From the NCBI RefSeq assembly GCF_001269985.1, contig NZ_BBZB01000001.1, forward strand, positions 1,426,001-1,490,000: a stretch of 64,000 nucleotides of DNA. Direction: 5' to 3'. The position numbers and the translations under genes were made by a program. The stretch's first letter is position 1; every line of letters starts with the position of its first letter. Source of the stretch: Pseudoalteromonas sp. '520P1 No. 423' (GTDB lineage Bacteria; Pseudomonadota; Gammaproteobacteria; Enterobacterales; Alteromonadaceae). The notes beneath the pieces were generated by a model. It made no database searches. It had not been told where the DNA came from and saw nothing but the letters and a program-made list of their open reading frames with translations. Shown here one piece after another: positions 1 through 64,000 of the stretch.

Positions 1-734
1 CCTGATTTTTTAGGTATTTCATTATATAGCTTTTCAGATATTGGTACTGTTCTACGCTTTTTACTTTTAGTATTTACAAAATTAATTCTAAATTCATTAC
101 CTGATTTAATTACATTGGTTCTTTTTAAACCGTATGCCTCGCTTATTCTACAACCAGTAGACAAACATATTTTTGCAACAATATGAATATGTGGATTAGT
201 TGATTTTTTTAGTTCTTCTAAAACTTCGTTAATTTCTTCTTTAGTTAAAAATACTAATTCCGTTTCTTGTACTTTTATTAATTTTATTGAACCTATTGGG
301 TTTGGGTATTTAATATTTTCGATTTCAATTAATTTATTAAATAAACCTCGTATCAAGTTAAGTTCATTATTAGCTGTTTTAGGTTTTATTTTTTTTAATC
401 TTTTACCGCGATATTCAATGTAATCTGTTGCTGTTAATTTTGCCGCTACTGGGTCGTTCAACTCATTACAAATTGCGTTTAGTTTTGCTAAAGATTTTTC
501 TGGAGCTGCTAAAGTTTGCCCGTGGAATTCAAACCACTTTTCTATTAATTGAGATAAGCGCCTTTTATCGTCTTTTTCACCGTTCCATGGTTTTGCCTGT
601 GCTTCAGCTAAAACATGATTTTGAAACCTAACGGCCTCAGATTTAGTGTTAAAAGTTCTGCGTATACGTTTATTTGTATTTTCATACGGCCTTATATCTA
701 CATAGAACTTATTATCAACTTTTTTTATCGACAT
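1..734 (-). CDS. Tyrosine-recombinase integrase, 3' end cut by window edge
   Basis: The minus strand is open from an ATG at 734 to the window edge, giving about 244 residues starting MSIKKVDNKF. The N-terminal half looks like the SAM-like core-binding domain of phage integrases. TGCRISEAYGLK, near residue 195, carries the first catalytic arginine of the tyrosine recombinase family. The HxxR and tyrosine motifs would lie beyond position 1. The gene reads away from the cassette and prophage genes, as expected for an integrase at the end of its element. It probably integrates the prophage or island in 1-17 kb, but the target is not shown by the sequence. Confidence 0.88.
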   Translation of the reverse strand, partial: MSIKKVDNKFYVDIRPYENTNKRIRRTFNTKSEAVRFQNHVLAEAQAKPWNGEKDDKRRLSQLIEKWFEFHGQTLAAPEKSLAKLNAICNELNDPVAAKLTATDYIEYRGKRLKKIKPKTANNELNLIRGLFNKLIEIENIKYPNPIGSIKLIKVQETELVFLTKEEINEVLEELKKSTNPHIHIVAKICLSTGCRISEAYGLKRTNVIKSGNEFRINFVNTKSKKRRTVPISEKLYNEIPKKS

Positions 735-933
735 ATTTAACTCTTTTGTTGCGTTTGCCTATAAAAGCGCAGTACTTCATGTTTTGATTAGAATATATGC
801 ACTAATGCGTATTTCACAATAGAAAAGATTATTTTGTATACTGATATATCAGTTTCACAATGTTTTTCCATCTATTAAGGAATTATAGAATGCTATAGTT
901 TCCTCACTGTTTTTTAATCTAATAGAGTCTAAT

Positions 934-1131
934 ATGGAAATCAAATCGAGTACTCCAGTTCTCAACCCATTACAAATCAAACACACTCCAGCTCAAAAAA
1001 TAGATGATGAAACTGTTAAAACCAATAATACTGATTCGGTAACAATTAGCGCTGAGGCACAAGAACTTTTAGACGAAGTAAAACCTAACCGTGGTGGTGG
1101 TGACGTTATAATTAAAAAGCCAAACCAATGA
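934..1131 (+). CDS. Small hydrophilic hypothetical protein (65 aa)
   Basis: A 65-aa soluble, lysine-rich protein with no signal peptide or membrane segment. Its centre (DSVTISAEAQELLDEV) could form a short helix. Its stop overlaps the start of the next gene (ATGA), so the two are translationally coupled and the reading frame is probably real. It is the first of three overlapping genes next to the integrase. No family is recognised; it is likely accessory cargo of the mobile element. Confidence 0.5.
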   Translation: MEIKSSTPVLNPLQIKHTPAQKIDDETVKTNNTDSVTISAEAQELLDEVKPNRGGGDVIIKKPNQ

Positions 1132-1652
1132 TTGTATTTGATACATATTACAAATTTAATTGGTCATTTATTGCCGATAATTTCATAACATTATTATTTA
1201 TCTCAACAATGTTTATTGTCTTTTTCAGATATAAATCTGACAAGTCTTTAAAAATCGGTGCAATTGTTTATGCGTCATCTTATATATTAAGTAATTTTGC
1301 TTATTCAATGGTAGAAGTTTTACCTGAAGGAAACTTAGTAGGCCCAGAGTTTTTTTATTTGCAGTGGGTGATGTATGAAGCTTTAACCATTATTTTATGT
1401 TTTATGATTCATTTAACTATGAAAGTACAGCATCATGAAGGTGTGGTTAATGCTTATAGATTGTCATGTATCAATATGGCTTCTTGCTTAGCTATGCATT
1501 ATTTAGCTGTTTTTCAAAGTTTACCAGAACATTGGTTCTATCCCGTTTATTCTGTCACAGTCAATTTAACAGCATTATTTATTATATTTTTATTTGCTTT
1601 CAATATTAAGTGGAGTGTTAGCGAATGTTTTTCGAAGTACCGTTTGTCATAA
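1128..1652 (+). CDS. Polytopic inner-membrane protein, unknown function
   Basis: A 174-aa protein with about five hydrophobic segments, near residues 13-33, 42-62, 78-98, 108-130 and 140-160, joined by short loops, so an integral membrane protein. The start overlaps the stop of the preceding gene by 4 nt, and the 3' end overlaps the next gene by 28 nt, giving a tight three-gene unit. No domain is recognised. A membrane protein coupled to two small soluble proteins beside an integrase could be a superinfection-exclusion or defence module; this is inference from layout only. Confidence 0.6.
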   Translation: MIVFDTYYKFNWSFIADNFITLLFISTMFIVFFRYKSDKSLKIGAIVYASSYILSNFAYSMVEVLPEGNLVGPEFFYLQWVMYEALTIILCFMIHLTMKVQHHEGVVNAYRLSCINMASCLAMHYLAVFQSLPEHWFYPVYSVTVNLTALFIIFLFAFNIKWSVSECFSKYRLS

Positions 1653-1906
1653 CTCTTTGTATTGTAGCTTTAGTAATTGTTCTCAATATTAACAAAATTC
1701 AGCATGTCGACAGGGATGAAATGCCATTACCAGAACTTGCTGAAATATTACTTTTAGAATTAGAAAAAATTAATTCAATGGATGTAAATTTAAGAGTTGA
1801 AGCAAAACAACACTGGGATGATAAGTTTAATATTTACCTTGAAAGAAAACGTTTAGATACCACTAAAAATCAACACCAAAACTTAAAAATAAGAGCTATT
1901 AAATAG
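1625..1906 (+). CDS. Small membrane-anchored hypothetical protein (93 aa)
   Basis: The first 22 residues form one hydrophobic helix (MFFEVPFVITLCIVALVIVL), followed by a charged, probably helical cytoplasmic part. The start overlaps the previous gene by 28 nt and has GGAG upstream. The stop codon lies inside the left arm of a perfect 9 bp hairpin with a T-run, so this is the last gene of the unit. No family is recognised. Confidence 0.55.
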   Translation: MFFEVPFVITLCIVALVIVLNINKIQHVDRDEMPLPELAEILLLELEKINSMDVNLRVEAKQHWDDKFNIYLERKRLDTTKNQHQNLKIRAIK

Positions 1907-1911
1907 CTCTT
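1891..1911 (+). terminator. Rho-independent terminator ending the 934-1906 unit
   Basis: AAGAGCTAT and ATAGCTCTT form a perfect 9 bp stem around a 3 nt loop, followed by TTT. The stem overlaps the stop codon of the preceding gene. Confidence 0.7.
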
Positions 1912-2254
1912 TTACGTCCTTATCTTTGTTATCTTTTTTTTAGCATTAAATAAAATTACTTTATTTGTAAGTCTTTGTTTTAATGGTTGCATTTGTAATG
2001 TAGTATCTTGGCTTGATAACGAATCAACACATTAACTTGCTCGATATTTATACAAGCCAAGTTTAATGTTGTAAATGTGTCTTTGATAGACGGAATTATT
2101 CCGTTTATCACGCAAAGGTAATACAGGGTGTTTTGATTAAATTATAAATTAATAGTATTTTGTTAACATTGAAAATCAAGATAGACGAAAAAAGTTCTTG
2201 TTTAAACACGGAGTAAATCATTCTATTAAGCAGTTATAAGCCCATGGAGGTAAC
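1912..2254. other. Noncoding stretch rich in inverted repeats
   Basis: No convincing gene. CTTGGCTTG (2007-2015) pairs perfectly with CAAGCCAAG (2053-2061), and similarity extends outward on both sides, suggesting a long imperfect stem over about 1990-2078. A second hairpin at 2084-2110 pairs TGATA-ACGGAA with TTCCGT-TATCA. GTTATAA at 2234 resembles an integron R' core site just before the first cassette-like gene. Candidates are a phage origin or packaging structure, or a recombination site; the sequence does not decide between them. Confidence 0.4.
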
Positions 2255-2863
2255 TTGAGTACTATCGAAGAATCTCTTGAGCTATCAAAAGATATCAGTA
2301 ATTCCTTAGAGGGTATCACGACAGATGCTGGTGATGAATTTCTTTTCCCAGGATTATTTCACTCGTTAGTTATCGAGCACCACCGAAGCATTATCGTTTT
2401 GTGCGAGCGTCAGTTGTATAGTTCTGCTGCAAGCCTAATACGATGTGTTTTTGAATCTTATATTAAAGGTCTTTGGTTTGCTGAGTTCGCAAAAGAAGCT
2501 GATTTTGTAAAATTAAGAAATGACAGTTTCAATAAAGATTTTTATAGGTTGGTAAATGCACTAGAAAATAAAAACAATAATGGTATTAAAACAGCCAAAG
2601 AACGTTATTGGCCTAATTTAAATAGTCTAACTCATTCAGGTACTGCGCAATTATCTAGAAGAGTAAAAGGCGATCAAATTGTAAGTAATTTCAATGAAGA
2701 GTTTATTCAGCAAATGCTTAGTTTTACTAATACATATGCATTATTGTCTTTTGGGCAAATAGCTGAAATGTCAGGCAATAGCAAAGCACAAAACGCATTC
2801 ATTGCTATTGCTGATAAACACAGTGATTTTAAAGAAGCTACTGACTGTGTTAAGGGCTTGTAA
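2255..2863 (+). CDS. Hypothetical protein, DUF5677/HEPN-like helical protein
   Basis: A 202-aa soluble, mostly helical protein. The TTG start is chosen because GGAGG sits 4 nt upstream. The segment from HHRSIIVLCERQ through AASLIRCVFE, near residues 40-70, resembles proteins annotated DUF5677 or related HEPN-like families, but the match is weak and by eye. It lies 18 nt upstream of the next gene, which has a clearer HEPN-like motif. The stop (TTG TAA C) resembles an integron R'' core, so this may once have been a cassette of its own. Confidence 0.6.
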   Translation: MSTIEESLELSKDISNSLEGITTDAGDEFLFPGLFHSLVIEHHRSIIVLCERQLYSSAASLIRCVFESYIKGLWFAEFAKEADFVKLRNDSFNKDFYRLVNALENKNNNGIKTAKERYWPNLNSLTHSGTAQLSRRVKGDQIVSNFNEEFIQQMLSFTNTYALLSFGQIAEMSGNSKAQNAFIAIADKHSDFKEATDCVKGL

Positions 2864-2881
2864 CAAATAAGGATAGTATTG

Positions 2882-3853
2882 ATGTCAACTGGAAGTGATT
2901 TTAAATGTCCAAAGTGTGAAGAATTCCGAGAATTAACTCTTCACCTTCATGAACTGTTTATGTTTTGCGAACTTTTAGATAATACAAATATTGTTTATAA
3001 GTATTCTAAGAAATTTAAGGGTTTTGTTCCTGAAGGGGAGGCAACCACAATTAATATAGCAAAGTGGTTAAGATTAGCTAGTCAAATCGACTCTGTAGAA
3101 CTGAACCCTTTTCGATATAAAGAAGCTCATTTTTGGTGTGAGTCTGCAGGAGATGAGCTAGATTCTGACGCAGGACACCATAAGGCAATTATTACACCGA
3201 TAACTCAATTTATGTTTATCGCCAATGCTCTAGAAGAAACCTATCGGTTTATTAGTTCACGATACGAACATCACTACAAATCTGCAATAATAAGAAAGCC
3301 AAAACTTGAAAGAAAAAGAAATTACTCTGCTCAGGCACACTGGCTTCTTGATGAAATATATCCAGATATCGAAGTACCTGAAATGTATAAACATAAAGTG
3401 GACTCCTTTACTTCTTTAGCTAAATCCTATCAAAAACAATTTAATGTCAGCTTCGATTTTGATTTAGAAAATAATCCAGAATTGTCTCATGGCTTATCAA
3501 TAGTAAGAAATATTAGAAATCATATTGCTCATGCTGTATTCCCTATTATTGAAAACCCTGAATATACATTAGAGTTTTCAAATCCAAAGAGTAAGCGGTT
3601 AATTCTAAATTTATTAGCGCATGCAAGTAGAGTTGCAGCAATGAATATTCAAATGATGTTAAGCGTCTCAAATAGCGGGTTTAACTCAGCTGGATATTCA
3701 TATTTATGTAGTGATCCCGATTACGGCAATAAGTTAGAGTCATTGTGCACTTTAAATTACCTGAAAAAGTTACATATTAAACAAGAGTTTGGCCTTAATG
3801 AAAGCTCACAATGGCAATTACGCTCAGAGTGGGGCCTTGAGGCTGTAGAATGA
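2882..3853 (+). CDS. HEPN-like hypothetical protein whose 3' end lies in an inserted repeat
   Basis: A 323-aa protein with an N-terminal CPKC pair (residues 8-11, possible metal site) and, near residues 210-217, RNIRNHIAHA. The latter fits the R-x4-6-H pattern of HEPN ribonuclease or nucleotidyl-transfer partners. ATG at 2882 is preferred over TTG at 2879 because AAGGA is well spaced. The last codons (Leu-Glu-Ala-Val-Glu-stop) are read from the terminal repeat of the adjacent ~148 bp element, so the insertion replaced the original C-terminus and removed any attC. Probably a defence-type gene; specific function unknown. Confidence 0.65.
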   Translation: MSTGSDFKCPKCEEFRELTLHLHELFMFCELLDNTNIVYKYSKKFKGFVPEGEATTINIAKWLRLASQIDSVELNPFRYKEAHFWCESAGDELDSDAGHHKAIITPITQFMFIANALEETYRFISSRYEHHYKSAIIRKPKLERKRNYSAQAHWLLDEIYPDIEVPEMYKHKVDSFTSLAKSYQKQFNVSFDFDLENNPELSHGLSIVRNIRNHIAHAVFPIIENPEYTLEFSNPKSKRLILNLLAHASRVAAMNIQMMLSVSNSGFNSAGYSYLCSDPDYGNKLESLCTLNYLKKLHIKQEFGLNESSQWQLRSEWGLEAVE

Positions 3854-3986
3854 TTAAAAGTTTAATATCAGAGCCCTAAAATAGGGCCCCAAATGTATTA
3901 GTTAACTTCAGTTCTGAGCTTTCATTGTGATAGAGAGAGGCTCACTTTTTTAAGAATTTTAGCCTTTAGATAAATTCTACAGGCTC
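3839..3986. repeat. MITE-like element copy A
   Basis: A 148 bp element bounded by GAGGCTGTAGAAT and, inverted, ATTCTACAGGCTC (12 of 13 paired). It is homologous along its length to copies at 4876, 7202 and 8279. Its left end supplies the stop codon of the upstream gene. Its right end abuts GTTAGGC, an integron core site. The left flank here is CTT rather than GTT. It codes for nothing. Confidence 0.8.
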
Positions 3987-4029
3987 GTTAGGCAATCGTT
4001 AGGGCTCATGTCCAGTTATAGGAATATTA

Positions 4030-4794
4030 ATGACAGAAGAAAATAAAAGTTTAGATATTTTGGGTGTAAAGCCTATCGCTGATTCAGTAAATACTGTAAC
4101 TACAGGTTCCGTTAAAGGTGCTTCAGCTTTTTTAAGCCGTATATGTTTACCTGCAGCTGAAGAGTTTGGTTTGTTACTAAAGGATAAGGTTAGTAGTTGG
4201 AGAGCAAATAATGCAGTTCAGATTACGAATAAAGCTCAAGCTTTATTAGAAAAGCAAGTTGGGAATGTTTCCCTGAATGCCCATCCAAGAATAGTTTACT
4301 CTACAATTGAAAGTGGCTCTTGGGCTGAAGATGATTTTATGCAAAATCTATGGGCTGGTTTATTGGCTTCATCTTGTACTGAGAAAGGAAAAGATGAGAG
4401 CAATTTAATACTTGTAAATTTGCTATCTCAAATTACGACCAGCCAATGTAAGTTACTCGATTATGCTTGCAGTAATTGTAAAGTTTTCAAGTCAGAAGCT
4501 GGTTGGATTGGTGCTCTTGGGAACTCAATGGAACTCAGTGAACTTATAGAGATAATGGATATACAAGATGTGCATCAAATTGATAGAGAACTTGATCATT
4601 TAAGGGCATTAGAATTGATTTCTGGTGGCTTTCAAATAGATCATACTATAGCGAAAGTGAAACCTATGGCTTTAGGTTTACATTTATACGTCAGAGGTCA
4701 GGGTTATGTTGGAGAACCTAACTCATATTTTGATGCTCCAATAATGACAAAAGCAGACCTAATTAAACATGAAAGTGAATTTCATGATTTTTAA
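4030..4794 (+). CDS. Abi-alpha-like (DUF4393) protein, candidate abortive-infection gene
   Basis: A 254-aa protein, ATG start with AGGA upstream. The N-terminal half contains a glycine/alanine-rich stretch (TGSVKGASAFLSRICLPAAEEFG, split across residues 24-47). The middle, with HPRIVYSTIESGSW and then FMQNLWAGLLASS near residues 87-117, resembles the DUF4393/Abi-alpha family. It is the only gene of its cassette, between the repeat/core site at 3987 and the attC at 4795. A role in abortive phage defence is inferred from family and context. No catalytic residues can be assigned. Confidence 0.6.
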   Translation: MTEENKSLDILGVKPIADSVNTVTTGSVKGASAFLSRICLPAAEEFGLLLKDKVSSWRANNAVQITNKAQALLEKQVGNVSLNAHPRIVYSTIESGSWAEDDFMQNLWAGLLASSCTEKGKDESNLILVNLLSQITTSQCKLLDYACSNCKVFKSEAGWIGALGNSMELSELIEIMDIQDVHQIDRELDHLRALELISGGFQIDHTIAKVKPMALGLHLYVRGQGYVGEPNSYFDAPIMTKADLIKHESEFHDF

Positions 4795-4875
4795 GCCCTG
4801 GAAAGGTATTTAAACATTGGGTTTCGCTTCGCTACACATTATAACCCACAATTTTAGTCCGCTTAGTGCGGCGTT
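4795..4875 (+). other. attC-like recombination site 1 (short, degenerate)
   Basis: Starts GCCCTGGAAAGG, partly complementary to GTTAGGGC at 3998, and ends CCGCTTAGTGCGGCGTT. The central block (TTCGCTTCGCTACACATTA, then AACCCACA) is shared with the sites at 7106 and 8183. The left half is shorter than in the other two. The R' core is separated from it by repeat copy B. Confidence 0.65.
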
Positions 4876-5016
4876 GAGGCTGTAGAATAATTAATTAACT
4901 TAGCAGCCTTAAAGCAGGGTTCCAAATGCATTAGTTCAGTCTGTTTTTCAGCTTTCGATGCAATACAGAGAGCCATTTTTTATCAATTTTAGCCTTTAGA
5001 TAAATTCTACAGATTC
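4876..5016. repeat. MITE-like element copy B
   Basis: A 141 bp copy with left end GAGGCTGTAGAAT and right end ATTCTACAGATTC. It is flanked on both sides by GTT (4873-4875 and 5017-5019), which looks like a 3 bp target duplication. The right GTT is the start of the core site GTTATGT. Confidence 0.8.
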
Positions 5017-5060
5017 GTTATGTTTGCGAGTTATCATCGAATTTAGGAGTACATAAATCA

Positions 5061-6062
5061 GTGAGAGATGTATTTGTAATACTAGGGAATGGGTTTTCAA
5101 TAGACTTCCTAAATCATTTAAAACAATCGGAATGTAATGCAGAACAAATTGCACTATCTAATCTATTTGAAAATGGGGAATTAGTTCCTTGGCCGGGCGA
5201 TGGAACTCCTGGATTTCTCTCGTACAAACATTGCCCTAATCTATGGACTTTGGGAGCAAGGCCAAACTTAGGCGCTAAAGAGACTATAGATTTGATAGAA
5301 AATATTATTACATGTGCAAACGCACTTAATAATAGACCTAGAAATGTTGATAGCATTTATATGAAGGCATATAAAGAGCTTGTAACTTATTTGAAGGCTT
5401 TGTTTATTTTCTATAACGATAAAGTAAATGTTCCAAATGTTAATTTAGAAGATTGGGGGTGGAGTAAATATTTAATCAAGTTAAATAACGACCCTAGCAT
5501 TAACAAGGTTCACATTGTTACATTAAACTATGATATCTGGCTTGAAAGAATCCTAAAGAAGAACAATATAGATTTTTCTATTGCTAATTTCGAAGAAGAT
5601 AAAGATATTATTTTGTATAAACCACATGGTTCAATAAGCTTTAGTCATGGAGTTGAAAAAGTAAAAGATGTTTTTGAAATCAGCTATGAACATGATGTTT
5701 TAGATGGGAAGTTAAGTGAGTTCACCGTAAAATATGAAGGGTTAACAGCTCTAAATTCTATAAATGCGATGGTGCCACCTGCTGGAGATTCTAATAGGCT
5801 TGATTTTGCTTGGGCTAGTGAAATAAGAAAATCTATCAGTGAAATATCTCAGAGCCTAAAAAGCAATGATGAACTGGTTATTTGCGGAACTTCCTACTGG
5901 CATGTTGACCGACTTGAAATTGACAGGATACTTACATCTATAAATAGTGATATTTCTGATGTAAAGGTAATAAACCCAAATTCACCTGATGTTTTTAATG
6001 CAGTTATAACTACGCTATTTGAAAATGTTAAATTCTTTAAAAACTCTAACCCATTGGCATAA
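5061..6062 (+). CDS. SIR2/AbiH-like protein, candidate defence effector
   Basis: A 333-aa protein, GTG start with AGGAG about 10 nt upstream. ILGNGFSIDF at residues 7-16 matches the nucleotide-binding opening of SIR2-like and AbiH proteins. TLNYDIW near 154, KPHGS near 188 and VICGTSYWHVDRLEIDR near 273 complete the order typical of bacterial SIR2-like defence proteins, which often hydrolyse NAD+. It is 2 nt upstream of a DUF262 gene in the same cassette, so the two are likely co-expressed and work together. The NADase activity is family knowledge, not visible here; AbiH is the alternative assignment. Confidence 0.72.
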   Translation: MRDVFVILGNGFSIDFLNHLKQSECNAEQIALSNLFENGELVPWPGDGTPGFLSYKHCPNLWTLGARPNLGAKETIDLIENIITCANALNNRPRNVDSIYMKAYKELVTYLKALFIFYNDKVNVPNVNLEDWGWSKYLIKLNNDPSINKVHIVTLNYDIWLERILKKNNIDFSIANFEEDKDIILYKPHGSISFSHGVEKVKDVFEISYEHDVLDGKLSEFTVKYEGLTALNSINAMVPPAGDSNRLDFAWASEIRKSISEISQSLKSNDELVICGTSYWHVDRLEIDRILTSINSDISDVKVINPNSPDVFNAVITTLFENVKFFKNSNPLA

Positions 6063-6064
6063 TT

Positions 6065-7111
6065 ATGAATATTTTAGAACGTACAAGTAACAACATAAAT
6101 ATAGCTACATTTTGGGAAAATTATAGCTTAAAAAAATACAATCTTTCTCCCAGTTATCAACGTGAAGGTGAGGTTTGGAGTGGTCCAGATCAAAGCTACT
6201 TGATTGATACCATTCTCAAAAATTTTCCTATGCCACCTATTTTCTTACACCAACACATAGATAATCAAACAGGTAAAACTATTTATGATGTTATAGATGG
6301 TAAGCAAAGGTTAGGAGCAATAATTGGCTTTTTAAACAATGAAATTGCGATACCTGAAGACTTTTCAGAGGACGGTTTTGGTAGCTCTGAATTGGAAGGG
6401 TTATATTTTAAAGACTTGGATTCGCCAGAAATATCTGCTTGGAAAAAAAACCTATGGAAGTATGAAATAACTATTGAATATGTTGAAACTGATGATATTG
6501 GTGTTGTAAATCATATATTTGATCGCCTTAATAGGAATGGTGAACCGTTAACACACCAAGAGTTAAGAAATGCAAAATATGGTGATACTGGGTTTTATAA
6601 GTTAATCAAAGATATTTCAGATCGTGAAGTATTTAGCCGTACTGTAGATAGCTTGAGCAACAATCGGCTAGAAAATCATGAGTTTATCTCGGAATTAATG
6701 TTTTTAATAACTGAAGACAAAGTTATTGCAGGTGATAAACCGAAAGATATTGATGAGTTATATGAAAAATATACTGCTCTAGATACAAACCAATTAGATG
6801 CAATAAAAGACCAAGTACTAAATATTGAAAATGTTTTCTCTACCTTTAACCTTAATTTTGATGATAAGCGGTTTCATGGTGTTAGCCATATTTATGGTTT
6901 GTGGGGACTTGCTTGGAAGTTACATAAAGATGAAGTAGCTATCGAAGATATCGATGAAAAGATAACAGAGTTCTTTCTAGTTTATAAGCGGAAGGATGAT
7001 TCAAATGAATACATTGAAACTTATCGGGCAACCATGAGTGGTGGAACTAAAGGTTCTTCTAGAAGAAAAAGACGTATAGATGCTCTGTTAAACTATATGA
7101 AACAAACATAA
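6065..7111 (+). CDS. DUF262 (ParB/GmrS-like) protein paired with the SIR2-like gene
   Basis: A 348-aa protein. SPSYQREGEVW (residues 28-38) and DVIDGKQRLGAI (75-86) are the hallmark motifs of DUF262, the N-terminal ParB/Srx-fold NTPase domain of the modified-DNA nuclease GmrSD and SspE-like effectors. IFDRLNRNGEPLTHQELRNA near 153-172 is also typical. No C-terminal HNH motif of DUF1524 is visible, so any nuclease activity would have to come from DUF262 or its partner. It is separated by 2 nt from the SIR2-like gene. Its stop lies inside the R'' core ACATAAC of the attC, as in many cassette genes. Confidence 0.8.
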   Translation: MNILERTSNNINIATFWENYSLKKYNLSPSYQREGEVWSGPDQSYLIDTILKNFPMPPIFLHQHIDNQTGKTIYDVIDGKQRLGAIIGFLNNEIAIPEDFSEDGFGSSELEGLYFKDLDSPEISAWKKNLWKYEITIEYVETDDIGVVNHIFDRLNRNGEPLTHQELRNAKYGDTGFYKLIKDISDREVFSRTVDSLSNNRLENHEFISELMFLITEDKVIAGDKPKDIDELYEKYTALDTNQLDAIKDQVLNIENVFSTFNLNFDDKRFHGVSHIYGLWGLAWKLHKDEVAIEDIDEKITEFFLVYKRKDDSNEYIETYRATMSGGTKGSSRRKRRIDALLNYMKQT

Positions 7112-7201
7112 CAAGGCGTTTAAGTCGAACTAAAACAGTTGGTTATGTTGCACTTTGCTACACATTATAACCCACTATCTTTGTCCGCTTAGTGCGGCGT
7201 T
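7106..7201 (+). other. attC-like recombination site 2
   Basis: Begins ACATAACAAGGCGTTTAAG and ends GTCCGCTTAGTGCGGCGTT, the arrangement of R''-L'' and L' arms in Vibrio/Pseudoalteromonas-type attC sites. R'' is the exact complement of GTTATGT at the cassette start (5017). The R' core at 7351 is displaced by repeat copy C. Confidence 0.78.
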
Positions 7202-7350
7202 GAGGCTGTAGAATAATTAATAATTAATAATTTTACAGCTCAAAAGCAAGGGTTCTAAATTCGTTAGTACAGACGAGTTAATCGCTTATAGTGCGATACA
7301 GGGGACCATTTATATATTAATTGTAGCCTTTAGATAAATTCTACAGGCTC
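7202..7350. repeat. MITE-like element copy C
   Basis: A 149 bp copy with left end GAGGCTGTAGAAT and right end ATTCTACAGGCTC, flanked by GTT at 7199-7201 and 7351-7353. Its internal sequence aligns with copies A and B. The best-conserved inner part is GCCTTTAGATAA just before the right end. Confidence 0.8.
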
Positions 7351-7381
7351 GTTAGGCTTCTCGACATCATAAGGAGTAATC

Positions 7382-8188
7382 ATGTCGCAAACGGTGAGGC
7401 AACATTACGTACCAAGAGTTTATTTAAAAGCTTGGTCATGTCCAAAAGGAAAGGTCAAGGTTCTGGACAAAAAAACAGGGAAAATTTTCACCCCCGCAGT
7501 AGAGAATATTTGTCTTGAAAAGTACTTTTATGAAAACCCAAAACTTCCTCCAACAAATGAAATTGAAAATATGTTTTGTGATTATGAAGGGAAGTTTGGG
7601 AAAACTAGAGATTTTTTGTCTGCTATTAAAAACAACGCTATCGAATTGTCTCAGCCTATATCAGAAACATTAGCCAATGCACTAAATGCATTACCAGATC
7701 ATTTACGAATATTAAAAGAATTTGCATGCATTTCATATTTTCGTACACCAAAAGCCTTTCAGGAAATGCTAAAACAGCTAAAAGCAGACAATAATCCTGA
7801 AGCGGCAAAAGCAATAAAACAGTTAGAGTCCCCTTATGCTCTTAATAAGCAAGCCTTTGAATCTACAATATTTGAAAGGTTTAAAAAAATGCATATTGCT
7901 ATTTTGTTCAGTGAAACAGATTTAATTACAGGAGACGCACCGTGCATTCCGCTGGCGGGAGGCACAGGACATTCGAATTATGCTTATGATATAGGAAGGC
8001 ATGAGGCTTCATTTGCAGCTATGGCAATTACATCAAACATTGTAGTCATGTTCATGCCTAACTTAACAGCTAACAATCCCATTATCATTCCAAGAGATAT
8101 GCCTAAAGAACTGTCTCTCCAACTAAATGAAATTATTATGGAACACTCTCAGCGTTGGGTGATAAGTACTCCTAGTATAGAAGCCTAG
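7382..8188 (+). CDS. DUF4238 family protein
   Basis: A 268-aa protein, ATG preceded by AAGGAG. RQHYVPRVYLKAWS at residues 5-18 is the signature opening of DUF4238. Later conserved-looking parts are CISYFRTP near 120 and SETDLITGDAPC near 178. Genes of this family often sit in integron cassettes and defence islands, but their biochemistry is unknown. It is the only gene of the last cassette. Its stop falls inside the R'' core GCCTAGC of the following attC. Confidence 0.78.
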   Translation: MSQTVRQHYVPRVYLKAWSCPKGKVKVLDKKTGKIFTPAVENICLEKYFYENPKLPPTNEIENMFCDYEGKFGKTRDFLSAIKNNAIELSQPISETLANALNALPDHLRILKEFACISYFRTPKAFQEMLKQLKADNNPEAAKAIKQLESPYALNKQAFESTIFERFKKMHIAILFSETDLITGDAPCIPLAGGTGHSNYAYDIGRHEASFAAMAITSNIVVMFMPNLTANNPIIIPRDMPKELSLQLNEIIMEHSQRWVISTPSIEA

Positions 8189-8278
8189 CATGGCATTTAA
8201 ACTGAACAAAAACAGTGGGTAACGTTTCGCTTCGCTACACATTACAACCAACAGTTTTCGTCCTTTTAACGCGTCGTT
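8183..8278 (+). other. attC-like recombination site 3
   Basis: GCCTAGCATGGCATTTAAAC at the left is complementary, with one mismatch, to the cassette's starting core GTTAGGC at 7351. The right end reads GTCCTTTTAACGCGTCGTT. The central block matches the other two sites. It is followed by a truncated repeat rather than another cassette. Confidence 0.72.
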
Positions 8279-8317
8279 GAGGCTGTAGAATAATTAAAAA
8301 TTTAATTTTGCAGCCCT
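8279..8317. repeat. Truncated MITE-like element copy D
   Basis: Begins GAGGCTGTAGAAT and stays similar to copies B and C for about 35-40 bp, to CAGCCC, then stops. The following sequence is the 3' end of the prophage repressor gene, so this marks the junction of cassette array and prophage. Confidence 0.7.
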
Positions 8318-8731
8318 TTATTTAATTACCTTTTTTTTACGTTCAATATCTTCTTTATCCATTTCAATTTCTATCATATCTCTGAAGTTCTTAACGAATA
8401 AAGTTGAGATTACAGGCATAGTATCTTTTGGATAGTCGGGTAGTAGTTTTAGCTCCCAGCATTCATAAAAACACTCTTTTACGTTGTTTATAAATTCTTT
8501 TTTTGTGACAGGAGTGCCGGGTGCAGAGTTGTTCTCACCCAATAAAAGCCAATCTAAGCTAGCTCCCCTTTCTTTACTGGCTATTAGACATGTCGAATAT
8601 GGAATAGATTCCTTTTTACCCATTTGAGCAGCCCAATTTCCTGTCTTACCAAAATAATTTGATAGCTCTGTCAACGTTTTGAATTTATATAAATCTTTAA
8701 TTCTTTCAAATACTTGCTGTGCATCATTCAA
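8318..8731 (-). CDS. Phage CI-like repressor
   Basis: A 137-aa protein. Residues 8-65 (VFERIKDLYKFKTLTELSNY, then GASLDWLLLGE) match the CI-repressor helix-turn-helix family, including the characteristic LDWLL motif after the DNA-binding domain. The C-terminal part is short, without a visible LexA-type Ser/Lys protease, so it may be relieved by an antirepressor rather than by autocleavage. It is divergent from the phage lytic operon; a perfect inverted repeat in the intergenic region is its likely operator. Its 3' end abuts the truncated repeat at 8317. Confidence 0.78.
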   Translation of the reverse strand: MNDAQQVFERIKDLYKFKTLTELSNYFGKTGNWAAQMGKKESIPYSTCLIASKERGASLDWLLLGENNSAPGTPVTKKEFINNVKECFYECWELKLLPDYPKDTMPVISTLFVKNFRDMIEIEMDKEDIERKKKVIK

Positions 8732-8775
8732 AATAGCATCTCTAATAATTTAAAAACCAAACAAATAATGTGTTT

Positions 8776-8796
8776 GACCTATCTGAAATATAGGTC
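8776..8796. promoter_or_regulatory. Inverted-repeat operator between repressor and phage early genes
   Basis: GACCTAT and ATAGGTC form a perfect 7 bp inverted repeat with a 7 bp spacer, 45 bp from the repressor start and 46 bp from the next gene. Position and symmetry suit a CI-dimer operator. Confidence 0.6.
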
Positions 8797-8842
8797 TAGT
8801 ATCCGTTTTGTTATCTGGTACATAACTAATGGAAATCATAAC

Positions 8843-9088
8843 ATGCAAACACTCAATCTATCTATCGGAGCGCCTTTTCTAACTGTTAAAGCGTATGCCG
8901 AATTAACAGGTCAAACTCCATCAGCTGTAAGTGCTGATATTGCTGCGGGTAAATTACCTGTCTATATACCGCCACACCGTTCAGAGCAAAATGCCTCATA
9001 TGTAAAAAAGCACATCAACATGGTGGCGCTTTATGCAATTGCAGCTAAATCAGCTGACATTGATTTAAATATAGCAAACAACGCTTAA
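8843..9088 (+). CDS. Small HTH regulator (Cox/Xis-like)
   Basis: An 81-aa protein. ATG at 8843 is chosen over the upstream in-frame start at 8714, which would run through the operator region and overlap the repressor gene. TVKAYAELTGQTPSAVSADI, then AGKLPVYIPP, resembles the winged-helix of excisionase/Cox-type proteins, where the AGKLP wing contacts DNA. As the first gene opposite the repressor, it probably drives the lytic switch or excision. Similar small genes head inovirus operons. Confidence 0.65.
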   Translation: MQTLNLSIGAPFLTVKAYAELTGQTPSAVSADIAAGKLPVYIPPHRSEQNASYVKKHINMVALYAIAAKSADIDLNIANNA

Positions 9089-9113
9089 AAGTTGGTTTAA
9101 GGGATTTTTTGAT

Positions 9114-9428
9114 ATGAATAATTTAACGCTAAAAGATAATTTCTTTACTTTTCACTTCACAGTTATCTATGACGAAAATGGTTATTTTGATTCATACCAA
9201 CTAACACTGGATAAGTTAGATATTGATATTAAATCTCCTTGTATTTTTATCTATTTTGAAAAACCTAGTTTTGGTAGTTCAGATCTTACATTAACTAATA
9301 AAAATGAAATCGTTTCTTACTTCGAGTTTAGCTCTGAAAATCAAGAATCTTTAAAGAACTGGATTGGTGAATTAGTTAATAAAGGTCATCTTGATAGAGA
9401 ACCTTTGCAAGGTACTTTAGATGAATAA
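9114..9428 (+). CDS. Hypothetical inovirus protein (104 aa)
   Basis: A soluble, acidic 104-aa protein rich in beta-prone residues, without a signal or membrane segment. Its stop overlaps the Rep start by 8 nt, indicating translational coupling. The family is not recognised. Position just before Rep suggests a replication accessory or regulatory role, by inference only. Confidence 0.6.
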   Translation: MNNLTLKDNFFTFHFTVIYDENGYFDSYQLTLDKLDIDIKSPCIFIYFEKPSFGSSDLTLTNKNEIVSYFEFSSENQESLKNWIGELVNKGHLDREPLQGTLDE

Positions 9429-11463
9429 CTTAGCTTACAAATCAGAACAAAGCAGAATAGAAGAATTTATTTTTCCTGTTGCTGTCGCTAATGATATTAC
9501 AGCTCATATTGAAGAACCAAAAACAGCTAAAGACATTTATAAAAATACGGTCGATTTCAGTCGTAAAATGTTTAACGCTAAAACTTTTAGAGAAGAAATT
9601 TATAGCAAGCATACGTCTTTGGCTGTGATGTTGGCGAATGGCTACAAACAGCTAGAAAGATTTTATGGTTTTGATGAAGCTAACAAGCGAATTCAACAAG
9701 CTGATAAAGTTTTAACACTTTGGGATATAGATTTAAGCATTGATGATAATGACCTTTGTGATATTGCTGATATTAAAGCTAGAAATTGTTTATTAAAAAT
9801 AAATGATAAAGGTCAAACTTTTGAAGTTTATAACGAATTAAAAGAATACCTAAAGCTTTATACATTTGATGCCCCTGAATTTGACCAAAGATACTTTTTA
9901 CACTCAGTAGAAAAGCAAGCAGAGTTAGATGAACTAAATGATTCGATAGGCCGCCAAGCTCATATTGATTTAATTGCCGCACTTGGTCGTATATCTGACC
10001 CGCTTTGGTGGCGTAGACAGTTACGAAAAAAACAAGCTTTAACAGTTGAACAATTAGCACGTGATTTAAGACTCGTTCATAAAAAAGCTTCTCCTTATAT
10101 TTCAGACTTTACCGTTCAAACAAGACGTATTAGAAAACAGAAGAATCAAAAGATACTGTCTGATTTATTTCTATTAGCTGATGGCCAAAGCCCATTTTCT
10201 GATGATTTAGAAACTTTACAATCTGTATGTGAAAAGTCGCATACCTCTGGCTATCAACAAGCCTCCGAATTAATGGTTAGAATTCGTGGTACTGAAGACG
10301 TTGCAAAAATGCATGGTCATATTGGTGAGTTTTATACCCTTACTTGCCCAAGCCGTTTTCATGCTACCAGTTCTAAAGGTATTCCAAACAAGAAATATCA
10401 AAACCTAACACCTAATGATGCTCAAAACTATTTTAATAATATTTGGAAGTTAGCTCGCGCTCGTTTTTCAAAAGCAAACTTAAAACCATACGGCTTTAGA
10501 GTTGTAGAACCACATCATGATGGTTGCCCACACTGGCACATGCTTTTATTTATGCAAAAAGGTGAAGCGAAACAAATTCGTAAAATCCTTAAAGAACTTT
10601 GCATGAGAGATACACCAGAAGAAGTTGGCACTTATACAACAAGATTCAAACCAATTTATATGAACCCTAAAAAAGGTAGCGCTGCCGGTTATATCGCTAA
10701 ATACATTACCAAAGCTGTTACGGGTTCAAACCTTAAAACTATCGAAGATTCTATTTCGGGGAAAGTAAACATTGCTCCGGCTGATGCCGCAGAACGCGCT
10801 CGCTCATGGGCTGCAACTTTCAATATAAGACAATTTGAGGCAATAGGATTGCCATCGGTCACAGTGTGGCGAGAAATGAGGCGTTTAGGTATGGGAACAA
10901 CTGGACAATGTGAGATTGCAAATTCTATGAATACGACCGTTGATAAGATAGCTAATTTTGCATTAGAAAAAGTACGTTTAGCTGCTGATGCTTCTGACTG
11001 GGCTGCATTTTGTTTGGCAATGGGTGGCGTACAAATTAAACGTAAAGACCAAGCGGTAAGAATCCATTATCAAATACCTGATTTAGTCGACACGATAACA
11101 GGTGAGATAAGCCGCACTGAGGGTGCAAGCCCGCTTTTCGCTACTAAATATGGTGATACACCATCTAACCGTGTTTTAGGTATTGCATGGGATCAAATCA
11201 CAGTCATTACTCGCAGAGGTAATACAGAAGTACTTTCACAAAAAGAATTAAAAGCCCGTCAAAAAATGATGACTGGAGCAAGAGAGTTCTTTGAAGAATG
11301 GGAAGACAACGACTGGTATATGCGCCCATCTGAATCAGATATGCAATTTTTAGAAGCAATGGCAATTGAGGACAAAATGAATCATTGCCTGTTTTTAGAC
11401 TATGAGGCTTTGGGGTCTAACTTCACGAGTGATGAAATCACGAGCTTGGACTTGTGTCATTAA
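9421..11463 (+). CDS. Rolling-circle replication endonuclease, P2 gpA-type (HUH)
   Basis: A 680-aa protein. The two-histidine HUH metal motif is in CPHWHMLLFM near residues 369-378. Downstream, GYIAKYITKAV near 422-432 holds the catalytic tyrosine/lysine helix (YxxxK) of the phage replication gene A family. It would nick the double-strand origin and start rolling-circle synthesis of phage single strands. At 680 aa it is closer to the tailed-phage gpA family than to the ~400-aa M13 gpII. The start overlaps the previous gene by 8 nt. Confidence 0.85.
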   Translation: MNNLAYKSEQSRIEEFIFPVAVANDITAHIEEPKTAKDIYKNTVDFSRKMFNAKTFREEIYSKHTSLAVMLANGYKQLERFYGFDEANKRIQQADKVLTLWDIDLSIDDNDLCDIADIKARNCLLKINDKGQTFEVYNELKEYLKLYTFDAPEFDQRYFLHSVEKQAELDELNDSIGRQAHIDLIAALGRISDPLWWRRQLRKKQALTVEQLARDLRLVHKKASPYISDFTVQTRRIRKQKNQKILSDLFLLADGQSPFSDDLETLQSVCEKSHTSGYQQASELMVRIRGTEDVAKMHGHIGEFYTLTCPSRFHATSSKGIPNKKYQNLTPNDAQNYFNNIWKLARARFSKANLKPYGFRVVEPHHDGCPHWHMLLFMQKGEAKQIRKILKELCMRDTPEEVGTYTTRFKPIYMNPKKGSAAGYIAKYITKAVTGSNLKTIEDSISGKVNIAPADAAERARSWAATFNIRQFEAIGLPSVTVWREMRRLGMGTTGQCEIANSMNTTVDKIANFALEKVRLAADASDWAAFCLAMGGVQIKRKDQAVRIHYQIPDLVDTITGEISRTEGASPLFATKYGDTPSNRVLGIAWDQITVITRRGNTEVLSQKELKARQKMMTGAREFFEEWEDNDWYMRPSESDMQFLEAMAIEDKMNHCLFLDYEALGSNFTSDEITSLDLCH

Positions 11464-11546
11464 GTGTAACCACCCCACGGAATTTAATTTTTAACGAAGA
11501 AATAACAGATTAACAACCAATACAACCACAGAAAAAGGAAAAGACA

Positions 11547-11855
11547 ATGGCATCTATTGAGGGCGCAGTATCAGAAATAACTTTTGTAAATAAACCTAAT
11601 GATAAAGGTGAAGTTATCAAAAGTGCCGTTTTTAAATTTGAAACTCAAAATCCTGCTCAATTTTGGGACGTAAAAATTAAACCAGAACAAGTACAAGCTG
11701 GAATAGTTGAAGAACTAAGAAAGTACGAAGCACCTAAAGATTCTTGGTCTAAAAAACCTGTACTTCTTAATATCGAATATTACGAGGGGTACTTTGCGGG
11801 CAATCCTTTTAAAGGTTTCCGCCTTAATTCAATCGCTACTCAGAATGTTAAGTAG
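11547..11855 (+). CDS. Phage single-stranded DNA-binding protein (gpV-like)
   Basis: A 102-aa protein with AAAGGAAAAG before the ATG. It is small, beta-rich and mixed-charge, with aromatic residues (FWDVKI near 36, YYEGYFAGNPFKGF near 80-93), as in the OB-like ssDNA-binding proteins of filamentous phages. It sits directly after Rep, the usual gpV position, and would coat the phage strand before Zot-driven extrusion. Assignment rests on size, position and composition rather than a distinctive motif. Confidence 0.65.
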   Translation: MASIEGAVSEITFVNKPNDKGEVIKSAVFKFETQNPAQFWDVKIKPEQVQAGIVEELRKYEAPKDSWSKKPVLLNIEYYEGYFAGNPFKGFRLNSIATQNVK

Positions 11856-11867
11856 GGATTAAATATT

Positions 11868-12119
11868 ATGAGCCTTACTAGTAACGAGCTTGAGTACTTT
11901 TTTACAGTTGTTTGCATGTCTGCTTTTGCGGGTGCTGCCTTTGCTCAAGTGTTTACACCTTCACTTTTAGCTGTAGCCAAATTTCTAACTAGGTATTTAC
12001 CAGTACCAAAAAGCCATTTTCTAGAAATTGAGTTACTTAATGATGAGATTGCATTTCTTAGAGAATCGTTAATTGCTAAAGAGTCGCAAATCAAAGCTCT
12101 TACTAGTGAGTGTTTGTAA
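11868..12119 (+). CDS. Small inovirus membrane protein
   Basis: An 83-aa protein with a hydrophobic stretch at residues 10-32 ending in AFAGAAFAQVF, then a charged helical tail. It lies between the ssDNA-binding protein and the coat genes. The stop overlaps the next start (TAATG). It resembles in size and place a minor coat or assembly protein, but no family is recognised. Confidence 0.6.
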   Translation: MSLTSNELEYFFTVVCMSAFAGAAFAQVFTPSLLAVAKFLTRYLPVPKSHFLEIELLNDEIAFLRESLIAKESQIKALTSECL

Positions 12120-12376
12120 TGCCTAAATGTGTTGCTTTAGATTCTAACGGCTTTTTAAAAGCCACCTCTGAAACAACGTGTACTGATTTTGTACTAATGA
12201 CACCGACTGAATTAACCCAACTTCAATCGGGTTCATTACAACAAATGCAAGAAACCTTAAATCTCTTATTCGCTTTTGATTATGAGCTTTTTGGAATTAT
12301 AGAACTGGCGCTAATTTTAGCGTTTTTAAACTCCCACTTTGCGGGCCGTATCGTTAGATGGCTTGGCAAAAAATAA
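12119..12376 (+). CDS. Small inovirus minor coat candidate
   Basis: An 85-aa protein starting MPKCVALDSNG. ATG at 12119 is chosen because it overlaps the previous stop, as is common in this operon. The N-terminal half has two cysteines (residues 4 and about 20). The C-terminal half has one membrane segment (FGIIELALILAFLNSHFAG) and ends in a basic tail (RIVRWLGKK). This resembles small proteins encoded just before pVIII in Pf1-like and CTX-like phages. The 3' end lies 24 nt before the pVIII start. Confidence 0.6.
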   Translation: MPKCVALDSNGFLKATSETTCTDFVLMTPTELTQLQSGSLQQMQETLNLLFAFDYELFGIIELALILAFLNSHFAGRIVRWLGKK

Positions 12377-12399
12377 AAATGAAACAAGGAAATACAATT

Positions 12400-12615
12400 A
12401 TGAAAAATATCTTAAAAAACAAAATGGCTAAAGCAGGTTTAGTTTTAACTTCTGTAACGGCTTCTAGTGTTGCTTTTGCTCAAGATTATACAACGCAAAT
12501 TACTGCGGCTAGTACTGAAGGTAATACCAATGTACTTGCTGTAATTGGTGCTGTAATCGGTATCGCTATTCTTGGTTTTGGTGTTGGCTCAATGCTTGGT
12601 TGGTTTAAGCGTTAA
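12400..12615 (+). CDS. Major coat protein pVIII precursor
   Basis: A 71-aa precursor; the ATG at 12400 has AAGGA upstream. A signal peptide with a basic start (MKNILKNKMAKAG) ends at ASSVAFA, giving a 44-residue mature protein. That protein has an acidic/neutral N-terminus (QDYTTQITAASTEG), one membrane helix (VLAVIGAVIGIAILGFGVG) and a basic C-terminus (WFKR) that faces the DNA. This is the textbook layout of inovirus pVIII. The strong terminator region directly behind it fits the need for abundant monocistronic message. Confidence 0.88.
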   Translation: MKNILKNKMAKAGLVLTSVTASSVAFAQDYTTQITAASTEGNTNVLAVIGAVIGIAILGFGVGSMLGWFKR

Positions 12616-12643
12616 TGGTCACGACAGTACTGCTTGCATGTTG

Positions 12644-12709
12644 CCTCTACTATTGCATGGTAGAGGGTTTTACATCTGGAATCAGAGCGTCTTAATGGCG
12701 CTTTTTTTT
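12644..12709 (+). terminator. Tandem terminators after pVIII
   Basis: Two hairpins follow the coat gene. CCTCTAC/GTAGAGG (12644-12666, 9 nt loop) precedes TTTT. AGCGTC/GGCGCT (12686-12702, one G-T pair) is followed by eight T. A terminator after gene VIII is typical of filamentous phages and limits expression of the adsorption and assembly genes. Confidence 0.75.
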
Positions 12710-12720
12710 GGAGCTTTTTT

Positions 12721-12889
12721 TATGTATACCACATCTTTTTTAACCAATATCCAAATCGAAATAATAAAAATTAGACAGGCTATTGCGTGTTTTCAATCAA
12801 TACCTAACAGAGTTGATATTAAAGAATATCAAGAGTTAATCATCAAATTACATTGCCTTATATGGTTAAAAATGAGGTATATCAGGTGA
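12721..12889 (+). CDS. Small hypothetical protein upstream of pIII
   Basis: A 55-aa helical, basic protein (starts MYTTSFLTNIQIE). ATG at 12721 is chosen because GGAG lies 8 nt upstream and the longer frame would overlap pVIII and the terminators. The stop overlaps the GTG start of the adhesin gene, so it may serve mainly for translational coupling. No family recognised. Confidence 0.45.
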
Positions 12890-14838
12890 AGTATTTAATA
12901 TTTATTATGTTTTTATTTCTATCATTTGAGACATTATCTGGTGCAACGATAAGCCAAGGACGTTATGGGCTTCAATATGATTCTAGTGTTTATGGTGGTG
13001 CTTTAGGTTGCACTACTTCTGCTGAAGATTATAGCGGTTGCTTTAAAGATGTAACTACGCCTCATATTTACGGTGTTCTGTCAAAATCAGGTCGTTCACC
13101 TTGTTATATCGACTCTACAGGAAGAACTGCGTGTTTAAGTGTTAGGTGGACTTACACAAGTGATTGTACTGATATAGGTGGCTTTTTGGTTTGCGGCTTA
13201 CCTTGTACTGATAGTCACTCATGTCTTTTATATGTTTCTCAAGAGTGCGGAGTTGTTGCAAATTACAAATATATAGGTCCTGCCAATACTTATGAATATC
13301 AATGCTCAGAGAAAAAAGATTGTGGTGATGATTGTGCGGGTGGAGGTGGTTCTGGTGGTATACCTGTTTATGAATATGTGAAATATATGAAAGGAGATAA
13401 GGGCGATAATGGAGCAAATGGTACAAATGGCATTGATGGTGAAGATGGTGAAGATGGAGAAGATGGAGAAGATGGAAAAGATGGAAAAGATGGAAAAGAT
13501 GGTCAAGATGGTCAAGATGGTCAAGATGGTCAAGATGGTCAAGATGGTCAAGATGGTCAAGATGGTCAAGATGGTCAAGATGGTGTCGATGGTAGTAATG
13601 GAACAAACGGACGAAATGGAACAGATGGTATAGATGGTCAAGATGGTCAAGATGGTCAAGATGGTCAAGATGGTCAAGATGGAGAAGATGGAAAAGATGG
13701 AGAAGATGGAAAAGATGGTCAAGATGGTGAAGATGGTGTCGATGGTAGTAATGGAACAAATGGACGAAATGGAACAAATGGTATAGATGGAATAGATGGT
13801 CAAGATGGAACAAATGGTGAAGATGGAACAAATGGTGAAGATGGAACAAATGGTGAACAAGGCATACAAGGTATAAAAGGAGATAAGGGAGATAAATTAA
13901 AATTTTCTGATTTAACCAGTTCTGAAAAAGCGTCATTAAAAGGTGAAGAGGGTGAATCTTGTAGTATTACAAACACAGGTTCTTTACGTTGGAATGTGAC
14001 TTGTAAGCAGGGTAATAACTCAGATATCGACTTAAATCCTGTTTGGGAAGATTGGAAAGCAAATCAATGTCGCGTTGTGCATGTTGATGAAATTAAAGCC
14101 GTTACAACTTGGGATTGTCCAGATGGTATGCGCCAAGTGCACGAAAGAGGTGCAGACGGTCAAAGTGGTGTTGATGGTCAAGATGGTGTAGACGGTGAAA
14201 AAGGCGAACAAGGCGAACAAGGAATAGCGGGTTCTGATGGTAAAGATGGTCAAGATGGTCAAGATGGTATCGATGGTACAAATGGTGTTGATGGTGTTGA
14301 TGGTCAAGATGGTCAAGATGGTCAAGATGGTCAAGATGGTTCAGATGGTAAAGATGGTTCAGATGGTAAAGATGGTTTAAATGGTGAAGATGGTTTAAAT
14401 GGTGAAAGAGGTCTTCAAGGTATTCAAGGTGTTGCGGGTATAAATGGTGTTGATGGTCAAAATGTTGATACTCAAGCTGTTGTAGATGCGATTAACAATA
14501 ACAGTGCTAAAAATGTTAGTGGCGAATTTATAGCAAGAGATAATTCCCTTTTTAATAGCTTACTAGATGAATCTGCTTTTTCTGCTTTAGATGATGCAAT
14601 TTCAGCATCTAAATTAACTTATCAACAAAATATAAATACACACAAATCAGAATTGTTATCAGCTTTTCAATTAAGACCTACTGGCTCAGGTTATAAAACA
14701 AATACGATAAATGTTAAGGGTAAAACCTATGACGTTTCTATTTCTAGATTTAGTGAATATATGCCCTCGATTGGCTCAATTGTTTTTGCTGTAGCAGGGT
14801 TTTTTGCACTTGGTATTGTTTTAGTTGGGAGGCTTTAA
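12886..14838 (+). CDS. Collagen-like adsorption protein (pIII-like)
   Basis: A 650-aa secreted membrane protein. GTG at 12886 is chosen for its overlap with the previous stop; it gives a signal peptide ending near LSGA. A cysteine-rich N-terminal domain spans residues ~20-165. A first collagen-like block of about 55 Gly-x-y triplets follows (~171-335, mostly GQD, GED, GKD, GTN). A spacer with cysteines comes next (~335-422), then a second block of ~34 triplets (~423-525). The C-terminal domain ends in one membrane helix (IVFAVAGFFALGIVLVG) and a basic tail. The position between pVIII and pVI/Zot and the domain plan match pIII, with collagen-like stalks in place of Gly-rich linkers. Confidence 0.82.
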   Translation: MKYLIFIMFLFLSFETLSGATISQGRYGLQYDSSVYGGALGCTTSAEDYSGCFKDVTTPHIYGVLSKSGRSPCYIDSTGRTACLSVRWTYTSDCTDIGGFLVCGLPCTDSHSCLLYVSQECGVVANYKYIGPANTYEYQCSEKKDCGDDCAGGGGSGGIPVYEYVKYMKGDKGDNGANGTNGIDGEDGEDGEDGEDGKDGKDGKDGQDGQDGQDGQDGQDGQDGQDGQDGQDGVDGSNGTNGRNGTDGIDGQDGQDGQDGQDGQDGEDGKDGEDGKDGQDGEDGVDGSNGTNGRNGTNGIDGIDGQDGTNGEDGTNGEDGTNGEQGIQGIKGDKGDKLKFSDLTSSEKASLKGEEGESCSITNTGSLRWNVTCKQGNNSDIDLNPVWEDWKANQCRVVHVDEIKAVTTWDCPDGMRQVHERGADGQSGVDGQDGVDGEKGEQGEQGIAGSDGKDGQDGQDGIDGTNGVDGVDGQDGQDGQDGQDGSDGKDGSDGKDGLNGEDGLNGERGLQGIQGVAGINGVDGQNVDTQAVVDAINNNSAKNVSGEFIARDNSLFNSLLDESAFSALDDAISASKLTYQQNINTHKSELLSAFQLRPTGSGYKTNTINVKGKTYDVSISRFSEYMPSIGSIVFAVAGFFALGIVLVGRL

Positions 14839-14839
14839 A

Positions 14840-15232
14840 ATGCGTTATTTCATTATCTTTACCCTGTTTTTTTCATCTTCGGTATTCGCTGCTGATTTTG
14901 ATTTCATAGCAACAATAGGGTCTATTTTCGAATCTATTTGGATATTTATATCAGAAGATATACCTTATTTTTTTGAGCGTTTATTAGCTTACATCATTAA
15001 ATATACGGTGCTTTTAAAATTTAACACGCTTATTCATACAACTGAATTTGCATACTCAATCGCAACCGACATTTTACAAACACTAAACCTTACTCAAATT
15101 ATAAATTCTTCTATCGGTAGATTAGATTCGGATTTGGTTCAAACACTTATCAATATTCGTTTTTTCGATGCAGCACAATTAATTATTGAAGCGTGTTTAA
15201 CGCGTTTTATCTTAAATATGATGGGGTGGTAA
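14840..15232 (+). CDS. Minor coat protein pVI-like (DUF2523-type)
   Basis: A 130-aa protein; ATG at 14840 has GGGAGG upstream. It begins with a hydrophobic signal-like helix (MRYFIIFTLFFSSSVFA) and has further hydrophobic helices near residues 60-75 and at the C-terminus (AAQLIIEACLTRFILNMMGW). Its size and place, directly between the pIII candidate and Zot with an abutting start, match pVI/DUF2523 proteins that cap the virion end with pIII. Confidence 0.72.
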   Translation: MRYFIIFTLFFSSSVFAADFDFIATIGSIFESIWIFISEDIPYFFERLLAYIIKYTVLLKFNTLIHTTEFAYSIATDILQTLNLTQIINSSIGRLDSDLVQTLINIRFFDAAQLIIEACLTRFILNMMGW

Positions 15233-16612
15233 ATGGCTACTAAAATATTTCATGGGCCGCCAGGTTCTTATAAATCATCTACTGTTTGTTGGTTTGAATT
15301 ACTCGAGGCTTTAAAAGCGGGGCGTTTAGTTGTTACGAACTTACAAGGTATCAAAACCATTGAGGAAATATCTAGAGAGTTAAACATTGTATTCCCCAAA
15401 ACTACAAGGCTTGTTCGTATCTCTTCTAATAATGATTTAGGCCGAGAGTTAATTCGAAATTTTTACCATTGGCTCCCTATAGGGGCTTTTATCTTTATAG
15501 ATGAAATTCAAGATATTTATCCAAATGATAAAACATTCAAAGCTACTGATTATGACTATAAAGAAGAAGGGTACTTTGATGATAAATTGCCGCCTGAAGT
15601 TGTAAGTTTATACCATCAAGAGCAAAGGGTGATTAAGAGTAATGTTAATGTTGATGATTACACTGATGACTTAGGTTTAAGTCTTTTTGATGATAGGGAT
15701 TATATTAAATATCCGCCTACATTACGTGAAGCATTTATGCGTCATAGGCATTTTAATTGGGATGTTGTTCTGGCAACGCCAGACATAAAAGAGGTTGCAG
15801 GTTTTATACGTTCAGTAACAGAAGTTGCATATGCTCATAGCTCTAAAGATGCCGTACCCATTCCATACTTCAAACGCAGACCGCGTGTACTTGAACACTT
15901 ACCCTCGTCTAATGGTGTCACTGTTAAAAAAGGTGACATAACAAGCTTTAGGAAGATACCCCTTGATGTATTCAAAATTTACAAATCAACTGCCACAGGT
16001 CAGTCAACAAAATCAGGTGCGGGCAACTCGCCTATTACTGGTACTTTATTACTTGGTGCTGCCTTTTTTATTGCCCTTGTTGTTTTTATCATTTATGTGG
16101 TCTTCTTTCGTGAATCTAGTATTAGTAGTTCATCAACATCTAATGAAGTTCAAAGCGTACAGATATCTAATGGCCAAAAGCAAACAACTGCTAAAGCTCA
16201 TACTCAAGATATTAAAAAAAATAATAGTCTTATTAGTGGTGATGTTAATTCTAAGAATGTGTTTGAGAATGCTAGTGCTTTAGTGATGCCGTTTAATGCA
16301 GACAGTATTTATCTTACAGCATTGAATAAAGTGTATAAGGCTAAATCTTATGAGGTGATTAATGGCAAAGTAAATACAATTAAAGAAATAGATTTTAGTT
16401 ATTTATTTGTTCTAAAAATTGCAGATGATGAGTTTTACGTTTCAGATAATGATTTATCTAAAATGGGTTATCGCTTTCAATACTATTCTGATTCTTTAGT
16501 TAAGATCACTGATAACAATGGTTTTAGACTCATACCTTTTGCACCTATTAAATATGAATCTTTAGTTTCATCGAATGAAGAACAATCGAATGATTTAGAT
16601 TTGAAATTATAA
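15233..16612 (+). CDS. zot: Zot-family assembly ATPase (pI)
   Basis: A 459-aa protein. Walker A is GPPGSYKSS (residues 8-16) and Walker B is FIFIDEIQDIYP (86-97). One membrane helix (LLLGAAFFIALVVFIIYVVFF, ~271-291) separates the cytoplasmic ATPase from a periplasmic C-terminal domain. In inoviruses this inner-membrane motor drives extrusion of the phage through the envelope. It starts immediately at the stop of the pVI-like gene. The name refers to the family; there is no evidence here for toxin activity on epithelial junctions. Confidence 0.9.
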   Translation: MATKIFHGPPGSYKSSTVCWFELLEALKAGRLVVTNLQGIKTIEEISRELNIVFPKTTRLVRISSNNDLGRELIRNFYHWLPIGAFIFIDEIQDIYPNDKTFKATDYDYKEEGYFDDKLPPEVVSLYHQEQRVIKSNVNVDDYTDDLGLSLFDDRDYIKYPPTLREAFMRHRHFNWDVVLATPDIKEVAGFIRSVTEVAYAHSSKDAVPIPYFKRRPRVLEHLPSSNGVTVKKGDITSFRKIPLDVFKIYKSTATGQSTKSGAGNSPITGTLLLGAAFFIALVVFIIYVVFFRESSISSSSTSNEVQSVQISNGQKQTTAKAHTQDIKKNNSLISGDVNSKNVFENASALVMPFNADSIYLTALNKVYKAKSYEVINGKVNTIKEIDFSYLFVLKIADDEFYVSDNDLSKMGYRFQYYSDSLVKITDNNGFRLIPFAPIKYESLVSSNEEQSNDLDLKL

Positions 16613-16680
16613 TACTCGTACATATTTTTAATAGTTCATAATTGAGTCTATTGTTGATTGATATTTGTGTTTTAAGAGGT

Positions 16681-16694
16681 TGTCACTGGTGACA
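16681..16694. promoter_or_regulatory. Perfect 14 bp palindrome upstream of the RHH-like gene
   Basis: TGTCAC-TG-GTGACA lies 11 bp before the start codon at 16706. Its location over the likely translation/transcription start suggests autoregulation by the RHH-like protein. Confidence 0.5.
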
Positions 16695-16705
16695 TGGGGG
16701 TAGAT

Positions 16706-16891
16706 ATGAATAGAAATGCTAAATATGAGAAGAAACGTAAAAATAAAGGTCAAAAGAAGATAACGCTATGGGTTCCTGAAGATTGTGAAGTTGAGTTGAA
16801 ATCAATGGCTGATTTTTTATGTGAAAATCATGGTTATGTTCCTGCTATGGTTAGATCTCTAAGTACAGGTCGTATGAAAAAAGCAGTGTAA
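16706..16891 (+). CDS. Small ribbon-helix-helix-like protein
   Basis: A 61-aa very basic protein; ATG at 16706 is chosen over 16694 because GGGGG lies 5 nt upstream. KKITLWVPEDCEVELKSMA (residues 17-35) followed by a second helix fits an RHH fold: strand, helix, turn, helix. It is probably a DNA-binding regulator of the prophage or an antitoxin-like protein, but no toxin partner is adjacent. Near-identical blocks containing CATAATTGAG flank it (16635 and 16910). Confidence 0.6.
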   Translation: MNRNAKYEKKRKNKGQKKITLWVPEDCEVELKSMADFLCENHGYVPAMVRSLSTGRMKKAV

Positions 16892-17367
16892 AAATACTTT
16901 TTTAATAGCCCATAATTGAGGTCATTATCTTCATGGACTTTGATTGTTGTAACCAATCGAGATTTAAAGGAGGACGGCGAAGCCTGAGCAAGGACGACTG
17001 AAAATGAAGATTGGCATTAGTTATTTGTATACCCGTTCACTATAATTAAGTTGAACGGGTATCTTTATTTTTGCATTTAATTCAATGGTTTGCACTCAAT
17101 GGCGAAGCCATGTAAGCGAAGCGAAAACAGTGTGATTTAAGTTATCCTAATATGTTGATAGGGAGCTGAAAACGACATAAAAATAAATTTTGATACCCAC
17201 CTGACAAGCCAGTCTTTTGACCTTAATCTTTTGATCTTATAAAACAGAGCGTAGCGATATCATTATAATGTTTTGATTGTATCTTTTGATTTTGATTTTA
17301 AGTCTTCGCAATGGACAATTAAATTTTATGGACAATTGTTGGACACTTTAAATTATAGATACAAAAA
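16892..17367. other. Noncoding end of the prophage region
   Basis: No gene is supported. It contains the terminator at 17029. A locally GC-richer purine block near 16970-17000 (AAAGGAGGACGGCGAAGCC) contrasts with its AT-rich surroundings and is a possible nick or packaging signal. Two nearby TGGACAATT motifs occur at 17313 and 17331. The prophage attachment site should lie here or in ssrA, but no matching repeat is visible at the left end. Confidence 0.4.
17029..17062 (+). terminator. Terminator closing the prophage operon
   Basis: ATACCCGTTCA and TGAACGGGTAT form a perfect 11 bp stem around a 12 nt loop, followed by CTTTATTTTT. Confidence 0.75.
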
Positions 17368-17395
17368 AGGCAGTTAAGATTTAACTTAACTGCCT
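17368..17395 (-). terminator. Terminator of ssrA
   Basis: AGGCAGTTAAG and CTTAACTGCCT form a perfect 11 bp stem with a 6 nt loop. On the minus strand it is followed by TTTTTTG, 20 bp beyond the tmRNA 3' end. Confidence 0.8.
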
Positions 17396-17414
17396 GATTT
17401 ATAACACTATAAAG

Positions 17415-17770
17415 TGGTGGAGCTGGGGGGATTTGAACCCCCGTCCGGAAAGCGTCGACCTTCGGTACTACATGTTTAGTATCGTCTTTTAGTTAACCTT
17501 TAAGTCTCGGACGTACACGATAAGCAAAGGCGAGGCCGCTTAGTTTTAGCGCTTCAACCCCGGCCAGGGTTTCCATCGCGATCTCGATGTAGGGTGACAC
17601 TTCAATTTCCAAGTCCATGAGAATACTTGGATGAAGCGCTAGCGGCCTAAGCTGCTAGAGAGTAAGAATCGTCGTTTGCGATTACTTTAAATGCGGCTTT
17701 TTTACGAGGCCAGCCGCACCTCGACATGCACCTAAGGCTTCTTGAATCCCGTCGAATCCTAATCAGCCCC
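17415..17770 (-). ncRNA. ssrA: tmRNA
   Basis: A 356-nt RNA. The 5' end GGGGCTGATTAGG and the 3' end with the T-arm GGTTCAAATCC and terminal CCACCA form the tRNA-like domain. The resume codon begins the tag ANDDSYSLAA followed by TAG, near 17655, with the characteristic conserved start GGATTCGACGGGATT. It rescues stalled ribosomes together with SmpB, encoded at 54.6 kb. The ssrA 3' end is a common integration site for islands, and the prophage region lies directly downstream. Confidence 0.96.
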
Positions 17771-18001
17771 TGAAATCTGTTTTAATGAAAGAATATTAAT
17801 TTCACTATTTCCTAACGTCGAAATAAACTTCAGTTTGTTTGACTATAGCTACTGGTATGTATGCTAATACATTAAGTATACGCGAAGATTTTGGCATGGC
17901 ACAAGTTTTAATTGTATTTGTGTATGTTGTTGGCTGATTTCTATGCAATTTGTAGAAAAAATACAAAGTTAAACCTACTAACTTTGTATTTTTGAGGTGA
18001 A

Positions 18002-18412
18002 TTAGTAGTTTTGAACAACTTTCACACTGTCATCAACAGAACCTGCACTTACAAAACCAATCGCGTTTGGTGTTGATGCGACATGTTTTAATACAGCTGC
18101 ATCATTGCTTAGGTCCTTTGGCGGGGTGCCTTTTCCAGTAAAAACTAATTTAGACCAATAAGCTTTTAATTGGCTAGATGATTTTTTAAGGGCTTTTTTG
18201 TTAAACTCTTTTGCTACATCTGAACTTGCGTTTTGACTAACTGGGGCAACCTTACTGCCATCAGAAAAAGATTTACTCTTTCCTGTAAATATTTTGGTTA
18301 CAGCTGTGGCGTCAATGGCGCTGCCATTTGAAGGGTGAACAATTACCGCGACATCTGCTAAAGTTGATGTACTGAATAAAAATAGAGTTATCGCTAATGT
18401 AGATGTTTTCAT
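18002..18412 (-). CDS. PstS-like periplasmic phosphate/anion-binding protein (short)
   Basis: A 136-aa protein. Tandem ATGs at 18415 and 18412 follow GGAG; the longer frame lacks an RBS and overlaps the porin. A signal peptide (MKTSTLAITLFLFSTSTLA) precedes VAVIVHPSN, FTGKSKSFSDG and TPNAIGFVSAGSV, motifs seen in small PstS-like proteins. These lack the second lobe of full-length PstS (over 300 aa). It lies 10 bp downstream of a porin gene on the same strand, so the pair may act in uptake or sensing of phosphate or another oxyanion. Confidence 0.8.
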   Translation of the reverse strand: MKTSTLAITLFLFSTSTLADVAVIVHPSNGSAIDATAVTKIFTGKSKSFSDGSKVAPVSQNASSDVAKEFNKKALKKSSSQLKAYWSKLVFTGKGTPPKDLSNDAAVLKHVASTPNAIGFVSAGSVDDSVKVVQNY

Positions 18413-18422
18413 CATGACTCTC

Positions 18423-19493
18423 CTAAAATACAACATCGATACCAAAAGTAATAGCTTTGCTATCACCGGCTACGGCTAAATCAAATGAATTATCTTCTAC
18501 ATCGTCATATTGCAGCTTAAATGCTGCGGATGAGTGAAAGTCCCAGCGAATACCAAATGATTTAGTATTATGGTTTTCTCCATCTAAAGCATCTTCTTCA
18601 AATTCAGCATATGAAATAAAAGGAGTAAAGGAATCAAAGCGATAACCTAATGTAACCATTGCAGTATCTAGATTGCCGCCTAAATCAAGCCTGTTTAATT
18701 CAGTTAATATAAATAAATTTCCAAAGTCAGCATTTACGGCTAAACCGTAAAATTTACCATCTCTTTGAGGTTTACCATCCCATAACACTTGCTCACCACT
18801 GCGAAACCTTTCATTAGTATATTGCATATGAGTAGCTCTGATCTCTAACCAATCATTACTAACTTGTATAACACCACCAAGTATGTCTTTCCAAATTTCA
18901 CGTGTTGGCTCCATAAAAAAGAACTCAGATAGTAATTTATTATTGGTGTCATCTTCTCGACCACCATAAATATTTCCTCTGATTGACCAGTCACCAACTG
19001 ATCCACTATATAACGCATTTATACCGTTATAGTTAAATATTTGCCATGTGTAGTTATCAGCAGGAGCACGCATCCAAACGTATGCGTAACCTACATCAAA
19101 AAAATCGGAGTAATAAAATAATGGTAGCCTTTTTTTACCTGCTTGAATGGTCCAACTATCATTAAGCTCATAAGATATATAAGCCCATTCAAATTTAGCA
19201 TCATAGTCATTGGCACCACGGGCCACTATTTGAGCTGTGGCTGAGAGCCCTTCCGAAAGATCTCCTGTAAACTGCAAACCAAATAGCGACTCTGGTTTCA
19301 TTGAGAAATCTTCAGTGTAGGCACTGACTATGGGGTAGTCAGCTAAAAAGGTAGGTTCAATACCATAGTGTGGAACGCCACTTCCACTTAAAACTTTACC
19401 GCCATTTACACTGGCAAAACCTGAAATATTTATGTCAGCTTGCAAGGGCAAAGAGAGTGTCGTTATTACTGCTATTGTTAGTTGAACTTTCAT
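18423..19493 (-). CDS. Outer-membrane porin-like beta-barrel protein
   Basis: A 356-aa protein with a signal peptide (MKVQLTIAVITTLSLPLQA) and a body of alternating hydrophobic/aromatic strands (FGLQFTGDLS, AYISYELNDSWTIQAG). It ends in FGIDVVF, the terminal phenylalanine signature recognised by the BAM machinery. Size fits a 14-18-strand trimeric porin or channel. It heads an operon with the PstS-like gene, suggesting an anion substrate, by inference. Upstream are the 42 bp tandem repeats. Confidence 0.82.
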   Translation of the reverse strand: MKVQLTIAVITTLSLPLQADINISGFASVNGGKVLSGSGVPHYGIEPTFLADYPIVSAYTEDFSMKPESLFGLQFTGDLSEGLSATAQIVARGANDYDAKFEWAYISYELNDSWTIQAGKKRLPLFYYSDFFDVGYAYVWMRAPADNYTWQIFNYNGINALYSGSVGDWSIRGNIYGGREDDTNNKLLSEFFFMEPTREIWKDILGGVIQVSNDWLEIRATHMQYTNERFRSGEQVLWDGKPQRDGKFYGLAVNADFGNLFILTELNRLDLGGNLDTAMVTLGYRFDSFTPFISYAEFEEDALDGENHNTKSFGIRWDFHSSAAFKLQYDDVEDNSFDLAVAGDSKAITFGIDVVF

Positions 19494-19510
19494 AATTTAT
19501 CCTTGATTTA

Positions 19511-19678
19511 GATAAACGAATTAAATAAATTGTGCTTAATTTAAAAACTAGATAAATGAATTAAATAAATTGTAGCTGAATTTAAAAAACTAGATAAACT
19601 AATTAAATAAATTGTAGCTCAATTTAAAAAACTAGATAAACTAATTAAATAAATTGTAGCTCAATTTAAAAAAAACTA
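19511..19678. repeat. Four tandem 40-44 bp AT-rich repeats
   Basis: Units start at 19511, 19551, 19593 and 19635, each reading GATAAA...AATTAAATAAATTGT...AATTTAAAAA...CTA, with 40, 42, 42 and 44 bp. They fill the divergent intergenic region between porin and chemoreceptor, so they may carry repeated regulator sites or have arisen by slippage. Confidence 0.9.
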
Positions 19679-19758
19679 GATAAATTCATAAAATAGATAA
19701 CAATTAAAAGACAGATACAAAGTTTAAAAGTAATTCTAGCTGTTTACGGAGAAAATAA

Positions 19759-21381
19759 ATGTCGAATGGTTTTTCGTTTAGTGATTTAAGTATCACCAAA
19801 AAAATACATGCTATTACAAGTATTTCTGTTGTGGTATTTTTAGTGTCAGCAATTATCAACTACTCAGCTATGGTCGATAATAAACATGCATTAGATGAAC
19901 TACAAACTACATCCTATAAGGTTGTTCAGCTTGCTACTTCTAATAAATACTTACTTGAAAAATTAGATGATTTATATACACAAGCAGTAACATTTGGTGA
20001 TGGTGAGTTGGTTGATAAGGCTGATATCACAAAAGCAGAGATCTACGATAATTTAAAAGAATTAAATAGATTAGATAAAAGTTACCAGAGCGGTTCTGAA
20101 ATTAGTCATTTAAATCAATATGCTGAAATTTCATCAAAAATAGCCAGAGGAATGATAGATGGCACAGCTGATTTTTCAAAAATTCAGCAAGACGCTAAAG
20201 ATAAAACTGAAAAATATGATGTTTTGTTAAAAGGTTTTAAATCGATTCAAAATAAAGCGGACGCACGTTTTATTGAATTAGTAAAAAGTACTCTAGAGCG
20301 ATCGGATGAAGCATTATTTTTAATGCTTTCTATTAGTATTTTTATGTTGATAGGTTTAATTGTATTAGCCATATTTATTGCTAAAAAAATCGGGGTTTCA
20401 GCCCAAAATGCAGCCGATGGTTTAGAATCGCTTGCTAGTGGCGGAGGGAACTTAAGTTCAAAATTAACTGTATGTTCTAAAGATGAAATAGGGCAAGTTG
20501 CTATTCATTTTAATGCTTTTATTGGCCTGTTGAAGAGCTCTGTTTTAAACATTATGGCTGTAGTTGAGCCTTTAATGGAAAATTCTACACGTTTAGTGCA
20601 AGGCATGGAAAAAGCTGAAAGAGCAACAACACAACAATCAACAGATGCTGAAATTGTAAGGCAGTCTATGGAAGAAATGAAGCAGAGTGTTGGAGATATT
20701 TCAGGCTCTGCAGCAAATGCAGCAGATGCCGCGCAAGTTGCTGAAAAAGAAGTTGAGCAAAGTTTACAGCAGATTAATGTCTCGGTGAAAATGTCGCAAG
20801 CATTAAGTGAAGAAATTAAAAATGCGTCATCCACCATTGACCAATTAGCAAGTGATACGCAAAATGTGACACAAATTTTAAATGTAATCACTTCGATTGC
20901 AGAGCAAACTAATTTACTCGCTTTAAATGCCGCAATAGAAGCTGCAAGGGCTGGTGAGCAAGGACGTGGCTTTGCTGTTGTAGCAGATGAAGTCAGAGAG
21001 TTAGCTTCAAGAACTGCAAAATCTACCAATGAAATTAGAGAGCTGCTTACAGTTTTAACCGGTGCAGCTAATGAATCTGTTGGAGCGATGAACTCTGCAA
21101 GAGATATGGCTAGAGATAATGCTAATTCAGCACAAGAAACTGGCGTATCTATCGAAAAAATCTCTGAACAGATCCTTGCTATTAATGGAATGAATGCACA
21201 AATTGCAGCTGCTACCGAAGAGCAAACTTCAGTCGCTGCTATGGTGGTAGATAACGTATCAAATATGCATGATTCGTTTGAAGACACGCAAGAGTCTCTA
21301 AAATCAATTAGGGAAGTTGCAAAAAACTTACATTATCTATCTGATAACTTACTAGATGCGACTTCTAAATTTGAAGTGTAA
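19759..21381 (+). CDS. Methyl-accepting chemotaxis protein
   Basis: A 540-aa protein with GGAG before the ATG. TM1 lies at residues ~13-33, a periplasmic helical sensor domain (~150 aa, four-helix-bundle style) follows, TM2 is at ~192-212, then HAMP and the signalling domain. The hairpin tip reads [25 protein letters not shown] near 378-402 (split as [12 protein letters not shown] and [13 protein letters not shown]). It signals through CheW/CheA to the flagellum. The ligand is unknown; divergence from a porin/PstS-like pair hints at a linked nutrient. Confidence 0.95.
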
Positions 21382-21590
21382 AGACTAGTAGTTATGTGAT
21401 GAAAAAAACCTTTATGAAGGTAAATTTATTCAACACTTTTAATAATGGTTTTGTGATTAAAGCAATACGCTAAATGTATTTTTTTTTGTATTAAATAATT
21501 TATCATGTCTACTTTTATCGACAAGACTTAACTTTTAATTCTAGTTGTGCTCAAATGGGTAAAACCTTGAATTATGGAATTAGGTTATAA

Positions 21591-23222
21591 ATGTCGTTGT
21601 TTTCGCTAAATAAAGAAACTAAGCAAGTTCAATTAGAGCAGCATCCAGCTGATTCAGGTTATCCTGCGTCTGCAGAACAGCTGATTGAATTAATTGAATC
21701 ATCTGAATTTGCAGAGTTTGAAATTGATTTAGCAACGATCCGTTCACTTTTTTCCAATTCAAATACCATTAAAGCGCCTCCTTATTATATTGCAAAAGCA
21801 ATCGACGCCACAATATCAATAAAAGTTGATGATACAAATATGACAGCCGAAGCAATATTAACGTCTGCTAAAGGCGGTGAAATTGCTAATGCAGATATCA
21901 TGCAACAAGCTTTAGAAGCTGCCGGTGTAAAAAATGGTGCGAGCAATAAAGCAATTGAAAATTTTTTAGGTCGTCAATTTGAAGCCCAAGCGGGAGATAT
22001 ATATAACTGTATAGTCGCTCATGGTAAAAGAGCTAAAAACGGTATTGATACACGTTTTGTCAGATTATGTGAAACGGCACAAGATCGTGTCTTAAGTCCT
22101 CAAACTAAAGAAGACGGCAAGGTTGATATGCGCGATTTAGGCGCACTTATCACTGTAAATCCAGGTGCACCATTAATGCAGCGTGTACCACCAACAAATG
22201 GAGAAGATGGCTATACTGTTTTTGGCGATACAATTCCTGCAGTTCCAGGTAAAGACTTCCCTTTACAAGTCATGGATGGCACAGCTCTAGATCCTAAAAA
22301 CTCAAATATTTTAATTGCTGACGCAGTAGGTGTACCTGTTTCTGTTCCAAGAGGTATGCGAGTTGATGATGTTGTATGTTACAACAATGTTGATGTGACA
22401 ACTGGGCACATAGAGTTTGATGGCAGTGTGATTGTCTCGGGTGATGTTAAAGATGGTATGAAAATCAAAGCGAGCGGTGATATTACGATAATGGGTTTTG
22501 TGGAATCTGCTGATATAAGTTCAGAATCTGCAATAACAATTATAAACGGTGTTATCGGAAGAAAAAAAGAAGATGGTGCTAATTATACATGCTCAGTACA
22601 AGCTAACGGTACTGTATCTATTGGCTATGCGCAATATAGTAAGTTGAGTTCTGAGCAAGATTTAATGATAGATAAGCAGGCTTTGCACTGTGAATTATCG
22701 GCTAGACGATTAATTAGAGTAGGTAAGGGTGATAAACCTCGAGGAAAAATAATTGGAGGTCAGGTTATTGATGCTTTACGTGTTGAAACCGGTGAATTAG
22801 GTGCACCATCTGGTACAAAAACAAAAATTTATTTAGCACAATACTGGCACGAACTCAGAGAGAAATTAAACCATTTAGCTAATATCGAAAAAACGCTTAA
22901 TTCAAAATCAAATGCTTTAAAACAAGCTCAAAAAAAAGCTGAAAAAATACCAGGTGCAGAACAGAAAAAAGCCTATCAAAGTAAAATAAAAGCCAGTGAA
23001 GATATGGTACTCACTAAGTTGAAACAGGTTTATAAAAATAGAGACTTATTGAGAAGAAAGCTTAATATGTTATTGCAAACAAGCCGGTTAACAATAAATG
23101 AGTTGATGCACCCTGGTGTTGAGCTTCATATTGCGAAAGATAACAAACAATTTTCTAGAATATACCCGCCCAACTTATTAAAGGTTACTGAAGGTAAAAT
23201 CACCCAAACATTTAAATCTTAG
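21591..23222 (+). CDS. FapA-family (DUF342) protein
   Basis: A 543-aa protein. The middle third (DVTTGHIEFDGSVIVSGDV, then KDGMKIKASGDITIMGFVESADI) has the glycine-punctuated parallel beta-helix repeat of DUF342. NPGAPLMQRVPPTNGEDGYTVFG sits before it in the usual order (shown at ~190-212). The C-terminal ~120 residues are a lysine-rich coiled coil. Members are cytoplasmic and often adjoin chemotaxis/motility genes; biochemical role unknown. Good full-length match to the family plan. Confidence 0.88.
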   Translation: MSLFSLNKETKQVQLEQHPADSGYPASAEQLIELIESSEFAEFEIDLATIRSLFSNSNTIKAPPYYIAKAIDATISIKVDDTNMTAEAILTSAKGGEIANADIMQQALEAAGVKNGASNKAIENFLGRQFEAQAGDIYNCIVAHGKRAKNGIDTRFVRLCETAQDRVLSPQTKEDGKVDMRDLGALITVNPGAPLMQRVPPTNGEDGYTVFGDTIPAVPGKDFPLQVMDGTALDPKNSNILIADAVGVPVSVPRGMRVDDVVCYNNVDVTTGHIEFDGSVIVSGDVKDGMKIKASGDITIMGFVESADISSESAITIINGVIGRKKEDGANYTCSVQANGTVSIGYAQYSKLSSEQDLMIDKQALHCELSARRLIRVGKGDKPRGKIIGGQVIDALRVETGELGAPSGTKTKIYLAQYWHELREKLNHLANIEKTLNSKSNALKQAQKKAEKIPGAEQKKAYQSKIKASEDMVLTKLKQVYKNRDLLRRKLNMLLQTSRLTINELMHPGVELHIAKDNKQFSRIYPPNLLKVTEGKITQTFKS

Positions 23223-23237
23223 TACAGCTAAATTATA

Positions 23238-23261
23238 GAGGTTTAGCTAAAACTAAACCTC
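23238..23261. terminator. Bidirectional terminator between FapA-family gene and rnt
   Basis: GAGGTTTAG and CTAAACCTC form a perfect 9 bp stem with a 6 nt loop between two convergent genes. T-runs are weak, so efficiency is uncertain. Confidence 0.55.
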
Positions 23262-23275
23262 ACATCTTATTGATA

Positions 23276-23941
23276 TTACTTATCTTCGCTTGTATCGCTT
23301 GGCTCTTCTTCCACTACAAGCGGCCATCCACCTAATGCTTGCCATTTATTAACAATAAAACAAAATAGCTCAGCTGTGCGTTCAGTGTCGTATAAAGCAC
23401 TGTGCGCTTGGCTATTATCAAAATCTATTTTTGCTGCTGCACAGGCTTTGGCCAATACTGTTTGACCTAATGCAAGACCTGATAATGTTGTGGTATCAAA
23501 ACTTACAAATGGGTGGAATGGTGTGCGTTTTATATTACAGCGCTCAATTGCTGAATTTAAAAAACCATGATCAAATGCGGCATTGTGCGCAACAATCACT
23601 GAACGTTGACAGCCTGCTGCTTTTTGCGCTTTTCTAACTGCTTTGCAAATTTCTTTAATTGCTTCAGATTCAGGTACTGCACCACGTAAAGCGCTAAATG
23701 GCTTTATGCCATTAAAGTCGATTGCAGCTTGCTCAATATTAGCACCTTCAAATGGCTCAACGTGAAAATGTAATGTATGATCAAGTGAAATAACACCATT
23801 GTCATCCATTTTTAAAATACTTGCAGCGACTTCTAATAAAGCGTCTGTTTTATTGTTAAATCCAGCTGTTTCAACATCAATAACAACCGGGAAATAACCT
23901 CGAAAGCGTTTTGAAAATAGTGTTTGTTCGTTTGAATACAT
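23276..23941 (-). CDS. rnt: Ribonuclease T
   Basis: A 221-aa DEDDh exonuclease. ExoI motif DVETAG is near residue 22, Exo[11 protein letters not shown] near 119-127 and Exo[16 protein letters not shown] near 178-190, with the catalytic histidine five residues before the last Asp. It trims 3' ends of tRNA and other stable RNAs as a dimer. It is divergent from motY, as in vibrios. Length is normal for the family. Confidence 0.96.
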
Positions 23942-24166
23942 TATATTTTTTTTTAAAGAATGAGTGTGACTATTATACTCAAACAGATAATAAAAATCTT
24001 ACTATGTTAATTAAAGTTTCATTTTTTTAAATTGAGGCCGATAAATTGCATAGTATCTTAATTGGTTAAGGTGTTTTATTTGGCCTATCATTTAAATATG
24101 AGATTCACTAAATCATTTAAAGTGCATACTATTTTATAATGCACTGTTTTAATTGGAGTTGTATTT

Positions 24167-25054
24167 GTGTTTAGTCGCGTGGCTTTATTATTATTTTCAT
24201 CAAGTTTACTCAGTTGTGCTGCCATGAGCTTTGATGCTAATGCTGGAATACGGCAATACACTGCCAATGCAGATGATTCTATTTGGCAGTTAGAAAAAAC
24301 GACACGTTTATCTTGTCAGCTTAATCATGATATTCCGTCATATGGTCAAGCCCAATTTATGAGCTCGGCAAGTAAATCTAAGCCAATGTCTTTTATTCTT
24401 GATATGTTGGTTCAACCTGAGGGTTACGATGTTGCTGCTGTAAAATCAGTGCCGCCTATGTGGATGCCAGGAGTACCGTCAAAAGATTTAGCTAATTTAA
24501 AAATTTTAAAGCAATTTGATGGTGAACTTGATAGCAATGTATCTTGGTTAATGCTCACTGAGCTGGAAAAAGGATTTACACCTACTTTGTATTATCAAGA
24601 CTGGAATAATCAACATGATAAAGTATTGGTTGGTTTATTAGCGGTTAATTTTAGAAAAGAGTATTTGAAATTTTTAAAGTGTAGAGATGAGCTTTTACCT
24701 TATAGCTTTGAAGATATTGCTTTTACAGTTATGAATTATGAACCCAATACAGGGGAGTTAACAAAAGCATCAAAAGTGCGTTTACACAAAATTGGTGAAT
24801 ACCTTAAAAATGACCCTAGCATAGAGTCCGTATTAATTTCAGCCTATACAGATAGTTATGGTGGGCGCTACCTTAATGAAACCTGGTCAAAAAAGCGTGC
24901 AACAGCAATTAAAACTTATATGACAGAGTTAGGTGTTGAAGCCGCAAGAGTAAAAGTAGAGGGCTTTGGTGAAAAACGTCATATCTCTTCAAATAAAACA
25001 ATATTAGGAAGAGATAAAAATAGACGCGTAGTCATCCAAATAGCCAACCCTTAA
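24167..25054 (+). CDS. motY: Sodium-type flagellar stator protein MotY
   Basis: A 295-aa protein, GTG start with GGAG upstream, and signal peptide ending near the cysteine of LLSCAA. The N-terminal domain (GIRQYTANADDSIWQL, QFDGELDSNVSWLMLTELEKG) matches the MotY-specific T-ring domain. The C-terminal ~110 residues are OmpA-like peptidoglycan binding (AYTDSYGGRYLNE, RVKVEGFGE, GRDKNRRVVI). MotY with MotX anchors PomAB stators around polar flagella. The rnt/motY arrangement supports this. Confidence 0.95.
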   Translation: MFSRVALLLFSSSLLSCAAMSFDANAGIRQYTANADDSIWQLEKTTRLSCQLNHDIPSYGQAQFMSSASKSKPMSFILDMLVQPEGYDVAAVKSVPPMWMPGVPSKDLANLKILKQFDGELDSNVSWLMLTELEKGFTPTLYYQDWNNQHDKVLVGLLAVNFRKEYLKFLKCRDELLPYSFEDIAFTVMNYEPNTGELTKASKVRLHKIGEYLKNDPSIESVLISAYTDSYGGRYLNETWSKKRATAIKTYMTELGVEAARVKVEGFGEKRHISSNKTILGRDKNRRVVIQIANP

Positions 25055-25070
25055 TAAATTGATTAATAGC

Positions 25071-25400
25071 TTAAAGGGCTGTGATCATCACGCTGATCTC
25101 AGTCCATTGAGTCTGTTGATATATACTTATTTTTACTTGGTTATCATCAATTTGATAAAAGTAAGTATATCGTCCAATATCTTCAATTGTTTTATCAGGC
25201 GAGCCTAATTGATTATGGTAAAACGCCATAACATCAGTATCTGACATTTTCACAAAACCATTTAAGATCATCGGAAATTCATCATCTAGCTTCATTCTAA
25301 TTTCAGTATCATTAGGCATTGGCACTGATGATAAATTTGCCAAACTAAAAAAGCTGATAAAACAAGATAAAAATATGAGTGATTGGCAGGCTTTTAACAT
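25071..25400 (-). CDS. Secreted hypothetical protein (109 aa)
   Basis: A signal peptide (MLKACQSLIFLSCFISFFSLA) is followed by ~85 residues of mixed beta/alpha sequence (MAFYHNQLG, YTYFYQIDDNQVKISIYQQ), probably a small periplasmic protein. It begins 2 nt after the stop of the CBS-domain gene, so the two form an operon. Convergent to motY. Family not recognised. Confidence 0.7.
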   Translation of the reverse strand: MLKACQSLIFLSCFISFFSLANLSSVPMPNDTEIRMKLDDEFPMILNGFVKMSDTDVMAFYHNQLGSPDKTIEDIGRYTYFYQIDDNQVKISIYQQTQWTEISVMITAL

Positions 25401-25402
25401 GA

Positions 25403-25828
25403 TTATATTCCTTTATCTAATAAAGTTAATGATAACTTAACAAAGTCAGATGAGGTCACTATTCCTTGTAATAAATTGTCTTTGTCTACGATAGGTAAAC
25501 AACCATGGCGGTTGGCTAAAAAAAACTCTGCCGCATCAACTAAAGGCATATTAGGATTTGCAAACCCCACTTTTTTGTCTATTAAATCAGATACACTCAC
25601 CGATTTTTCTCTTCTTTCTAATGAAGAAGAACCATAATTATCTAATAAATACATTACCTTAGCGATAATAGTCTTTTGTGTTACCACGCCTTTAAATTCA
25701 TTGTTTTGTGAAATTGGCACATGACGGATCTGTGACTCTTTCATGAGTTTATGTACTTCATACATACTGTTTTCTATATCTAGTTGAAATACAGAAGTTG
25801 TCATAATATCGGCAATTACTTTGTTCAT
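25403..25828 (-). CDS. Tandem CBS-domain protein
   Basis: A 141-aa protein made of two CBS motifs. The first (VIADIMTTSVFQLDIE, then HVPISQNNEFKGVVTQKTI) covers residues ~4-55. The second (LIDKKVGFANPNMPLVDAAE, then GCLPIVDKDNLLQGIVTSSD) covers ~75-132. Stand-alone CBS pairs bind adenine nucleotides and regulate partners; here the partner is unknown. Confidence 0.88.
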   Translation of the reverse strand: MNKVIADIMTTSVFQLDIENSMYEVHKLMKESQIRHVPISQNNEFKGVVTQKTIIAKVMYLLDNYGSSSLERREKSVSVSDLIDKKVGFANPNMPLVDAAEFFLANRHGCLPIVDKDNLLQGIVTSSDFVKLSLTLLDKGI

Positions 25829-25872
25829 AAAATCTCCTTATTAATTAACTATAAACAATCATTTATTGTTTT

Positions 25873-27894
25873 TCATACTTTATTTCGTTTTAAATCTCTG
25901 ACGATAAATCTCGCTGGATGAAGGGCTTGATTCATGGCTAAATCTATCGGTAAAGGTTCATTAAATAGTTCGCTACATAATAGCTCTGCACTTAATGGTG
26001 CGCTGCATAAACCTCTAGCGCCTAAACCTGTGAAAATATAAAGACCAGGAGTTGAAGATTGATAAGGTAAGTAACCATATTTACTGCCATGGCGAAGTGT
26101 GGCAAAACTTGTTTGATAATTAGCTATATCGGTAACTTGGCCAACTAATGGCATATGATCAAAGCTAGTACATCGGATCGCAGCTTTTGCACTGGTTATA
26201 TTATTTAAACCAGAGGTAAATTCACAGTCTCCATAAAAATCAGTCACTTGTTTTAGGTTTATATTATTATCGTCATCGCTGATATGTGTTTCTTTACTGT
26301 TTTTAGTAAATGTTGCCCCAATACAATGATGATCTAAATATTGTGGCGTTAAATAACCTTTATGGCATAAAACCGTTGTGAGTTTCTCTGATTTATCTGT
26401 TGCTTTAACATGGCTGACTTGACCTCTTACTGGATGTAAATCAAGAGTTTTAGTTTGCTCAAATGTATCACTGTGCTCACCTGCTGCTATAATGATTTGA
26501 GAATAAGGGCCGTGCTCATTTTTACCATCAAATAAATACCAGGCATTGTCTTTTTGATAGTATTTTTCAATTTTCGTATTGGTATTTAATTTAAAAGGGT
26601 GATTTGACTGACTATAAGCCAACATGGCTTCTACCAGTTTAGGCGGATTTATCCAGCCTCCGTGTTTGATAAATAAACCTGAGTATGGCGTATCTACATT
26701 TGCTATAGCAGATGCTTGCTCGGCATTTACATAGTGAATTAATTCAAAGGGCCAGTTATTTTGTTTTATGAGTGATTTTTGCCTTTTTTGCTTTTCTGCA
26801 TTTATGCCATGAAGCAATACTCCACACCACTGATATGGAAACTCATAGCCTTTTGCTAATACGTCATCAAAACACCGTCTAGCGTAAAAAAAACTGTGAG
26901 CATAAAACTGACTTTCACGGCTAAAGTTAGCTTGAAGGTGAGGGTATAAAGCACCTTGATGGTTGTGAGATGCACCCATCGCGACTTTTTCATCTTTGCA
27001 GAATACTTCAAACTGGGCATCACGCTTACTTAATGATAAAGCGAGACTTGATGTGGCGATACCGCCGCCTATAATGGCTATACTTTTTAGTTCAGCAGAA
27101 TCTCTAGGGTAATATTTGGGTTCGCTAAATTTATCATTGGCTTTGATGAGCTGGCCGCTGATCATTTCTCTTTTACGGCCAAAGCCTTTGTGTTTTTTTA
27201 CTTCGAATCCGGCTTCAATTAATCCTCTTCTAACAAACCCTGAAGCGGTGAAAGTCGCAAAAGTACAATTATCACGCCCTAAATCAGCCATGGCATTAAA
27301 AAGTGATTGTTGCCACATATCTGGATTTTTGCTTGGGGCAAAGCCATCTAAATACCACGCATCAATAATGCCTTTTTCTTGAAAGCATATTTGCGGTAAA
27401 GTATCTTGAATGTCACCAAACCACAGATCTAATACAATACTACCATTGTTAAACTCCAATCTATGGCATCCTTGCATTGCCACAGGATATAAATCAACTA
27501 ATTGCTCTGCATAGGGTTTTAAACTCGGCCATGCTGCCAGTGATCGGGCTAAGTTAGATTTCTTGATTGGATATTTTTCAAAAGAGATAAAGTGAAGCTT
27601 TTTTACTGCTTTATTTTCACTGTTTTCAAATTGTTGCCAGGTATTTAAAAAGTTTAAACCTGTGCCAAAACCTGTTTCAGCGATAACAAAGTGATTTTGA
27701 TCATGATTGCTAAATCGTTCTAAAATTTGATTCTTTTCAACAAATACAAAGCTAGATTCATTAATTTGAGATACCGTGTTCATCCCTTTATGTGTAGTCT
27801 GTGTAGTGATTGTTTTCGAATAATAAATATCGCCAAATTTATCTGAAACTGGTATACCATCTGAGTTGAAGTGAATTTTAGCGTTTTCAATCAT
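25873..27894 (-). CDS. mnmC: Bifunctional tRNA 5-methylaminomethyl-2-thiouridine biosynthesis protein
   Basis: A 673-aa protein; ATG at 27894 (AAGGA 5 nt upstream) is chosen over 27909. The N-terminal methyltransferase half carries AETGFGTGLNFL near 73-84 and DAWYLDGFAPSKNPDMW near 183. The C-terminal FAD half begins with IAIIGGGIATSSLALSLS near 274. Together they finish mnm5s2U34 in tRNA. Residues 1-45 differ from the host-type start preserved at 50018-50119 and include an unusual insert (KTITTQTTHKGMNTVSQ) just before ESSFVFVEKNQ. The 5' end therefore appears supplied by the adjacent island. Confidence 0.95.
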   Translation of the reverse strand: MIENAKIHFNSDGIPVSDKFGDIYYSKTITTQTTHKGMNTVSQINESSFVFVEKNQILERFSNHDQNHFVIAETGFGTGLNFLNTWQQFENSENKAVKKLHFISFEKYPIKKSNLARSLAAWPSLKPYAEQLVDLYPVAMQGCHRLEFNNGSIVLDLWFGDIQDTLPQICFQEKGIIDAWYLDGFAPSKNPDMWQQSLFNAMADLGRDNCTFATFTASGFVRRGLIEAGFEVKKHKGFGRKREMISGQLIKANDKFSEPKYYPRDSAELKSIAIIGGGIATSSLALSLSKRDAQFEVFCKDEKVAMGASHNHQGALYPHLQANFSRESQFYAHSFFYARRCFDDVLAKGYEFPYQWCGVLLHGINAEKQKRQKSLIKQNNWPFELIHYVNAEQASAIANVDTPYSGLFIKHGGWINPPKLVEAMLAYSQSNHPFKLNTNTKIEKYYQKDNAWYLFDGKNEHGPYSQIIIAAGEHSDTFEQTKTLDLHPVRGQVSHVKATDKSEKLTTVLCHKGYLTPQYLDHHCIGATFTKNSKETHISDDDNNINLKQVTDFYGDCEFTSGLNNITSAKAAIRCTSFDHMPLVGQVTDIANYQTSFATLRHGSKYGYLPYQSSTPGLYIFTGLGARGLCSAPLSAELLCSELFNEPLPIDLAMNQALHPARFIVRDLKRNKV

Positions 27895-27909
27895 TACAAT
27901 CCTTATCAT

Positions 27910-28789
27910 TTATTTTCACAAAAAAGACATCTAAATACATTGGCGGGTTTTGCGTATTAAGCTTTCATGTTTCAACAAGTTTACAAAATCATTTTTAAAG
28001 AACCACATATTACTTTTTGGAAGACGATAAATAAAGAGCAACTTAAGCTTCATAATGGACAGCTTGGAAATATCCTTCCATATTCAGAATCTGATTCTTT
28101 AGCTTGTTTTAACTTTCAGGAAGTTAACTTTTGGTGAGTTTTTGAAATACTCTTTCGTTTATGGATATTTTTAGCATGTTCATTCATTTCCGTAATGTAT
28201 TTGTCACTTTAGAGGCACTGAGAAGCCTTGAAAATGAGCAACGCGCAAGTCTATAGGCTAAGTATGGTCAAAGGTAGTAAAATTGCGAAAGGCTCAGATG
28301 TAAGCTAGCGATTAGTTTCTTGAAGCAGCTATACGTGTATATATTGAAAGGCTTATAGGGTGGTACTTAGCGTTTATCCCAAGTTACATTTTGATTGCTT
28401 TTAAGGTTTCATTACCATCACAAAGTCATCTTGTGACAGTTGGTTTCATAATGTGTTTGTAGCCAACACTTACAAAACTTGATTAATTATTGTTTATCAA
28501 GAAGAAACGATGACATTAAGTCCATGTTGGGCAGGTAATAAAATCGAATATTCGATTGAAGCATATCTATGATTAACGCATGCATTGGTGTGCGAAAGTA
28601 TTCAAACTCTGGCTTGAGTGCTTCTAAGTTTATACGGGTATGAGGTATTAACTTGCCCTGTATAGAAGGTTAACTAAGGTAAGTTGACCTTTCTCATCAA
28701 CCTACCACTCATCCATTACATGTAAGAGCAGCTAAAGAGTAGTTTCTGCTGTTCTTGGCTCTTCGAATACCACTCTACTGACTGACACT
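27910..28789. other. 880 bp island end with no intact gene
   Basis: No supported intact gene. A 57-codon plus-strand frame at 27967-28140 (MFQQVYKIIF...) has no recognisable family. A minus-strand frame at 28487-28669 looks like a gene remnant. The rest shows nothing clear. The part nearest mnmC must contain its present promoter. Confidence 0.5.
28487..28669 (-). pseudogene. Remnant of an unidentified gene
   Basis: An open stretch of about 60 codons without a good start ends at TAA 28487. Its translation (for example LEALKPEFEYFRTPMHALI and MLQSNIRFYYLPNMDLM) has protein-like composition. Upstream frames are interrupted. Family unknown; it could be the tail of an older cargo or transposase gene. 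Confidence 0.3.
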
Positions 28790-29206
28790 TTAAAACATTG
28801 CCCCAGCCAAATTTGAATTAATGCTTTTACGTGTTCCCTCACCGACTAGTAGATAAAATGTATTAGGCGTTTCGAAAATGCAATTTTCATGAAAAGTGAG
28901 TAGTAAGGAAGATCGTACCCAGTCACCTTCATTAAAGCGTCCTACCTGATCATCAATGACATAATCGGACTTAATAACACTAGGAGTTTGTCCTGCGCTG
29001 GCAAACAGTTTAGCGAGCTTCTCTCCTACGTCTAGATCCCACCATTGCCAAGCTTTCACAGTACATACATATTTCTTTGGATTTATAGAATGGCAAACAG
29101 CAATGTAATGCTTGATCTTGTCGGTTTCACAACCTGCAGTGAACTTGTCACCCTGTGCGGTAAACCCATGAATTAAATCTCCTAAGGTTTCATTATTATC
29201 TATCAT
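28790..29206 (-). CDS. Hypothetical protein (DUF6957-like) of the helicase operon
   Basis: A 138-aa soluble protein, third gene of a minus-strand operon, starting 2 nt after the helicase stop. YVIDDQVGRFNEGDWVRSS, then FETPNTFYLLVGEG, near 82-125, resembles small proteins annotated DUF6957; this is recalled by eye and uncertain. It has the size and position of an accessory or inhibitor subunit. No catalytic motif. Confidence 0.6.
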   Translation of the reverse strand: MIDNNETLGDLIHGFTAQGDKFTAGCETDKIKHYIAVCHSINPKKYVCTVKAWQWWDLDVGEKLAKLFASAGQTPSVIKSDYVIDDQVGRFNEGDWVRSSLLLTFHENCIFETPNTFYLLVGEGTRKSINSNLAGAMF

Positions 29207-29208
29207 TT

Positions 29209-30696
29209 TTAAAATACCTCTGCACTGTATTGATTGAGTTGAGCCATTGATTGCTTTGAAATAACCAAATGTTCAAAACCATCAATTTCAAGTTCTTTAT
29301 GATTGAACTGACCAAAGATCCCCATTATTTTATCGGCGGTTATAGCTATTTTACCTTCTTGAATCTCATTAATAGGGTCTTTAATTTCATCATTATCAGT
29401 TATTGCATCTCCAATATTAATTATTGGTTCATCAGAAAAAGTATCTATAGGATCACCGTCAGGAATAACCTGTTCACCTTGGTTCGCCTTATCTACTTCA
29501 GCTGTTATCTCTTCATCCAATTGAGCCAGTTTTACTTTTGCTAATCCATCGGGAACGTCCTGAGCAACACGGTAAGCATACTCAACAAGCTTTGGTTCAG
29601 CTGGCATAAAGAGAAAAGCTTGCTGGTTTGGAGCATCGGTAATACGTAATATACGACCTGAAACTTGGCGGTAATTCATCTCAGTTTTTACATTCGAAAG
29701 ATAACAACATACTTGAAGACGTGGGATATTAGTGCCTTCTGAAATCATTCCGACACTAATGATCCATTTATCTTGACTGTGCCTAAAGGACGTAATCAGT
29801 TCATTTGCGTTATCTTCATCACTAGTAACAACAATGGCGCTTTCTCCTAAAGTCTGCTTCAAAATTAGCTCTATTTTCCAGGCGTGTGGAATCGAGGAAG
29901 CCACAATTAAACCGCCAGCACTTTTATTAAAGCAGCGAATCTCATTTAGCTTGGTATTCGAATGGTTTAATAATTGTTCAATAACGCTAGGGTTAGTAAC
30001 AATCTTAGAATACGGAATTATTGATTGTGACAATAAATCTAAGAAGCTAGTGAAGTGGTTTGTTTCACCATTTTCCACAACTGTTATCTGGTCATTATCT
30101 AATGCTATGACCTGAGGTATACGGCACACATTATCTCTTATAGCCTCTTTTAAACCATATGCGTAATCACACTGTATTTTACCTGACTCGTTACAGTAGT
30201 CGGCTAGCGCTATGGGCAATGCATCTGTACGCCAAGCTGTACCAGTTACAGCAATAGTGAAGGCTGCTCGTTCCTTTATTGTTGTGATGATCGGTTTTCC
30301 CCAAGCATTAGCATCTTTGACGCTTGAGCCTGCACAATGATGAATTTCATCAAATATTACAAATACCCGATATTTATCAAACAAACGCCATACAGTGCTA
30401 TTTAATGTACTTAACGCCTGATAAGTATATGAATTCCCCATTGCGCCAATATTGCCGTCAAAGTGGGCTTCAAACTGTTCGCTTAAAGCACAACTAAAAT
30501 CATGAGCGACAATAGAAGAAGGTGAGAAGCAAAGAACGAGATCGATTTCGCCTCGATCATAAAGTATCTTGGCTAACACTGATGCCATTACAGTTTTACC
30601 AGCACCAGGGGTAGCGAGTGCTAAAAAGTGCTTCTTTGATTTATATTTAGAAATTGCAGAGTTAATACACTCTGACTGCCAATTTCTCAGTTTCAT
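29209..30696 (-). CDS. SF2 DEAD/DEAH-box helicase, candidate defence helicase
   Basis: A 495-aa protein. Q-motif-like LRNWQSECI at residues 3-11; Walker A ATPGAGKT at 28-35; Walker B as DEIHHCAG near 116-123; motif III VTGTAWR near 149-155; motif VI QVSGRILR near 344-351. These give a complete SF2 core like that of type III restriction Res and UvrB-like proteins, followed by an acidic ~120-aa C-terminal tail without a visible nuclease motif. It is coupled (2 nt gaps) to a 171-aa upstream gene and a 138-aa downstream gene. Probably phage defence by context. Confidence 0.82.
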   Translation of the reverse strand: MKLRNWQSECINSAISKYKSKKHFLALATPGAGKTVMASVLAKILYDRGEIDLVLCFSPSSIVAHDFSCALSEQFEAHFDGNIGAMGNSYTYQALSTLNSTVWRLFDKYRVFVIFDEIHHCAGSSVKDANAWGKPIITTIKERAAFTIAVTGTAWRTDALPIALADYCNESGKIQCDYAYGLKEAIRDNVCRIPQVIALDNDQITVVENGETNHFTSFLDLLSQSIIPYSKIVTNPSVIEQLLNHSNTKLNEIRCFNKSAGGLIVASSIPHAWKIELILKQTLGESAIVVTSDEDNANELITSFRHSQDKWIISVGMISEGTNIPRLQVCCYLSNVKTEMNYRQVSGRILRITDAPNQQAFLFMPAEPKLVEYAYRVAQDVPDGLAKVKLAQLDEEITAEVDKANQGEQVIPDGDPIDTFSDEPIINIGDAITDNDEIKDPINEIQEGKIAITADKIMGIFGQFNHKELEIDGFEHLVISKQSMAQLNQYSAEVF

Positions 30697-30698
30697 TT

Positions 30699-31214
30699 TT
30701 AAGTCTCTTTATTTGATTTCATTAGTTCATTTAAAGCCGAAATTTTTCCTTTTAAAACTTGGTTATTTTCCTTAACAGCTACGTAACGTTGCTTTAAAGC
30801 TGCATGTCGTTCAGGGTGAATATTCTTAAGTGCTACATATTCTTTAACAGCACCTAATCCTTCAAGAAGCTCAGAATTGTATTGTTTTAAACGATTAGTT
30901 AATGTTTGTTCGTAACTAAGCTCATTAGTTTTCATCGAACCATCATCACCTAAAGTTACTAATTTTTTAAAATAGTCAGGTTCAAACAAGTTGGTTTTTA
31001 TATAGCGAGTAACCCCTTTCTTAACTGATGTTCTCTTTTTTAACCAACCTCTTTTTACTAGTTTTAAAAGCTCTTCATATACAAAACGTCGAACGGAAGT
31101 AGGATCTAGTCCCTCGTCCCTTTTAATTGAAAGATAAGCAGTTCTGATCTCGACAGCAGAGAAATGATCTATGTTTTTTAAAACGATTATCTGATTAAAG
31201 GTTGAACTATCCAT
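30699..31214 (-). CDS. Winged-helix-like protein with C-terminal coiled coil
   Basis: A 171-aa protein; ATG at 31214 (GGATAAG upstream) is preferred over TTG at 31256. Residues ~5-75 (AVEIRTAYLSIKRDEGLDP, VYEELLKLVKRGWLKKRT) look like a winged helix-turn-helix. The last ~60 residues (KQRYVAVKENNQVLKGKIS) form a coiled coil. It is the first gene of the helicase operon and faces the Xre regulator across a palindromic operator region. It may be a DNA-recognition or oligomerisation subunit of the system, or a regulator. Confidence 0.65.
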   Translation of the reverse strand: MDSSTFNQIIVLKNIDHFSAVEIRTAYLSIKRDEGLDPTSVRRFVYEELLKLVKRGWLKKRTSVKKGVTRYIKTNLFEPDYFKKLVTLGDDGSMKTNELSYEQTLTNRLKQYNSELLEGLGAVKEYVALKNIHPERHAALKQRYVAVKENNQVLKGKISALNELMKSNKET

Positions 31215-31264
31215 TAACTTATCCAATTTCAGCACTTGAAAGTAGAGTATATACAATCTAATGA

Positions 31265-31296
31265 GGAGTATACACTACATAGTGTGGAGTATACTC
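31265..31296. promoter_or_regulatory. Compound palindromic operator between helicase operon and Xre gene
   Basis: GGAGTATAC occurs at 31265 and again at 31286. Between them is the perfect repeat ACACTA-CA-TAGTGT (31272-31285). The right copy forms the palindrome GAGTATACTC (31287-31296). Paired symmetric boxes resemble the C-boxes bound by controller (C) proteins of restriction systems. Confidence 0.6.
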
Positions 31297-31355
31297 TATA
31301 CATTTATACTTAACAACGTGGGAACATATATCCTTTTACCTGAAGGAAACCACAA

Positions 31356-31604
31356 GTGCGTGACGAAAATTTTGAAAATGATTTAGCGATTCAATTTGGA
31401 AGAAATATAAGAGCAGCCAGAGCTAAGATAGGTGTGAAACAAGAAGAACTTTGCGGTAAAGCTAACCTCGATAGAAGTTACTTAAGTAAAATAGAAAGCG
31501 GCTCATATAAAATCACACTTGCTAAAGTTTATGCGTTAGCCGCAGCACTTGAATGCCCACTTTCAGAAATACTTCCAGAAGTTAATGGCGTAAAAATAAA
31601 ATAA
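31356..31604 (+). CDS. Xre-family / controller-type regulator
   Basis: An 82-aa protein, GTG start with AAGGA upstream. FGRNIRAARAKIGVKQEELC, then DRSYLSKIESGSYKITLAK (residues 9-52), is a classic HTH_3 domain; size and the YLSKIESG recognition helix match C-proteins that time restriction genes. It is divergent from the helicase operon and 305 bp upstream of the hsd genes, so it could regulate either. The palindromes at 31265 lie upstream of its start. Confidence 0.82.
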   Translation: MRDENFENDLAIQFGRNIRAARAKIGVKQEELCGKANLDRSYLSKIESGSYKITLAKVYALAAALECPLSEILPEVNGVKIK

Positions 31605-31809
31605 CTTTTATGCAATGACTAAAATTCACATCTAAATGTTGCCCTCACACTTTGTGTTTTTATTTTCCACTTGAATGTACCGCGAATCATCAAGTGTTTA
31701 TTATTCACTCAATTACTAAAACTCTTAATAAATGACAGTAAAACCAATAAATCAAAAGGTTAAAGCAGTATCCATAAGATTTGAAACTCTTCTCAAACAC
31801 ATTAAAATT

Positions 31810-31892
31810 CTGCACCATTTAAAAGATGCAAAAAAATCTTGACTAAACAATCATCTCTCGCTATCTTTTAATGCATCATTTACATGGTGCAG
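31810..31892 (+). promoter_or_regulatory. hsd promoter enclosed by 21 bp inverted repeats
   Basis: TTGACT (31839-31844) and TATCTT (31862-31867), spaced 17 bp, form a sigma70-type promoter. It is flanked by arms CTGCACCATTTAAAAGATGCA less its last base class (31810-31830) and, inverted, 31872-31892, with 19 of 21 positions pairing. A repressor bound to both arms would close the promoter. The remaining 31605-31809 region shows nothing clear. Confidence 0.6.
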
Positions 31893-31909
31893 TTAATTAG
31901 GTGTAGCAA

Positions 31910-32494
31910 ATGAATAAAACATTATCTGATATTGCGATTGTGAAAGCAGGCCACCCTTTTAGGGGCAAGATACCTGAAGAGTTCGAAGGTAACGCTTATG
32001 TGGTGCAGATCAGGGATATAGATAACGATGGGATCATACATTGGCACCAACTCATTCGCACAAATATAACAGGGCGTAAAATCCCTGATTGGCTGAAAAA
32101 AGGCGATGTACTTTTTGCTGCCCGTGGAGCACGTAATGCAGCGGCTTTTGTTGGGAATATTGATAGACCAACGTTATGTGCACCGCATTATTTTTTAATT
32201 AAAGTAACTGATAAGTCGGTATTACCAGAGTTTATTGCTTGGCAATTAAACCAAGATGGTGCACAGCGTTATTTTGCTAACTCAGCAGAAGGCAGTGCAC
32301 AAACAAGTATTAGACGAGCAGTATTAGAGGCTACTCCTTTAGTTATCCCAAATATTGAAAAACAGAACATAATAGTTGAGTTTGATAACAAAGTTAAACA
32401 AGAAAAGCATTTATTAAATGCTTTAATCGACAACAGATCTAAGCAGATGCAAGGCATTGCCAAAGAATTATTAGATTCTGGTAACCAGAACTAG
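31910..32494 (+). CDS. Half-size type I restriction S-like protein (single TRD)
   Basis: A 194-aa protein with one target-recognition domain (KAGHPFRGKIPE at the start, YVVQIRDIDNDG, then LEATPLVIPNIEKQ near 140) and one C-terminal conserved helix. This is about half of a normal HsdS. It precedes hsdM by 28 nt in the same operon, which also has a full hsdS. It might dimerise or swap with the main S subunit, or be a regulatory S-like protein; full function is not shown. Confidence 0.78.
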   Translation: MNKTLSDIAIVKAGHPFRGKIPEEFEGNAYVVQIRDIDNDGIIHWHQLIRTNITGRKIPDWLKKGDVLFAARGARNAAAFVGNIDRPTLCAPHYFLIKVTDKSVLPEFIAWQLNQDGAQRYFANSAEGSAQTSIRRAVLEATPLVIPNIEKQNIIVEFDNKVKQEKHLLNALIDNRSKQMQGIAKELLDSGNQN

Positions 32495-32522
32495 AAAGAA
32501 TTTAAATTTAAGGACTTATAAG

Positions 32523-34040
32523 ATGACAACAACACAGATAAACCAAGACGAAATTAACAAGGCGGTATGGGCTGCCTGCGATACCTTTAGAGGCACGGTA
32601 GATCCATCAATTTATAAAGACTTCATATTAACTATGCTGTTCTTAAAGTACATCTCTGATGTTTACCAAGATGAATATGACAAGCTTGTTGAGCAATATG
32701 GTGATAACCCTGAGCTTATTCTTGCAATGATTGCAAAACAACGTTTTGTAATGCCAGCAGGGTCAAATTTTTGGGATTTATACGAAAAACGCCATGAAGC
32801 AGGTAATGGTCAGCGTATCGACAAAGCACTTCATGCTATTGAGGAAGCCAACGGCACTAAGCTAAAAAACGTATTTCAAGACATCAGTTTTAATACTGAT
32901 AAGCTCGGCCAAGAAAAGCAAAAAAATGAAATTCTTCGCCATATTTTAGAAGACTTTGGCAAAGATATACTTAACCTTCGTCCTAGTCGAGTTGGCTCTC
33001 TTGATATTATTGGTAACGCATACGAGTACCTGATCAAACATTTTGCCGCAGGCAGTGGTAAATCAGCTGGTGAATTCTATACACCACCTGAAGTATCCGA
33101 TTTATTAGCGGCTATTTTAGAACCTAAGGAAGGTGATGAAATATGCGACCCTGCATGTGGTTCTGGTTCGCTTCTTATGAAGTGTGGTGCAATGGTGCGC
33201 AAAAATTCTGGCTCAAAAAAATATGCCTTATTCGGTCAAGAAGCGATAGGCTCTACATGGGCGCTTGCCAAAATGAACATGTTTCTACACGGAGAAGACA
33301 ACCACCGTATTGAATGGGGCGATACTATTCGTCACCCTTTGCTGTTAGATAAAGCAAGCACAGGCTTATTACACTTCGATATAGTAACTGCAAACCCTCC
33401 GTTCTCATTAGATAAGTGGGGTCACGAAGGTGCTGCGGATGATGAATATGGACGTTTCCGCCGTGGTGTACCGCCAAAGACTAAAGGTGATTATGCATTT
33501 ATCAGTCACATGATAGAAACCTTAAAGCCAGAGTCAGGTCGCATGGGTGTAGTTGTGCCACATGGCGTGTTATTCCGTGCATCAAGTGAAGGTAAAATCC
33601 GTCAACAACTGATTGAAGAAAATCTGCTTGATGCTGTTATCGGTTTGCCTGAAAAGTTATTTTTTGGAACTGGTATTCCTGCGGTGGTTCTTATCTTCAA
33701 AAAGAGAAAGACTGATGAGAATATATTATTTATAGATGCGAGCAGTGAATTTAAACCAGGTAAAAACCAAAATAAATTAACCACTGATAACATTAAAAAA
33801 ATTATAGAAACTTACAGTCTTCGTAAGAATGTTGAAAAATACGCTTATTTAGCAAGTATCGCAGAAATCGAAGAAAACGATTTTAACTTAAATATTCCAC
33901 GCTATGTTGATACTTTTGAAGAGGAGGAAGAAATTGACCTTATTGCCGTGCGAACTGAGCGTTTACATTTGCAAAGTGAATTAAGAATGCTAGAGGTTGA
34001 AATGGAAGGATACTTAAAGGAGCTAGGTTATGATTCCTAA
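32523..34040 (+). CDS. hsdM: Type I restriction-modification methyltransferase
   Basis: A 505-aa protein. The N-terminal helical HsdM domain (residues ~8-150) precedes the N6-adenine methyltransferase domain with SAM motif DPACGSGSLL near 208-217 and catalytic NPPF near 290-293. GEFYTPPEV near 190 is also typical. Together with HsdS it methylates host sites and with HsdR forms the restriction complex. The 3' end overlaps hsdS by 11 nt. Confidence 0.96.
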   Translation: MTTTQINQDEINKAVWAACDTFRGTVDPSIYKDFILTMLFLKYISDVYQDEYDKLVEQYGDNPELILAMIAKQRFVMPAGSNFWDLYEKRHEAGNGQRIDKALHAIEEANGTKLKNVFQDISFNTDKLGQEKQKNEILRHILEDFGKDILNLRPSRVGSLDIIGNAYEYLIKHFAAGSGKSAGEFYTPPEVSDLLAAILEPKEGDEICDPACGSGSLLMKCGAMVRKNSGSKKYALFGQEAIGSTWALAKMNMFLHGEDNHRIEWGDTIRHPLLLDKASTGLLHFDIVTANPPFSLDKWGHEGAADDEYGRFRRGVPPKTKGDYAFISHMIETLKPESGRMGVVVPHGVLFRASSEGKIRQQLIEENLLDAVIGLPEKLFFGTGIPAVVLIFKKRKTDENILFIDASSEFKPGKNQNKLTTDNIKKIIETYSLRKNVEKYAYLASIAEIEENDFNLNIPRYVDTFEEEEEIDLIAVRTERLHLQSELRMLEVEMEGYLKELGYDS

Positions 34041-35244
34041 AGATTGGTCAAATACAACGATTAATGACAACATAACATTTTCAGGTGGGGCACAACCGCC
34101 AAGAAATGTATTTAAATTTGAGCCTGAAGAAGGGCACATTCGCCTTATTCAAATAAGGGATTATAAAAGCAATAAGCACGCAACATATGTTCCTAAGGAC
34201 TTAGCAAAAAAGTTTTGCTCAACTGACGATGTTATGATTGGGAGATATGGCCCTCCGATATTTCAGATCCTTAGAGGGATTGCAGGAGCTTATAATGTAG
34301 CTCTGATTAAAGCTATACCGCATGATGGCGTTAATAAAGAGTTTATGTATTACTCGTTAAAAAGAAGTTCTCTGTTAAGGGTTATTGAATCATTCTCACA
34401 AAGAACCTCTGGACAAACGGGTATAGAGATGGATGCATTAAAGGCTTATCCCATGCCACTACCTCCTCCTGCGGAACAAAAAAAAATAGCGAAAGTTTTG
34501 TCTGTTTGGGATAAGGCTATTGCCATAAAAGAAGCTTTAATAGGTATTAATAAAAAACAAAAAAAAGCTCTTGCACAGCAGCTTCTAACTGGTCAAAAGC
34601 GCCTTGGCTTAAAAACAGGCTCTTTTAGTTTTTTTGAAACACGATATGGAAAAATTCCAAAGGATTGGAAGTACCCAGCTATAAGAGAAGTTAGTGAACA
34701 AATATCTAAGAAAAATAGTGAACAAAATAACTATCCAGTGCTTTCCTGCTCAAAATATGTAGGGTTTGTAGACTCGCTTAAATATTTCAACAAAAAAGTA
34801 TTTAGTGACGACACAAGTGGTTACAGAATTATTCCAAAAGGATGTTTCGGCTTTCCTTCTAATCATATAGAAGAAGGCTCTATCGGATTACAAAAGCTTT
34901 ATGAGTTTGGAATCGTAAGTCCGATTTATGTTGTATTTAAAACTAATGATAAAATAATTGATAACGATTTTTTATTTGCTTTATTAAAAACAGAACACTA
35001 TCGCCAAATATTTTCTGCTTCAACTAATGCATCAGTTGACCGCCGAGGTAGCCTTCGTTGGAAAGACTTTAGTGCTATTCATATACCATTACCTCCAATT
35101 GATGAACAGCGCAGAATATCATCGGTATTAAGTAATGCAGGCATAGAGATAGAATTACTGGAAAAGCAACTAGTTGATTTAAAGCAAGAAAAAAAAGCTT
35201 TAATGCAGCAGTTGTTAACTGGTAAACGTAGAGTGCAAATTTAA
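34030..35244 (+). CDS. hsdS: Type I restriction specificity subunit
   Basis: A 404-aa protein with two target-recognition domains, each followed by a conserved helix: LPPPAEQKKIAKVLSVWDKA near 137-156 and LPPIDEQRRISSVLSNAG near 355-372. Each half ends with LLTGQKRLG or LLTGKRRV. This is a complete S subunit recognising a bipartite DNA site. Overlap of 11 nt with hsdM indicates coupling. Confidence 0.95.
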   Translation: MIPKDWSNTTINDNITFSGGAQPPRNVFKFEPEEGHIRLIQIRDYKSNKHATYVPKDLAKKFCSTDDVMIGRYGPPIFQILRGIAGAYNVALIKAIPHDGVNKEFMYYSLKRSSLLRVIESFSQRTSGQTGIEMDALKAYPMPLPPPAEQKKIAKVLSVWDKAIAIKEALIGINKKQKKALAQQLLTGQKRLGLKTGSFSFFETRYGKIPKDWKYPAIREVSEQISKKNSEQNNYPVLSCSKYVGFVDSLKYFNKKVFSDDTSGYRIIPKGCFGFPSNHIEEGSIGLQKLYEFGIVSPIYVVFKTNDKIIDNDFLFALLKTEHYRQIFSASTNASVDRRGSLRWKDFSAIHIPLPPIDEQRRISSVLSNAGIEIELLEKQLVDLKQEKKALMQQLLTGKRRVQI

Positions 35245-35260
35245 CGATTAAGGAAGATTT

Positions 35261-36820
35261 ATGAGACTAGGTTTTTTCTTTGGGGCCGGAGCTGAAATTG
35301 GGTATGGCCTTCCAAGTGGTGGAAAGTTTGCTATTGATTTATTTAGGCAGGAACCAAGTGAGTATAAAACTGAATTGAGAGTGCAATTGAGAGCCATTGA
35401 TTCTCGCTCACCTTATGCAAGTGAGTGGCTACCTCAAGGGTACACTGATAAGCGAATACATGCATTTGGTAGAAATGAATTTACTAGCCTTATTGAATCT
35501 TCTATTGAATATAAACGCGATGAGATTATTCGGAGGCTAAATAACTTTGACCAAGAATGTGACTGGGCAATTCAATCATTAGGTATTGATAGAGAGGAGC
35601 TTAGCCAAGCCTTTTCAAGCTTAACAGGTAGTGCTCTTGGTGAAAGGCTTTATACACACGATATTCGTTTAAATGAAATGCTATCGAGAGATGTGAGATT
35701 ATTTGAATCTGAGTTTTACTCAGCGATGTTAGATATTGTTCGTGTTGAAGAGAGTTGTGACGATTTGAAACGCTATGTAACAGCATTTTTACAGTTGCTT
35801 GTTGGTGCACATGGTCAATCATTAGTGCAGCGTTTAAACCAAGAATTATTCGAAGCTGCTCCAGATGACCTTCCTATATTTGATGATATATCAGGAATGT
35901 TCAAACTAGAATTTAATAGAGTAGGCTCTACGGCACTAGAGTTACTGTTGGAGGAGAACCGCCAATTTAACACTGGCGAGGGCGCAACAGCGCTTACTTT
36001 GTTTTCAGCCATTGCACAGCAAGTATTAGAGAATATCTTTACAACGGTATTGGATTATCAGCAACTTATTGATAACCACTTTCGTTATTTGTATTCGCCT
36101 TCTACAGAATGGGCCAAATTTACTAGAATGGTTATTTTTTTAAAAGTGGCTAGAGACTACATCAGCTCTCAAGTACCTGAAATAGATGATATTCCGAGTG
36201 AGGGGTACTATCATGACTTAGCAACGGCAAGTTCTCAGATTGAGATTTCAGCTATTGGAACCGCGAACTATAATAGTATTTTATCTCAAGTTTTTAATTC
36301 ATTAGAAGCAGAACTAATGGAAGTAATCCACTTAAATGGTAGTGTCCATGACTATTACAACCCCTATAAGAACTCTGTAGTTACTTGTGAAAACTCTCAA
36401 GATCTTGATACTAATCAAATCCAAGTACCGTTTATATTGACTCAAAGCGGATTAAAACCATTAACCTCTGTTGCAATGTCAAGAAGGTATGTCAGCTTGT
36501 TTGACTCTTATTCTGAGTCAGACGCAATTGTGGTTGTCGGTTTTGGATTTCATAAAGACGATAGTCATATAAATGGGCTATTCCGCGAGTTGGTTGAATC
36601 TCAAGGACGCCGAATTTTCGTGATTTCCCCAACGTCTGAAGGGTCTGCTGATGAGCAAAAGCGCAAACTAAGGAATAAATTGAGAATTGCCCATACTTCA
36701 AGTCATTTGTTAACTGTGATTCCAGTCGATACTTCAACGCGTGGTGTTGAAGGAGATAATTGGCTAGAGATTGTTATGAATATTTTAAGAGCTGACTCTG
36801 AAAGCAGCTTAACTCAATAG
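35261..36820 (+). CDS. SIR2-like protein inside the type I RM operon
   Basis: A 519-aa protein. The start FFFGAGAEIGYGLPSGG (residues 5-21) is a SIR2-type nucleotide-binding loop. HLNGSVHDYYNP near 357-368 and IVVVGFGFHKDDSHIN near 422-437 follow in SIR2 order. Members of this superfamily act as NAD+-depleting abortive-infection effectors. It sits 16 nt after hsdS and 8 nt before hsdR, so it is co-transcribed with the restriction genes. It might back up restriction when the RM barrier fails (inference). Confidence 0.72.
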   Translation: MRLGFFFGAGAEIGYGLPSGGKFAIDLFRQEPSEYKTELRVQLRAIDSRSPYASEWLPQGYTDKRIHAFGRNEFTSLIESSIEYKRDEIIRRLNNFDQECDWAIQSLGIDREELSQAFSSLTGSALGERLYTHDIRLNEMLSRDVRLFESEFYSAMLDIVRVEESCDDLKRYVTAFLQLLVGAHGQSLVQRLNQELFEAAPDDLPIFDDISGMFKLEFNRVGSTALELLLEENRQFNTGEGATALTLFSAIAQQVLENIFTTVLDYQQLIDNHFRYLYSPSTEWAKFTRMVIFLKVARDYISSQVPEIDDIPSEGYYHDLATASSQIEISAIGTANYNSILSQVFNSLEAELMEVIHLNGSVHDYYNPYKNSVVTCENSQDLDTNQIQVPFILTQSGLKPLTSVAMSRRYVSLFDSYSESDAIVVVGFGFHKDDSHINGLFRELVESQGRRIFVISPTSEGSADEQKRKLRNKLRIAHTSSHLLTVIPVDTSTRGVEGDNWLEIVMNILRADSESSLTQ

Positions 36821-36828
36821 GATAAATT

Positions 36829-39800
36829 GTGACTGATAAACTAGCCAATTTCAAAGAAGAATTTAGTTCAAAAATCCCCGCTCTTACACTGCTTAGTAGG
36901 CTTGGCTACTCTTTTATCCCTCCAGGTGCTTGTGAGAAACTTAGGGGTAATTCAATTACGGGCAAGTCTACAAGCCAAGTAATGCTGTTACCTGTGATGC
37001 GAGATTTTTTAAGTAATCAAACCTTCCCGTTTGCAGGAAAAGACCATAAGCTTTCAGATGCTGCTATTGATAAAATAATGCATGAACTTAACCCTGCCAT
37101 GAATGAAGGCTTAAAAGGTGCTAATGAAAAACTCTACAATGCTCTGATGTATGGTGTGGGTGTAACAGAGTTTATTGAGGGCAAAAAAGCATCACCAACG
37201 ATTCAATTGATTGACTGGCAGAATACTACAAACAACTTTTTCCACTTTACTGAAGAGATGATTGTGCAAAATGCTGAAGGTACAGGTAGCCGCATTCCCG
37301 ATATTGTTTGTTTTGTAAATGGCTTACCTTGGGTAGTGATTGAAGCAAAACGTCCTGACTCTTCTACTGAAGGTAAATCAACATTAAATGAAGCAGTCTC
37401 GCAGCAAATTCGTAATCAAGGGCAAGCTGAAGTTCCTCATTTATTTGCTTATAGTCAGTTATTGCTCGCTGTAAATGGTCATGATGGTTTGTATGGGACA
37501 TGTGGTACACCTGAAAAATTCTGGGCAAAGTGGAAAGAGGAAGAAATAATTGAAGCTGAGTTTGTTCGATTAAAAAACTTAGGGTTAACCTCTGAACAAT
37601 CAGATGCCATTTTCGGCCACCGACCAGCCGCTGCAAAAGATGAATATTTGTCGTTATTGGCTGGAGGCGAACTTACAGTAACAGATCAAGATAGATTAAT
37701 AGTTAGCTTATTACGCCCAGACCGATTATTAGAAATGACTCGTTTATATACGCTTTTTGATCAAAAAGCAGGTAAGATAGTTGCTCGATATCAACAGGTA
37801 TTTGGTATTAAAGCACTAGTTGAACGTATCTCTAGTTATGATGAAACAGGCACACGCCCAGGCGCTCGAAATGGCGGTGTTATTTGGCATACCACCGGAA
37901 GTGGTAAATCTTTTACTATGGTATTCCTCTCAAAAGCACTGATATGGCTTCAGGAACTGGCTCAGTGCCGAGTTGTTATTGTAACTGACAGAGTTGACCT
38001 AGAAGACCAGTTAAGCCGTACATTTGCTTCTGGTGGCGTATTAACAAAACGTGACCAAAAGGAAGCGATAGCAACATCTGGTAAGCGTTTAGCGCAGCAG
38101 ATTGGTAAAGGTAATGAGCGAGTTATCTTTTCAATCATTAATAAATTTGGTTCAGCAATCAAACATGATGAATGCTTCAACGATAGCCCAAATATTTTAG
38201 TATTAGTGGATGAAGGTCATCGTAGCCAAAATGGTGAAAATAATATTCGCATGTTGCAAACCTTACCTAAAGCTGCGTTTATTGCATTTACAGGTACTCC
38301 ACTGCTAAAAGATGATAAAACTGAAAATAAATTTGGTTCTATTATTCACTCTTACACTATGCAACAAGCTGTTGAAGATAAAACAGTGACACCGCTACTT
38401 TATGAAGAACGTATTGCTGACCTTAACGTAAATGACAAAGCTATTGATGCTTGGTTTGACAGAATCACAGAGAAACTAACCGAAAAACAAAAAACAGATT
38501 TAAAGAAGAAATTCTCTCAAAAGGGACAGATTTATCAAACGGAAGGCCGAATAGAGTTAATAGCACATGATATCTCAGATCATTTCCAAAACTTTAAGCA
38601 ACAGGGATTGAAAGGTCAGTTAGCATGTGACTCTAAAGCCTCTGCAATACGATACAAGGAGGCTTTAGACAAAATAGGTAAAGTTACATCTGTTGTAGCT
38701 ATGTCGCCTCCTGATACGCGAGAGGGGCACGAGGTAGTTGACCAAGAAAGCAAAGATATTGTTCAAAATTGGTGGACTAATAATGTTGCTGACACTTATG
38801 GACAAGACGAAAAAGCGTATACCAAAGCAATCATCAAAGATTATGGTCGCGATGAAGGCCCTGACATTATGATTGTTGTTGATAAGCTTCTAACAGGCTT
38901 TGATGAACCTAAAAATACTGTATTGTATATAGACAAACCGCTAAAAGAACATAGTTTAATTCAAGCTATTGCTCGTGTTAATCGCTTACACAGTAAAAAA
39001 CAGTTTGGGTACTTAATTGATTATCGAGGTATTTTAAAAGAACTTGATATGACAATTGAAAAATATCAAGAGCTTGCTGAACGAAATCAAAATGGTTTTG
39101 ATGTTGATGACTTGAAAGGTTTATACAACCGCATGGATACCGAATATAAAAAACTCTCTGGGCTGTATAACGATCTCTGGGCTATTTTTGAAGGTGTTAA
39201 AAACAAAAAAGATCATGCAGCTTTACGCCAAGCACTCGCGCCAAAAATTGAAGATGTAAAAGGCCAACTATTAGATAAAAACCTCAAAAAGCGTGACGAA
39301 TTTTATGCTGCTTTAACCGCCTTCTCTAACTGTATGAAAGTAGCTTTACAGTCAGCTACATTCTTTGATGATAAAAGCTTTGACAACAAACGCGATCACT
39401 ACAAAGAAACACTTAAAATGTTTGTTAACTTGCGAAAGCAAATTCGTGAAGATGCGAACGAAACGGTAGATTATGACGTCTATGCAGAAGATATTCGTCA
39501 GCTTCTAGATAAACATATCGCAGGTATTGAAGTTAAAGAACCGGATGGTGTGTATTCAGTTGATAACTTGGGTAAGGATGTTAAACCTCAAGATTTAACT
39601 GATGACGAAGCTCGCAACCAGACAGATAAGATCACTGGCAGAATCACTAAGATGATCGAACAAGACTTGGCTGATGATCCATATGCGCAAGAGTATTTCT
39701 CAAACTTACTTAAAAAAGCCATTGATGAGACTAAGGCGATGTTTGATGCGCCTGTTAAACAATACATGTTATTTGCTGATTTTGAACAGGAGGTTAAAGA

Positions 39801-40137
39801 TCGTAAAGTTGAGGGAATGCCTAGCGCCTTTACTGATGCTGATGGAAAGCAAAACAAACATGCGCAAGCTTACTTTGGATTGTTTAAACATATCTTCGAA
39901 GATGATGTGCTTGCAAGTGGTGATATAAGTGAAGACAAACTTGTAAAATATGCTTTTGACATTGATGAAATTGTTAAAACAGCTGTCGCAGAGTTTTCGA
40001 TAAACCCAGGTGAAATTGAAAACGCGATAAGCGTTAAATTGCTGCCAATGTTGTTTGCTGATTTAGGTATTGAAAACGCTCAGAAGTTAATTGAAGAAGT
40101 CCTTAAAATTACCAGATTAGGCTTGTCTCGTGGATAA
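36829..40137 (+). CDS. hsdR: Type I restriction endonuclease motor subunit
   Basis: An 1102-aa protein, GTG start with AGGATA upstream. The nuclease domain has the PD-ExK pattern (IPDIVCFVNG, then VVIEAKRPD, ~156-175). The SF2 motor has Walker A TTGSGKSFTM near 354, DEGHRSQ near 460, FTGTPLL near 487 and RVNRLHSKK near 718. A helical C-terminal region (~800-1090) docks to the methyltransferase. It translocates and cuts unmodified DNA. All key motifs are present. Confidence 0.96.
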   Translation: MTDKLANFKEEFSSKIPALTLLSRLGYSFIPPGACEKLRGNSITGKSTSQVMLLPVMRDFLSNQTFPFAGKDHKLSDAAIDKIMHELNPAMNEGLKGANEKLYNALMYGVGVTEFIEGKKASPTIQLIDWQNTTNNFFHFTEEMIVQNAEGTGSRIPDIVCFVNGLPWVVIEAKRPDSSTEGKSTLNEAVSQQIRNQGQAEVPHLFAYSQLLLAVNGHDGLYGTCGTPEKFWAKWKEEEIIEAEFVRLKNLGLTSEQSDAIFGHRPAAAKDEYLSLLAGGELTVTDQDRLIVSLLRPDRLLEMTRLYTLFDQKAGKIVARYQQVFGIKALVERISSYDETGTRPGARNGGVIWHTTGSGKSFTMVFLSKALIWLQELAQCRVVIVTDRVDLEDQLSRTFASGGVLTKRDQKEAIATSGKRLAQQIGKGNERVIFSIINKFGSAIKHDECFNDSPNILVLVDEGHRSQNGENNIRMLQTLPKAAFIAFTGTPLLKDDKTENKFGSIIHSYTMQQAVEDKTVTPLLYEERIADLNVNDKAIDAWFDRITEKLTEKQKTDLKKKFSQKGQIYQTEGRIELIAHDISDHFQNFKQQGLKGQLACDSKASAIRYKEALDKIGKVTSVVAMSPPDTREGHEVVDQESKDIVQNWWTNNVADTYGQDEKAYTKAIIKDYGRDEGPDIMIVVDKLLTGFDEPKNTVLYIDKPLKEHSLIQAIARVNRLHSKKQFGYLIDYRGILKELDMTIEKYQELAERNQNGFDVDDLKGLYNRMDTEYKKLSGLYNDLWAIFEGVKNKKDHAALRQALAPKIEDVKGQLLDKNLKKRDEFYAALTAFSNCMKVALQSATFFDDKSFDNKRDHYKETLKMFVNLRKQIREDANETVDYDVYAEDIRQLLDKHIAGIEVKEPDGVYSVDNLGKDVKPQDLTDDEARNQTDKITGRITKMIEQDLADDPYAQEYFSNLLKKAIDETKAMFDAPVKQYMLFADFEQEVKDRKVEGMPSAFTDADGKQNKHAQAYFGLFKHIFEDDVLASGDISEDKLVKYAFDIDEIVKTAVAEFSINPGEIENAISVKLLPMLFADLGIENAQKLIEEVLKITRLGLSRG

Positions 40138-40146
40138 GTCGTTTTA

Positions 40147-40929
40147 ATGAGTGAAATACAGAAAACAACCCAAGAGCAAGGTGTGTTTGTTTACGGCGAA
40201 GAAGTCATTAACTATGACATCATTCGCCGTATAGCAGATGATAATAGTTCCAAGCCTAAACCTAGAAAAATTTTGATCAAAGTTCATCCAGATCAACGCG
40301 TAGTTGCAACAGTACCCCATAATGCAACTACTGAAGTGATTCAAGAGGCAATGATCAAACGCGCCCGTTGGATATGGGAGAGTATTGTAGAATTTGAATC
40401 TCAACATGAATATGTGATGCCAAGGCAATATGTCAGTGGTGAAACGCAGTTTTACCTTGGTAGACGCTATGTTTTGAAGGTGATAATTGATGGTGAACAT
40501 GCCTCAAATGTGAAATTGCACAGAGGAAAATTGACTGTCAAATTGAAGCAAGAAAAGGATGATCGGGTATCTCAAGTTAAAACACTTTTAGAAAAGTGGT
40601 ATACCCGAAAAGCCAATGCAATCTTTCATGATCGGTTACATGAAATGCTTACTAAAGCGACTTGGGTAGAAGGCTTACCTTCATTTCGTATTATGGTTAT
40701 GAAAAAACAATGGGGAAGTTGCTCTGCAAAAGGTAGCTTAATGCTCAACCCTCATTTGATTAAAGCCCCTAAAGAGTGTATTGATTACGTTATCCTTCAT
40801 GAGCTTTGCCATATTGCAGAGCATAATCACAGTGATAGGTTTTGGCGTTTACTGACGCAGGTAATGCCAAATTGGAAAGAAGTCAAAGCTAAGCTGGATG
40901 ATATGGCCGAGTTGTATTTGAATGAGTGA
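40147..40929 (+). CDS. M48/YgjP-type metallopeptidase of the RM operon
   Basis: A 260-aa protein with the zinc motif HELCHIAEHNHSDRFW near 219-234 (HExxH plus downstream His) and KKQWGSCSAKG near 193, both diagnostic of the YgjP/DUF45 family. Such genes are often last in type I RM operons; their substrate is unknown. It begins 9 nt after hsdR and is the last gene of the operon. Confidence 0.88.
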   Translation: MSEIQKTTQEQGVFVYGEEVINYDIIRRIADDNSSKPKPRKILIKVHPDQRVVATVPHNATTEVIQEAMIKRARWIWESIVEFESQHEYVMPRQYVSGETQFYLGRRYVLKVIIDGEHASNVKLHRGKLTVKLKQEKDDRVSQVKTLLEKWYTRKANAIFHDRLHEMLTKATWVEGLPSFRIMVMKKQWGSCSAKGSLMLNPHLIKAPKECIDYVILHELCHIAEHNHSDRFWRLLTQVMPNWKEVKAKLDDMAELYLNE

Positions 40930-41583
40930 GAAAAAGCTACACAAGGCACAAAATATTTTACTCGAATTCCATTCGATATGTTCGTTTATATTGAAGGTCA
41001 TCACCGTATTCAGTTATCGAATGTTCCATCCAAAGATGATCTTTATATTAAAGTAAATTTTCTACATAAATTACCATTTAGGTGTTTTGACTCAAAGCTT
41101 ATTTTGTTTGCCTAGGATATATAGAAGGGAATATCTTAAAATTGAGCATGGGGAATGTTCTGATGGGTATTATGGTACTCAAATTTATCGAGTATTCATG
41201 TCTAATTTCTTAAATGACCTTGTAGAGCATTCTAATAAAACATTAACTTTTTTCATAACGATTTCGATATTTATCTACTGGCTAACCAATTAACAGTCTA
41301 CTAGTTATAGCTCAAGGTAAACTTTCCAACCGCCCTAAAGAACAATAATCTTGTTTTGAAAGAATATTTGCAAACTCACTATCATTAAAGTATCGCCTAG
41401 AGATAGCTTGATAAAAGACGGCTTGACAAGGTGGGGGCGGAGATTTTCTGGTTGACAGTTCTAGCTACGTGCAGATTGAGTTCAGCCTTCAATCTTGCTT
41501 TTTGATGTGGAAAATTTCAAATTTAATCTTGTGTCACAATGCAGACATGACCCATCAAGTTTTAGTTTTGATCTAAGCTAAAA
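40930..41583. other. Intergenic stretch with only weak small frames
   Basis: Two short plus-strand frames exist: 40978-41115 (MFVYIEGHHRIQLSNVP..., 45 aa) and 41087-41293 (TTG start, one C-terminal hydrophobic helix). Neither has a good RBS or a recognised family. It separates the rightward hsd operon from the convergent recombinase operon. No strong terminator hairpin stands out. Confidence 0.4.
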
Positions 41584-43644
41584 CTACAACATCAAAGGCA
41601 CCATTCTTTGGGTGGTACGCTTTTTAATAGGCTGACTCATAACCCGCTCAAGCGGTGTAATCTCTGCCACTTTAACTGCGAGTTTGGCACGAGTGATCGC
41701 TGTGTACGCCCAATTCTTGTTGCAAATAGATAGGTTCTCCATCACTACCACAACTTTATCAAAACCAGCACCTTGGGATTTATGACCTGTGACACAGTAT
41801 CCTAGCTGAATACCAGCATTGATCGCATCCGAATAGCTTAATAATATTTCCCTTGGTTTTCCCTCTGCGGTATCCATATGAAATATCAGTTTGCCATCAC
41901 ACTTCCATTTCAAGTTAGCAAACTGTCCGTTGTAAATCCCAAGATTATTAACATTTTTGGTAAATATCACACGGTCATTGACATAAAAAGGTATATTAAG
42001 AATTGAACACAGTGGCTCTGATAGCGCAGAAGACACCATCTGAGCCTGGATTTTGTGATTTAACAATGTCACGGTGCGGTTTGTAGCTGCAATCACTTGT
42101 GCACCTTCCTCTACCGCATACGATACAATTTCATTTGTGCTACGTTTTAGATAGCCAAAAGCGCCCTGTGCATCAGGTCTTTCACCGCTTAAAATAGCAT
42201 TAGCTGCCCCTGTAATTTCTTGTGCTGCCGCACGCCATATTTTAGTTAGTGTCACGGTGGGGAAGTATGCAACCGCCTGCTTGAAAAAAGCTCCATAACC
42301 AATGGGGGCTAACTGGTTATTATCTCCTGTAAAAATGATGCGAATACCGTGCAATCCAAGGGTTGCGAATGTGTACATGTCTTGAACACTTAACATGGAA
42401 CTTTCGTCTACCACTAAAACTGAGCCTTCAGGAATATTAAGTTGTTTCAACATTAAATCTGACTTTAATTTTGCGATGGTGTAACAGTCTTCAAGTCCTG
42501 TAGCTTGTTTAATCCTATCTACCGCAATTGAAGAGAGTGCGGTTGCTGTTATCGCGCTGCCAACCATAAGGCTGTTAACGTATGCGATAGCATTGATCAC
42601 TTCGGTTTTACCCGTGCCAGCCGCACCTTGAATACAACAAATAGAGTGGTGCATAGCTAACTTCACTGCATCTCGCTGAAGCTGATGCAGAGGTTTATTC
42701 ATGTTTTCAAACAGGTCGATTTTTCGCTCAATTTCATAATCATAAAACTGGTAGGTTGTCGGCTTATCATGTTCGGTCAGAAATGATCTGATCTTAGTTT
42801 CCATTTGATAATTAGGTGAAGATATCAACCAATTACCGTCAGTTAGAATGCTACCATGAAGTTTTGATTGATAAATTATTGAATGTGCATCAACACCATG
42901 TTGCATTGCCCCTTCATTGAATTCATGAGTTTTGAACAGACTGCTACCTGTTTCCTGTGTTAGTGATCTTGATAGCTGCGAACCCAGTGCAGCTAGGCGA
43001 CGTGGATCATCCCGCTTCAATTTGTATTTTGTTGTGGCGATATTGTCAGCTCTATCAAAACCCACCACGACTGCGAGCGAATAAGGATTGCTATCTACGA
43101 CCTCATTTGTTCTGATTCGGTGAAACTTGACCATAGCCAGTGCATCTTGAGAATTAAGACCTAGATTTGCCAAGTGTTGTACTGCCCGTATATCACTGAT
43201 TTTATCTGCCCATAATACCTCAAGTTTAGCAGCTACCTCGCTGCATTCAACTACTTTAGCTAGTTCTGCTGATTTGCTGCCCCCCATGACTACCATCATC
43301 TTTTTAGGGTATTTTTCATATTTATCAGAAAGCGCCCTTAACTGCTTCTGAGTTAACAGAGCTTTGAAGTCTTTGGATTTTCTAATGTACTCAAAGACAT
43401 TTGCAGCAGTGACAGGTGCTAGCTTCCAACTATCAGCCTTGAGAACCTTGCGGTGATATTCACCCTTTTCGAGAGTTCCGCTCAGTCGAATTAAGTCCCC
43501 AATCCTTGGAATATTGCCGTCATCAGGCAGTTCAGCAACACGTTGAGCCGCGTTATAGGTGCCAGAGAGCCTGACGGACTTAAAGAGCGGTTTAATTGAT
43601 GTGACTAGCATCATGTAACTTTTTCTAGTTACTGACTTATCCAC
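41584..43644 (-). CDS. RecD/TraA-like SF1 DNA helicase
   Basis: A 686-aa protein. Walker A QGAAGTGKTEVI near 336-347, Walker B VLVVDESSML near 408-417, TGDNNQLAPIGYG near 436-448 and the C-terminal TGHKSQGAGFDKVVVV near 622-637 give a RecD-type 5'-3' helicase. The N-terminal third has helix-hairpin-helix-like character (ANLGLNSQDALAMVKF). The GTG start overlaps the preceding gene by 16 nt. It is the last gene of the recombinase operon and probably processes island DNA during transfer or excision, or serves defence. Confidence 0.85.
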   Translation of the reverse strand: MDKSVTRKSYMMLVTSIKPLFKSVRLSGTYNAAQRVAELPDDGNIPRIGDLIRLSGTLEKGEYHRKVLKADSWKLAPVTAANVFEYIRKSKDFKALLTQKQLRALSDKYEKYPKKMMVVMGGSKSAELAKVVECSEVAAKLEVLWADKISDIRAVQHLANLGLNSQDALAMVKFHRIRTNEVVDSNPYSLAVVVGFDRADNIATTKYKLKRDDPRRLAALGSQLSRSLTQETGSSLFKTHEFNEGAMQHGVDAHSIIYQSKLHGSILTDGNWLISSPNYQMETKIRSFLTEHDKPTTYQFYDYEIERKIDLFENMNKPLHQLQRDAVKLAMHHSICCIQGAAGTGKTEVINAIAYVNSLMVGSAITATALSSIAVDRIKQATGLEDCYTIAKLKSDLMLKQLNIPEGSVLVVDESSMLSVQDMYTFATLGLHGIRIIFTGDNNQLAPIGYGAFFKQAVAYFPTVTLTKIWRAAAQEITGAANAILSGERPDAQGAFGYLKRSTNEIVSYAVEEGAQVIAATNRTVTLLNHKIQAQMVSSALSEPLCSILNIPFYVNDRVIFTKNVNNLGIYNGQFANLKWKCDGKLIFHMDTAEGKPREILLSYSDAINAGIQLGYCVTGHKSQGAGFDKVVVVMENLSICNKNWAYTAITRAKLAVKVAEITPLERVMSQPIKKRTTQRMVPLML

Positions 43645-44135
43645 GGTGTTATCTCCACTACATATCCATTCGAAAGGGCCTCATTTCCGGCTTGTAGTTG
43701 TTCTATATAGATATTAAGTTTGTGAACTTGCTTAACTAAATTAGCGTTATGTGCTTTTAATTCAAGCACTTTAGCCTCTGTTTCACTAAGTTTCATTTCA
43801 GAATGCTTGAGCATGTTCTGTAACACTTTAACATCTGGTGTAGATGAATTTAATACACGTTTCTCTGCCTCTAAAATCGTTTCAATACCGATATACTTAA
43901 CCGCCCACAGGTACAGCTCGATGGTTTCAGCTGCACCTCTTTTTGGATAAAGGTTTTGACGATCAATTCCAGCGGTTTCCGTAAGTGCGGTTATATCCAC
44001 ACCTTCCTTGCTATCACCCTCAGGTAACTTACCGTCTGACTTTACAAGTTTGATAAGATAATCTTGTAGCTTAATCGCTGTTTTTGCGGTGACTGTCTTG
44101 TTGCATAATTTAGTTAAAATACTGTCACTCATCAT
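43629..44135 (-). CDS. Coiled-coil hypothetical protein of the recombinase operon
   Basis: A 168-aa protein. An N-terminal helical part (residues ~1-85, with DITALTETAGIDRQNLYPKR resembling an HTH) precedes a long coiled coil (~105-155, KLSETEAKVLELKAHNANL). Start and stop overlap both neighbours (TAATG; 16 nt). Similar small HTH plus coiled-coil proteins accompany recombinase operons on integrative islands. Function unknown. Confidence 0.7.
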   Translation of the reverse strand: MMSDSILTKLCNKTVTAKTAIKLQDYLIKLVKSDGKLPEGDSKEGVDITALTETAGIDRQNLYPKRGAAETIELYLWAVKYIGIETILEAEKRVLNSSTPDVKVLQNMLKHSEMKLSETEAKVLELKAHNANLVKQVHKLNIYIEQLQAGNEALSNGYVVEITPWISQ

Positions 44136-44947
44136 TAATTCCCTTTATTTTTATCTTTTGGCAATCCTAAGTCTCGACCTTTAACTTCAAGGAATTTACG
44201 AAAATACTTCAGATCAGCCATTGGTGCGCTAGGATGTGGCACTATCGAGTCAATACAGCCCTCATCCTCATCTTCCATTCCCATGTCCGTTTTAATTTCA
44301 AAAAGAATTCCCCGTTCATGGTCATACTGTATACCCCATTCATCTCGCATGTGGGTGATAAAAAGAGCGAAAGCTTCACAGGTCACTTCAAATTTTTTTT
44401 GCCAACTTGCTTTATTAGCTGTGCTATTAGACGTGTCTAAACTAACAGGGAGAGCTTTTGATTGATCTGCGGAAGCAGAGCTGCCAGGGAGGTACTTCTG
44501 CTGTTCAAAGTCGCCTAAAAGGTAAGGGATAAGTTGTGGCTGCTCACTTTTAGCGTTTTCTTCCAACCACAAATTAATGTATTCACTGCTTTGGTAGTAT
44601 TTTTCTTTAACCTTGAATTTACCCTGTAGGGTTTGGATATCAACCTTGTAAGAGTCTAATGCTCTCTTAACCTGAGCCGGAGTTGCATATTTGGGATCTA
44701 TATTGTCAGCATTTGGGTGCATCTCACTGAATTTAGCCGCAAGTAGGTTCATGTATGCAGGTTGCCTACTTATTGTAGTAGTAGCACACCCAACTAGCTT
44801 AGCCATGTGGTTGATCAATGCATTAATATCTTTAAATGTCGCTCCAGTTGGAAGCGATGCCAAATATCCTTTGATTATTTTGACCTTTTCGTCAATGCGG
44901 CTCTTCTGAAGCGCTTCGAACGGATTGTCACCTTTATGTCTACCCAT
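44135..44947 (-). CDS. GmtX-like protein, third gene of the recombinase trio
   Basis: A 270-aa soluble protein with a basic N-terminus (MGRHKGDNPFEALQKSR). KGYLASLPTGATFKDINALI then GCATTTISRQPAYMNLLAAK (~25-70) look like a DNA-binding helical domain. It begins 1 nt from the stop of the 1112-aa recombinase-like gene. Assignment to GmtX rests on size and gene order after two recombinase-type genes; the sequence itself does not prove it. Confidence 0.6.
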   Translation of the reverse strand: MGRHKGDNPFEALQKSRIDEKVKIIKGYLASLPTGATFKDINALINHMAKLVGCATTTISRQPAYMNLLAAKFSEMHPNADNIDPKYATPAQVKRALDSYKVDIQTLQGKFKVKEKYYQSSEYINLWLEENAKSEQPQLIPYLLGDFEQQKYLPGSSASADQSKALPVSLDTSNSTANKASWQKKFEVTCEAFALFITHMRDEWGIQYDHERGILFEIKTDMGMEDEDEGCIDSIVPHPSAPMADLKYFRKFLEVKGRDLGLPKDKNKGN

Positions 44948-44948
44948 C

Positions 44949-47900
44949 TTATATCACCTCACTTAATTGAAAAATTTGAGGGCTGGCTAGCAACTTGTCA
45001 AAACCGACTCCCTTTTCTTGCATGAGCGCCGATAAATGCCCTGCTACAAGCCCAACAGGATCGCTTTCATCATCTTTGAAACCTTTTTTGTTCATTTTTT
45101 TATACTGAAAATAACACTGGCGAATAAAATCTTCGTGACAGTATTCAGGGTGCTGCTGAGCCTCGATTATCCTTGACAAAAATGCGCCTTTTTCACTATC
45201 AGTATTAATCGATATCTCAACAACATCCTTCACCATATCAGGGCGTCTACAAATAAACTGGTCTTTTTTCTTACCTGATTCAAGCTTTTTCTTAAGCATA
45301 CCTACCGTCATTCGCATAACTGATGCTTCGGTTTGGTCAAGCGAGATCTGCGTTTTAATTGGTGTAATTGTATCCACATCAACCTTTAATTTCTCCAGCC
45401 TGATCACTTGGTTCAGGCCAGTACCAGCAGATCTGCGCTTATCATTTATGCGAGCATTCAGGCCAGAGATATTATCGATACCATAACAAGCAATCGGGCA
45501 AAGGCCACAACGCTTTGATTCTCCAATGATAGTAACAATTTCCTTAGGACAGTCGCCTCCCGCAGGGCATATGCAGTGGTCATACACTACTGACTTTACA
45601 CTACGCTGCTGCGCTATCAGCATCTCCCGCCCACTAACTCCACTGTATTCATTGAACTCTGGGACAGAAATAGAGATCATGCCTTGATCTTCAATTACGG
45701 CTTTTGCGCCAGCGTTAAGTGATGCTTTCATCGCAGAGTCAGACTCTGATGGTTTTATTGCGTTGTTCCCAAGCAAAAATGTGCCTTCCATCATCGCTTT
45801 ATCTGCCAACTCAAGTTGTTTATCTGTGTCGGTTTGATGTTGCGCCTGTTGATAGTGAAACATCATGTTATCTGTCAACCATCCTTGCTGCTCCTTGATG
45901 TCTTCAGTAGATATAAGTCCTTTACGCGCCACCGCATATGTATTCCGCATACTGTGTGGCGTATGGATAGCATAAAGAAAAACTGCTGAGGCATTTCCTG
46001 GACGTTGAATGCCATCCAGATCGACCCAAGCCTCACCATAATTCCACTGGTAAGGCTCGACATTCGAACGTGGTCTTTTGGGTCTCAACTGCACAAAGTT
46101 ATGCTGTTCTGACTTAGGAGCAAATTTGTTGTAGTGAATTTGAATAAAATGTAGAATATCTACCCACATCTCGGCGTATGAAGTATCTGATACAGGCACT
46201 CCCTTACTCTTTTCATGGAAAGACTTAAAAAGAGGCGAAATCAATGTATCAGAATAGGTTGATATTACTGGATCTGTTTCAACATGAGTATATTTACGTT
46301 GAAACTCTTTCTCTGCCTGAAGTTCATCATAAATGTAGGTAGGTACTTTAATTACTCTGTTTTCAAATACCTTATCAATGTCAATCCAAATCGGTTGAAA
46401 ATAGCCTTTTACAGGGGCTAATTTATCAAAGTTATTAATATCCAACCATTGTATATTTTCCATTCGTTGGCCTGCGTGCACATTCGTTCTAAGCATTCTA
46501 AAACAGCTAAGTGTAGGAATAACATCCTTTGTCACACGGTTGTTCCAAGAAAATAAGTTGGGCATAACATCAAATCGAACAGTCTCTTTATTCAGTTCAA
46601 AGCTACACTCCAACCCCCAGTCTGCAAGCTTGATTAAGGGGTTATTTTGTAGATATTGCTTTCTTTGTTCAGCATTCAGGTCTTCAATAAGAATTTTCTG
46701 TAATTGACAATGAATTTCATTGAGAACTTTAAGGGTATTATGCACAAATGGTAGCGTGCACATCGGCATGGCAACTTTATCAGTCGGTTTATTGGGGTTG
46801 TTCATCCCTGCTGCGGATTGCTTGACATCTATTGCAACATCTACAGGGTTTACAAAGTCCTTGAGCAAGGGAGCATCTGGCACTGATGGGTGTTTTGTAT
46901 TGAAGTTCAACGTAGCAAACTGAAAAAAATCATCAATCGAATGATATAATGGTTTTGGAGTCGTAACTTTACTGCTGATCCAGTCGATTAGTGTTTTCGG
47001 TGCATTATCGCTCATTTTACCATCAAGCACCGATTGTTCCCAGAAAATCACGCGGCTAAAATCTTGCATTTTCACAGGCAGGTGGTGAATCGCGTCAGGA
47101 TTGGAAGCGTAAAAATCAAACAAATAGACGAATAAGTAATCTGCGAGGTGGCCTATTGCTCTTCTAGACCGAGATATTATGCTAGGTGTTTTCTTTTCCA
47201 GACTTTTAAAAAAAGCTGCTATTACATAACACCAATCAGGGAACTCTTTTTGCGGATCAACACTTAGTCCAGGGTAAAAATCAGCAGACATGTAGTTAAG
47301 CGTTTTATGACTTTTACTGTAAGCACTGACGTGTTTACAGTAATTATCCATGTCGTTATTGCTTGCAAAGTACATCAATCTGTCTTTAGGAGGTAAACTT
47401 AAAGGTGAAGTGATACTAATGCCAGCGTCATTTACTTTGTTAGCGATCTGTTCTAATTCACGGCCTGATGAGTTATATACTTTAAGTCCACTTTGCAATG
47501 TTTTAATACCATCTAGATACTCAGCAAGTTGTTCCAGCGTATTTAGTTTGAACTCTAGGCTTGCACTAGCTGCCGTATGATGAGCGCCAGTATTAAATAC
47601 ATTGGATAAGTCGCCTTGTGTAAACTCCGCCCCGTTTTCGAGCGCAATTTTAAATAAATTTTCAGGGCGACTCTGCCGCTTTCCAAAGGCATTCGTAACT
47701 TTTCTATCTCGTACATCTGACCAATACTCTTTAAGTGATACATCTTGCCAGGTTTTCCAATCAGTCATCCTTAGAAATTTTAAAGAAACCAAGTAAGTTT
47801 GATAGTGCTTACCTTTTCTCTTAAATTCTGGAGTTACTAAACCAAAGAGGCCCTCAAAAATTTCGTTTTTAATACTGCTAGTAAACCGAATGTTTGGATT

Positions 47901-48287
47901 AGATGGAAACCCTATACTAAGAACTACCAACCCTTGCTCCCATAGCCATTGGAACATGGTTGTGCAGGTTGAGAAAATACCAGCACTAGCGTAAGAGCTA
48001 TGTGTTTTAAGTTTAAGGATATCTTGAACTTTTTGATGCTTTGGATCTTTAGTTGGTATTAGTGTTACTTGGTACAATACTCGCACTTTACCTAGAGTGA
48101 TAGTTTTTAACTCAGGAAATAAGTAGTGTTCGAAGGCTCCTAAACTGATACTACTTGGGGACTTCATTTCAAGATAGGGTAGTTTACTCTTCTTCCTCGA
48201 ATCTAAATACATCACTAAGAAGTCGCTAACCCCTTTCAAAAACTTGTCTTCATCTGGAATAATCAAATCATCAGTGTAATTAATCAT
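44949..48287 (-). CDS. GmtZ-like giant tyrosine-recombinase-like protein with cysteine cluster
   Basis: An 1112-aa protein. The middle/late region contains TPHSMRNTYAVARKG near 773-787, the HxxR box of tyrosine recombinases. It is followed by QQGWLTDNMMFHYQQAQH near 797-814, where the tyrosine matches the nucleophile position. A conserved cysteine cluster (CICPAGGDCP, then CGLCPIACYG, ~900-940) probably binds zinc. The large N-terminal half is unrecognised. It starts 10 nt after the 472-aa recombinase gene. A second recombinase-like protein of this size directly after a first is the feature that recalls GMT islands. Confidence 0.72.
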   Translation of the reverse strand: MINYTDDLIIPDEDKFLKGVSDFLVMYLDSRKKSKLPYLEMKSPSSISLGAFEHYLFPELKTITLGKVRVLYQVTLIPTKDPKHQKVQDILKLKTHSSYASAGIFSTCTTMFQWLWEQGLVVLSIGFPSNPNIRFTSSIKNEIFEGLFGLVTPEFKRKGKHYQTYLVSLKFLRMTDWKTWQDVSLKEYWSDVRDRKVTNAFGKRQSRPENLFKIALENGAEFTQGDLSNVFNTGAHHTAASASLEFKLNTLEQLAEYLDGIKTLQSGLKVYNSSGRELEQIANKVNDAGISITSPLSLPPKDRLMYFASNNDMDNYCKHVSAYSKSHKTLNYMSADFYPGLSVDPQKEFPDWCYVIAAFFKSLEKKTPSIISRSRRAIGHLADYLFVYLFDFYASNPDAIHHLPVKMQDFSRVIFWEQSVLDGKMSDNAPKTLIDWISSKVTTPKPLYHSIDDFFQFATLNFNTKHPSVPDAPLLKDFVNPVDVAIDVKQSAAGMNNPNKPTDKVAMPMCTLPFVHNTLKVLNEIHCQLQKILIEDLNAEQRKQYLQNNPLIKLADWGLECSFELNKETVRFDVMPNLFSWNNRVTKDVIPTLSCFRMLRTNVHAGQRMENIQWLDINNFDKLAPVKGYFQPIWIDIDKVFENRVIKVPTYIYDELQAEKEFQRKYTHVETDPVISTYSDTLISPLFKSFHEKSKGVPVSDTSYAEMWVDILHFIQIHYNKFAPKSEQHNFVQLRPKRPRSNVEPYQWNYGEAWVDLDGIQRPGNASAVFLYAIHTPHSMRNTYAVARKGLISTEDIKEQQGWLTDNMMFHYQQAQHQTDTDKQLELADKAMMEGTFLLGNNAIKPSESDSAMKASLNAGAKAVIEDQGMISISVPEFNEYSGVSGREMLIAQQRSVKSVVYDHCICPAGGDCPKEIVTIIGESKRCGLCPIACYGIDNISGLNARINDKRRSAGTGLNQVIRLEKLKVDVDTITPIKTQISLDQTEASVMRMTVGMLKKKLESGKKKDQFICRRPDMVKDVVEISINTDSEKGAFLSRIIEAQQHPEYCHEDFIRQCYFQYKKMNKKGFKDDESDPVGLVAGHLSALMQEKGVGFDKLLASPQIFQLSEVI

Positions 48288-48297
48288 ATCTCCATCC

Positions 48298-49716
48298 CTA
48301 TAGTGTTTGCTTGTTTATGTTTAGATACAACCTCTCGAACTCGTCAGCCTGCTTTCGTAAGTTTTTGATTATCATCTCAGGTAGCGATAGGTGCGTCTCA
48401 CCCATCAACATCCGATCCGCGGCTTCAAGTTTGGCTTCTAGAACATTTTTATCTTTTATGGCATAACCCTGCGTACTAGTGATGGATGCATGACCCATCA
48501 ATGTCTGAACAGTATTCAGGTCAAGTCCAGGCTCATTTTTCCAAGGAGTAGGGAAGAAGTTGATCATGAATACCCCGTACAAATGTCGTAAGGAGTGCAG
48601 GCTGTAAATACGTGTCATGCCGATACGTCTCTGAGCCACCTTAAACGCTTTATTGAGTGCCCAATAGGTTGCCAGATGAAGAGGTTGACCATAACCAACG
48701 TCATCAAGCTTCAAGAACACGAAATCTTCTTCCGATTCCGGCCTTATCTTCATCCATTCACGGTAACTGTCAAAAAAAATTTGGCGGATAGTAGGAATAA
48801 GGTATACCTTAGCCGTTTCACGACCCTTCCATCTCTTTGGGTTTTCGTATTTAGACGAACCGCGATAATCATTAGGGTCTACGATATAAACCTCTTGCAT
48901 TTCAGGCATGACCAAAGGTATATATGTCACCACGCCTTCACTCTGTCTCAGTCCACCACCCCCTAACAAAGACCATAACGTGCGGTTTCGAGGGCAGGGT
49001 TCTTTTTCAAGTAACTCTTGAAATCTATCGAATGGGAAAGCCCTCTTTCTACCTTCTTCGTATTCTTCCATCTGTTCCAATAAGGAAACTCCACTATTAG
49101 GGTCTATTATGGAGGTTCTACTGCTTTTCCTTACTGACTTTAACTTATTCTTTTTAATAGATTTAATAACGCGGAGGTTTGCACCAAGAATTGAATTTTC
49201 CTTGATGCGCTTGATCTCATGATGAGACATTTTCACTTCACCTTCCAACGCAGTAAATACGAACGCAGGGGAATCGAGTTTAATACCTGTTTCTATTTCC
49301 GCTAGCAACTTCATATCCTTAGCCAATCGCACAGCAAATGTGAGAAAATGATTTACAGCGGCAATATGAGTGCCATCAGATTTAATCCCATTAAACTCCA
49401 TCCGTTCGGCAATGGTTACAATGTACGGTTCTGTCGAACTGACACCGTTTACCAAAAAATCTGGATACGCTTCGACTGCTGTATCCAGAGCATCCTGTGT
49501 AGGCGCGTTATCGCACAGAAAAACTCCAGCTTCAATTAGGTAGTCAATAAACTTAGCGACATTATCGCTGTATAGAACAATTGTCCCTGCTCCAAGGCCC
49601 AGCTTCACCTTCATGTGCTCAACAAATTGAGTAAATGCATCTATGGGCATACTGTTGCTGTTCAATAGCAATCTACGGTTTCCATTTAGCAATTTAATTG
49701 GTGTGACGTTTTTCAT
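48298..49716 (-). CDS. GmtY-like tyrosine recombinase (island integrase)
   Basis: A 472-aa protein. A SAM-like core-binding domain (FVEHMKVKLGLGAGTIVLYS at ~32-51) precedes the catalytic domain. First Arg in GGGGLRQSEGV near 251-261, HxxR box LHSLRHLYG near 371-379, and LMGHASITSTQGYAIKD near 403-419 with the nucleophilic tyrosine. All catalytic residues expected are in place. It is the first gene of the operon at the fabB-proximal end. The palindromic region upstream is its promoter and probable recombination site. Confidence 0.85.
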   Translation of the reverse strand: MKNVTPIKLLNGNRRLLLNSNSMPIDAFTQFVEHMKVKLGLGAGTIVLYSDNVAKFIDYLIEAGVFLCDNAPTQDALDTAVEAYPDFLVNGVSSTEPYIVTIAERMEFNGIKSDGTHIAAVNHFLTFAVRLAKDMKLLAEIETGIKLDSPAFVFTALEGEVKMSHHEIKRIKENSILGANLRVIKSIKKNKLKSVRKSSRTSIIDPNSGVSLLEQMEEYEEGRKRAFPFDRFQELLEKEPCPRNRTLWSLLGGGGLRQSEGVVTYIPLVMPEMQEVYIVDPNDYRGSSKYENPKRWKGRETAKVYLIPTIRQIFFDSYREWMKIRPESEEDFVFLKLDDVGYGQPLHLATYWALNKAFKVAQRRIGMTRIYSLHSLRHLYGVFMINFFPTPWKNEPGLDLNTVQTLMGHASITSTQGYAIKDKNVLEAKLEAADRMLMGETHLSLPEMIIKNLRKQADEFERLYLNINKQTL

Positions 49717-49822
49717 ATATCGCTAATTCCTTGGCATATATGGGGGAATTAATGTGTCTGTATAAAATAACATGCTGACTTTATATACAGTATTGTGTAT
49801 TAAAATGACTTGTCAATAATAA

Positions 49823-50008
49823 ATGCGCAAATATTGCGCATAAACATGATTTCATGAAATAAATACGCAATTTGATATTTTGATTTGTCCTGATGGTTTA
49901 GATTTTAGCAGTGTTTTTTTATTGTTATTTATCAGGTTTGTATGTGTAATTTTGGCTTTTATTGGGAGTGTAAATTGAAATTCACAAAAAAATATATACG
50001 CAATTTAT
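49823..50008. promoter_or_regulatory. Island-end region with palindromes and repeated GCGCAA/ACGCAATTT boxes
   Basis: ATGCGCAA-ATA-TTGCGCAT (49823-49841) is a perfect inverted repeat. CATGA-TT-TCATG (49845-49856) follows directly. ACGCAATTT recurs at 49865 and 49998. The boxes lie between the recombinase start and the island end at about 50024, so they are candidate binding sites for the island recombinases or their regulator. The rest of 49717-50017 is AT-rich with nothing else clear. Confidence 0.55.
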
Positions 50009-50017
50009 TCTGGTACA

Positions 50018-50119
50018 CTAAACTGCCAAACCATCATCGGTAGAAAAATAAATATCGTCAAACTTATCTGCAACGGGTGTACCCGATTGGTTGAAGTATA
50101 TGTGTGCGTTTTCGATCAT
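50018..50119 (-). pseudogene. mnmC: Displaced 5' end of the host mnmC
   Basis: ATG at 50119 opens 33 codons reading MIENAHIYFNQSGTPVADKF..., ending DGLAV and a stop supplied by island DNA. It aligns without gaps to the first 26 residues of the intact MnmC at 27894 (18 identical, counted by eye) and better fits the normal family sequence (DIYFSTDDGLA). It lies divergent to fabB, the usual position of mnmC. It is therefore the host start cut off by the island. Confidence 0.88.
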
Positions 50120-50259
50120 AATCAACTAATTGCCATCTTTTTGCGTCATTTTAATGGTTTTTATTGTAAATTCACTGATTTAATTCATAAAATAGCATAA
50201 TTAAAACGATATAAATTGAACATTTATTTAATGTAATTGTCAGTTATATCAAGAAAATC

Positions 50260-50308
50260 AGCAAAGCTGACCAGTTCAGCTTAATTTTTCAGTAAAATAG
50301 CCAACAAT
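50260..50308 (+). promoter_or_regulatory. fabB promoter with FadR-like site
   Basis: AGCTGA-CCAGT-TCAGCT (50265-50281) is a perfect inverted repeat. Read on the minus strand it contains AACTGGTCAG, close to a FadR half-site; FadR activates fabB in E. coli. TAAAAT near 50294 is a likely -10 box. The regulator assignment is inference. Confidence 0.4.
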
Positions 50309-50334
50309 TAAGTTTGTAAATTAGGGGAACCCCC

Positions 50335-51546
50335 ATGAAAAGAGCCGTAATTACGGGGATCGGTATTGTATCTAGTATCGGTAACGACAAAAAAGAAGTT
50401 CTAGAATCACTTAAAACTGGTCGTTCTGGTATTAAACATAACGAAGAGTTTGCTGAGTATAAACTTCGTAGCCAAGTAAGTGGTCATATTGATATTGATA
50501 CTAAGGCACATGTTGATCGTAAAGCTTATCGCTTTATGGGTGACGCTGCTGCTTATTCATACATCGCAATGGCTGAAGCTGTATCAGATTCAGGTTTAAC
50601 TGAAGATCAAATCTCTCATCCGCGTACTGGTTTAGTTGTCGGTTCTGGTGGTGGTTCATCTAAGTATCAAGTAGAAGCTGCTGATATCTTACGTGAAAAA
50701 GGCGTTAAACGTGTTGGTCCTTACATGGTACCTCGTACTATGGCGAGTACGGCATCAGCGTGTTTAGCAACACCATTTAAAATAAAAGGTGTTAACTACT
50801 CAATTAGTTCTGCATGTGCTACTTCGGCACATTGTATTGGTAATGCAGTAGAGCAAATTCAATTAGGCAAGCAAGATGTTGTTTTTGCAGGTGGTGGTGA
50901 AGAACTTCACTGGACACTTGCAATGGAATTTGACGCTATGGGTGCATTATCTACTAAATATAATGAGACACCTGAACTTGCTTCTCGTACATATGATGCA
51001 AACCGTGATGGTTTTGTTATCTCTGGCGGTGGTGGTATCGTTGTTGTTGAAGAATTAGAGCACGCTTTAGCGCGTGGCGCACATATCTACTGTGAAGTTG
51101 TAGGTTATGGTGCAACTTCTGATGGTTACGATATGGTTGCTCCATCAGGCGAAGGCGCTGTACGCTGTATGCAACAAGCTATGGAAACTGTAGACGGTGA
51201 GATTGATTACTTAAATACACACGGTACTTCAACACCAGTTGGCGATGTAAAAGAGCTTGGTGCGATTCAAGAAGTATTTGGTGGTAAATCTCCAGCTATC
51301 AGTGCAACTAAAGCGATGACTGGTCATGCATTAGGTGCGGCTGGTGTTCACGAAGCAATTTTCTCATTATTAATGTTAGAAAATAACTTTGTTGCGCCTT
51401 CAATTAATGTTGAAGAATTAGATGAGCAAGCTAAAGGCTTAGATATCGTTACTGAAAAACGTGACGTAGAACTCAATACTGTTATGTCTAACAGCTTTGG
51501 TTTTGGCGGTACTAACGCAACTTTAGTAATGCAAAAATACAAATAA
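50335..51546 (+). CDS. fabB: Beta-ketoacyl-ACP synthase I
   Basis: A 403-aa protein with AGGGGAA before the ATG. Catalytic cysteine in [14 protein letters not shown] near 161-166; histidines in [11 protein letters not shown] near 297 and [19 protein letters not shown] near 332. The glycine-rich end [13 protein letters not shown] is normal. It elongates acyl-ACP and is needed for unsaturated fatty acid synthesis. Full length and unbroken. Divergent from the mnmC remnant. Confidence 0.96.
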
Positions 51547-51640
51547 ACCTGCTTCGCCTATATGGATGTAGGTGCTTAGGGTCTGTTTGGAACTAAGAAC
51601 CTGCGAAGTTTTATTAGGGCCACTTTGTGGCGCTAAATAA

Positions 51641-51668
51641 AAACCAGAATAATTACTTATTCTGGTTT
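51641..51668. terminator. Bidirectional terminator after fabB
   Basis: AAACCAGAATAA and TTATTCTGGTTT form a perfect 12 bp stem with a TTAC loop, flanked by A and T runs. It ends fabB and may also serve the convergent receptor gene at 51756. Confidence 0.85.
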
Positions 51669-51755
51669 TTTTATGTTTTATACCAATTGTATTAATTTTG
51701 TGATGAAAAAGCAGTGAATTAACACTACTTTTTATTCAGCTATTTAATAAACGAT

Positions 51756-54377
51756 TTAGAATTTATAGCTAGCTTGTAAATAAGCAAAGCGACCTTGACC
51801 GCTGTGTACATTTACTGCAAAACCCATAAAATCATGGTATGCCATTGGTGGTTGCTCATCAAATAAGTTGGTTACACCTAAAGTTAATGTTGTCTTTTCA
51901 ATACCGTAGTAGTTGATAGATGTATCAACTGTTGTCATTGAATCTACATTACCCATACCAAGCGCTTGAATTGATGGATCTTGTTCAAACTCATCAACAA
52001 AGTTGATACCTACGTGTGCAGCAAAGTCATCGTTGCTCCAATCAGCTGCTGCAGTCCAGCGGAATTGTGGTTGCTCAAAGCCACCTTCTTGAATATTGAC
52101 ACGTTGTCCGCCGTTACCGTCTGGGCGCTTATCTTCATACTCTAAAACATAATTTAAAACATAAGATAGTTTTACATCACCAAATGCAGTATCAAGTTTA
52201 TATTTAACATCTAAATCTAAACCTGTTGTTGTCAAATCACCTATATTTTGAAAAGTATCAAAAATACGTACGATTTCACCTGGGTCGCCTTCAACTCCCG
52301 TAGGAATACGTTCAACAACACTTGAATCTAACCCTTGGTTTGATAATAAAAATTGTGTATCAGAATCAATTATGTTTTCAATATCGTAGCTGTAGTAATC
52401 TAATGAAAAGCTTAAGTCTTCGGTTACATTGAAGATCATGCCTAAGTTATAACTTGTAGACTCTTCTGGCCCTAAATCAGGGTTACCTTCAAATATCGCG
52501 GTGTATTCTTGTTTATCACAGGCTTTGTTTACATTGCCCACAGCATTACAACGCAGTGTATCAACTAAATTAGGTGATTCATCTGTACGACCTAAACCTA
52601 GTTGAGATAAAGAAGGCGCTCTAAATGCTGTACCCCATGAACCTCGTAAAGAAAGATCTTCACTTGGACTCCAAAGGAAAGATACTTTTGGATCGGTTGT
52701 TGTACCAAAATCGCTATAATCTTCGTAGCGAACTGCTAATTGTACTTCTAGCTCATCTAAAACTGGGATGGCTAATTCAGCAAAAATAGCGGTATTATCA
52801 CGTTCACCGCTGGCTTGTGTTGCTTCAGTACCAAATACTTCCCCACGTAAGAATTGATCATCAGGTCTATCACTGATTGTTTCTTCACGGAATTCGTAAC
52901 CAACAGCCATCATTAGTTCGCCTGAAGCCATTTCCATTAATGGACCAGAGATTTTAGCATCCCAAGAGCGGTTAGTTGATTTACCAATGCGTGTAGTTGT
53001 GGTTTCTATATAATCTAGTGCTTGCTGGCTGTTAGCTGATGGTTCAAATGGATTCCAAGTACCGTTATCGATTGCTTCTTGAACTCGGCGAGAATTAGGG
53101 AAACCATCTACACCTTGTTCAACAGATTTACTTTTTATATAGCTATATGCAGCTTGCCAGCTCCAATCACCAAATTCACCTTCTAAACCAAAAATAGTAC
53201 GGTAGTAATCTGAATCAACTTCTTTTTTACGGTTGCCAATATCAACCATACGGCGACGCATCGTTAAATCTTGATTGTAAAAATCATGATCTGGCATATT
53301 TGCAAAAGGGTGATTTACATTATCTGCAGACATAAATAATTCGTTAAAGCTTGGGCTACCTGCACCTTTAACTGTTGTTTTTGCATTTTGGCCATTTAGT
53401 TCTGCGAAAGCACGAATATCATCATTTAGTTCTAGCTTACCCATATAATTAAAGCTAAAGCGCTCAGTTTCAGGCACCATCGTCATATGAGGTGCGTAAT
53501 CGTAACGACATAAAGTACCAACAATATCTTCTGCAGGACATACATCATTACCAAAAGTATCAGGTAAACGGTTTGTTGGATCTGATTTTAAAGCGATTGT
53601 GCCAGGGATACCTGATGAACTTCTAAAATCATCTGCAAATGTGTCATTTGGAAGCCGTGCTGCTTGATTTGCTGATTTAGAGTAATTTCTATCAGCATAA
53701 AGTACTTCTTCACGTTTAAAGTAATCTAAAATGAAAGTGTGACTGCTGTTTTCTGCAGTATTACCCCAAACCATGCTGATGTTTTCTTCTTTACCACCAC
53801 CGTCAGCAGTATCACCCATTTTTGCGTTGAGCTCCATGCCATCAATATCATCACGTAAAATAATATTAATTACACCTGCTACAGCATCTGAGCCGTAAGT
53901 TGCAGATGCGCCATCTTTTAAGATATCAACACGTTTGATTGCAGATACTGGAATATTATTAATATCAACAAAAGCGGTATCAATTCCTTTTGCAAAAGGG
54001 CTGACTGAAACACGGCGACCATTTACTAGAATAAGTGTTGAATCTGCTCCTAAACCACGTAAAGAAACACTTGAACCACCATTAGCAGTATCATCGCTAC
54101 TGTTTGCTTGTGTAGAGAAAGTACCTTGACCGGAGATTGGTAGCTTAGCAAATAAGCCAATTAAATCGGTTGCACCAGTATTTGAAATGTCAGCTGCTGA
54201 GATACTTGTAACAGGAGAGGGGCCTTCCATATCTGTACGTTTAATATGGGAACCTGTTACTTCAATGCGTTCAACCTCTTGCTTATCTTTTGCTATTGCA
54301 TTACTAGATATACTGATACCTGTGGCTGCCATCGCATATAATACGGTGTTGAACTTACGCTGTGTTTTATTGTTCAT
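51756..54377 (-). CDS. TonB-dependent outer-membrane receptor
   Basis: An 873-aa protein; ATG at 54377 begins a proper signal peptide (MNNKTQRKFNTVLYAMAATG...). A longer upstream frame lacks one. Short TonB box region (VERIEVTGSHIKR), plug domain (DGASATYGSDAVAGVINIIL near 150) and a 22-strand barrel ending in FAYLQASYKF. The SHIKRTDMEGPSPV and NGGSSVSLRGLG segments are typical of the large CirA/oar-like receptors of marine Alteromonadales that take up oligosaccharides or peptides. Substrate unknown. Confidence 0.93.
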   Translation of the reverse strand: MNNKTQRKFNTVLYAMAATGISISSNAIAKDKQEVERIEVTGSHIKRTDMEGPSPVTSISAADISNTGATDLIGLFAKLPISGQGTFSTQANSSDDTANGGSSVSLRGLGADSTLILVNGRRVSVSPFAKGIDTAFVDINNIPVSAIKRVDILKDGASATYGSDAVAGVINIILRDDIDGMELNAKMGDTADGGGKEENISMVWGNTAENSSHTFILDYFKREEVLYADRNYSKSANQAARLPNDTFADDFRSSSGIPGTIALKSDPTNRLPDTFGNDVCPAEDIVGTLCRYDYAPHMTMVPETERFSFNYMGKLELNDDIRAFAELNGQNAKTTVKGAGSPSFNELFMSADNVNHPFANMPDHDFYNQDLTMRRRMVDIGNRKKEVDSDYYRTIFGLEGEFGDWSWQAAYSYIKSKSVEQGVDGFPNSRRVQEAIDNGTWNPFEPSANSQQALDYIETTTTRIGKSTNRSWDAKISGPLMEMASGELMMAVGYEFREETISDRPDDQFLRGEVFGTEATQASGERDNTAIFAELAIPVLDELEVQLAVRYEDYSDFGTTTDPKVSFLWSPSEDLSLRGSWGTAFRAPSLSQLGLGRTDESPNLVDTLRCNAVGNVNKACDKQEYTAIFEGNPDLGPEESTSYNLGMIFNVTEDLSFSLDYYSYDIENIIDSDTQFLLSNQGLDSSVVERIPTGVEGDPGEIVRIFDTFQNIGDLTTTGLDLDVKYKLDTAFGDVKLSYVLNYVLEYEDKRPDGNGGQRVNIQEGGFEQPQFRWTAAADWSNDDFAAHVGINFVDEFEQDPSIQALGMGNVDSMTTVDTSINYYGIEKTTLTLGVTNLFDEQPPMAYHDFMGFAVNVHSGQGRFAYLQASYKF

Positions 54378-54589
54378 CCTGAAATCCTTGTTGTCATACT
54401 TTGTTATATTATTTTGCTTTTCTTTGGATACAAATTTCAATGTGAAAAACTTGTATTTTAATGATAACACAAGATTAACAAGGAAACAATTGCTTTGCTT
54501 GGGTGGGAACAAAATTTAGTAAACTTATGAGTACGTTTTGTTTGTTTTTAGTACAATAGATTGGTTTTTATATGCTATAAAAACGAAAA

Positions 54590-54609
54590 AACGCACGAAA
54601 AAGTGCGTT
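54590..54609 (-). terminator. Terminator of smpB
   Basis: AACGCAC and GTGCGTT form a 7 bp stem with a 6 nt loop. On the minus strand it is followed by TTTTTCG. It lies 26 bp past the smpB stop. Confidence 0.7.
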
Positions 54610-54634
54610 TAATACTAATTTCTAAGAAGGGAGA

Positions 54635-55117
54635 CTATCTAGCGTCGTGCTTCATTGTGCGTTCTTTTTCTCGAGCCCAATCTTTATCTTTATCATCACT
54701 GCGTTTATCGTGAAGGTTTTTACCTTTCGCTAAATGAAACTCTAGTTTCACCCAACATTTTTTCCAATACATCGCAGTTGCAACTAAAGTAAAGCCACCT
54801 CGATCAACAGAGCCTGCGAGTCTATCAAGCTCTTTTCTCTTAAGTAATAATTTACGATATCTTAAAGGATCGCAAATTACATGGCTTGAAGCGCTGATCA
54901 AAGGCTGTATTAAACTACCTAATAAATATGCTTCGCCATCTTTAATGTGTATATAAGTATCTGCGATGTTTACCTTGCCCGCTCGGATACTCTTAACTTC
55001 CCAGCCTTGAAGTTCAAGGCCAGCTTCTATTTTGTCGAACAGTTTATACTCATGTCGTGCTCTTTTATTAAGCGCTATGGTATTGCTGTTTGATTTAGGG
55101 GATTTTTTCTTTGCCAT
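54635..55117 (-). CDS. smpB: SsrA-binding protein
   Basis: A 160-aa protein; ATG at 55117 ([11 protein letters not shown]) is chosen as the family start. [35 protein letters not shown] and KGKNLHDKR, then a basic C-terminal tail ([14 protein letters not shown]), are diagnostic. It delivers tmRNA to stalled ribosomes; ssrA is at 17.4 kb. Divergent from ratA, the common arrangement in gammaproteobacteria. Confidence 0.97.
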
Positions 55118-55275
55118 AATCTGTCTTATTATACGCAATATCTTATGATTTACATCCGTTTTTTACGCTTAACTTAAAATCATATTTTTAATTTGAGTCA
55201 GCAGAGGCATATATTGCAGAAAATGTGGCAAAACCTTGCTAAAATCTGTCGCTGTGTTTTTTACCGTGAGATATC

Positions 55276-55722
55276 ATGCCTGAAATTAAAAAAAGTGCGT
55301 TAGTGATGTATAGCGCAACAGAAATGTTTACTTTGGTAAATGATGTGGCCAACTATCGTAAATTTTTGCCTCATTGTTCTGATGCTAAAGTGATTTCTCA
55401 ATCAGATGAAAAAATGACAGCTTCAGTTGAGATCGCAAAAGGTGGTTTAAAAAAATGGTTCACCACTGAAAATTCGTTAATCACAGATAAAGAAATTAAT
55501 ATGATTTTAGTTGATGGCCCTTTTAACAAACTTGAAGGTGGTTGGCTATTTACTGAATTAGATGAAACAGCTTGTAAAGTAGAGTTAAAATTAAGCTTTG
55601 AATTTTCAAGCCGGTTAGTTGAAATGGCATTTGGCCGAGTATTTAATGAAGTTGCCAATAATATGTTAGGTGCTTTTACAGATCGTGCTAAACATGTATA
55701 CGGTACCAGAGGTTTTAGCTAG
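55276..55722 (+). CDS. ratA: RatA-type START-domain protein
   Basis: A 148-aa protein. YSATEMFTLVNDVANYRKFLPHC (residues ~12-34, split here as YSATEMFTLVNDVA and NYRKFLPHC) and LEGGWLFTELDE near 86 match the coenzyme-Q-binding COQ10/START family. In E. coli RatA is linked to ribosome association and to ubiquinone. Divergent from smpB and 22 bp before rnfH. Confidence 0.94.
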   Translation: MPEIKKSALVMYSATEMFTLVNDVANYRKFLPHCSDAKVISQSDEKMTASVEIAKGGLKKWFTTENSLITDKEINMILVDGPFNKLEGGWLFTELDETACKVELKLSFEFSSRLVEMAFGRVFNEVANNMLGAFTDRAKHVYGTRGFS

Positions 55723-55744
55723 GTTAGGCGTGGAGTAACATAGA

Positions 55745-56065
55745 ATGAAACAAGTTGAAGTTGTATTTGCATTACCAGATCGAGCAACCTGTTTAATGGT
55801 TGAGATTGACGATGAAACAACAGTAGAACAAGCTATTTTAAAGTCGGGTATTTATGATAAATGCCCAGAAATAGATCAAGATAAGTTAAAAGTAGGTATA
55901 TGGAATCGCACGTGTAAGCTCAATACTCAGCTTAAAGATGGCGACCGTATCGAAATTTATAGACCTTTGATTGCCGATCCAAAAGATGCCCGTCGACGAA
56001 GAGCTGAAAAAGCAAAAGATGAAGGCCGAGCAGATAAAATTACAGGCGGCAGAGCAAGAGGCTAA
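55745..56065 (+). CDS. rnfH: RnfH family ubiquitin-like protein
   Basis: A 106-aa protein with a beta-grasp fold: KQVEVVFALPDRATCLMVEI at the start, VGIWNRTCKLNTQLKDGDRIEIYRPL (from ~50) and a basic tail (DPKDARRRRAEKAKDEGRA). This is the RnfH/RatB family, regularly downstream of ratA. Role unknown. Confidence 0.94.
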   Translation: MKQVEVVFALPDRATCLMVEIDDETTVEQAILKSGIYDKCPEIDQDKLKVGIWNRTCKLNTQLKDGDRIEIYRPLIADPKDARRRRAEKAKDEGRADKITGGRARG

Positions 56066-56083
56066 TACTTGCTTTAACATTAA

Positions 56084-56154
56084 AAAAGCGCTTTATGATA
56101 AAAATCATGAAGCGCTTTTTTATTTAACTAACTTTATTTAAATAAGTTAGTTAA
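56084..56154. terminator. Two terminator hairpins between rnfH and bamE
   Basis: AAAAGCGCTT/AAGCGCTTTT (56084-56119) encloses a further ATGAT/ATCAT stem and is followed by TTTTT. TTAACTAACTT/AAGTTAGTTAA (56124-56154) is a second perfect 11 bp stem. They separate two convergent genes. Confidence 0.8.
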
Positions 56155-56158
56155 CAGT

Positions 56159-56506
56159 TTATTTTTCTAGCGGTGTATTAAAAGTTTCTGGTAATTCAAA
56201 ATCGCCTGAAATAGTTTTTAATACATCATTTTCAAAATGAACAACAAGAGATTTCTTCTGCTCATTTTTACGATTGTAATTAAATAAGTAAACATAATGC
56301 CAAGCTGTATCATCAAACGCATCTGTTGCAATTGGCTGACCTAAAACATATATGACTTGCTCTTTTGTCATCTCTATACGTAATTTATTTACGTCTTTTT
56401 GTTCTAAAAAATTACCTTGCGGGATATTCATACGGTAAACCCAGCTAGAGCAACCGCTAACTAGAGTAAGAAGTAATGTCACTGAAATTATTTTAAACCA
56501 CTGCAT
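56159..56506 (-). CDS. bamE: Outer-membrane assembly lipoprotein BamE
   Basis: A 115-aa protein; ATG at 56506 gives a lipoprotein signal with lipobox LVSGCSS. YRMNIPQGNFLEQKDVNKL, then MTKEQVIYVLGQPI and DTAWHYVYLF, is the standard BamE core. It stabilises the BAM complex. The upstream extension of the frame overlaps the divergent gene and is not used. Confidence 0.95.
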   Translation of the reverse strand: MQWFKIISVTLLLTLVSGCSSWVYRMNIPQGNFLEQKDVNKLRIEMTKEQVIYVLGQPIATDAFDDTAWHYVYLFNYNRKNEQKKSLVVHFENDVLKTISGDFELPETFNTPLEK

Positions 56507-56599
56507 TTTAATTATGTATATCCTATTTTTAACGGTTTTGAGCATAATATCAGATATACTACCTTGTGCCGTCGTCTTGTAAAAGTGGAAAGTGGAATT

Positions 56600-56929
56600 T
56601 TGACTAAAACTGAGCATAAAAGTTCAATAAAGCCTAAAAAGAATGAAAAAGTTGCACTTAAAGAATGGCACTTATATATAGTGCAAACGAGGTTGGGGCA
56701 TTGGTATACCGGAATTACCACTGATGTTCAGCGACGTTTTGAAGAACACACCAAGGGTACTGGTGCAAAAAATCTCAGAGGTAAAGGTCCGCTAGAGTTG
56801 ATTTTTCATCGGCAAGTTGGCGATCGCAGTGCAGCAAGCATTTTAGAGTGTCAGGTCAAAAAATTTTCAAAAGCACAAAAGCGCCTTTGGGTTATTGAGC
56901 AAAAATCTCAATTAAATGAAAAGTTATAA
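56600..56929 (+). CDS. GIY-YIG nuclease superfamily protein
   Basis: A 109-aa protein; the TTG at 56600 with GGA upstream is a plausible start, and an in-frame upstream start at 56564 cannot be excluded. HLYIVQTRLGHWYTGITTDV has the GIY-YIG strand pair (LYIVQ...WYTGI); RRFEEHTKG carries the conserved Arg and His and LECQVKKFSKAQK follows, as in YhbQ/UPF0213 proteins. Role probably in DNA repair; not established. Confidence 0.88.
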   Translation: MTKTEHKSSIKPKKNEKVALKEWHLYIVQTRLGHWYTGITTDVQRRFEEHTKGTGAKNLRGKGPLELIFHRQVGDRSAASILECQVKKFSKAQKRLWVIEQKSQLNEKL

Positions 56930-57835
56930 TTGACTGTCATTTAATGACATCACTGTTTGAAAAATGTTATTTACAACAGCTTGATAGAATTTTACATCTA
57001 TATTTTCAAAGGTGTCTTTATGGGTATGGTAATTTTTATGTGTACCAACACCGTAATAAATGTAAGGGATTTTATATTTACGAAAAGAGGCATGATCACT
57101 GGCGTTTCGCCAATCTATTCTGTCTTTTTTTGTTTTGCATTCATTTGCCTGTTTGAGCTAATAAAAAGTGTTTTAGCAATACCATCAATACTTTCTACTT
57201 CAATGATTTCTTTATGTGGTTTTAATTTTATTGAGCTAAACGCATATAAAAACCCGCGTTTGGGTGCAACCGCCAGCATGTCTAAATTAATGTTTAAAGC
57301 AATATCATCAGTATTAACAAGCGCACTGGATAAAAATGCTTTAGAGCCATACAGCCCGATTTCCTCAGCATCAGTCGCTATAAAGATATAATGATAGTTT
57401 AAATCTAATTTTTGTAGCCGTTTAGCGATATTTAACATGGCAGCAACGCCAGAGGCATTGTCATCTGCGCCATAATATATTTTACTGCCTGAGTGTCCTA
57501 AATGGTCATAATGTGCGGTAAATACGACATAGGGGGTTTTTTGCAGGCAAGGTACCAATAATATTTACCCCTTGCTTTGTGCTAAAAAAGCCACTTTTAT
57601 ACTCAAATTTATGCTGATAATTATCAATTGTAGGGTATAAATTTAATTGTTTAAACCGCGTTATAATATACTGGGCAGCCAGCTTTGAACCTTGGCTACC
57701 AGTTTTTCGTCCTTGCATTTTTGATGAGCTTAAAGCTTTTAAGTCTTTGAGTAAGCTCTGATCTGAGTGATATATTTGTGTAACGGCATTGGTGCTAAAA
57801 AGTAGCAAAATAAAATATATAGATCTGAAAAACAT
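56924..57835 (-). pseudogene. M28-family zinc peptidase, broken by two frameshifts
   Basis: Three frames join into one M28 peptidase. 57835-57530: signal peptide and N-terminal domain. 57558-57115: HYDHLGHS, GADDNASGVAAML and TDAEEIGLYGS metal ligands. About 57110-56924: SDHASFRKY (last zinc ligand) and the C-terminus. The breaks fall at A6C5 (near 57535) and A7 (near 57125) homopolymers, so true mutation and assembly error are both possible. The 3' end overlaps the convergent GIY-YIG gene by 6 nt. Its start overlaps the TPR gene's stop. Confidence 0.82.
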
Positions 57836-58360
57836 TAACTTACCATCGCATTTAAACTGTTTATTTTACCTTGATAGGAGTTTATATCCTCAATGAAAAA
57901 GGCATTCTTTTTTTCGGATTTTAAATAGCGTTTGGCTTTTTTATAATCGCCTAATTGATAAAAACTACGAGCTAAACCAAAATAAGTTTCATGAAGTTTT
58001 CTGTCAAGTTCAGTTGATTTTTTATAATATGAGATGGCTTCTCTATAAAATTTTTGCACATAAGCTTCATTGCCTTTAGCAATGTGGTAATAAGGGTTAC
58101 TTTATCTTTTAGTATCAAGTTCTCTTTTTATTACTTGGGCTTGTTCAATACTATCTGTCATCTCAAATAAGATGCCTAAATTACCCCAAGCTGGTGAGTA
58201 GTGAGATGCTATTTGTGTGGCGTTTTTTAGATAATGATAAGCAGTTTACATTTTGTTGTTTAAATGTTTGATTGGCAGTAAGCGTGGCGCCGGATTGATA
58301 ATCTAGGTTGTAATTTGCGGAGTTAAAAATAAAATGTAATAAATCTTTAGCAGTTTTCAT
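57835..58360 (-). pseudogene. TPR-repeat protein, broken by frameshifts
   Basis: ATG at 58360 opens MKTAKDLLHFIFNSANYNLD, then the frame shifts near 58245. A second frame holds YLKNATQIASHYSPAWGNLG and ends DTKR-stop at about 58105. A third holds NPYYHIAKGNEAY and FYREAISYYKKSTELDRKLH up to 57835. The pattern of ~34-residue helical repeats is TPR. It stops with TAATG, coupled to the M28 peptidase, so both members of this small operon look decayed. Confidence 0.7.
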
Positions 58361-58502
58361 TGAGGGTTTTTATTCGGAATGTTCTTCACTAGTTGTGCTT
58401 TAAGTTCATCACTTAATTCGAATATTTCTTCATAGGATTCAACTTCAAAGTCTTTCAATAAAGGATATTAAATCCTTATTGAAAGACGTATAAAACTGAG
58501 TT

Positions 58503-60410
58503 CTATCTCTGTAGTTTAAAGGTATCAACTAATGAATCTAAAGACTGTGCATTAACTGACAGTGACTCAATCGCACTTTCAATGGTGATTTGATTATTCA
58601 TGGACTCTTCATTAATAGCACTGATATTTTCAACATTTTGACTCACATCAGTAACAACTGCATTTTGCTCTTCTGTCGCTGTCGCAATAATTGTTGCCAT
58701 ATCATTTATTTGCTCTATTTTTTCAACCACATCAGTTAAATGAGAAACTGCGTGTTCCATAGAGCTAACACTATGAGTGGCATTAGATTGTGATTTTTGG
58801 ATATCTGTTACAACTTGCTGTGATGTGCTGTTGAGCTCTTCAATCATTTTTTGAATCTGATCTGTTGAGTCAGATGTACGCTTTGCTAAGCCTCGAACTT
58901 CATCGGCAACAACAGCAAAGCCACGGCCATGCTCACCAGCTCTGGCTGATTCAATAGCCGCATTTAAAGCTAACAAATTAGTTTGCTCTGAAATAGAGCG
59001 TATTACATCTAAAATTGAGCCGATCTCTTGTGTTTTATTAGCTAATGTATTGATTTTATTGCTCACTAAATCAATGTCATTTGCTAAGTCTTTGATATCT
59101 GATTGAGATCGCTGAACTTGATTTTGTATTAAAGAGGCTTGTTGATGATTTTGCTGTGTATACTCTGCTGTATTTGCAGCACTACTCGCAACTTCTTGCA
59201 CCGCTGCACCCATCTCATTAATTGCAGCGGCAACAGAAATAGTTTGTTCTTTTTGTAAATTCATTTGAGATGAGTGATGCTGCGCTTGTGAAAAAACATC
59301 ATCTGAAGTCGTTTTAATAGCATGACTTTGTTGCAAAACATCACGTAATGCTTGTTCAATTTTATTTAAAAATTGATTAAATCCTAAGCTTAATTTGTTT
59401 AATTCTGGCTGGCTGTTTGTCGGTAATCTATAAGTGATTTTTCCATCGCCTTGACCTAGTTCTTCAAACAAATTTGTGATTTTTTGCAGTGGCGCACTAA
59501 TGCTACGTGCTAAATATAAACCTATTATGCAGGCTATTATTGCTACTACCACTGAAAAGCTAATGATTTTCCACGTTAATGTATCTATTTGCGAAAACAC
59601 TTCAGCTTTTGGTACTTGAGCAATAACATATAAATCAGTGTTATCGATTGGACTAGCAGCTAGCAAGATTGTTTGGTTTTGATGTTGTGTTTCAATTAAA
59701 GAAAATTCAGCATTATTTAATAGCTGAGTTTGCACATTTGAATTGTATATTTGATTTAAATTAGCTTTTGCTACAAGCTGATTATCAGAATGTAGTTTTA
59801 CTAAACCTGTTTTATCGGCTAAATAAACAAACCCAGTTTGTTCAATTGTGAATTTTTGCAGTAGGTTTTGCATTTCATCTATGCTTTTAGCTAAACCAGC
59901 TAAGCCCATTCCATTGAGTTCTTGGTGATTAATGAACATTTTTACATCACCCACACTTTCTTGAAAAATACTAATGGAAAATGCTTGATTGGAGTTTTTA
60001 AAATCATAAAACCATGAATCTTGTGTGTGATTCAATGTTCTTAAAAAACCTTCTTGGTTCCAGTAGTTGTTGCTTTGTTTATTTGCCCAAGATGCGGTTG
60101 CAAGGTCGTATTGCTTAACTAACCGGTTTAGCTCTTTGAGCAGTAATTCATCGTTATCACTATTGTTTTTAGCCCATTGTTCGATAAATTTGTTACCAGA
60201 TAATTGTTTGCTGGCCATAAGTAAAATGTTTATTTCTTTACTTAAGTAATTTTTTATTTCTTTAATTTTACTCGGTAGCTCAGATCCCATCATGCGTTGT
60301 TCTGTGATTGATTTGGCAGATTGAATTGAGGTTGTGCCAATAATTGTAGCAACAGTAATGGCAACAAAAGCAGCAACTAATGCAACTTTTTGGGTAATTG
60401 TGATTTTCAT
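58503..60410 (-). CDS. Methyl-accepting chemotaxis protein with Cache-type sensor
   Basis: A 635-aa protein. TM1 at ~8-28; a large periplasmic domain (~29-275) with [16 protein letters not shown] near 193, typical of dCache sensors; TM2 at ~279-300; HAMP; then the signalling domain with [19 protein letters not shown] near 472-490. Ligand unknown. An inverted repeat at 58452-58485 (CTTTCAATAA/TTATTGAAAG) just downstream may act as terminator. Confidence 0.95.
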
Positions 60411-60554
60411 AATTCTAGAATGGATGAAAAAGGTACAGTTATGCTATCACATTGTGATTATTGAATTAAAGGCAATTATTCTGATTGGGAAAAAGTTTGG
60501 AATAAATACTCTATTCTTTAAGTTGGCGAGACATATAAAAGAGTAAATATTAAA

Positions 60555-60582
60555 AAAGCCTAGCTAAAAATAGCTAGGCTTT
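60555..60582 (-). terminator. Terminator of ilvC
   Basis: AAAGCCTAGCTA and TAGCTAGGCTTT form a perfect 12 bp stem with an AAAA loop. On the minus strand it continues into TTTTTTAA, 43 bp past the ilvC stop. Confidence 0.88.
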
Positions 60583-60624
60583 GACAAGCGAAAATTTGAA
60601 TTTTTATATTGTCAGTAATTATTA

Positions 60625-62100
60625 CTAAACAATTTTAGTCATAGCTGACATGTAACCACGTAAAGTAGTACCAATCACTTCAACTGGGTGGCTTCTTAAT
60701 GCTGCATTTACTTCAATTAAACGGGCATTATCAACACTATTAGTTTCAGTTGATAGACCTTTACCAATCACGTCAGTATCAATACCTACCATGAAATCTT
60801 TCAGTAATGGTAAACATGCATGGTTATATAAATAACAACCGTATTCTGCTGTATCTGAAATAGTGCGGTTCATTTCAAATAATTTCTTACGGGCAATGGT
60901 ATTAGCAATAAGCGGTGTTTCATGTAAAGACTCGTAATATGCTGATTCGTCTTTAATACCTGCAGCAACCATAGTTTCAAAAGCAAGTTCAACACCTGCT
61001 TTAACCATCGCTATCATTAGGATACCGTTATCGAAGAATTCTTGCTCTGAGATTTCAGAATCAGTATTTTGTTGTTTCTCAAAAGCACTTTGAGAAGTTT
61101 CTTCACGCCAGCCTAGTAATTTAGCATCATCTTCAGCCCAATCAGCCATCATGCCAGCTGAGAAGTCACCGCCCATGATGTCATCCATATGTTTGTTATA
61201 TAGAGGACGCATGATTTGTTTTAGCTCTTCACTTAAATCAAACGCTTTGATCTTTGCTGGATTAGATAAACGGTCAAGCATATTAGTGACACCGCCATAT
61301 TTAAGCGCTTCTGTGATTGTTTCCCAACCGTACTGAACTAATTTTGATGCGTAACTTGCATCGATGCCTTTTTCTACCATTTTATCAAAACATAGTAGTG
61401 AACCTGTTTGTAACATACCACATAGGATAGTTTGTTCACCCATAAGGTCAGATTTTACTTCAGCAATAAATGAAGATAAAAGAACACCTGCTTTATGACC
61501 ACCAGTGCCGGCTGCATATGCTTTTGCCTGGGCTAAACCTTTTCCTTGAGGATCATTTTCTGGGTGAACAGCAATTAATGTTGGTACACCAAAACCACGT
61601 TTGTATTCTTCACGTACTTCTGTACCAGGACATTTAGGTGCAACCATGATCACTGTGATATCTTCACGAACTTGCATGCCTTCTTCAACAATATTGAAAC
61701 CATGAGAGTAAGCAAGTGTTGCGCCTTGCTTCATTAATGGCATAACAGCAGATACAACAGCTGTATGTTGTTTATCAGGAGTCAGGTTAAGTACTAAGTC
61801 AGCCCCAGGGATGAGTTCTTCATAGGTACCAACCTGAAATTCATTTTCAGTCGCATTGATGTATGACTGACGTTTTTCTGCAATTGCAGATTCACGTAAT
61901 GTATAGCTTACATTTAGACCTGAATCACGTAGATTTAAACCTTGGTTTAAACCCTGTGCGCCACAACCTACAATTACCAGTTTTTTACCATCTAAAGCTT
62001 TAACGCCATCAGAAAACTCTGATTCGTTCATAAATTCACATTGGCCAAGTTGTGCCAATTGCTCGCGTAATGCTAAAGAGTTGAAATAATTCGCTGTCAT
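60625..62100 (-). CDS. ilvC: Ketol-acid reductoisomerase (long class II form)
   Basis: A 491-aa protein; ATG at 62100 ([19 protein letters not shown]) has AGGA 8 nt upstream. NADPH loop [20 protein letters not shown] near 45-64; [20 protein letters not shown] near 146; metal-binding [15 protein letters not shown] near 213; a duplicated C-terminal domain gives the ~490-aa gammaproteobacterial form. It acts in isoleucine/valine synthesis. Divergent from ilvY. Confidence 0.98.
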
Positions 62101-62149
62101 AATATTCATCCTACAAAAAAAATTAGTTGGTTTGTTTAAACCCTAAGTT

Positions 62150-62236
62150 CAATCTATACAATTAATTACCTTGCGTAAAATGATATATTTGCATTAGAGT
62201 ATTGCATAAAGTGAAATGTTAAAGTTTGAACCATAT
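62150..62236. promoter_or_regulatory. ilvC/ilvY divergent control region
   Basis: Repeated TTGC/TTGCAT boxes at 62171, 62189 and 62203 lie between the two starts, matching where IlvY binds in E. coli to activate ilvC when acetohydroxyacids are present. Exact operators cannot be assigned by eye. Confidence 0.45.
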
Positions 62237-63133
62237 ATGAATAATCGATCGCTACAACTCTTCTTAGCATTAGCTGAAACCTTGCATTTTGGTCGCGCAA
62301 GTGAACGGTGCCATATAAGTGCTTCAACACTGAGTCGAAATATTAAACAACTTGAGCAAGAAGTCGGTGTTGAGTTATTTAATCGAGATAATCGTACTGT
62401 GAGCTTGACTAAACAAGGTAAGGACTTTATTGAATATGCTAATGTCAGTTTAGCCCAATGGCACAGGTTTAAATCTTCTTTAGATGAAAACCATACCGAG
62501 CTTACAGGCGAACTCAGTTTGTATTGCTCTGTTACAGCATCTTATAGTTTTTTATATCGATTGCTTGAAACATTTCGCCAGCATCATCAAAAAATAGAAA
62601 TTAAGCTTAATACTGGCGATCCTGGCGTGGCAATATCTCGCATACTGGATGGTTATGAAGATATGGCGATTGCAGCAAAGCCAGATCAGTTGCCTTCAAA
62701 TATGGCTTTTTGTGCTACGGGTTCATCTGCATTACAGTTTATTGCGCCTAAAGTGCAATGTAATATTAGCAATATCATTTCAAGTGCAGGTCAAGAAATT
62801 CCGTGGCAATCCTTGCCTTATATCGTACCAGAACATGGTTTGAACCGAAAAAGGTTAGAGCATTGGTGGAAAAAAAATCATATAACGCCTCAAATTTATG
62901 CCCAAGTTGCAGGTAATGAAGCTATTGTATCTATGGTGAGTTTAGGTTTTGGCATTGCTTTAGTGCCTCAAATTGTTTTGGATAACAGTCCATTACAAGA
63001 TAAAGTTCAGGTCCTCAAGGCGCCATATCAACCAAAAGATTTTGAAATAGGTTTATGTGTGCAACGAAAAAATTTACAAAACCCATTGATTCAAGCTATG
63101 TGGCAAATATCTCAAAAACTTAAAAGTCAATAA
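62237..63133 (+). CDS. ilvY: LysR-type activator IlvY
   Basis: A 298-aa protein; ATG at 62237 (MNNRSLQLFLALAETLHFGRA) fits the family start better than 62216. The winged HTH (ASERCHISASTLSRNIKQLE) covers ~20-45 and the effector domain follows (GELSLYCSVTASYSFLYRLL, VSLGFGIALVPQIVLDNSP). Gene position opposite ilvC confirms the assignment. Confidence 0.95.
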   Translation: MNNRSLQLFLALAETLHFGRASERCHISASTLSRNIKQLEQEVGVELFNRDNRTVSLTKQGKDFIEYANVSLAQWHRFKSSLDENHTELTGELSLYCSVTASYSFLYRLLETFRQHHQKIEIKLNTGDPGVAISRILDGYEDMAIAAKPDQLPSNMAFCATGSSALQFIAPKVQCNISNIISSAGQEIPWQSLPYIVPEHGLNRKRLEHWWKKNHITPQIYAQVAGNEAIVSMVSLGFGIALVPQIVLDNSPLQDKVQVLKAPYQPKDFEIGLCVQRKNLQNPLIQAMWQISQKLKSQ

Positions 63134-63254
63134 TTCACATTCTGAAGCAAAAGGTGATTCATTTGTTATCAATTGTAACTACATGGTGTTTGTAGTGTTA
63201 TATCTTGGTAAAGTATGTTCAAAATGCATACTTTTAAATTACAAGGGGACTGTA

Positions 63255-64000
63255 GTGCGTTACATTTTAATTATTTTACTGTGTAGTTTTAGCTTTGCAG
63301 CCAGTGCTAAAAAAGTAAAAATGGATACTTCGGAAGTAGCGCTAGGTCAATGGCATTTAGGTTTAGGTGTCGGTGTTGGGGTTGCTAAAAACCCATTACA
63401 TGGAGGTGATGATTTTCCATTATTACTGCTACCAGATATTGCTTATTATGATGAACACTTTTATTTTGATAATGGGCAATTCGGTTACACTTTTTTAGAT
63501 GAAAAAAATCATGTGATTAGTTTGATTGCAGAGCTAAATCCAGAGAAAAGGTTTTTTGTTTTTTGGAATCCTTCAAATGTTTTTTTTAAAAACACTATCG
63601 CCTTTACTGATAACTCTGAGCAAGTTATTGGTGATGAAAAATCCCATAATATAGACTCTAATGCTGTCGCCAAAAGAAGGTGGGCAATTGATTCCGGACT
63701 TAACTATCAGTATTTTCATGAGCACTTTACGGCTAGGATTAATCTATTAGCTGATATCAGCAATACACATAATGGTTGGCGTGCAGGTTTAGAATTAGAG
63801 CATAGTTTTAATGTCGGCAATTTAATTGTACAACCTGTGATTGGTATTTGGCATAAAGCAGCAGAACTCAATAATTATTATTATGGTCTAAGCAAAAGAG
63901 ATAACCTAGGTGTTACATATGAACTAGGTTCTACTTGGCAACCCTACGCTCATCTACAATTAACCTATCCTTTATCGCAAAGTAAAGCGGTGTTATTCAA
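63255..64000 (+). CDS. MipA/OmpV-family outer-membrane protein, 3' end cut by window edge
   Basis: GTG at 63255 with AAGGGGA upstream opens 248 codons to the window edge. A signal peptide (VRYILIILLCSFSFAASA) precedes WHLGLGVGVGVAKNPLHGGD, then PLLLLPDIAYYDEHFYFDNG, matching the MipA/OmpV (scaffolding/outer-membrane) family. Strand-like alternation continues to the edge. Role may be in murein scaffolding or adaptation to stress. Confidence 0.85.
   Translation, partial: MRYILIILLCSFSFAASAKKVKMDTSEVALGQWHLGLGVGVGVAKNPLHGGDDFPLLLLPDIAYYDEHFYFDNGQFGYTFLDEKNHVISLIAELNPEKRFFVFWNPSNVFFKNTIAFTDNSEQVIGDEKSHNIDSNAVAKRRWAIDSGLNYQYFHEHFTARINLLADISNTHNGWRAGLELEHSFNVGNLIVQPVIGIWHKAAELNNYYYGLSKRDNLGVTYELGSTWQPYAHLQLTYPLSQSKAVLF

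Follow-up and report, generated by a model that had tools for sequence, protein, structure and literature searches.

How can mnmC, a tRNA-modification gene, keep an open frame when a genomic island lies inside it? The question is raised by a 64,000-nt stretch (the window) of the chromosome of Pseudoalteromonas sp. '520P1 No. 423', where the initial annotation proposed that a defence island had entered mnmC, replaced its first 45 codons and left the original start beside fabB. We delimited a discrete island of 22.3 kb (27759-50022) inside mnmC, and none of the 71 congeners examined carries an island at this locus.

Island DNA forms the first 45 codons of mnmC

The features at the two island borders are as follows.

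25873..27894, minus strand: hybrid mnmC, 673 aa (NCBIfam NF002480, 711 bits, cut-off 540; E. coli MnmC 3ps9, phmmer E 3.6e-154)
27760..27816, minus strand: mnmC codons 27-45, the R-end of the element read as linker KTITTQTTHKGMNTVSQIN, from R-end comparison with five relatives
27817..27894, minus strand: mnmC codons 1-26, island-borne and inside the island border (60/78 nt same as the host stub; 18/26 aa same as homologue P0059)
27900..27904, minus strand: AAGGA, a ribosome-binding-like site read from the sequence, 5 nt ahead of the ATG
50018..50119, minus strand: stranded host mnmC start (the stub), host DNA from 50023, reading MIENAHIYFNQSGTPVADKFDDIYFSTDDGLAV and then a stop
50335..51546, plus strand: fabB, native divergent neighbour, 86-97% identical and beside mnmC in 71/71 congeners examined

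Translation of the window shows the hybrid frame to be free of stops over 673 codons, and the product begins MIENAKIHFNSDGIPVSDKFGDIYYS-KTITTQTTHKGMNTVSQIN-ESSFVFVEKN. The mnmC-side border falls between 27758 and 27759, with one base of ambiguity. Codons 1-45 lie inside the island borders and comprise 26 mnmC-like codons followed by 19 of the element end; the N-terminal codons of the target gene now come from the element, as had been proposed. The odd insert in MnmC corresponds to the element end read in translation. It was initially put at 17 residues; the insert is present, and the net gain is 13 residues, 19 element-end codons standing in for 6 of the host. Specifically, the spacing at the insert site is 30 residues in the hybrid versus the normal 17, and the linker displaces a near-invariant Gly-Leu pair. 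A consensus scan for promoters gave three sites, all on the strand opposite to mnmC, against a mean of 3.2 in shuffled sequence, so there is no excess.

At the other border, between 50022 and 50023, the stub consists of 32 host codons, one island codon and a stop; it does contain the host start, while the 33 codons first counted include this island codon. All 32 host residues are identical to those of P0059, a close homologue without the insert, whose first 26 residues are thus also those of the stub, and the MnmC body is identical to P0059 at 585 of 626 residues. By this residue match, the genuine start of the host mnmC is the stub next to fabB.

The empty sites agree with this assignment. 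All 71 congeneric mnmC loci examined lack both insert and island and have fabB divergent at 173-480 bp, which argues that the insert arrangement is not due to chance. The proposed gene order holds across relatives, fabB lying next to mnmC in 88 of 89 loci (71 congeners and 18 others of the order); in the lone exception, L167, fabB is absent from its 3 kb. The insert is also absent from the 18 further order-level loci, none of which has the island. Among the best 120 MnmC proteins listed, 112 have the normal 17-residue spacing, 7 are truncated or decayed there, and the remaining one (P0176), misread by the regular expression, is normal by eye. A few MnmC relatives have a decayed methyltransferase motif. 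Both observations that could have overturned the initial proposal, an island-free relative with the insert and a stub unlike the host start, were looked for and not made.

The island carries two tyrosine recombinases and defence cargo

The mobility module occupies the fabB-proximal part of the island.

41584..43644, minus strand: RecD2-like helicase (TIGR01448, 205 bits, under the cut-off of 500), kept in Colwellia, Thalassotalea and Alteromonas portus
43629..44135, minus strand: 168-aa protein, likely coiled coil by eye (42.5% identical in Thalassotalea, 55.7% in Colwellia)
44135..44947, minus strand: 270-aa protein (32% identical in Thalassotalea, 47% in Colwellia)
44949..48287, minus strand: second tyrosine recombinase, 1112 aa, with a C-terminal Cys cluster (R608, K639, H778, R781, Y812, C907, C913, C927 and C930 invariant in 11/11 aligned)
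48298..49716, minus strand: tyrosine recombinase, 472 aa (PF00589 E 2.3e-10; R257, K297, H374, R377, H409 and Y418 invariant in 14/14)

Both recombinases appear to carry the catalytic R, K, H-x-x-R, Y set, the assignment of residues in either protein being our reading of the alignments. NCBIfam gave no match for the 1112-, 270- or 168-aa proteins. The remaining island features, from the mnmC side onwards, are as follows.

28065..28631, no strand assigned: TniQ-type transposon end, likely a remnant (80% match to G033:C76; two pieces on G000:C2, there beside a gene whose similarity to TniQ is weak, E 2.5e-4, under the Pfam cut-off)
28790..29206, minus strand: DUF6957 protein, cargo (PF22275 E 3e-34)
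29209..30696, minus strand: ResIII/RadD-like helicase, cargo (PF04851 E 5e-10)
30699..31214, minus strand: 171-aa protein, without match in family searches
31910..32494, plus strand: half-size HsdS-like specificity protein (PADLOC Specificity_I E 3e-17)
32523..34040, plus strand: HsdM methyltransferase (PADLOC MTase_I E 2e-131)
34030..35244, plus strand: HsdS specificity subunit (PADLOC Specificity_I E 8e-71)
35261..36820, plus strand: SIR2-like protein (PF13289 weak, under the Pfam cut-off; PADLOC Aga_SIR2 E 2e-6)
36829..40137, plus strand: HsdR restriction subunit (PADLOC REase_I, 1291 bits)
40147..40929, plus strand: YgjP-like metallopeptidase (PF01863 E 2.5e-57)

The element ends resemble those of related elements

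Each end of the island has sequence features of its own.

27791..27805, minus strand: R-end motif TACACAGACTACACA, lying within the mnmC coding sequence
49818..50022, minus strand: L-end with repeated ATACGCAA/ATGCGCAA sites

A scan of 570,896 bases (30 sequences read on both strands, with some overlapping stretches entering twice) for the motif class TACACA-N2/3-TACACA gave 4 occurrences, all of them starting 41-47 bp inside an R-end; the motif was chosen after the ends had been seen, and N3 was widened to N2/3 on sight of the A. portus and Pseudomonas ends. The four elements (window, Thalassotalea, Alteromonas portus and Pseudomonas) represent 4 of 6 resolved R-ends; the motif is absent from the Vibrio R-end and partial at best in that of Ferrimonas. 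When just the R-ends of the window and Thalassotalea are aligned, 46 of 2000 shuffles score as well. The L-end terminus matches that of Colwellia at 25 of 32 positions (0/1000 shuffles as good), and the Thalassotalea L-end compares with those of the window and Colwellia no better than 617 and 292 of 1000 shuffles, respectively. Core sequence common to the two junctions and the empty site amounts to about one base, and the L-end adjoins GGCAG in mnmC, not the tRNA T-loop site after TTC.

The arrangement occurs in a single genome, as an assembly or annotation artefact would; nevertheless, a single contig holds both junctions, the genome is 100% complete in two contigs, and both ends match those of related elements, which makes an artefact extremely improbable.

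Related elements mostly split tRNA genes and carry a spare

Relatives were obtained by a search of genome contigs with an alignment, and insertion sites were determined for the resulting set of 15 loci, to which the order-level matches and two viral loci given below do not belong. Eleven of the 15 split a tRNA in the T-loop, after TTC. An intact same-anticodon tRNA is carried by 9 of these 11, or 7 of 9 if three alike Pseudomonas loci are counted once; none was found for L070 and L071, and Rfam, applied to part of L070, gave only a sub-threshold tRNA. Matching host 3' tRNA halves were located for four of the tRNA-splitting relatives, and in A. portus the split tRNA-Arg and the tRNA of the element itself are the only places where CCCTCCTAAGG occurs. 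On this count, tRNA genes are the usual sites of the recombinase family. The closest kin, the Thalassotalea and Colwellia elements, split other coding genes with no substitute visible (Colwellia by eye, on one side), and a single switch to protein targets is found in only 40% of bootstrap trees.

We saw no sign that the island targets mnmC as such: no second mnmC insertion was found in the 89 loci or among the best 120 MnmC proteins listed, and the relatives have inserted into tRNA genes or into coding genes other than mnmC. An mnmC-specific element known elsewhere was rejected, since those sets held no second case and a search with hybrid MnmC residues 1-70 matched three proteins, none having the insert.

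The 1112-aa recombinase has a full-length match only in the present genome among 108 genus genomes, with two others weak and partial. Order-level search matched 48 of 394 genomes, mostly weakly and to the recombinase core. Metagenomic recombinases P0003-P0008 show 61-66% identity. No relatives were found in phages; two distant matches lie on viral contigs, and five plasmid records match at 43% coverage only, with 26-28% identity.

Origin of the substitute start

We consider it likely that a site-specific element encoding a pair of tyrosine recombinases entered mnmC bringing a substitute start. Recombination would have fallen between codons 32 and 33 of the host gene, so that the severed 5' stub became attached to the L-end, next to the gene for the 472-aa recombinase, and the remainder of mnmC to the R-end. 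Just within the R-end lies the substitute start, with its ribosome-binding-like site, ATG and 26 codons. Because the R-end, presumably a recombinase-binding arm, is open in frame, ribosomes would read through the substitute start, the 19 element-end codons and host mnmC. We infer that transcription comes from the island, that the enzyme is active and that the substitute start arrived with the element. The mnmC start is probably a protein-gene version of the "break a tRNA, bring a spare" habit of the relatives.

The divergence of the two starts bears on this last step. Compared with sister species G003, the stub has 8 nucleotide changes in 78, every one of them silent (dN 0.0), which indicates that selection acted on it up to recent times. 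Between the 26 island codons and the stub there are 18 differences in 78 nt and 8 in 26 residues, and hence the island codons are no recent local copy; a start recently duplicated from the host mnmC was ruled out on this protein difference and on the stub having no amino acid change versus P0059 and no non-silent change versus G003. Over these 78 nt, dS between island start and stub (0.66) is not above that between host and G003 (0.97), and the divergence therefore does not require a foreign donor.

Alternatively, the island may have broken mnmC first, a stray mnmC start piece from a related species landing later inside the R-end and being kept because it restored mnmC. The lack of any other mnmC insertion with the same start, in the 89 loci and the best 120 proteins listed, fits such a repair, as does the transposon remnant adjoining the start piece. 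The Thalassotalea and Colwellia genomes also gave one mnmC match each and no additional start piece at E 0.001, a threshold at which the window's own stub is barely detectable, and the Colwellia R-end lies beyond its contig. However, a piece inside the R-end needs two illegitimate in-frame joints in a short time, short because the stub has no amino acid change versus P0059 and no non-silent change versus G003, and the family's tRNA cases have their substitutes inside the elements. We regard this sequence of events as rather improbable.

The hybrid enzyme is predicted to keep its fold

The predicted structure of hybrid MnmC, from a 56-sequence alignment, has a mean pLDDT of 89.7, the lone stretch below 50 being residues 25-38, and superposes on E. 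coli MnmC with a TM score of 0.93. The model predicts that the MnmC fold is kept despite the linker. The hybrid could still be dead or half active, its frame open by luck and its methyltransferase half spoiled by the linker: the conserved Gly-Leu is gone, and the decayed motif in a few relatives implies that this half may be dispensable at times. We consider this unlikely, given 673 codons without a stop, a substitute start in frame behind a ribosome-binding-like site, the fold predicted intact, and a body dN/dS of 0.07 versus G003 and 0.06 versus G033, though this constraint mostly predates the insertion.

Comparison with known systems

Island-supplied gene starts have precedents in dusA and prfC. 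IMEVchUSA3, a dusA-specific integrative element, is mobilised by IncC plasmids, expression was measured in that case, and dusA and trmE are tRNA-modification genes serving as island sites (PMC8409611). SXT/R391 ICEs bring prfC a new promoter and N-terminus (PMC8409611); these are conjugative, with one Int and near-identical attP/attB (PMC2791158). The present element resembles dusA elements in supplying new N-terminal codons, but its target is mnmC, not dusA, its recombination module differs by the genes seen, and it adds 13 net residues from the element end where dusA elements restore native length. Similarly, SXT/R391 also splits the 5' end of a translation gene and supplies a new start, whereas the present site is mnmC, not prfC, with two recombinases instead of one Int and about one base of core instead of near-identical attP/attB.

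GMT (Gamma-Mobile-Trio) islands reportedly encode a tyrosine recombinase, then a protein of ~1100 aa and further, smaller proteins, and their cargo is for defence or T6SS. The window island likewise has a recombinase, an ~1100-aa protein and smaller proteins. GmtY model NF040693 scored 36 bits in it (cut-off 340) and 46 bits in Vibrio owensii L080, which looks GMT-like to us and whose second and third proteins had no NCBIfam match; the RecD2-like gene and the mnmC target set the window island further apart. Tn554-type transposons have two tyrosine recombinases and a small protein, and Tn554 uses one site, in radC. By description, the window island shares this composition and differs in site, size and helicase. 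Tycheposons and other tRNA-restoring islands use tRNA genes as sites and carry a tRNA. By description, our family has these traits in common with them; here, in contrast, the cut is in the T-loop, the tRNA is complete and of other sequence, and for one member the site is a protein gene that has been given a substitute start. We found no paper tying mnmC to genomic-island integration, and among the papers listed on mnmC, fabB and genomic islands none dealt with the present arrangement, judged by title and abstract start.

Implications

With these data, mnmC joins the tRNA-modification genes that serve as island sites, and they provide a case in which the translated frame of a core enzyme runs through a recombination end. 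The end motifs offer a means to delimit more such islands and to examine them for excision, and the tRNA pattern in the relatives suggests low-cost entry of defence islands into conserved genes. More tentatively, at somewhat short of an even chance, a widespread defence-carrying family may break decoding-machinery genes and carry working substitutes, mostly same-anticodon tRNAs and, in the protein-gene lineage, an mnmC start read through a recombinase-binding end. If this spare-carrying rule is true, the element would be partly costly to lose, because a deletion leaving the junction open would remove the only working tRNA or enzyme start.

Disruption of mnmC by the island

The source genome of the window comprises 5.39 Mb in two contigs, and MnmC-type starts are found at two places in the window:

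27894 to 25873, minus strand: mnmC, the present hybrid gene, open throughout
50018-50119: 33-codon frame with a normal-looking MnmC start (the stub), beside fabB, 22 kb from mnmC

We compared mnmC loci from 71 congeners, out of 107 others in the genus, and 18 further loci of the order, chosen out of 35 matching non-congeners. The fabB and mnmC genes are divergent and adjacent in 71/71 congeners and 17/18 further loci, the exception being locus L167, where fabB was not found within the stretch examined. All 89 mnmC loci lack the insert. Additionally, the MnmC of a near relative (P0059, known as protein only) shares the stub's 32 residues identically and then runs directly into the MnmC body. 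Compared with the DNA of the sister species G003 and the congener G033, the fabB-side host sequence starts at 50023 and the mnmC-side host sequence stops at 27758; the island therefore spans 27759-50022. The adjacency, the insert-free loci and the P0059 identity confirm the anatomy proposed in the initial annotation, namely an island within mnmC that left the host start beside fabB. The fabB-mnmC gap measures 173-215 bp in the congeners examined, except for 480 bp in G003 (L004) and 398 bp in genome G068 (L025), which may reflect either small separate insertions or divergence.

The substitute start and the translated element end

Codons 1–26 of the hybrid are MnmC-like and differ from the stub at 18/78 bases and 8/26 residues, while codons 27–45 correspond to nothing in MnmC. 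Between the stub and G003 there are 8 differences in 78 bases, every one silent, which means that the stub stayed conserved until recently. This conservation, together with the diverged codons 1–26, argues that the island's mnmC start, as a separate sequence, would on this reading be older than the insertion. Its best match among the stub and 20 congeners is the host's own stub (60/78), followed by G033 (57/78), and the silent divergence does not demand a foreign donor. Adjoining the island-borne start is a segment that is likely left over from a TniQ-type transposon end (28065-28631; weak TniQ match) and of which fuller copies occur in G033 and, as two pieces ~2 kb apart, on contig 2 of genome G000.

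The R-end, which joins the mnmC body, was set against the R-ends of five relatives. A motif, TACACA-N2/3-TACACA, occurs 4 times in 570,896 bases, each copy beginning 41–47 bp inside an R-end and with no further fitting place anywhere in the scanned DNA; this count is after the fact, because the gap was broadened to 2–3 bases once the ends in Alteromonas portus and in Pseudomonas were known. In the form noticed initially, from the window and Thalassotalea, the gap was 3 bases, and that form did not single out other R-ends. The motif is absent in Vibrio and at most partial in Ferrimonas. The R-end alignment of the window with Thalassotalea alone is better than all but 46 of 2000 shuffles. At the L-end, which joins the stub, the window and Colwellia termini are identical at 25/32 positions, equaled by 0 of 1000 shuffles, and the Thalassotalea L-end aligns with neither better than shuffles do. 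The window copy of the motif encodes Thr-Thr-Gln-Thr-Thr-His within MnmC. As judged from these sequence comparisons, the odd peptide of the hybrid MnmC is a translated recombination end of the element.

Predicted state of the hybrid MnmC

The structure model of the hybrid MnmC (56 sequences) has a mean pLDDT of 89.7 and, superposed on E. coli MnmC, a TM of 0.93; the sole stretch below 50 is residues 25–38, and residues 1–20 average between 60 and 68. The linker has lost a nearly invariant Gly-Leu, and a consensus scan upstream of the hybrid gene found no sigma70-like site on the mnmC strand. Taken together, these results make activity of the hybrid plausible. The initial annotation held that the island targeted mnmC and brought its own 5' end and promoter, keeping the gene functional; this interpretation is largely right as to the island-supplied replacement start; an island promoter, a functional enzyme and targeting of mnmC as such are putative. 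In some other MnmC sequences (L151 of genome G030; proteins P0168, P0169 and P0171), the methyltransferase motif GFGTG near the N-terminus is altered, and the source annotation of P0168 names the oxidoreductase only.

Recombination module and cargo

Five genes adjoin the L-end, encoding the 472-aa tyrosine recombinase int472, proteins of 1112, 270 and 168 aa, and a RecD2-like helicase, and their order recurs in Colwellia, Thalassotalea and A. portus. The 1112-aa protein has a counterpart in ten aligned relatives and no match in Pfam or NCBIfam. Residues R608, K639, H778, R781 and Y812 are kept in 11/11 sequences, which we read as a putative tyrosine recombinase set. Cargo genes encode a type I restriction system, accompanied by a SIR2-like gene, as well as a YgjP-like protein and a helicase. 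HsdM is flanked by two HsdS genes, one half-size and one full-size (31910-35244), an order shared with the A. portus (L069) and Neptuniibacter (L068) elements. The A. portus element (L069/L105/L106; 484074 to about 508845 of its record) differs from that of the window in that its recombinase module is flipped with respect to the element ends and its cargo lies on the opposite side.

Insertion sites of related elements

The site tally covers 15 genome loci with a related recombinase, order-level recombinase matches and two viral loci being outside it. In 11/15, the L-end lies within a tRNA gene whose T-loop is cut following TTC. The tRNAs are Arg(CCT) at two loci, Arg(TCT), Met(CAT) and Leu(TAG) at one each, and Ser(TGA) and Gly(CCC) at three each. 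An intact tRNA of the same anticodon, or spare, lies on the same stretch in 9/11, a count including three alike Pseudomonas loci. For L070 and L071, both splitting tRNA-Ser(TGA), none was found within the limited stretches examined, and these may be either exceptions or cut-off stretches. Host 3' halves were located for A. portus, Vibrio, Ferrimonas and one Pseudomonas, and their spares are therefore inside the element; for the other seven, the 5' half only was seen. The A. portus 11-mer CCCTCCTAAGG occurs solely in the split host gene and the spare, which suggests, without proof, that there is no tRNA-Arg(CCU) other than the spare. Together, these loci indicate that carrying a spare for a split tRNA gene is recurrent among the relatives. 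The ~27 kb Vibrio owensii island (L080, L174) sits in a tRNA-Arg(TCT) gene and comes with a spare of the same anticodon; it has a GMT-like look, and one of its proteins reads as VgrG by eye.

The Colwellia and Thalassotalea loci split protein genes (aspartoacylase-like and mechanosensitive-channel), with no substitute seen at either; both junctions were read for Thalassotalea, and one side, without an empty site, for Colwellia. L068 and L077 are counted in neither class. A tree of 14 recombinases places a single change to protein targets in 40% of bootstraps.

Relation to known systems

The island works like the dusA-specific elements and SXT/R391 ICEs, in which the split target gene likewise receives a new start from the element (PMC8409611, PMC2791158), but is not a member: its target differs, and its recombination genes look different, as judged from the genes seen. 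The nearest named group is the GMT family; the single GMT model matched scores far below cut-off, and the island is therefore not placed there. The stronger finding is the translated recombination end together with the relatives' spares for split tRNA genes.
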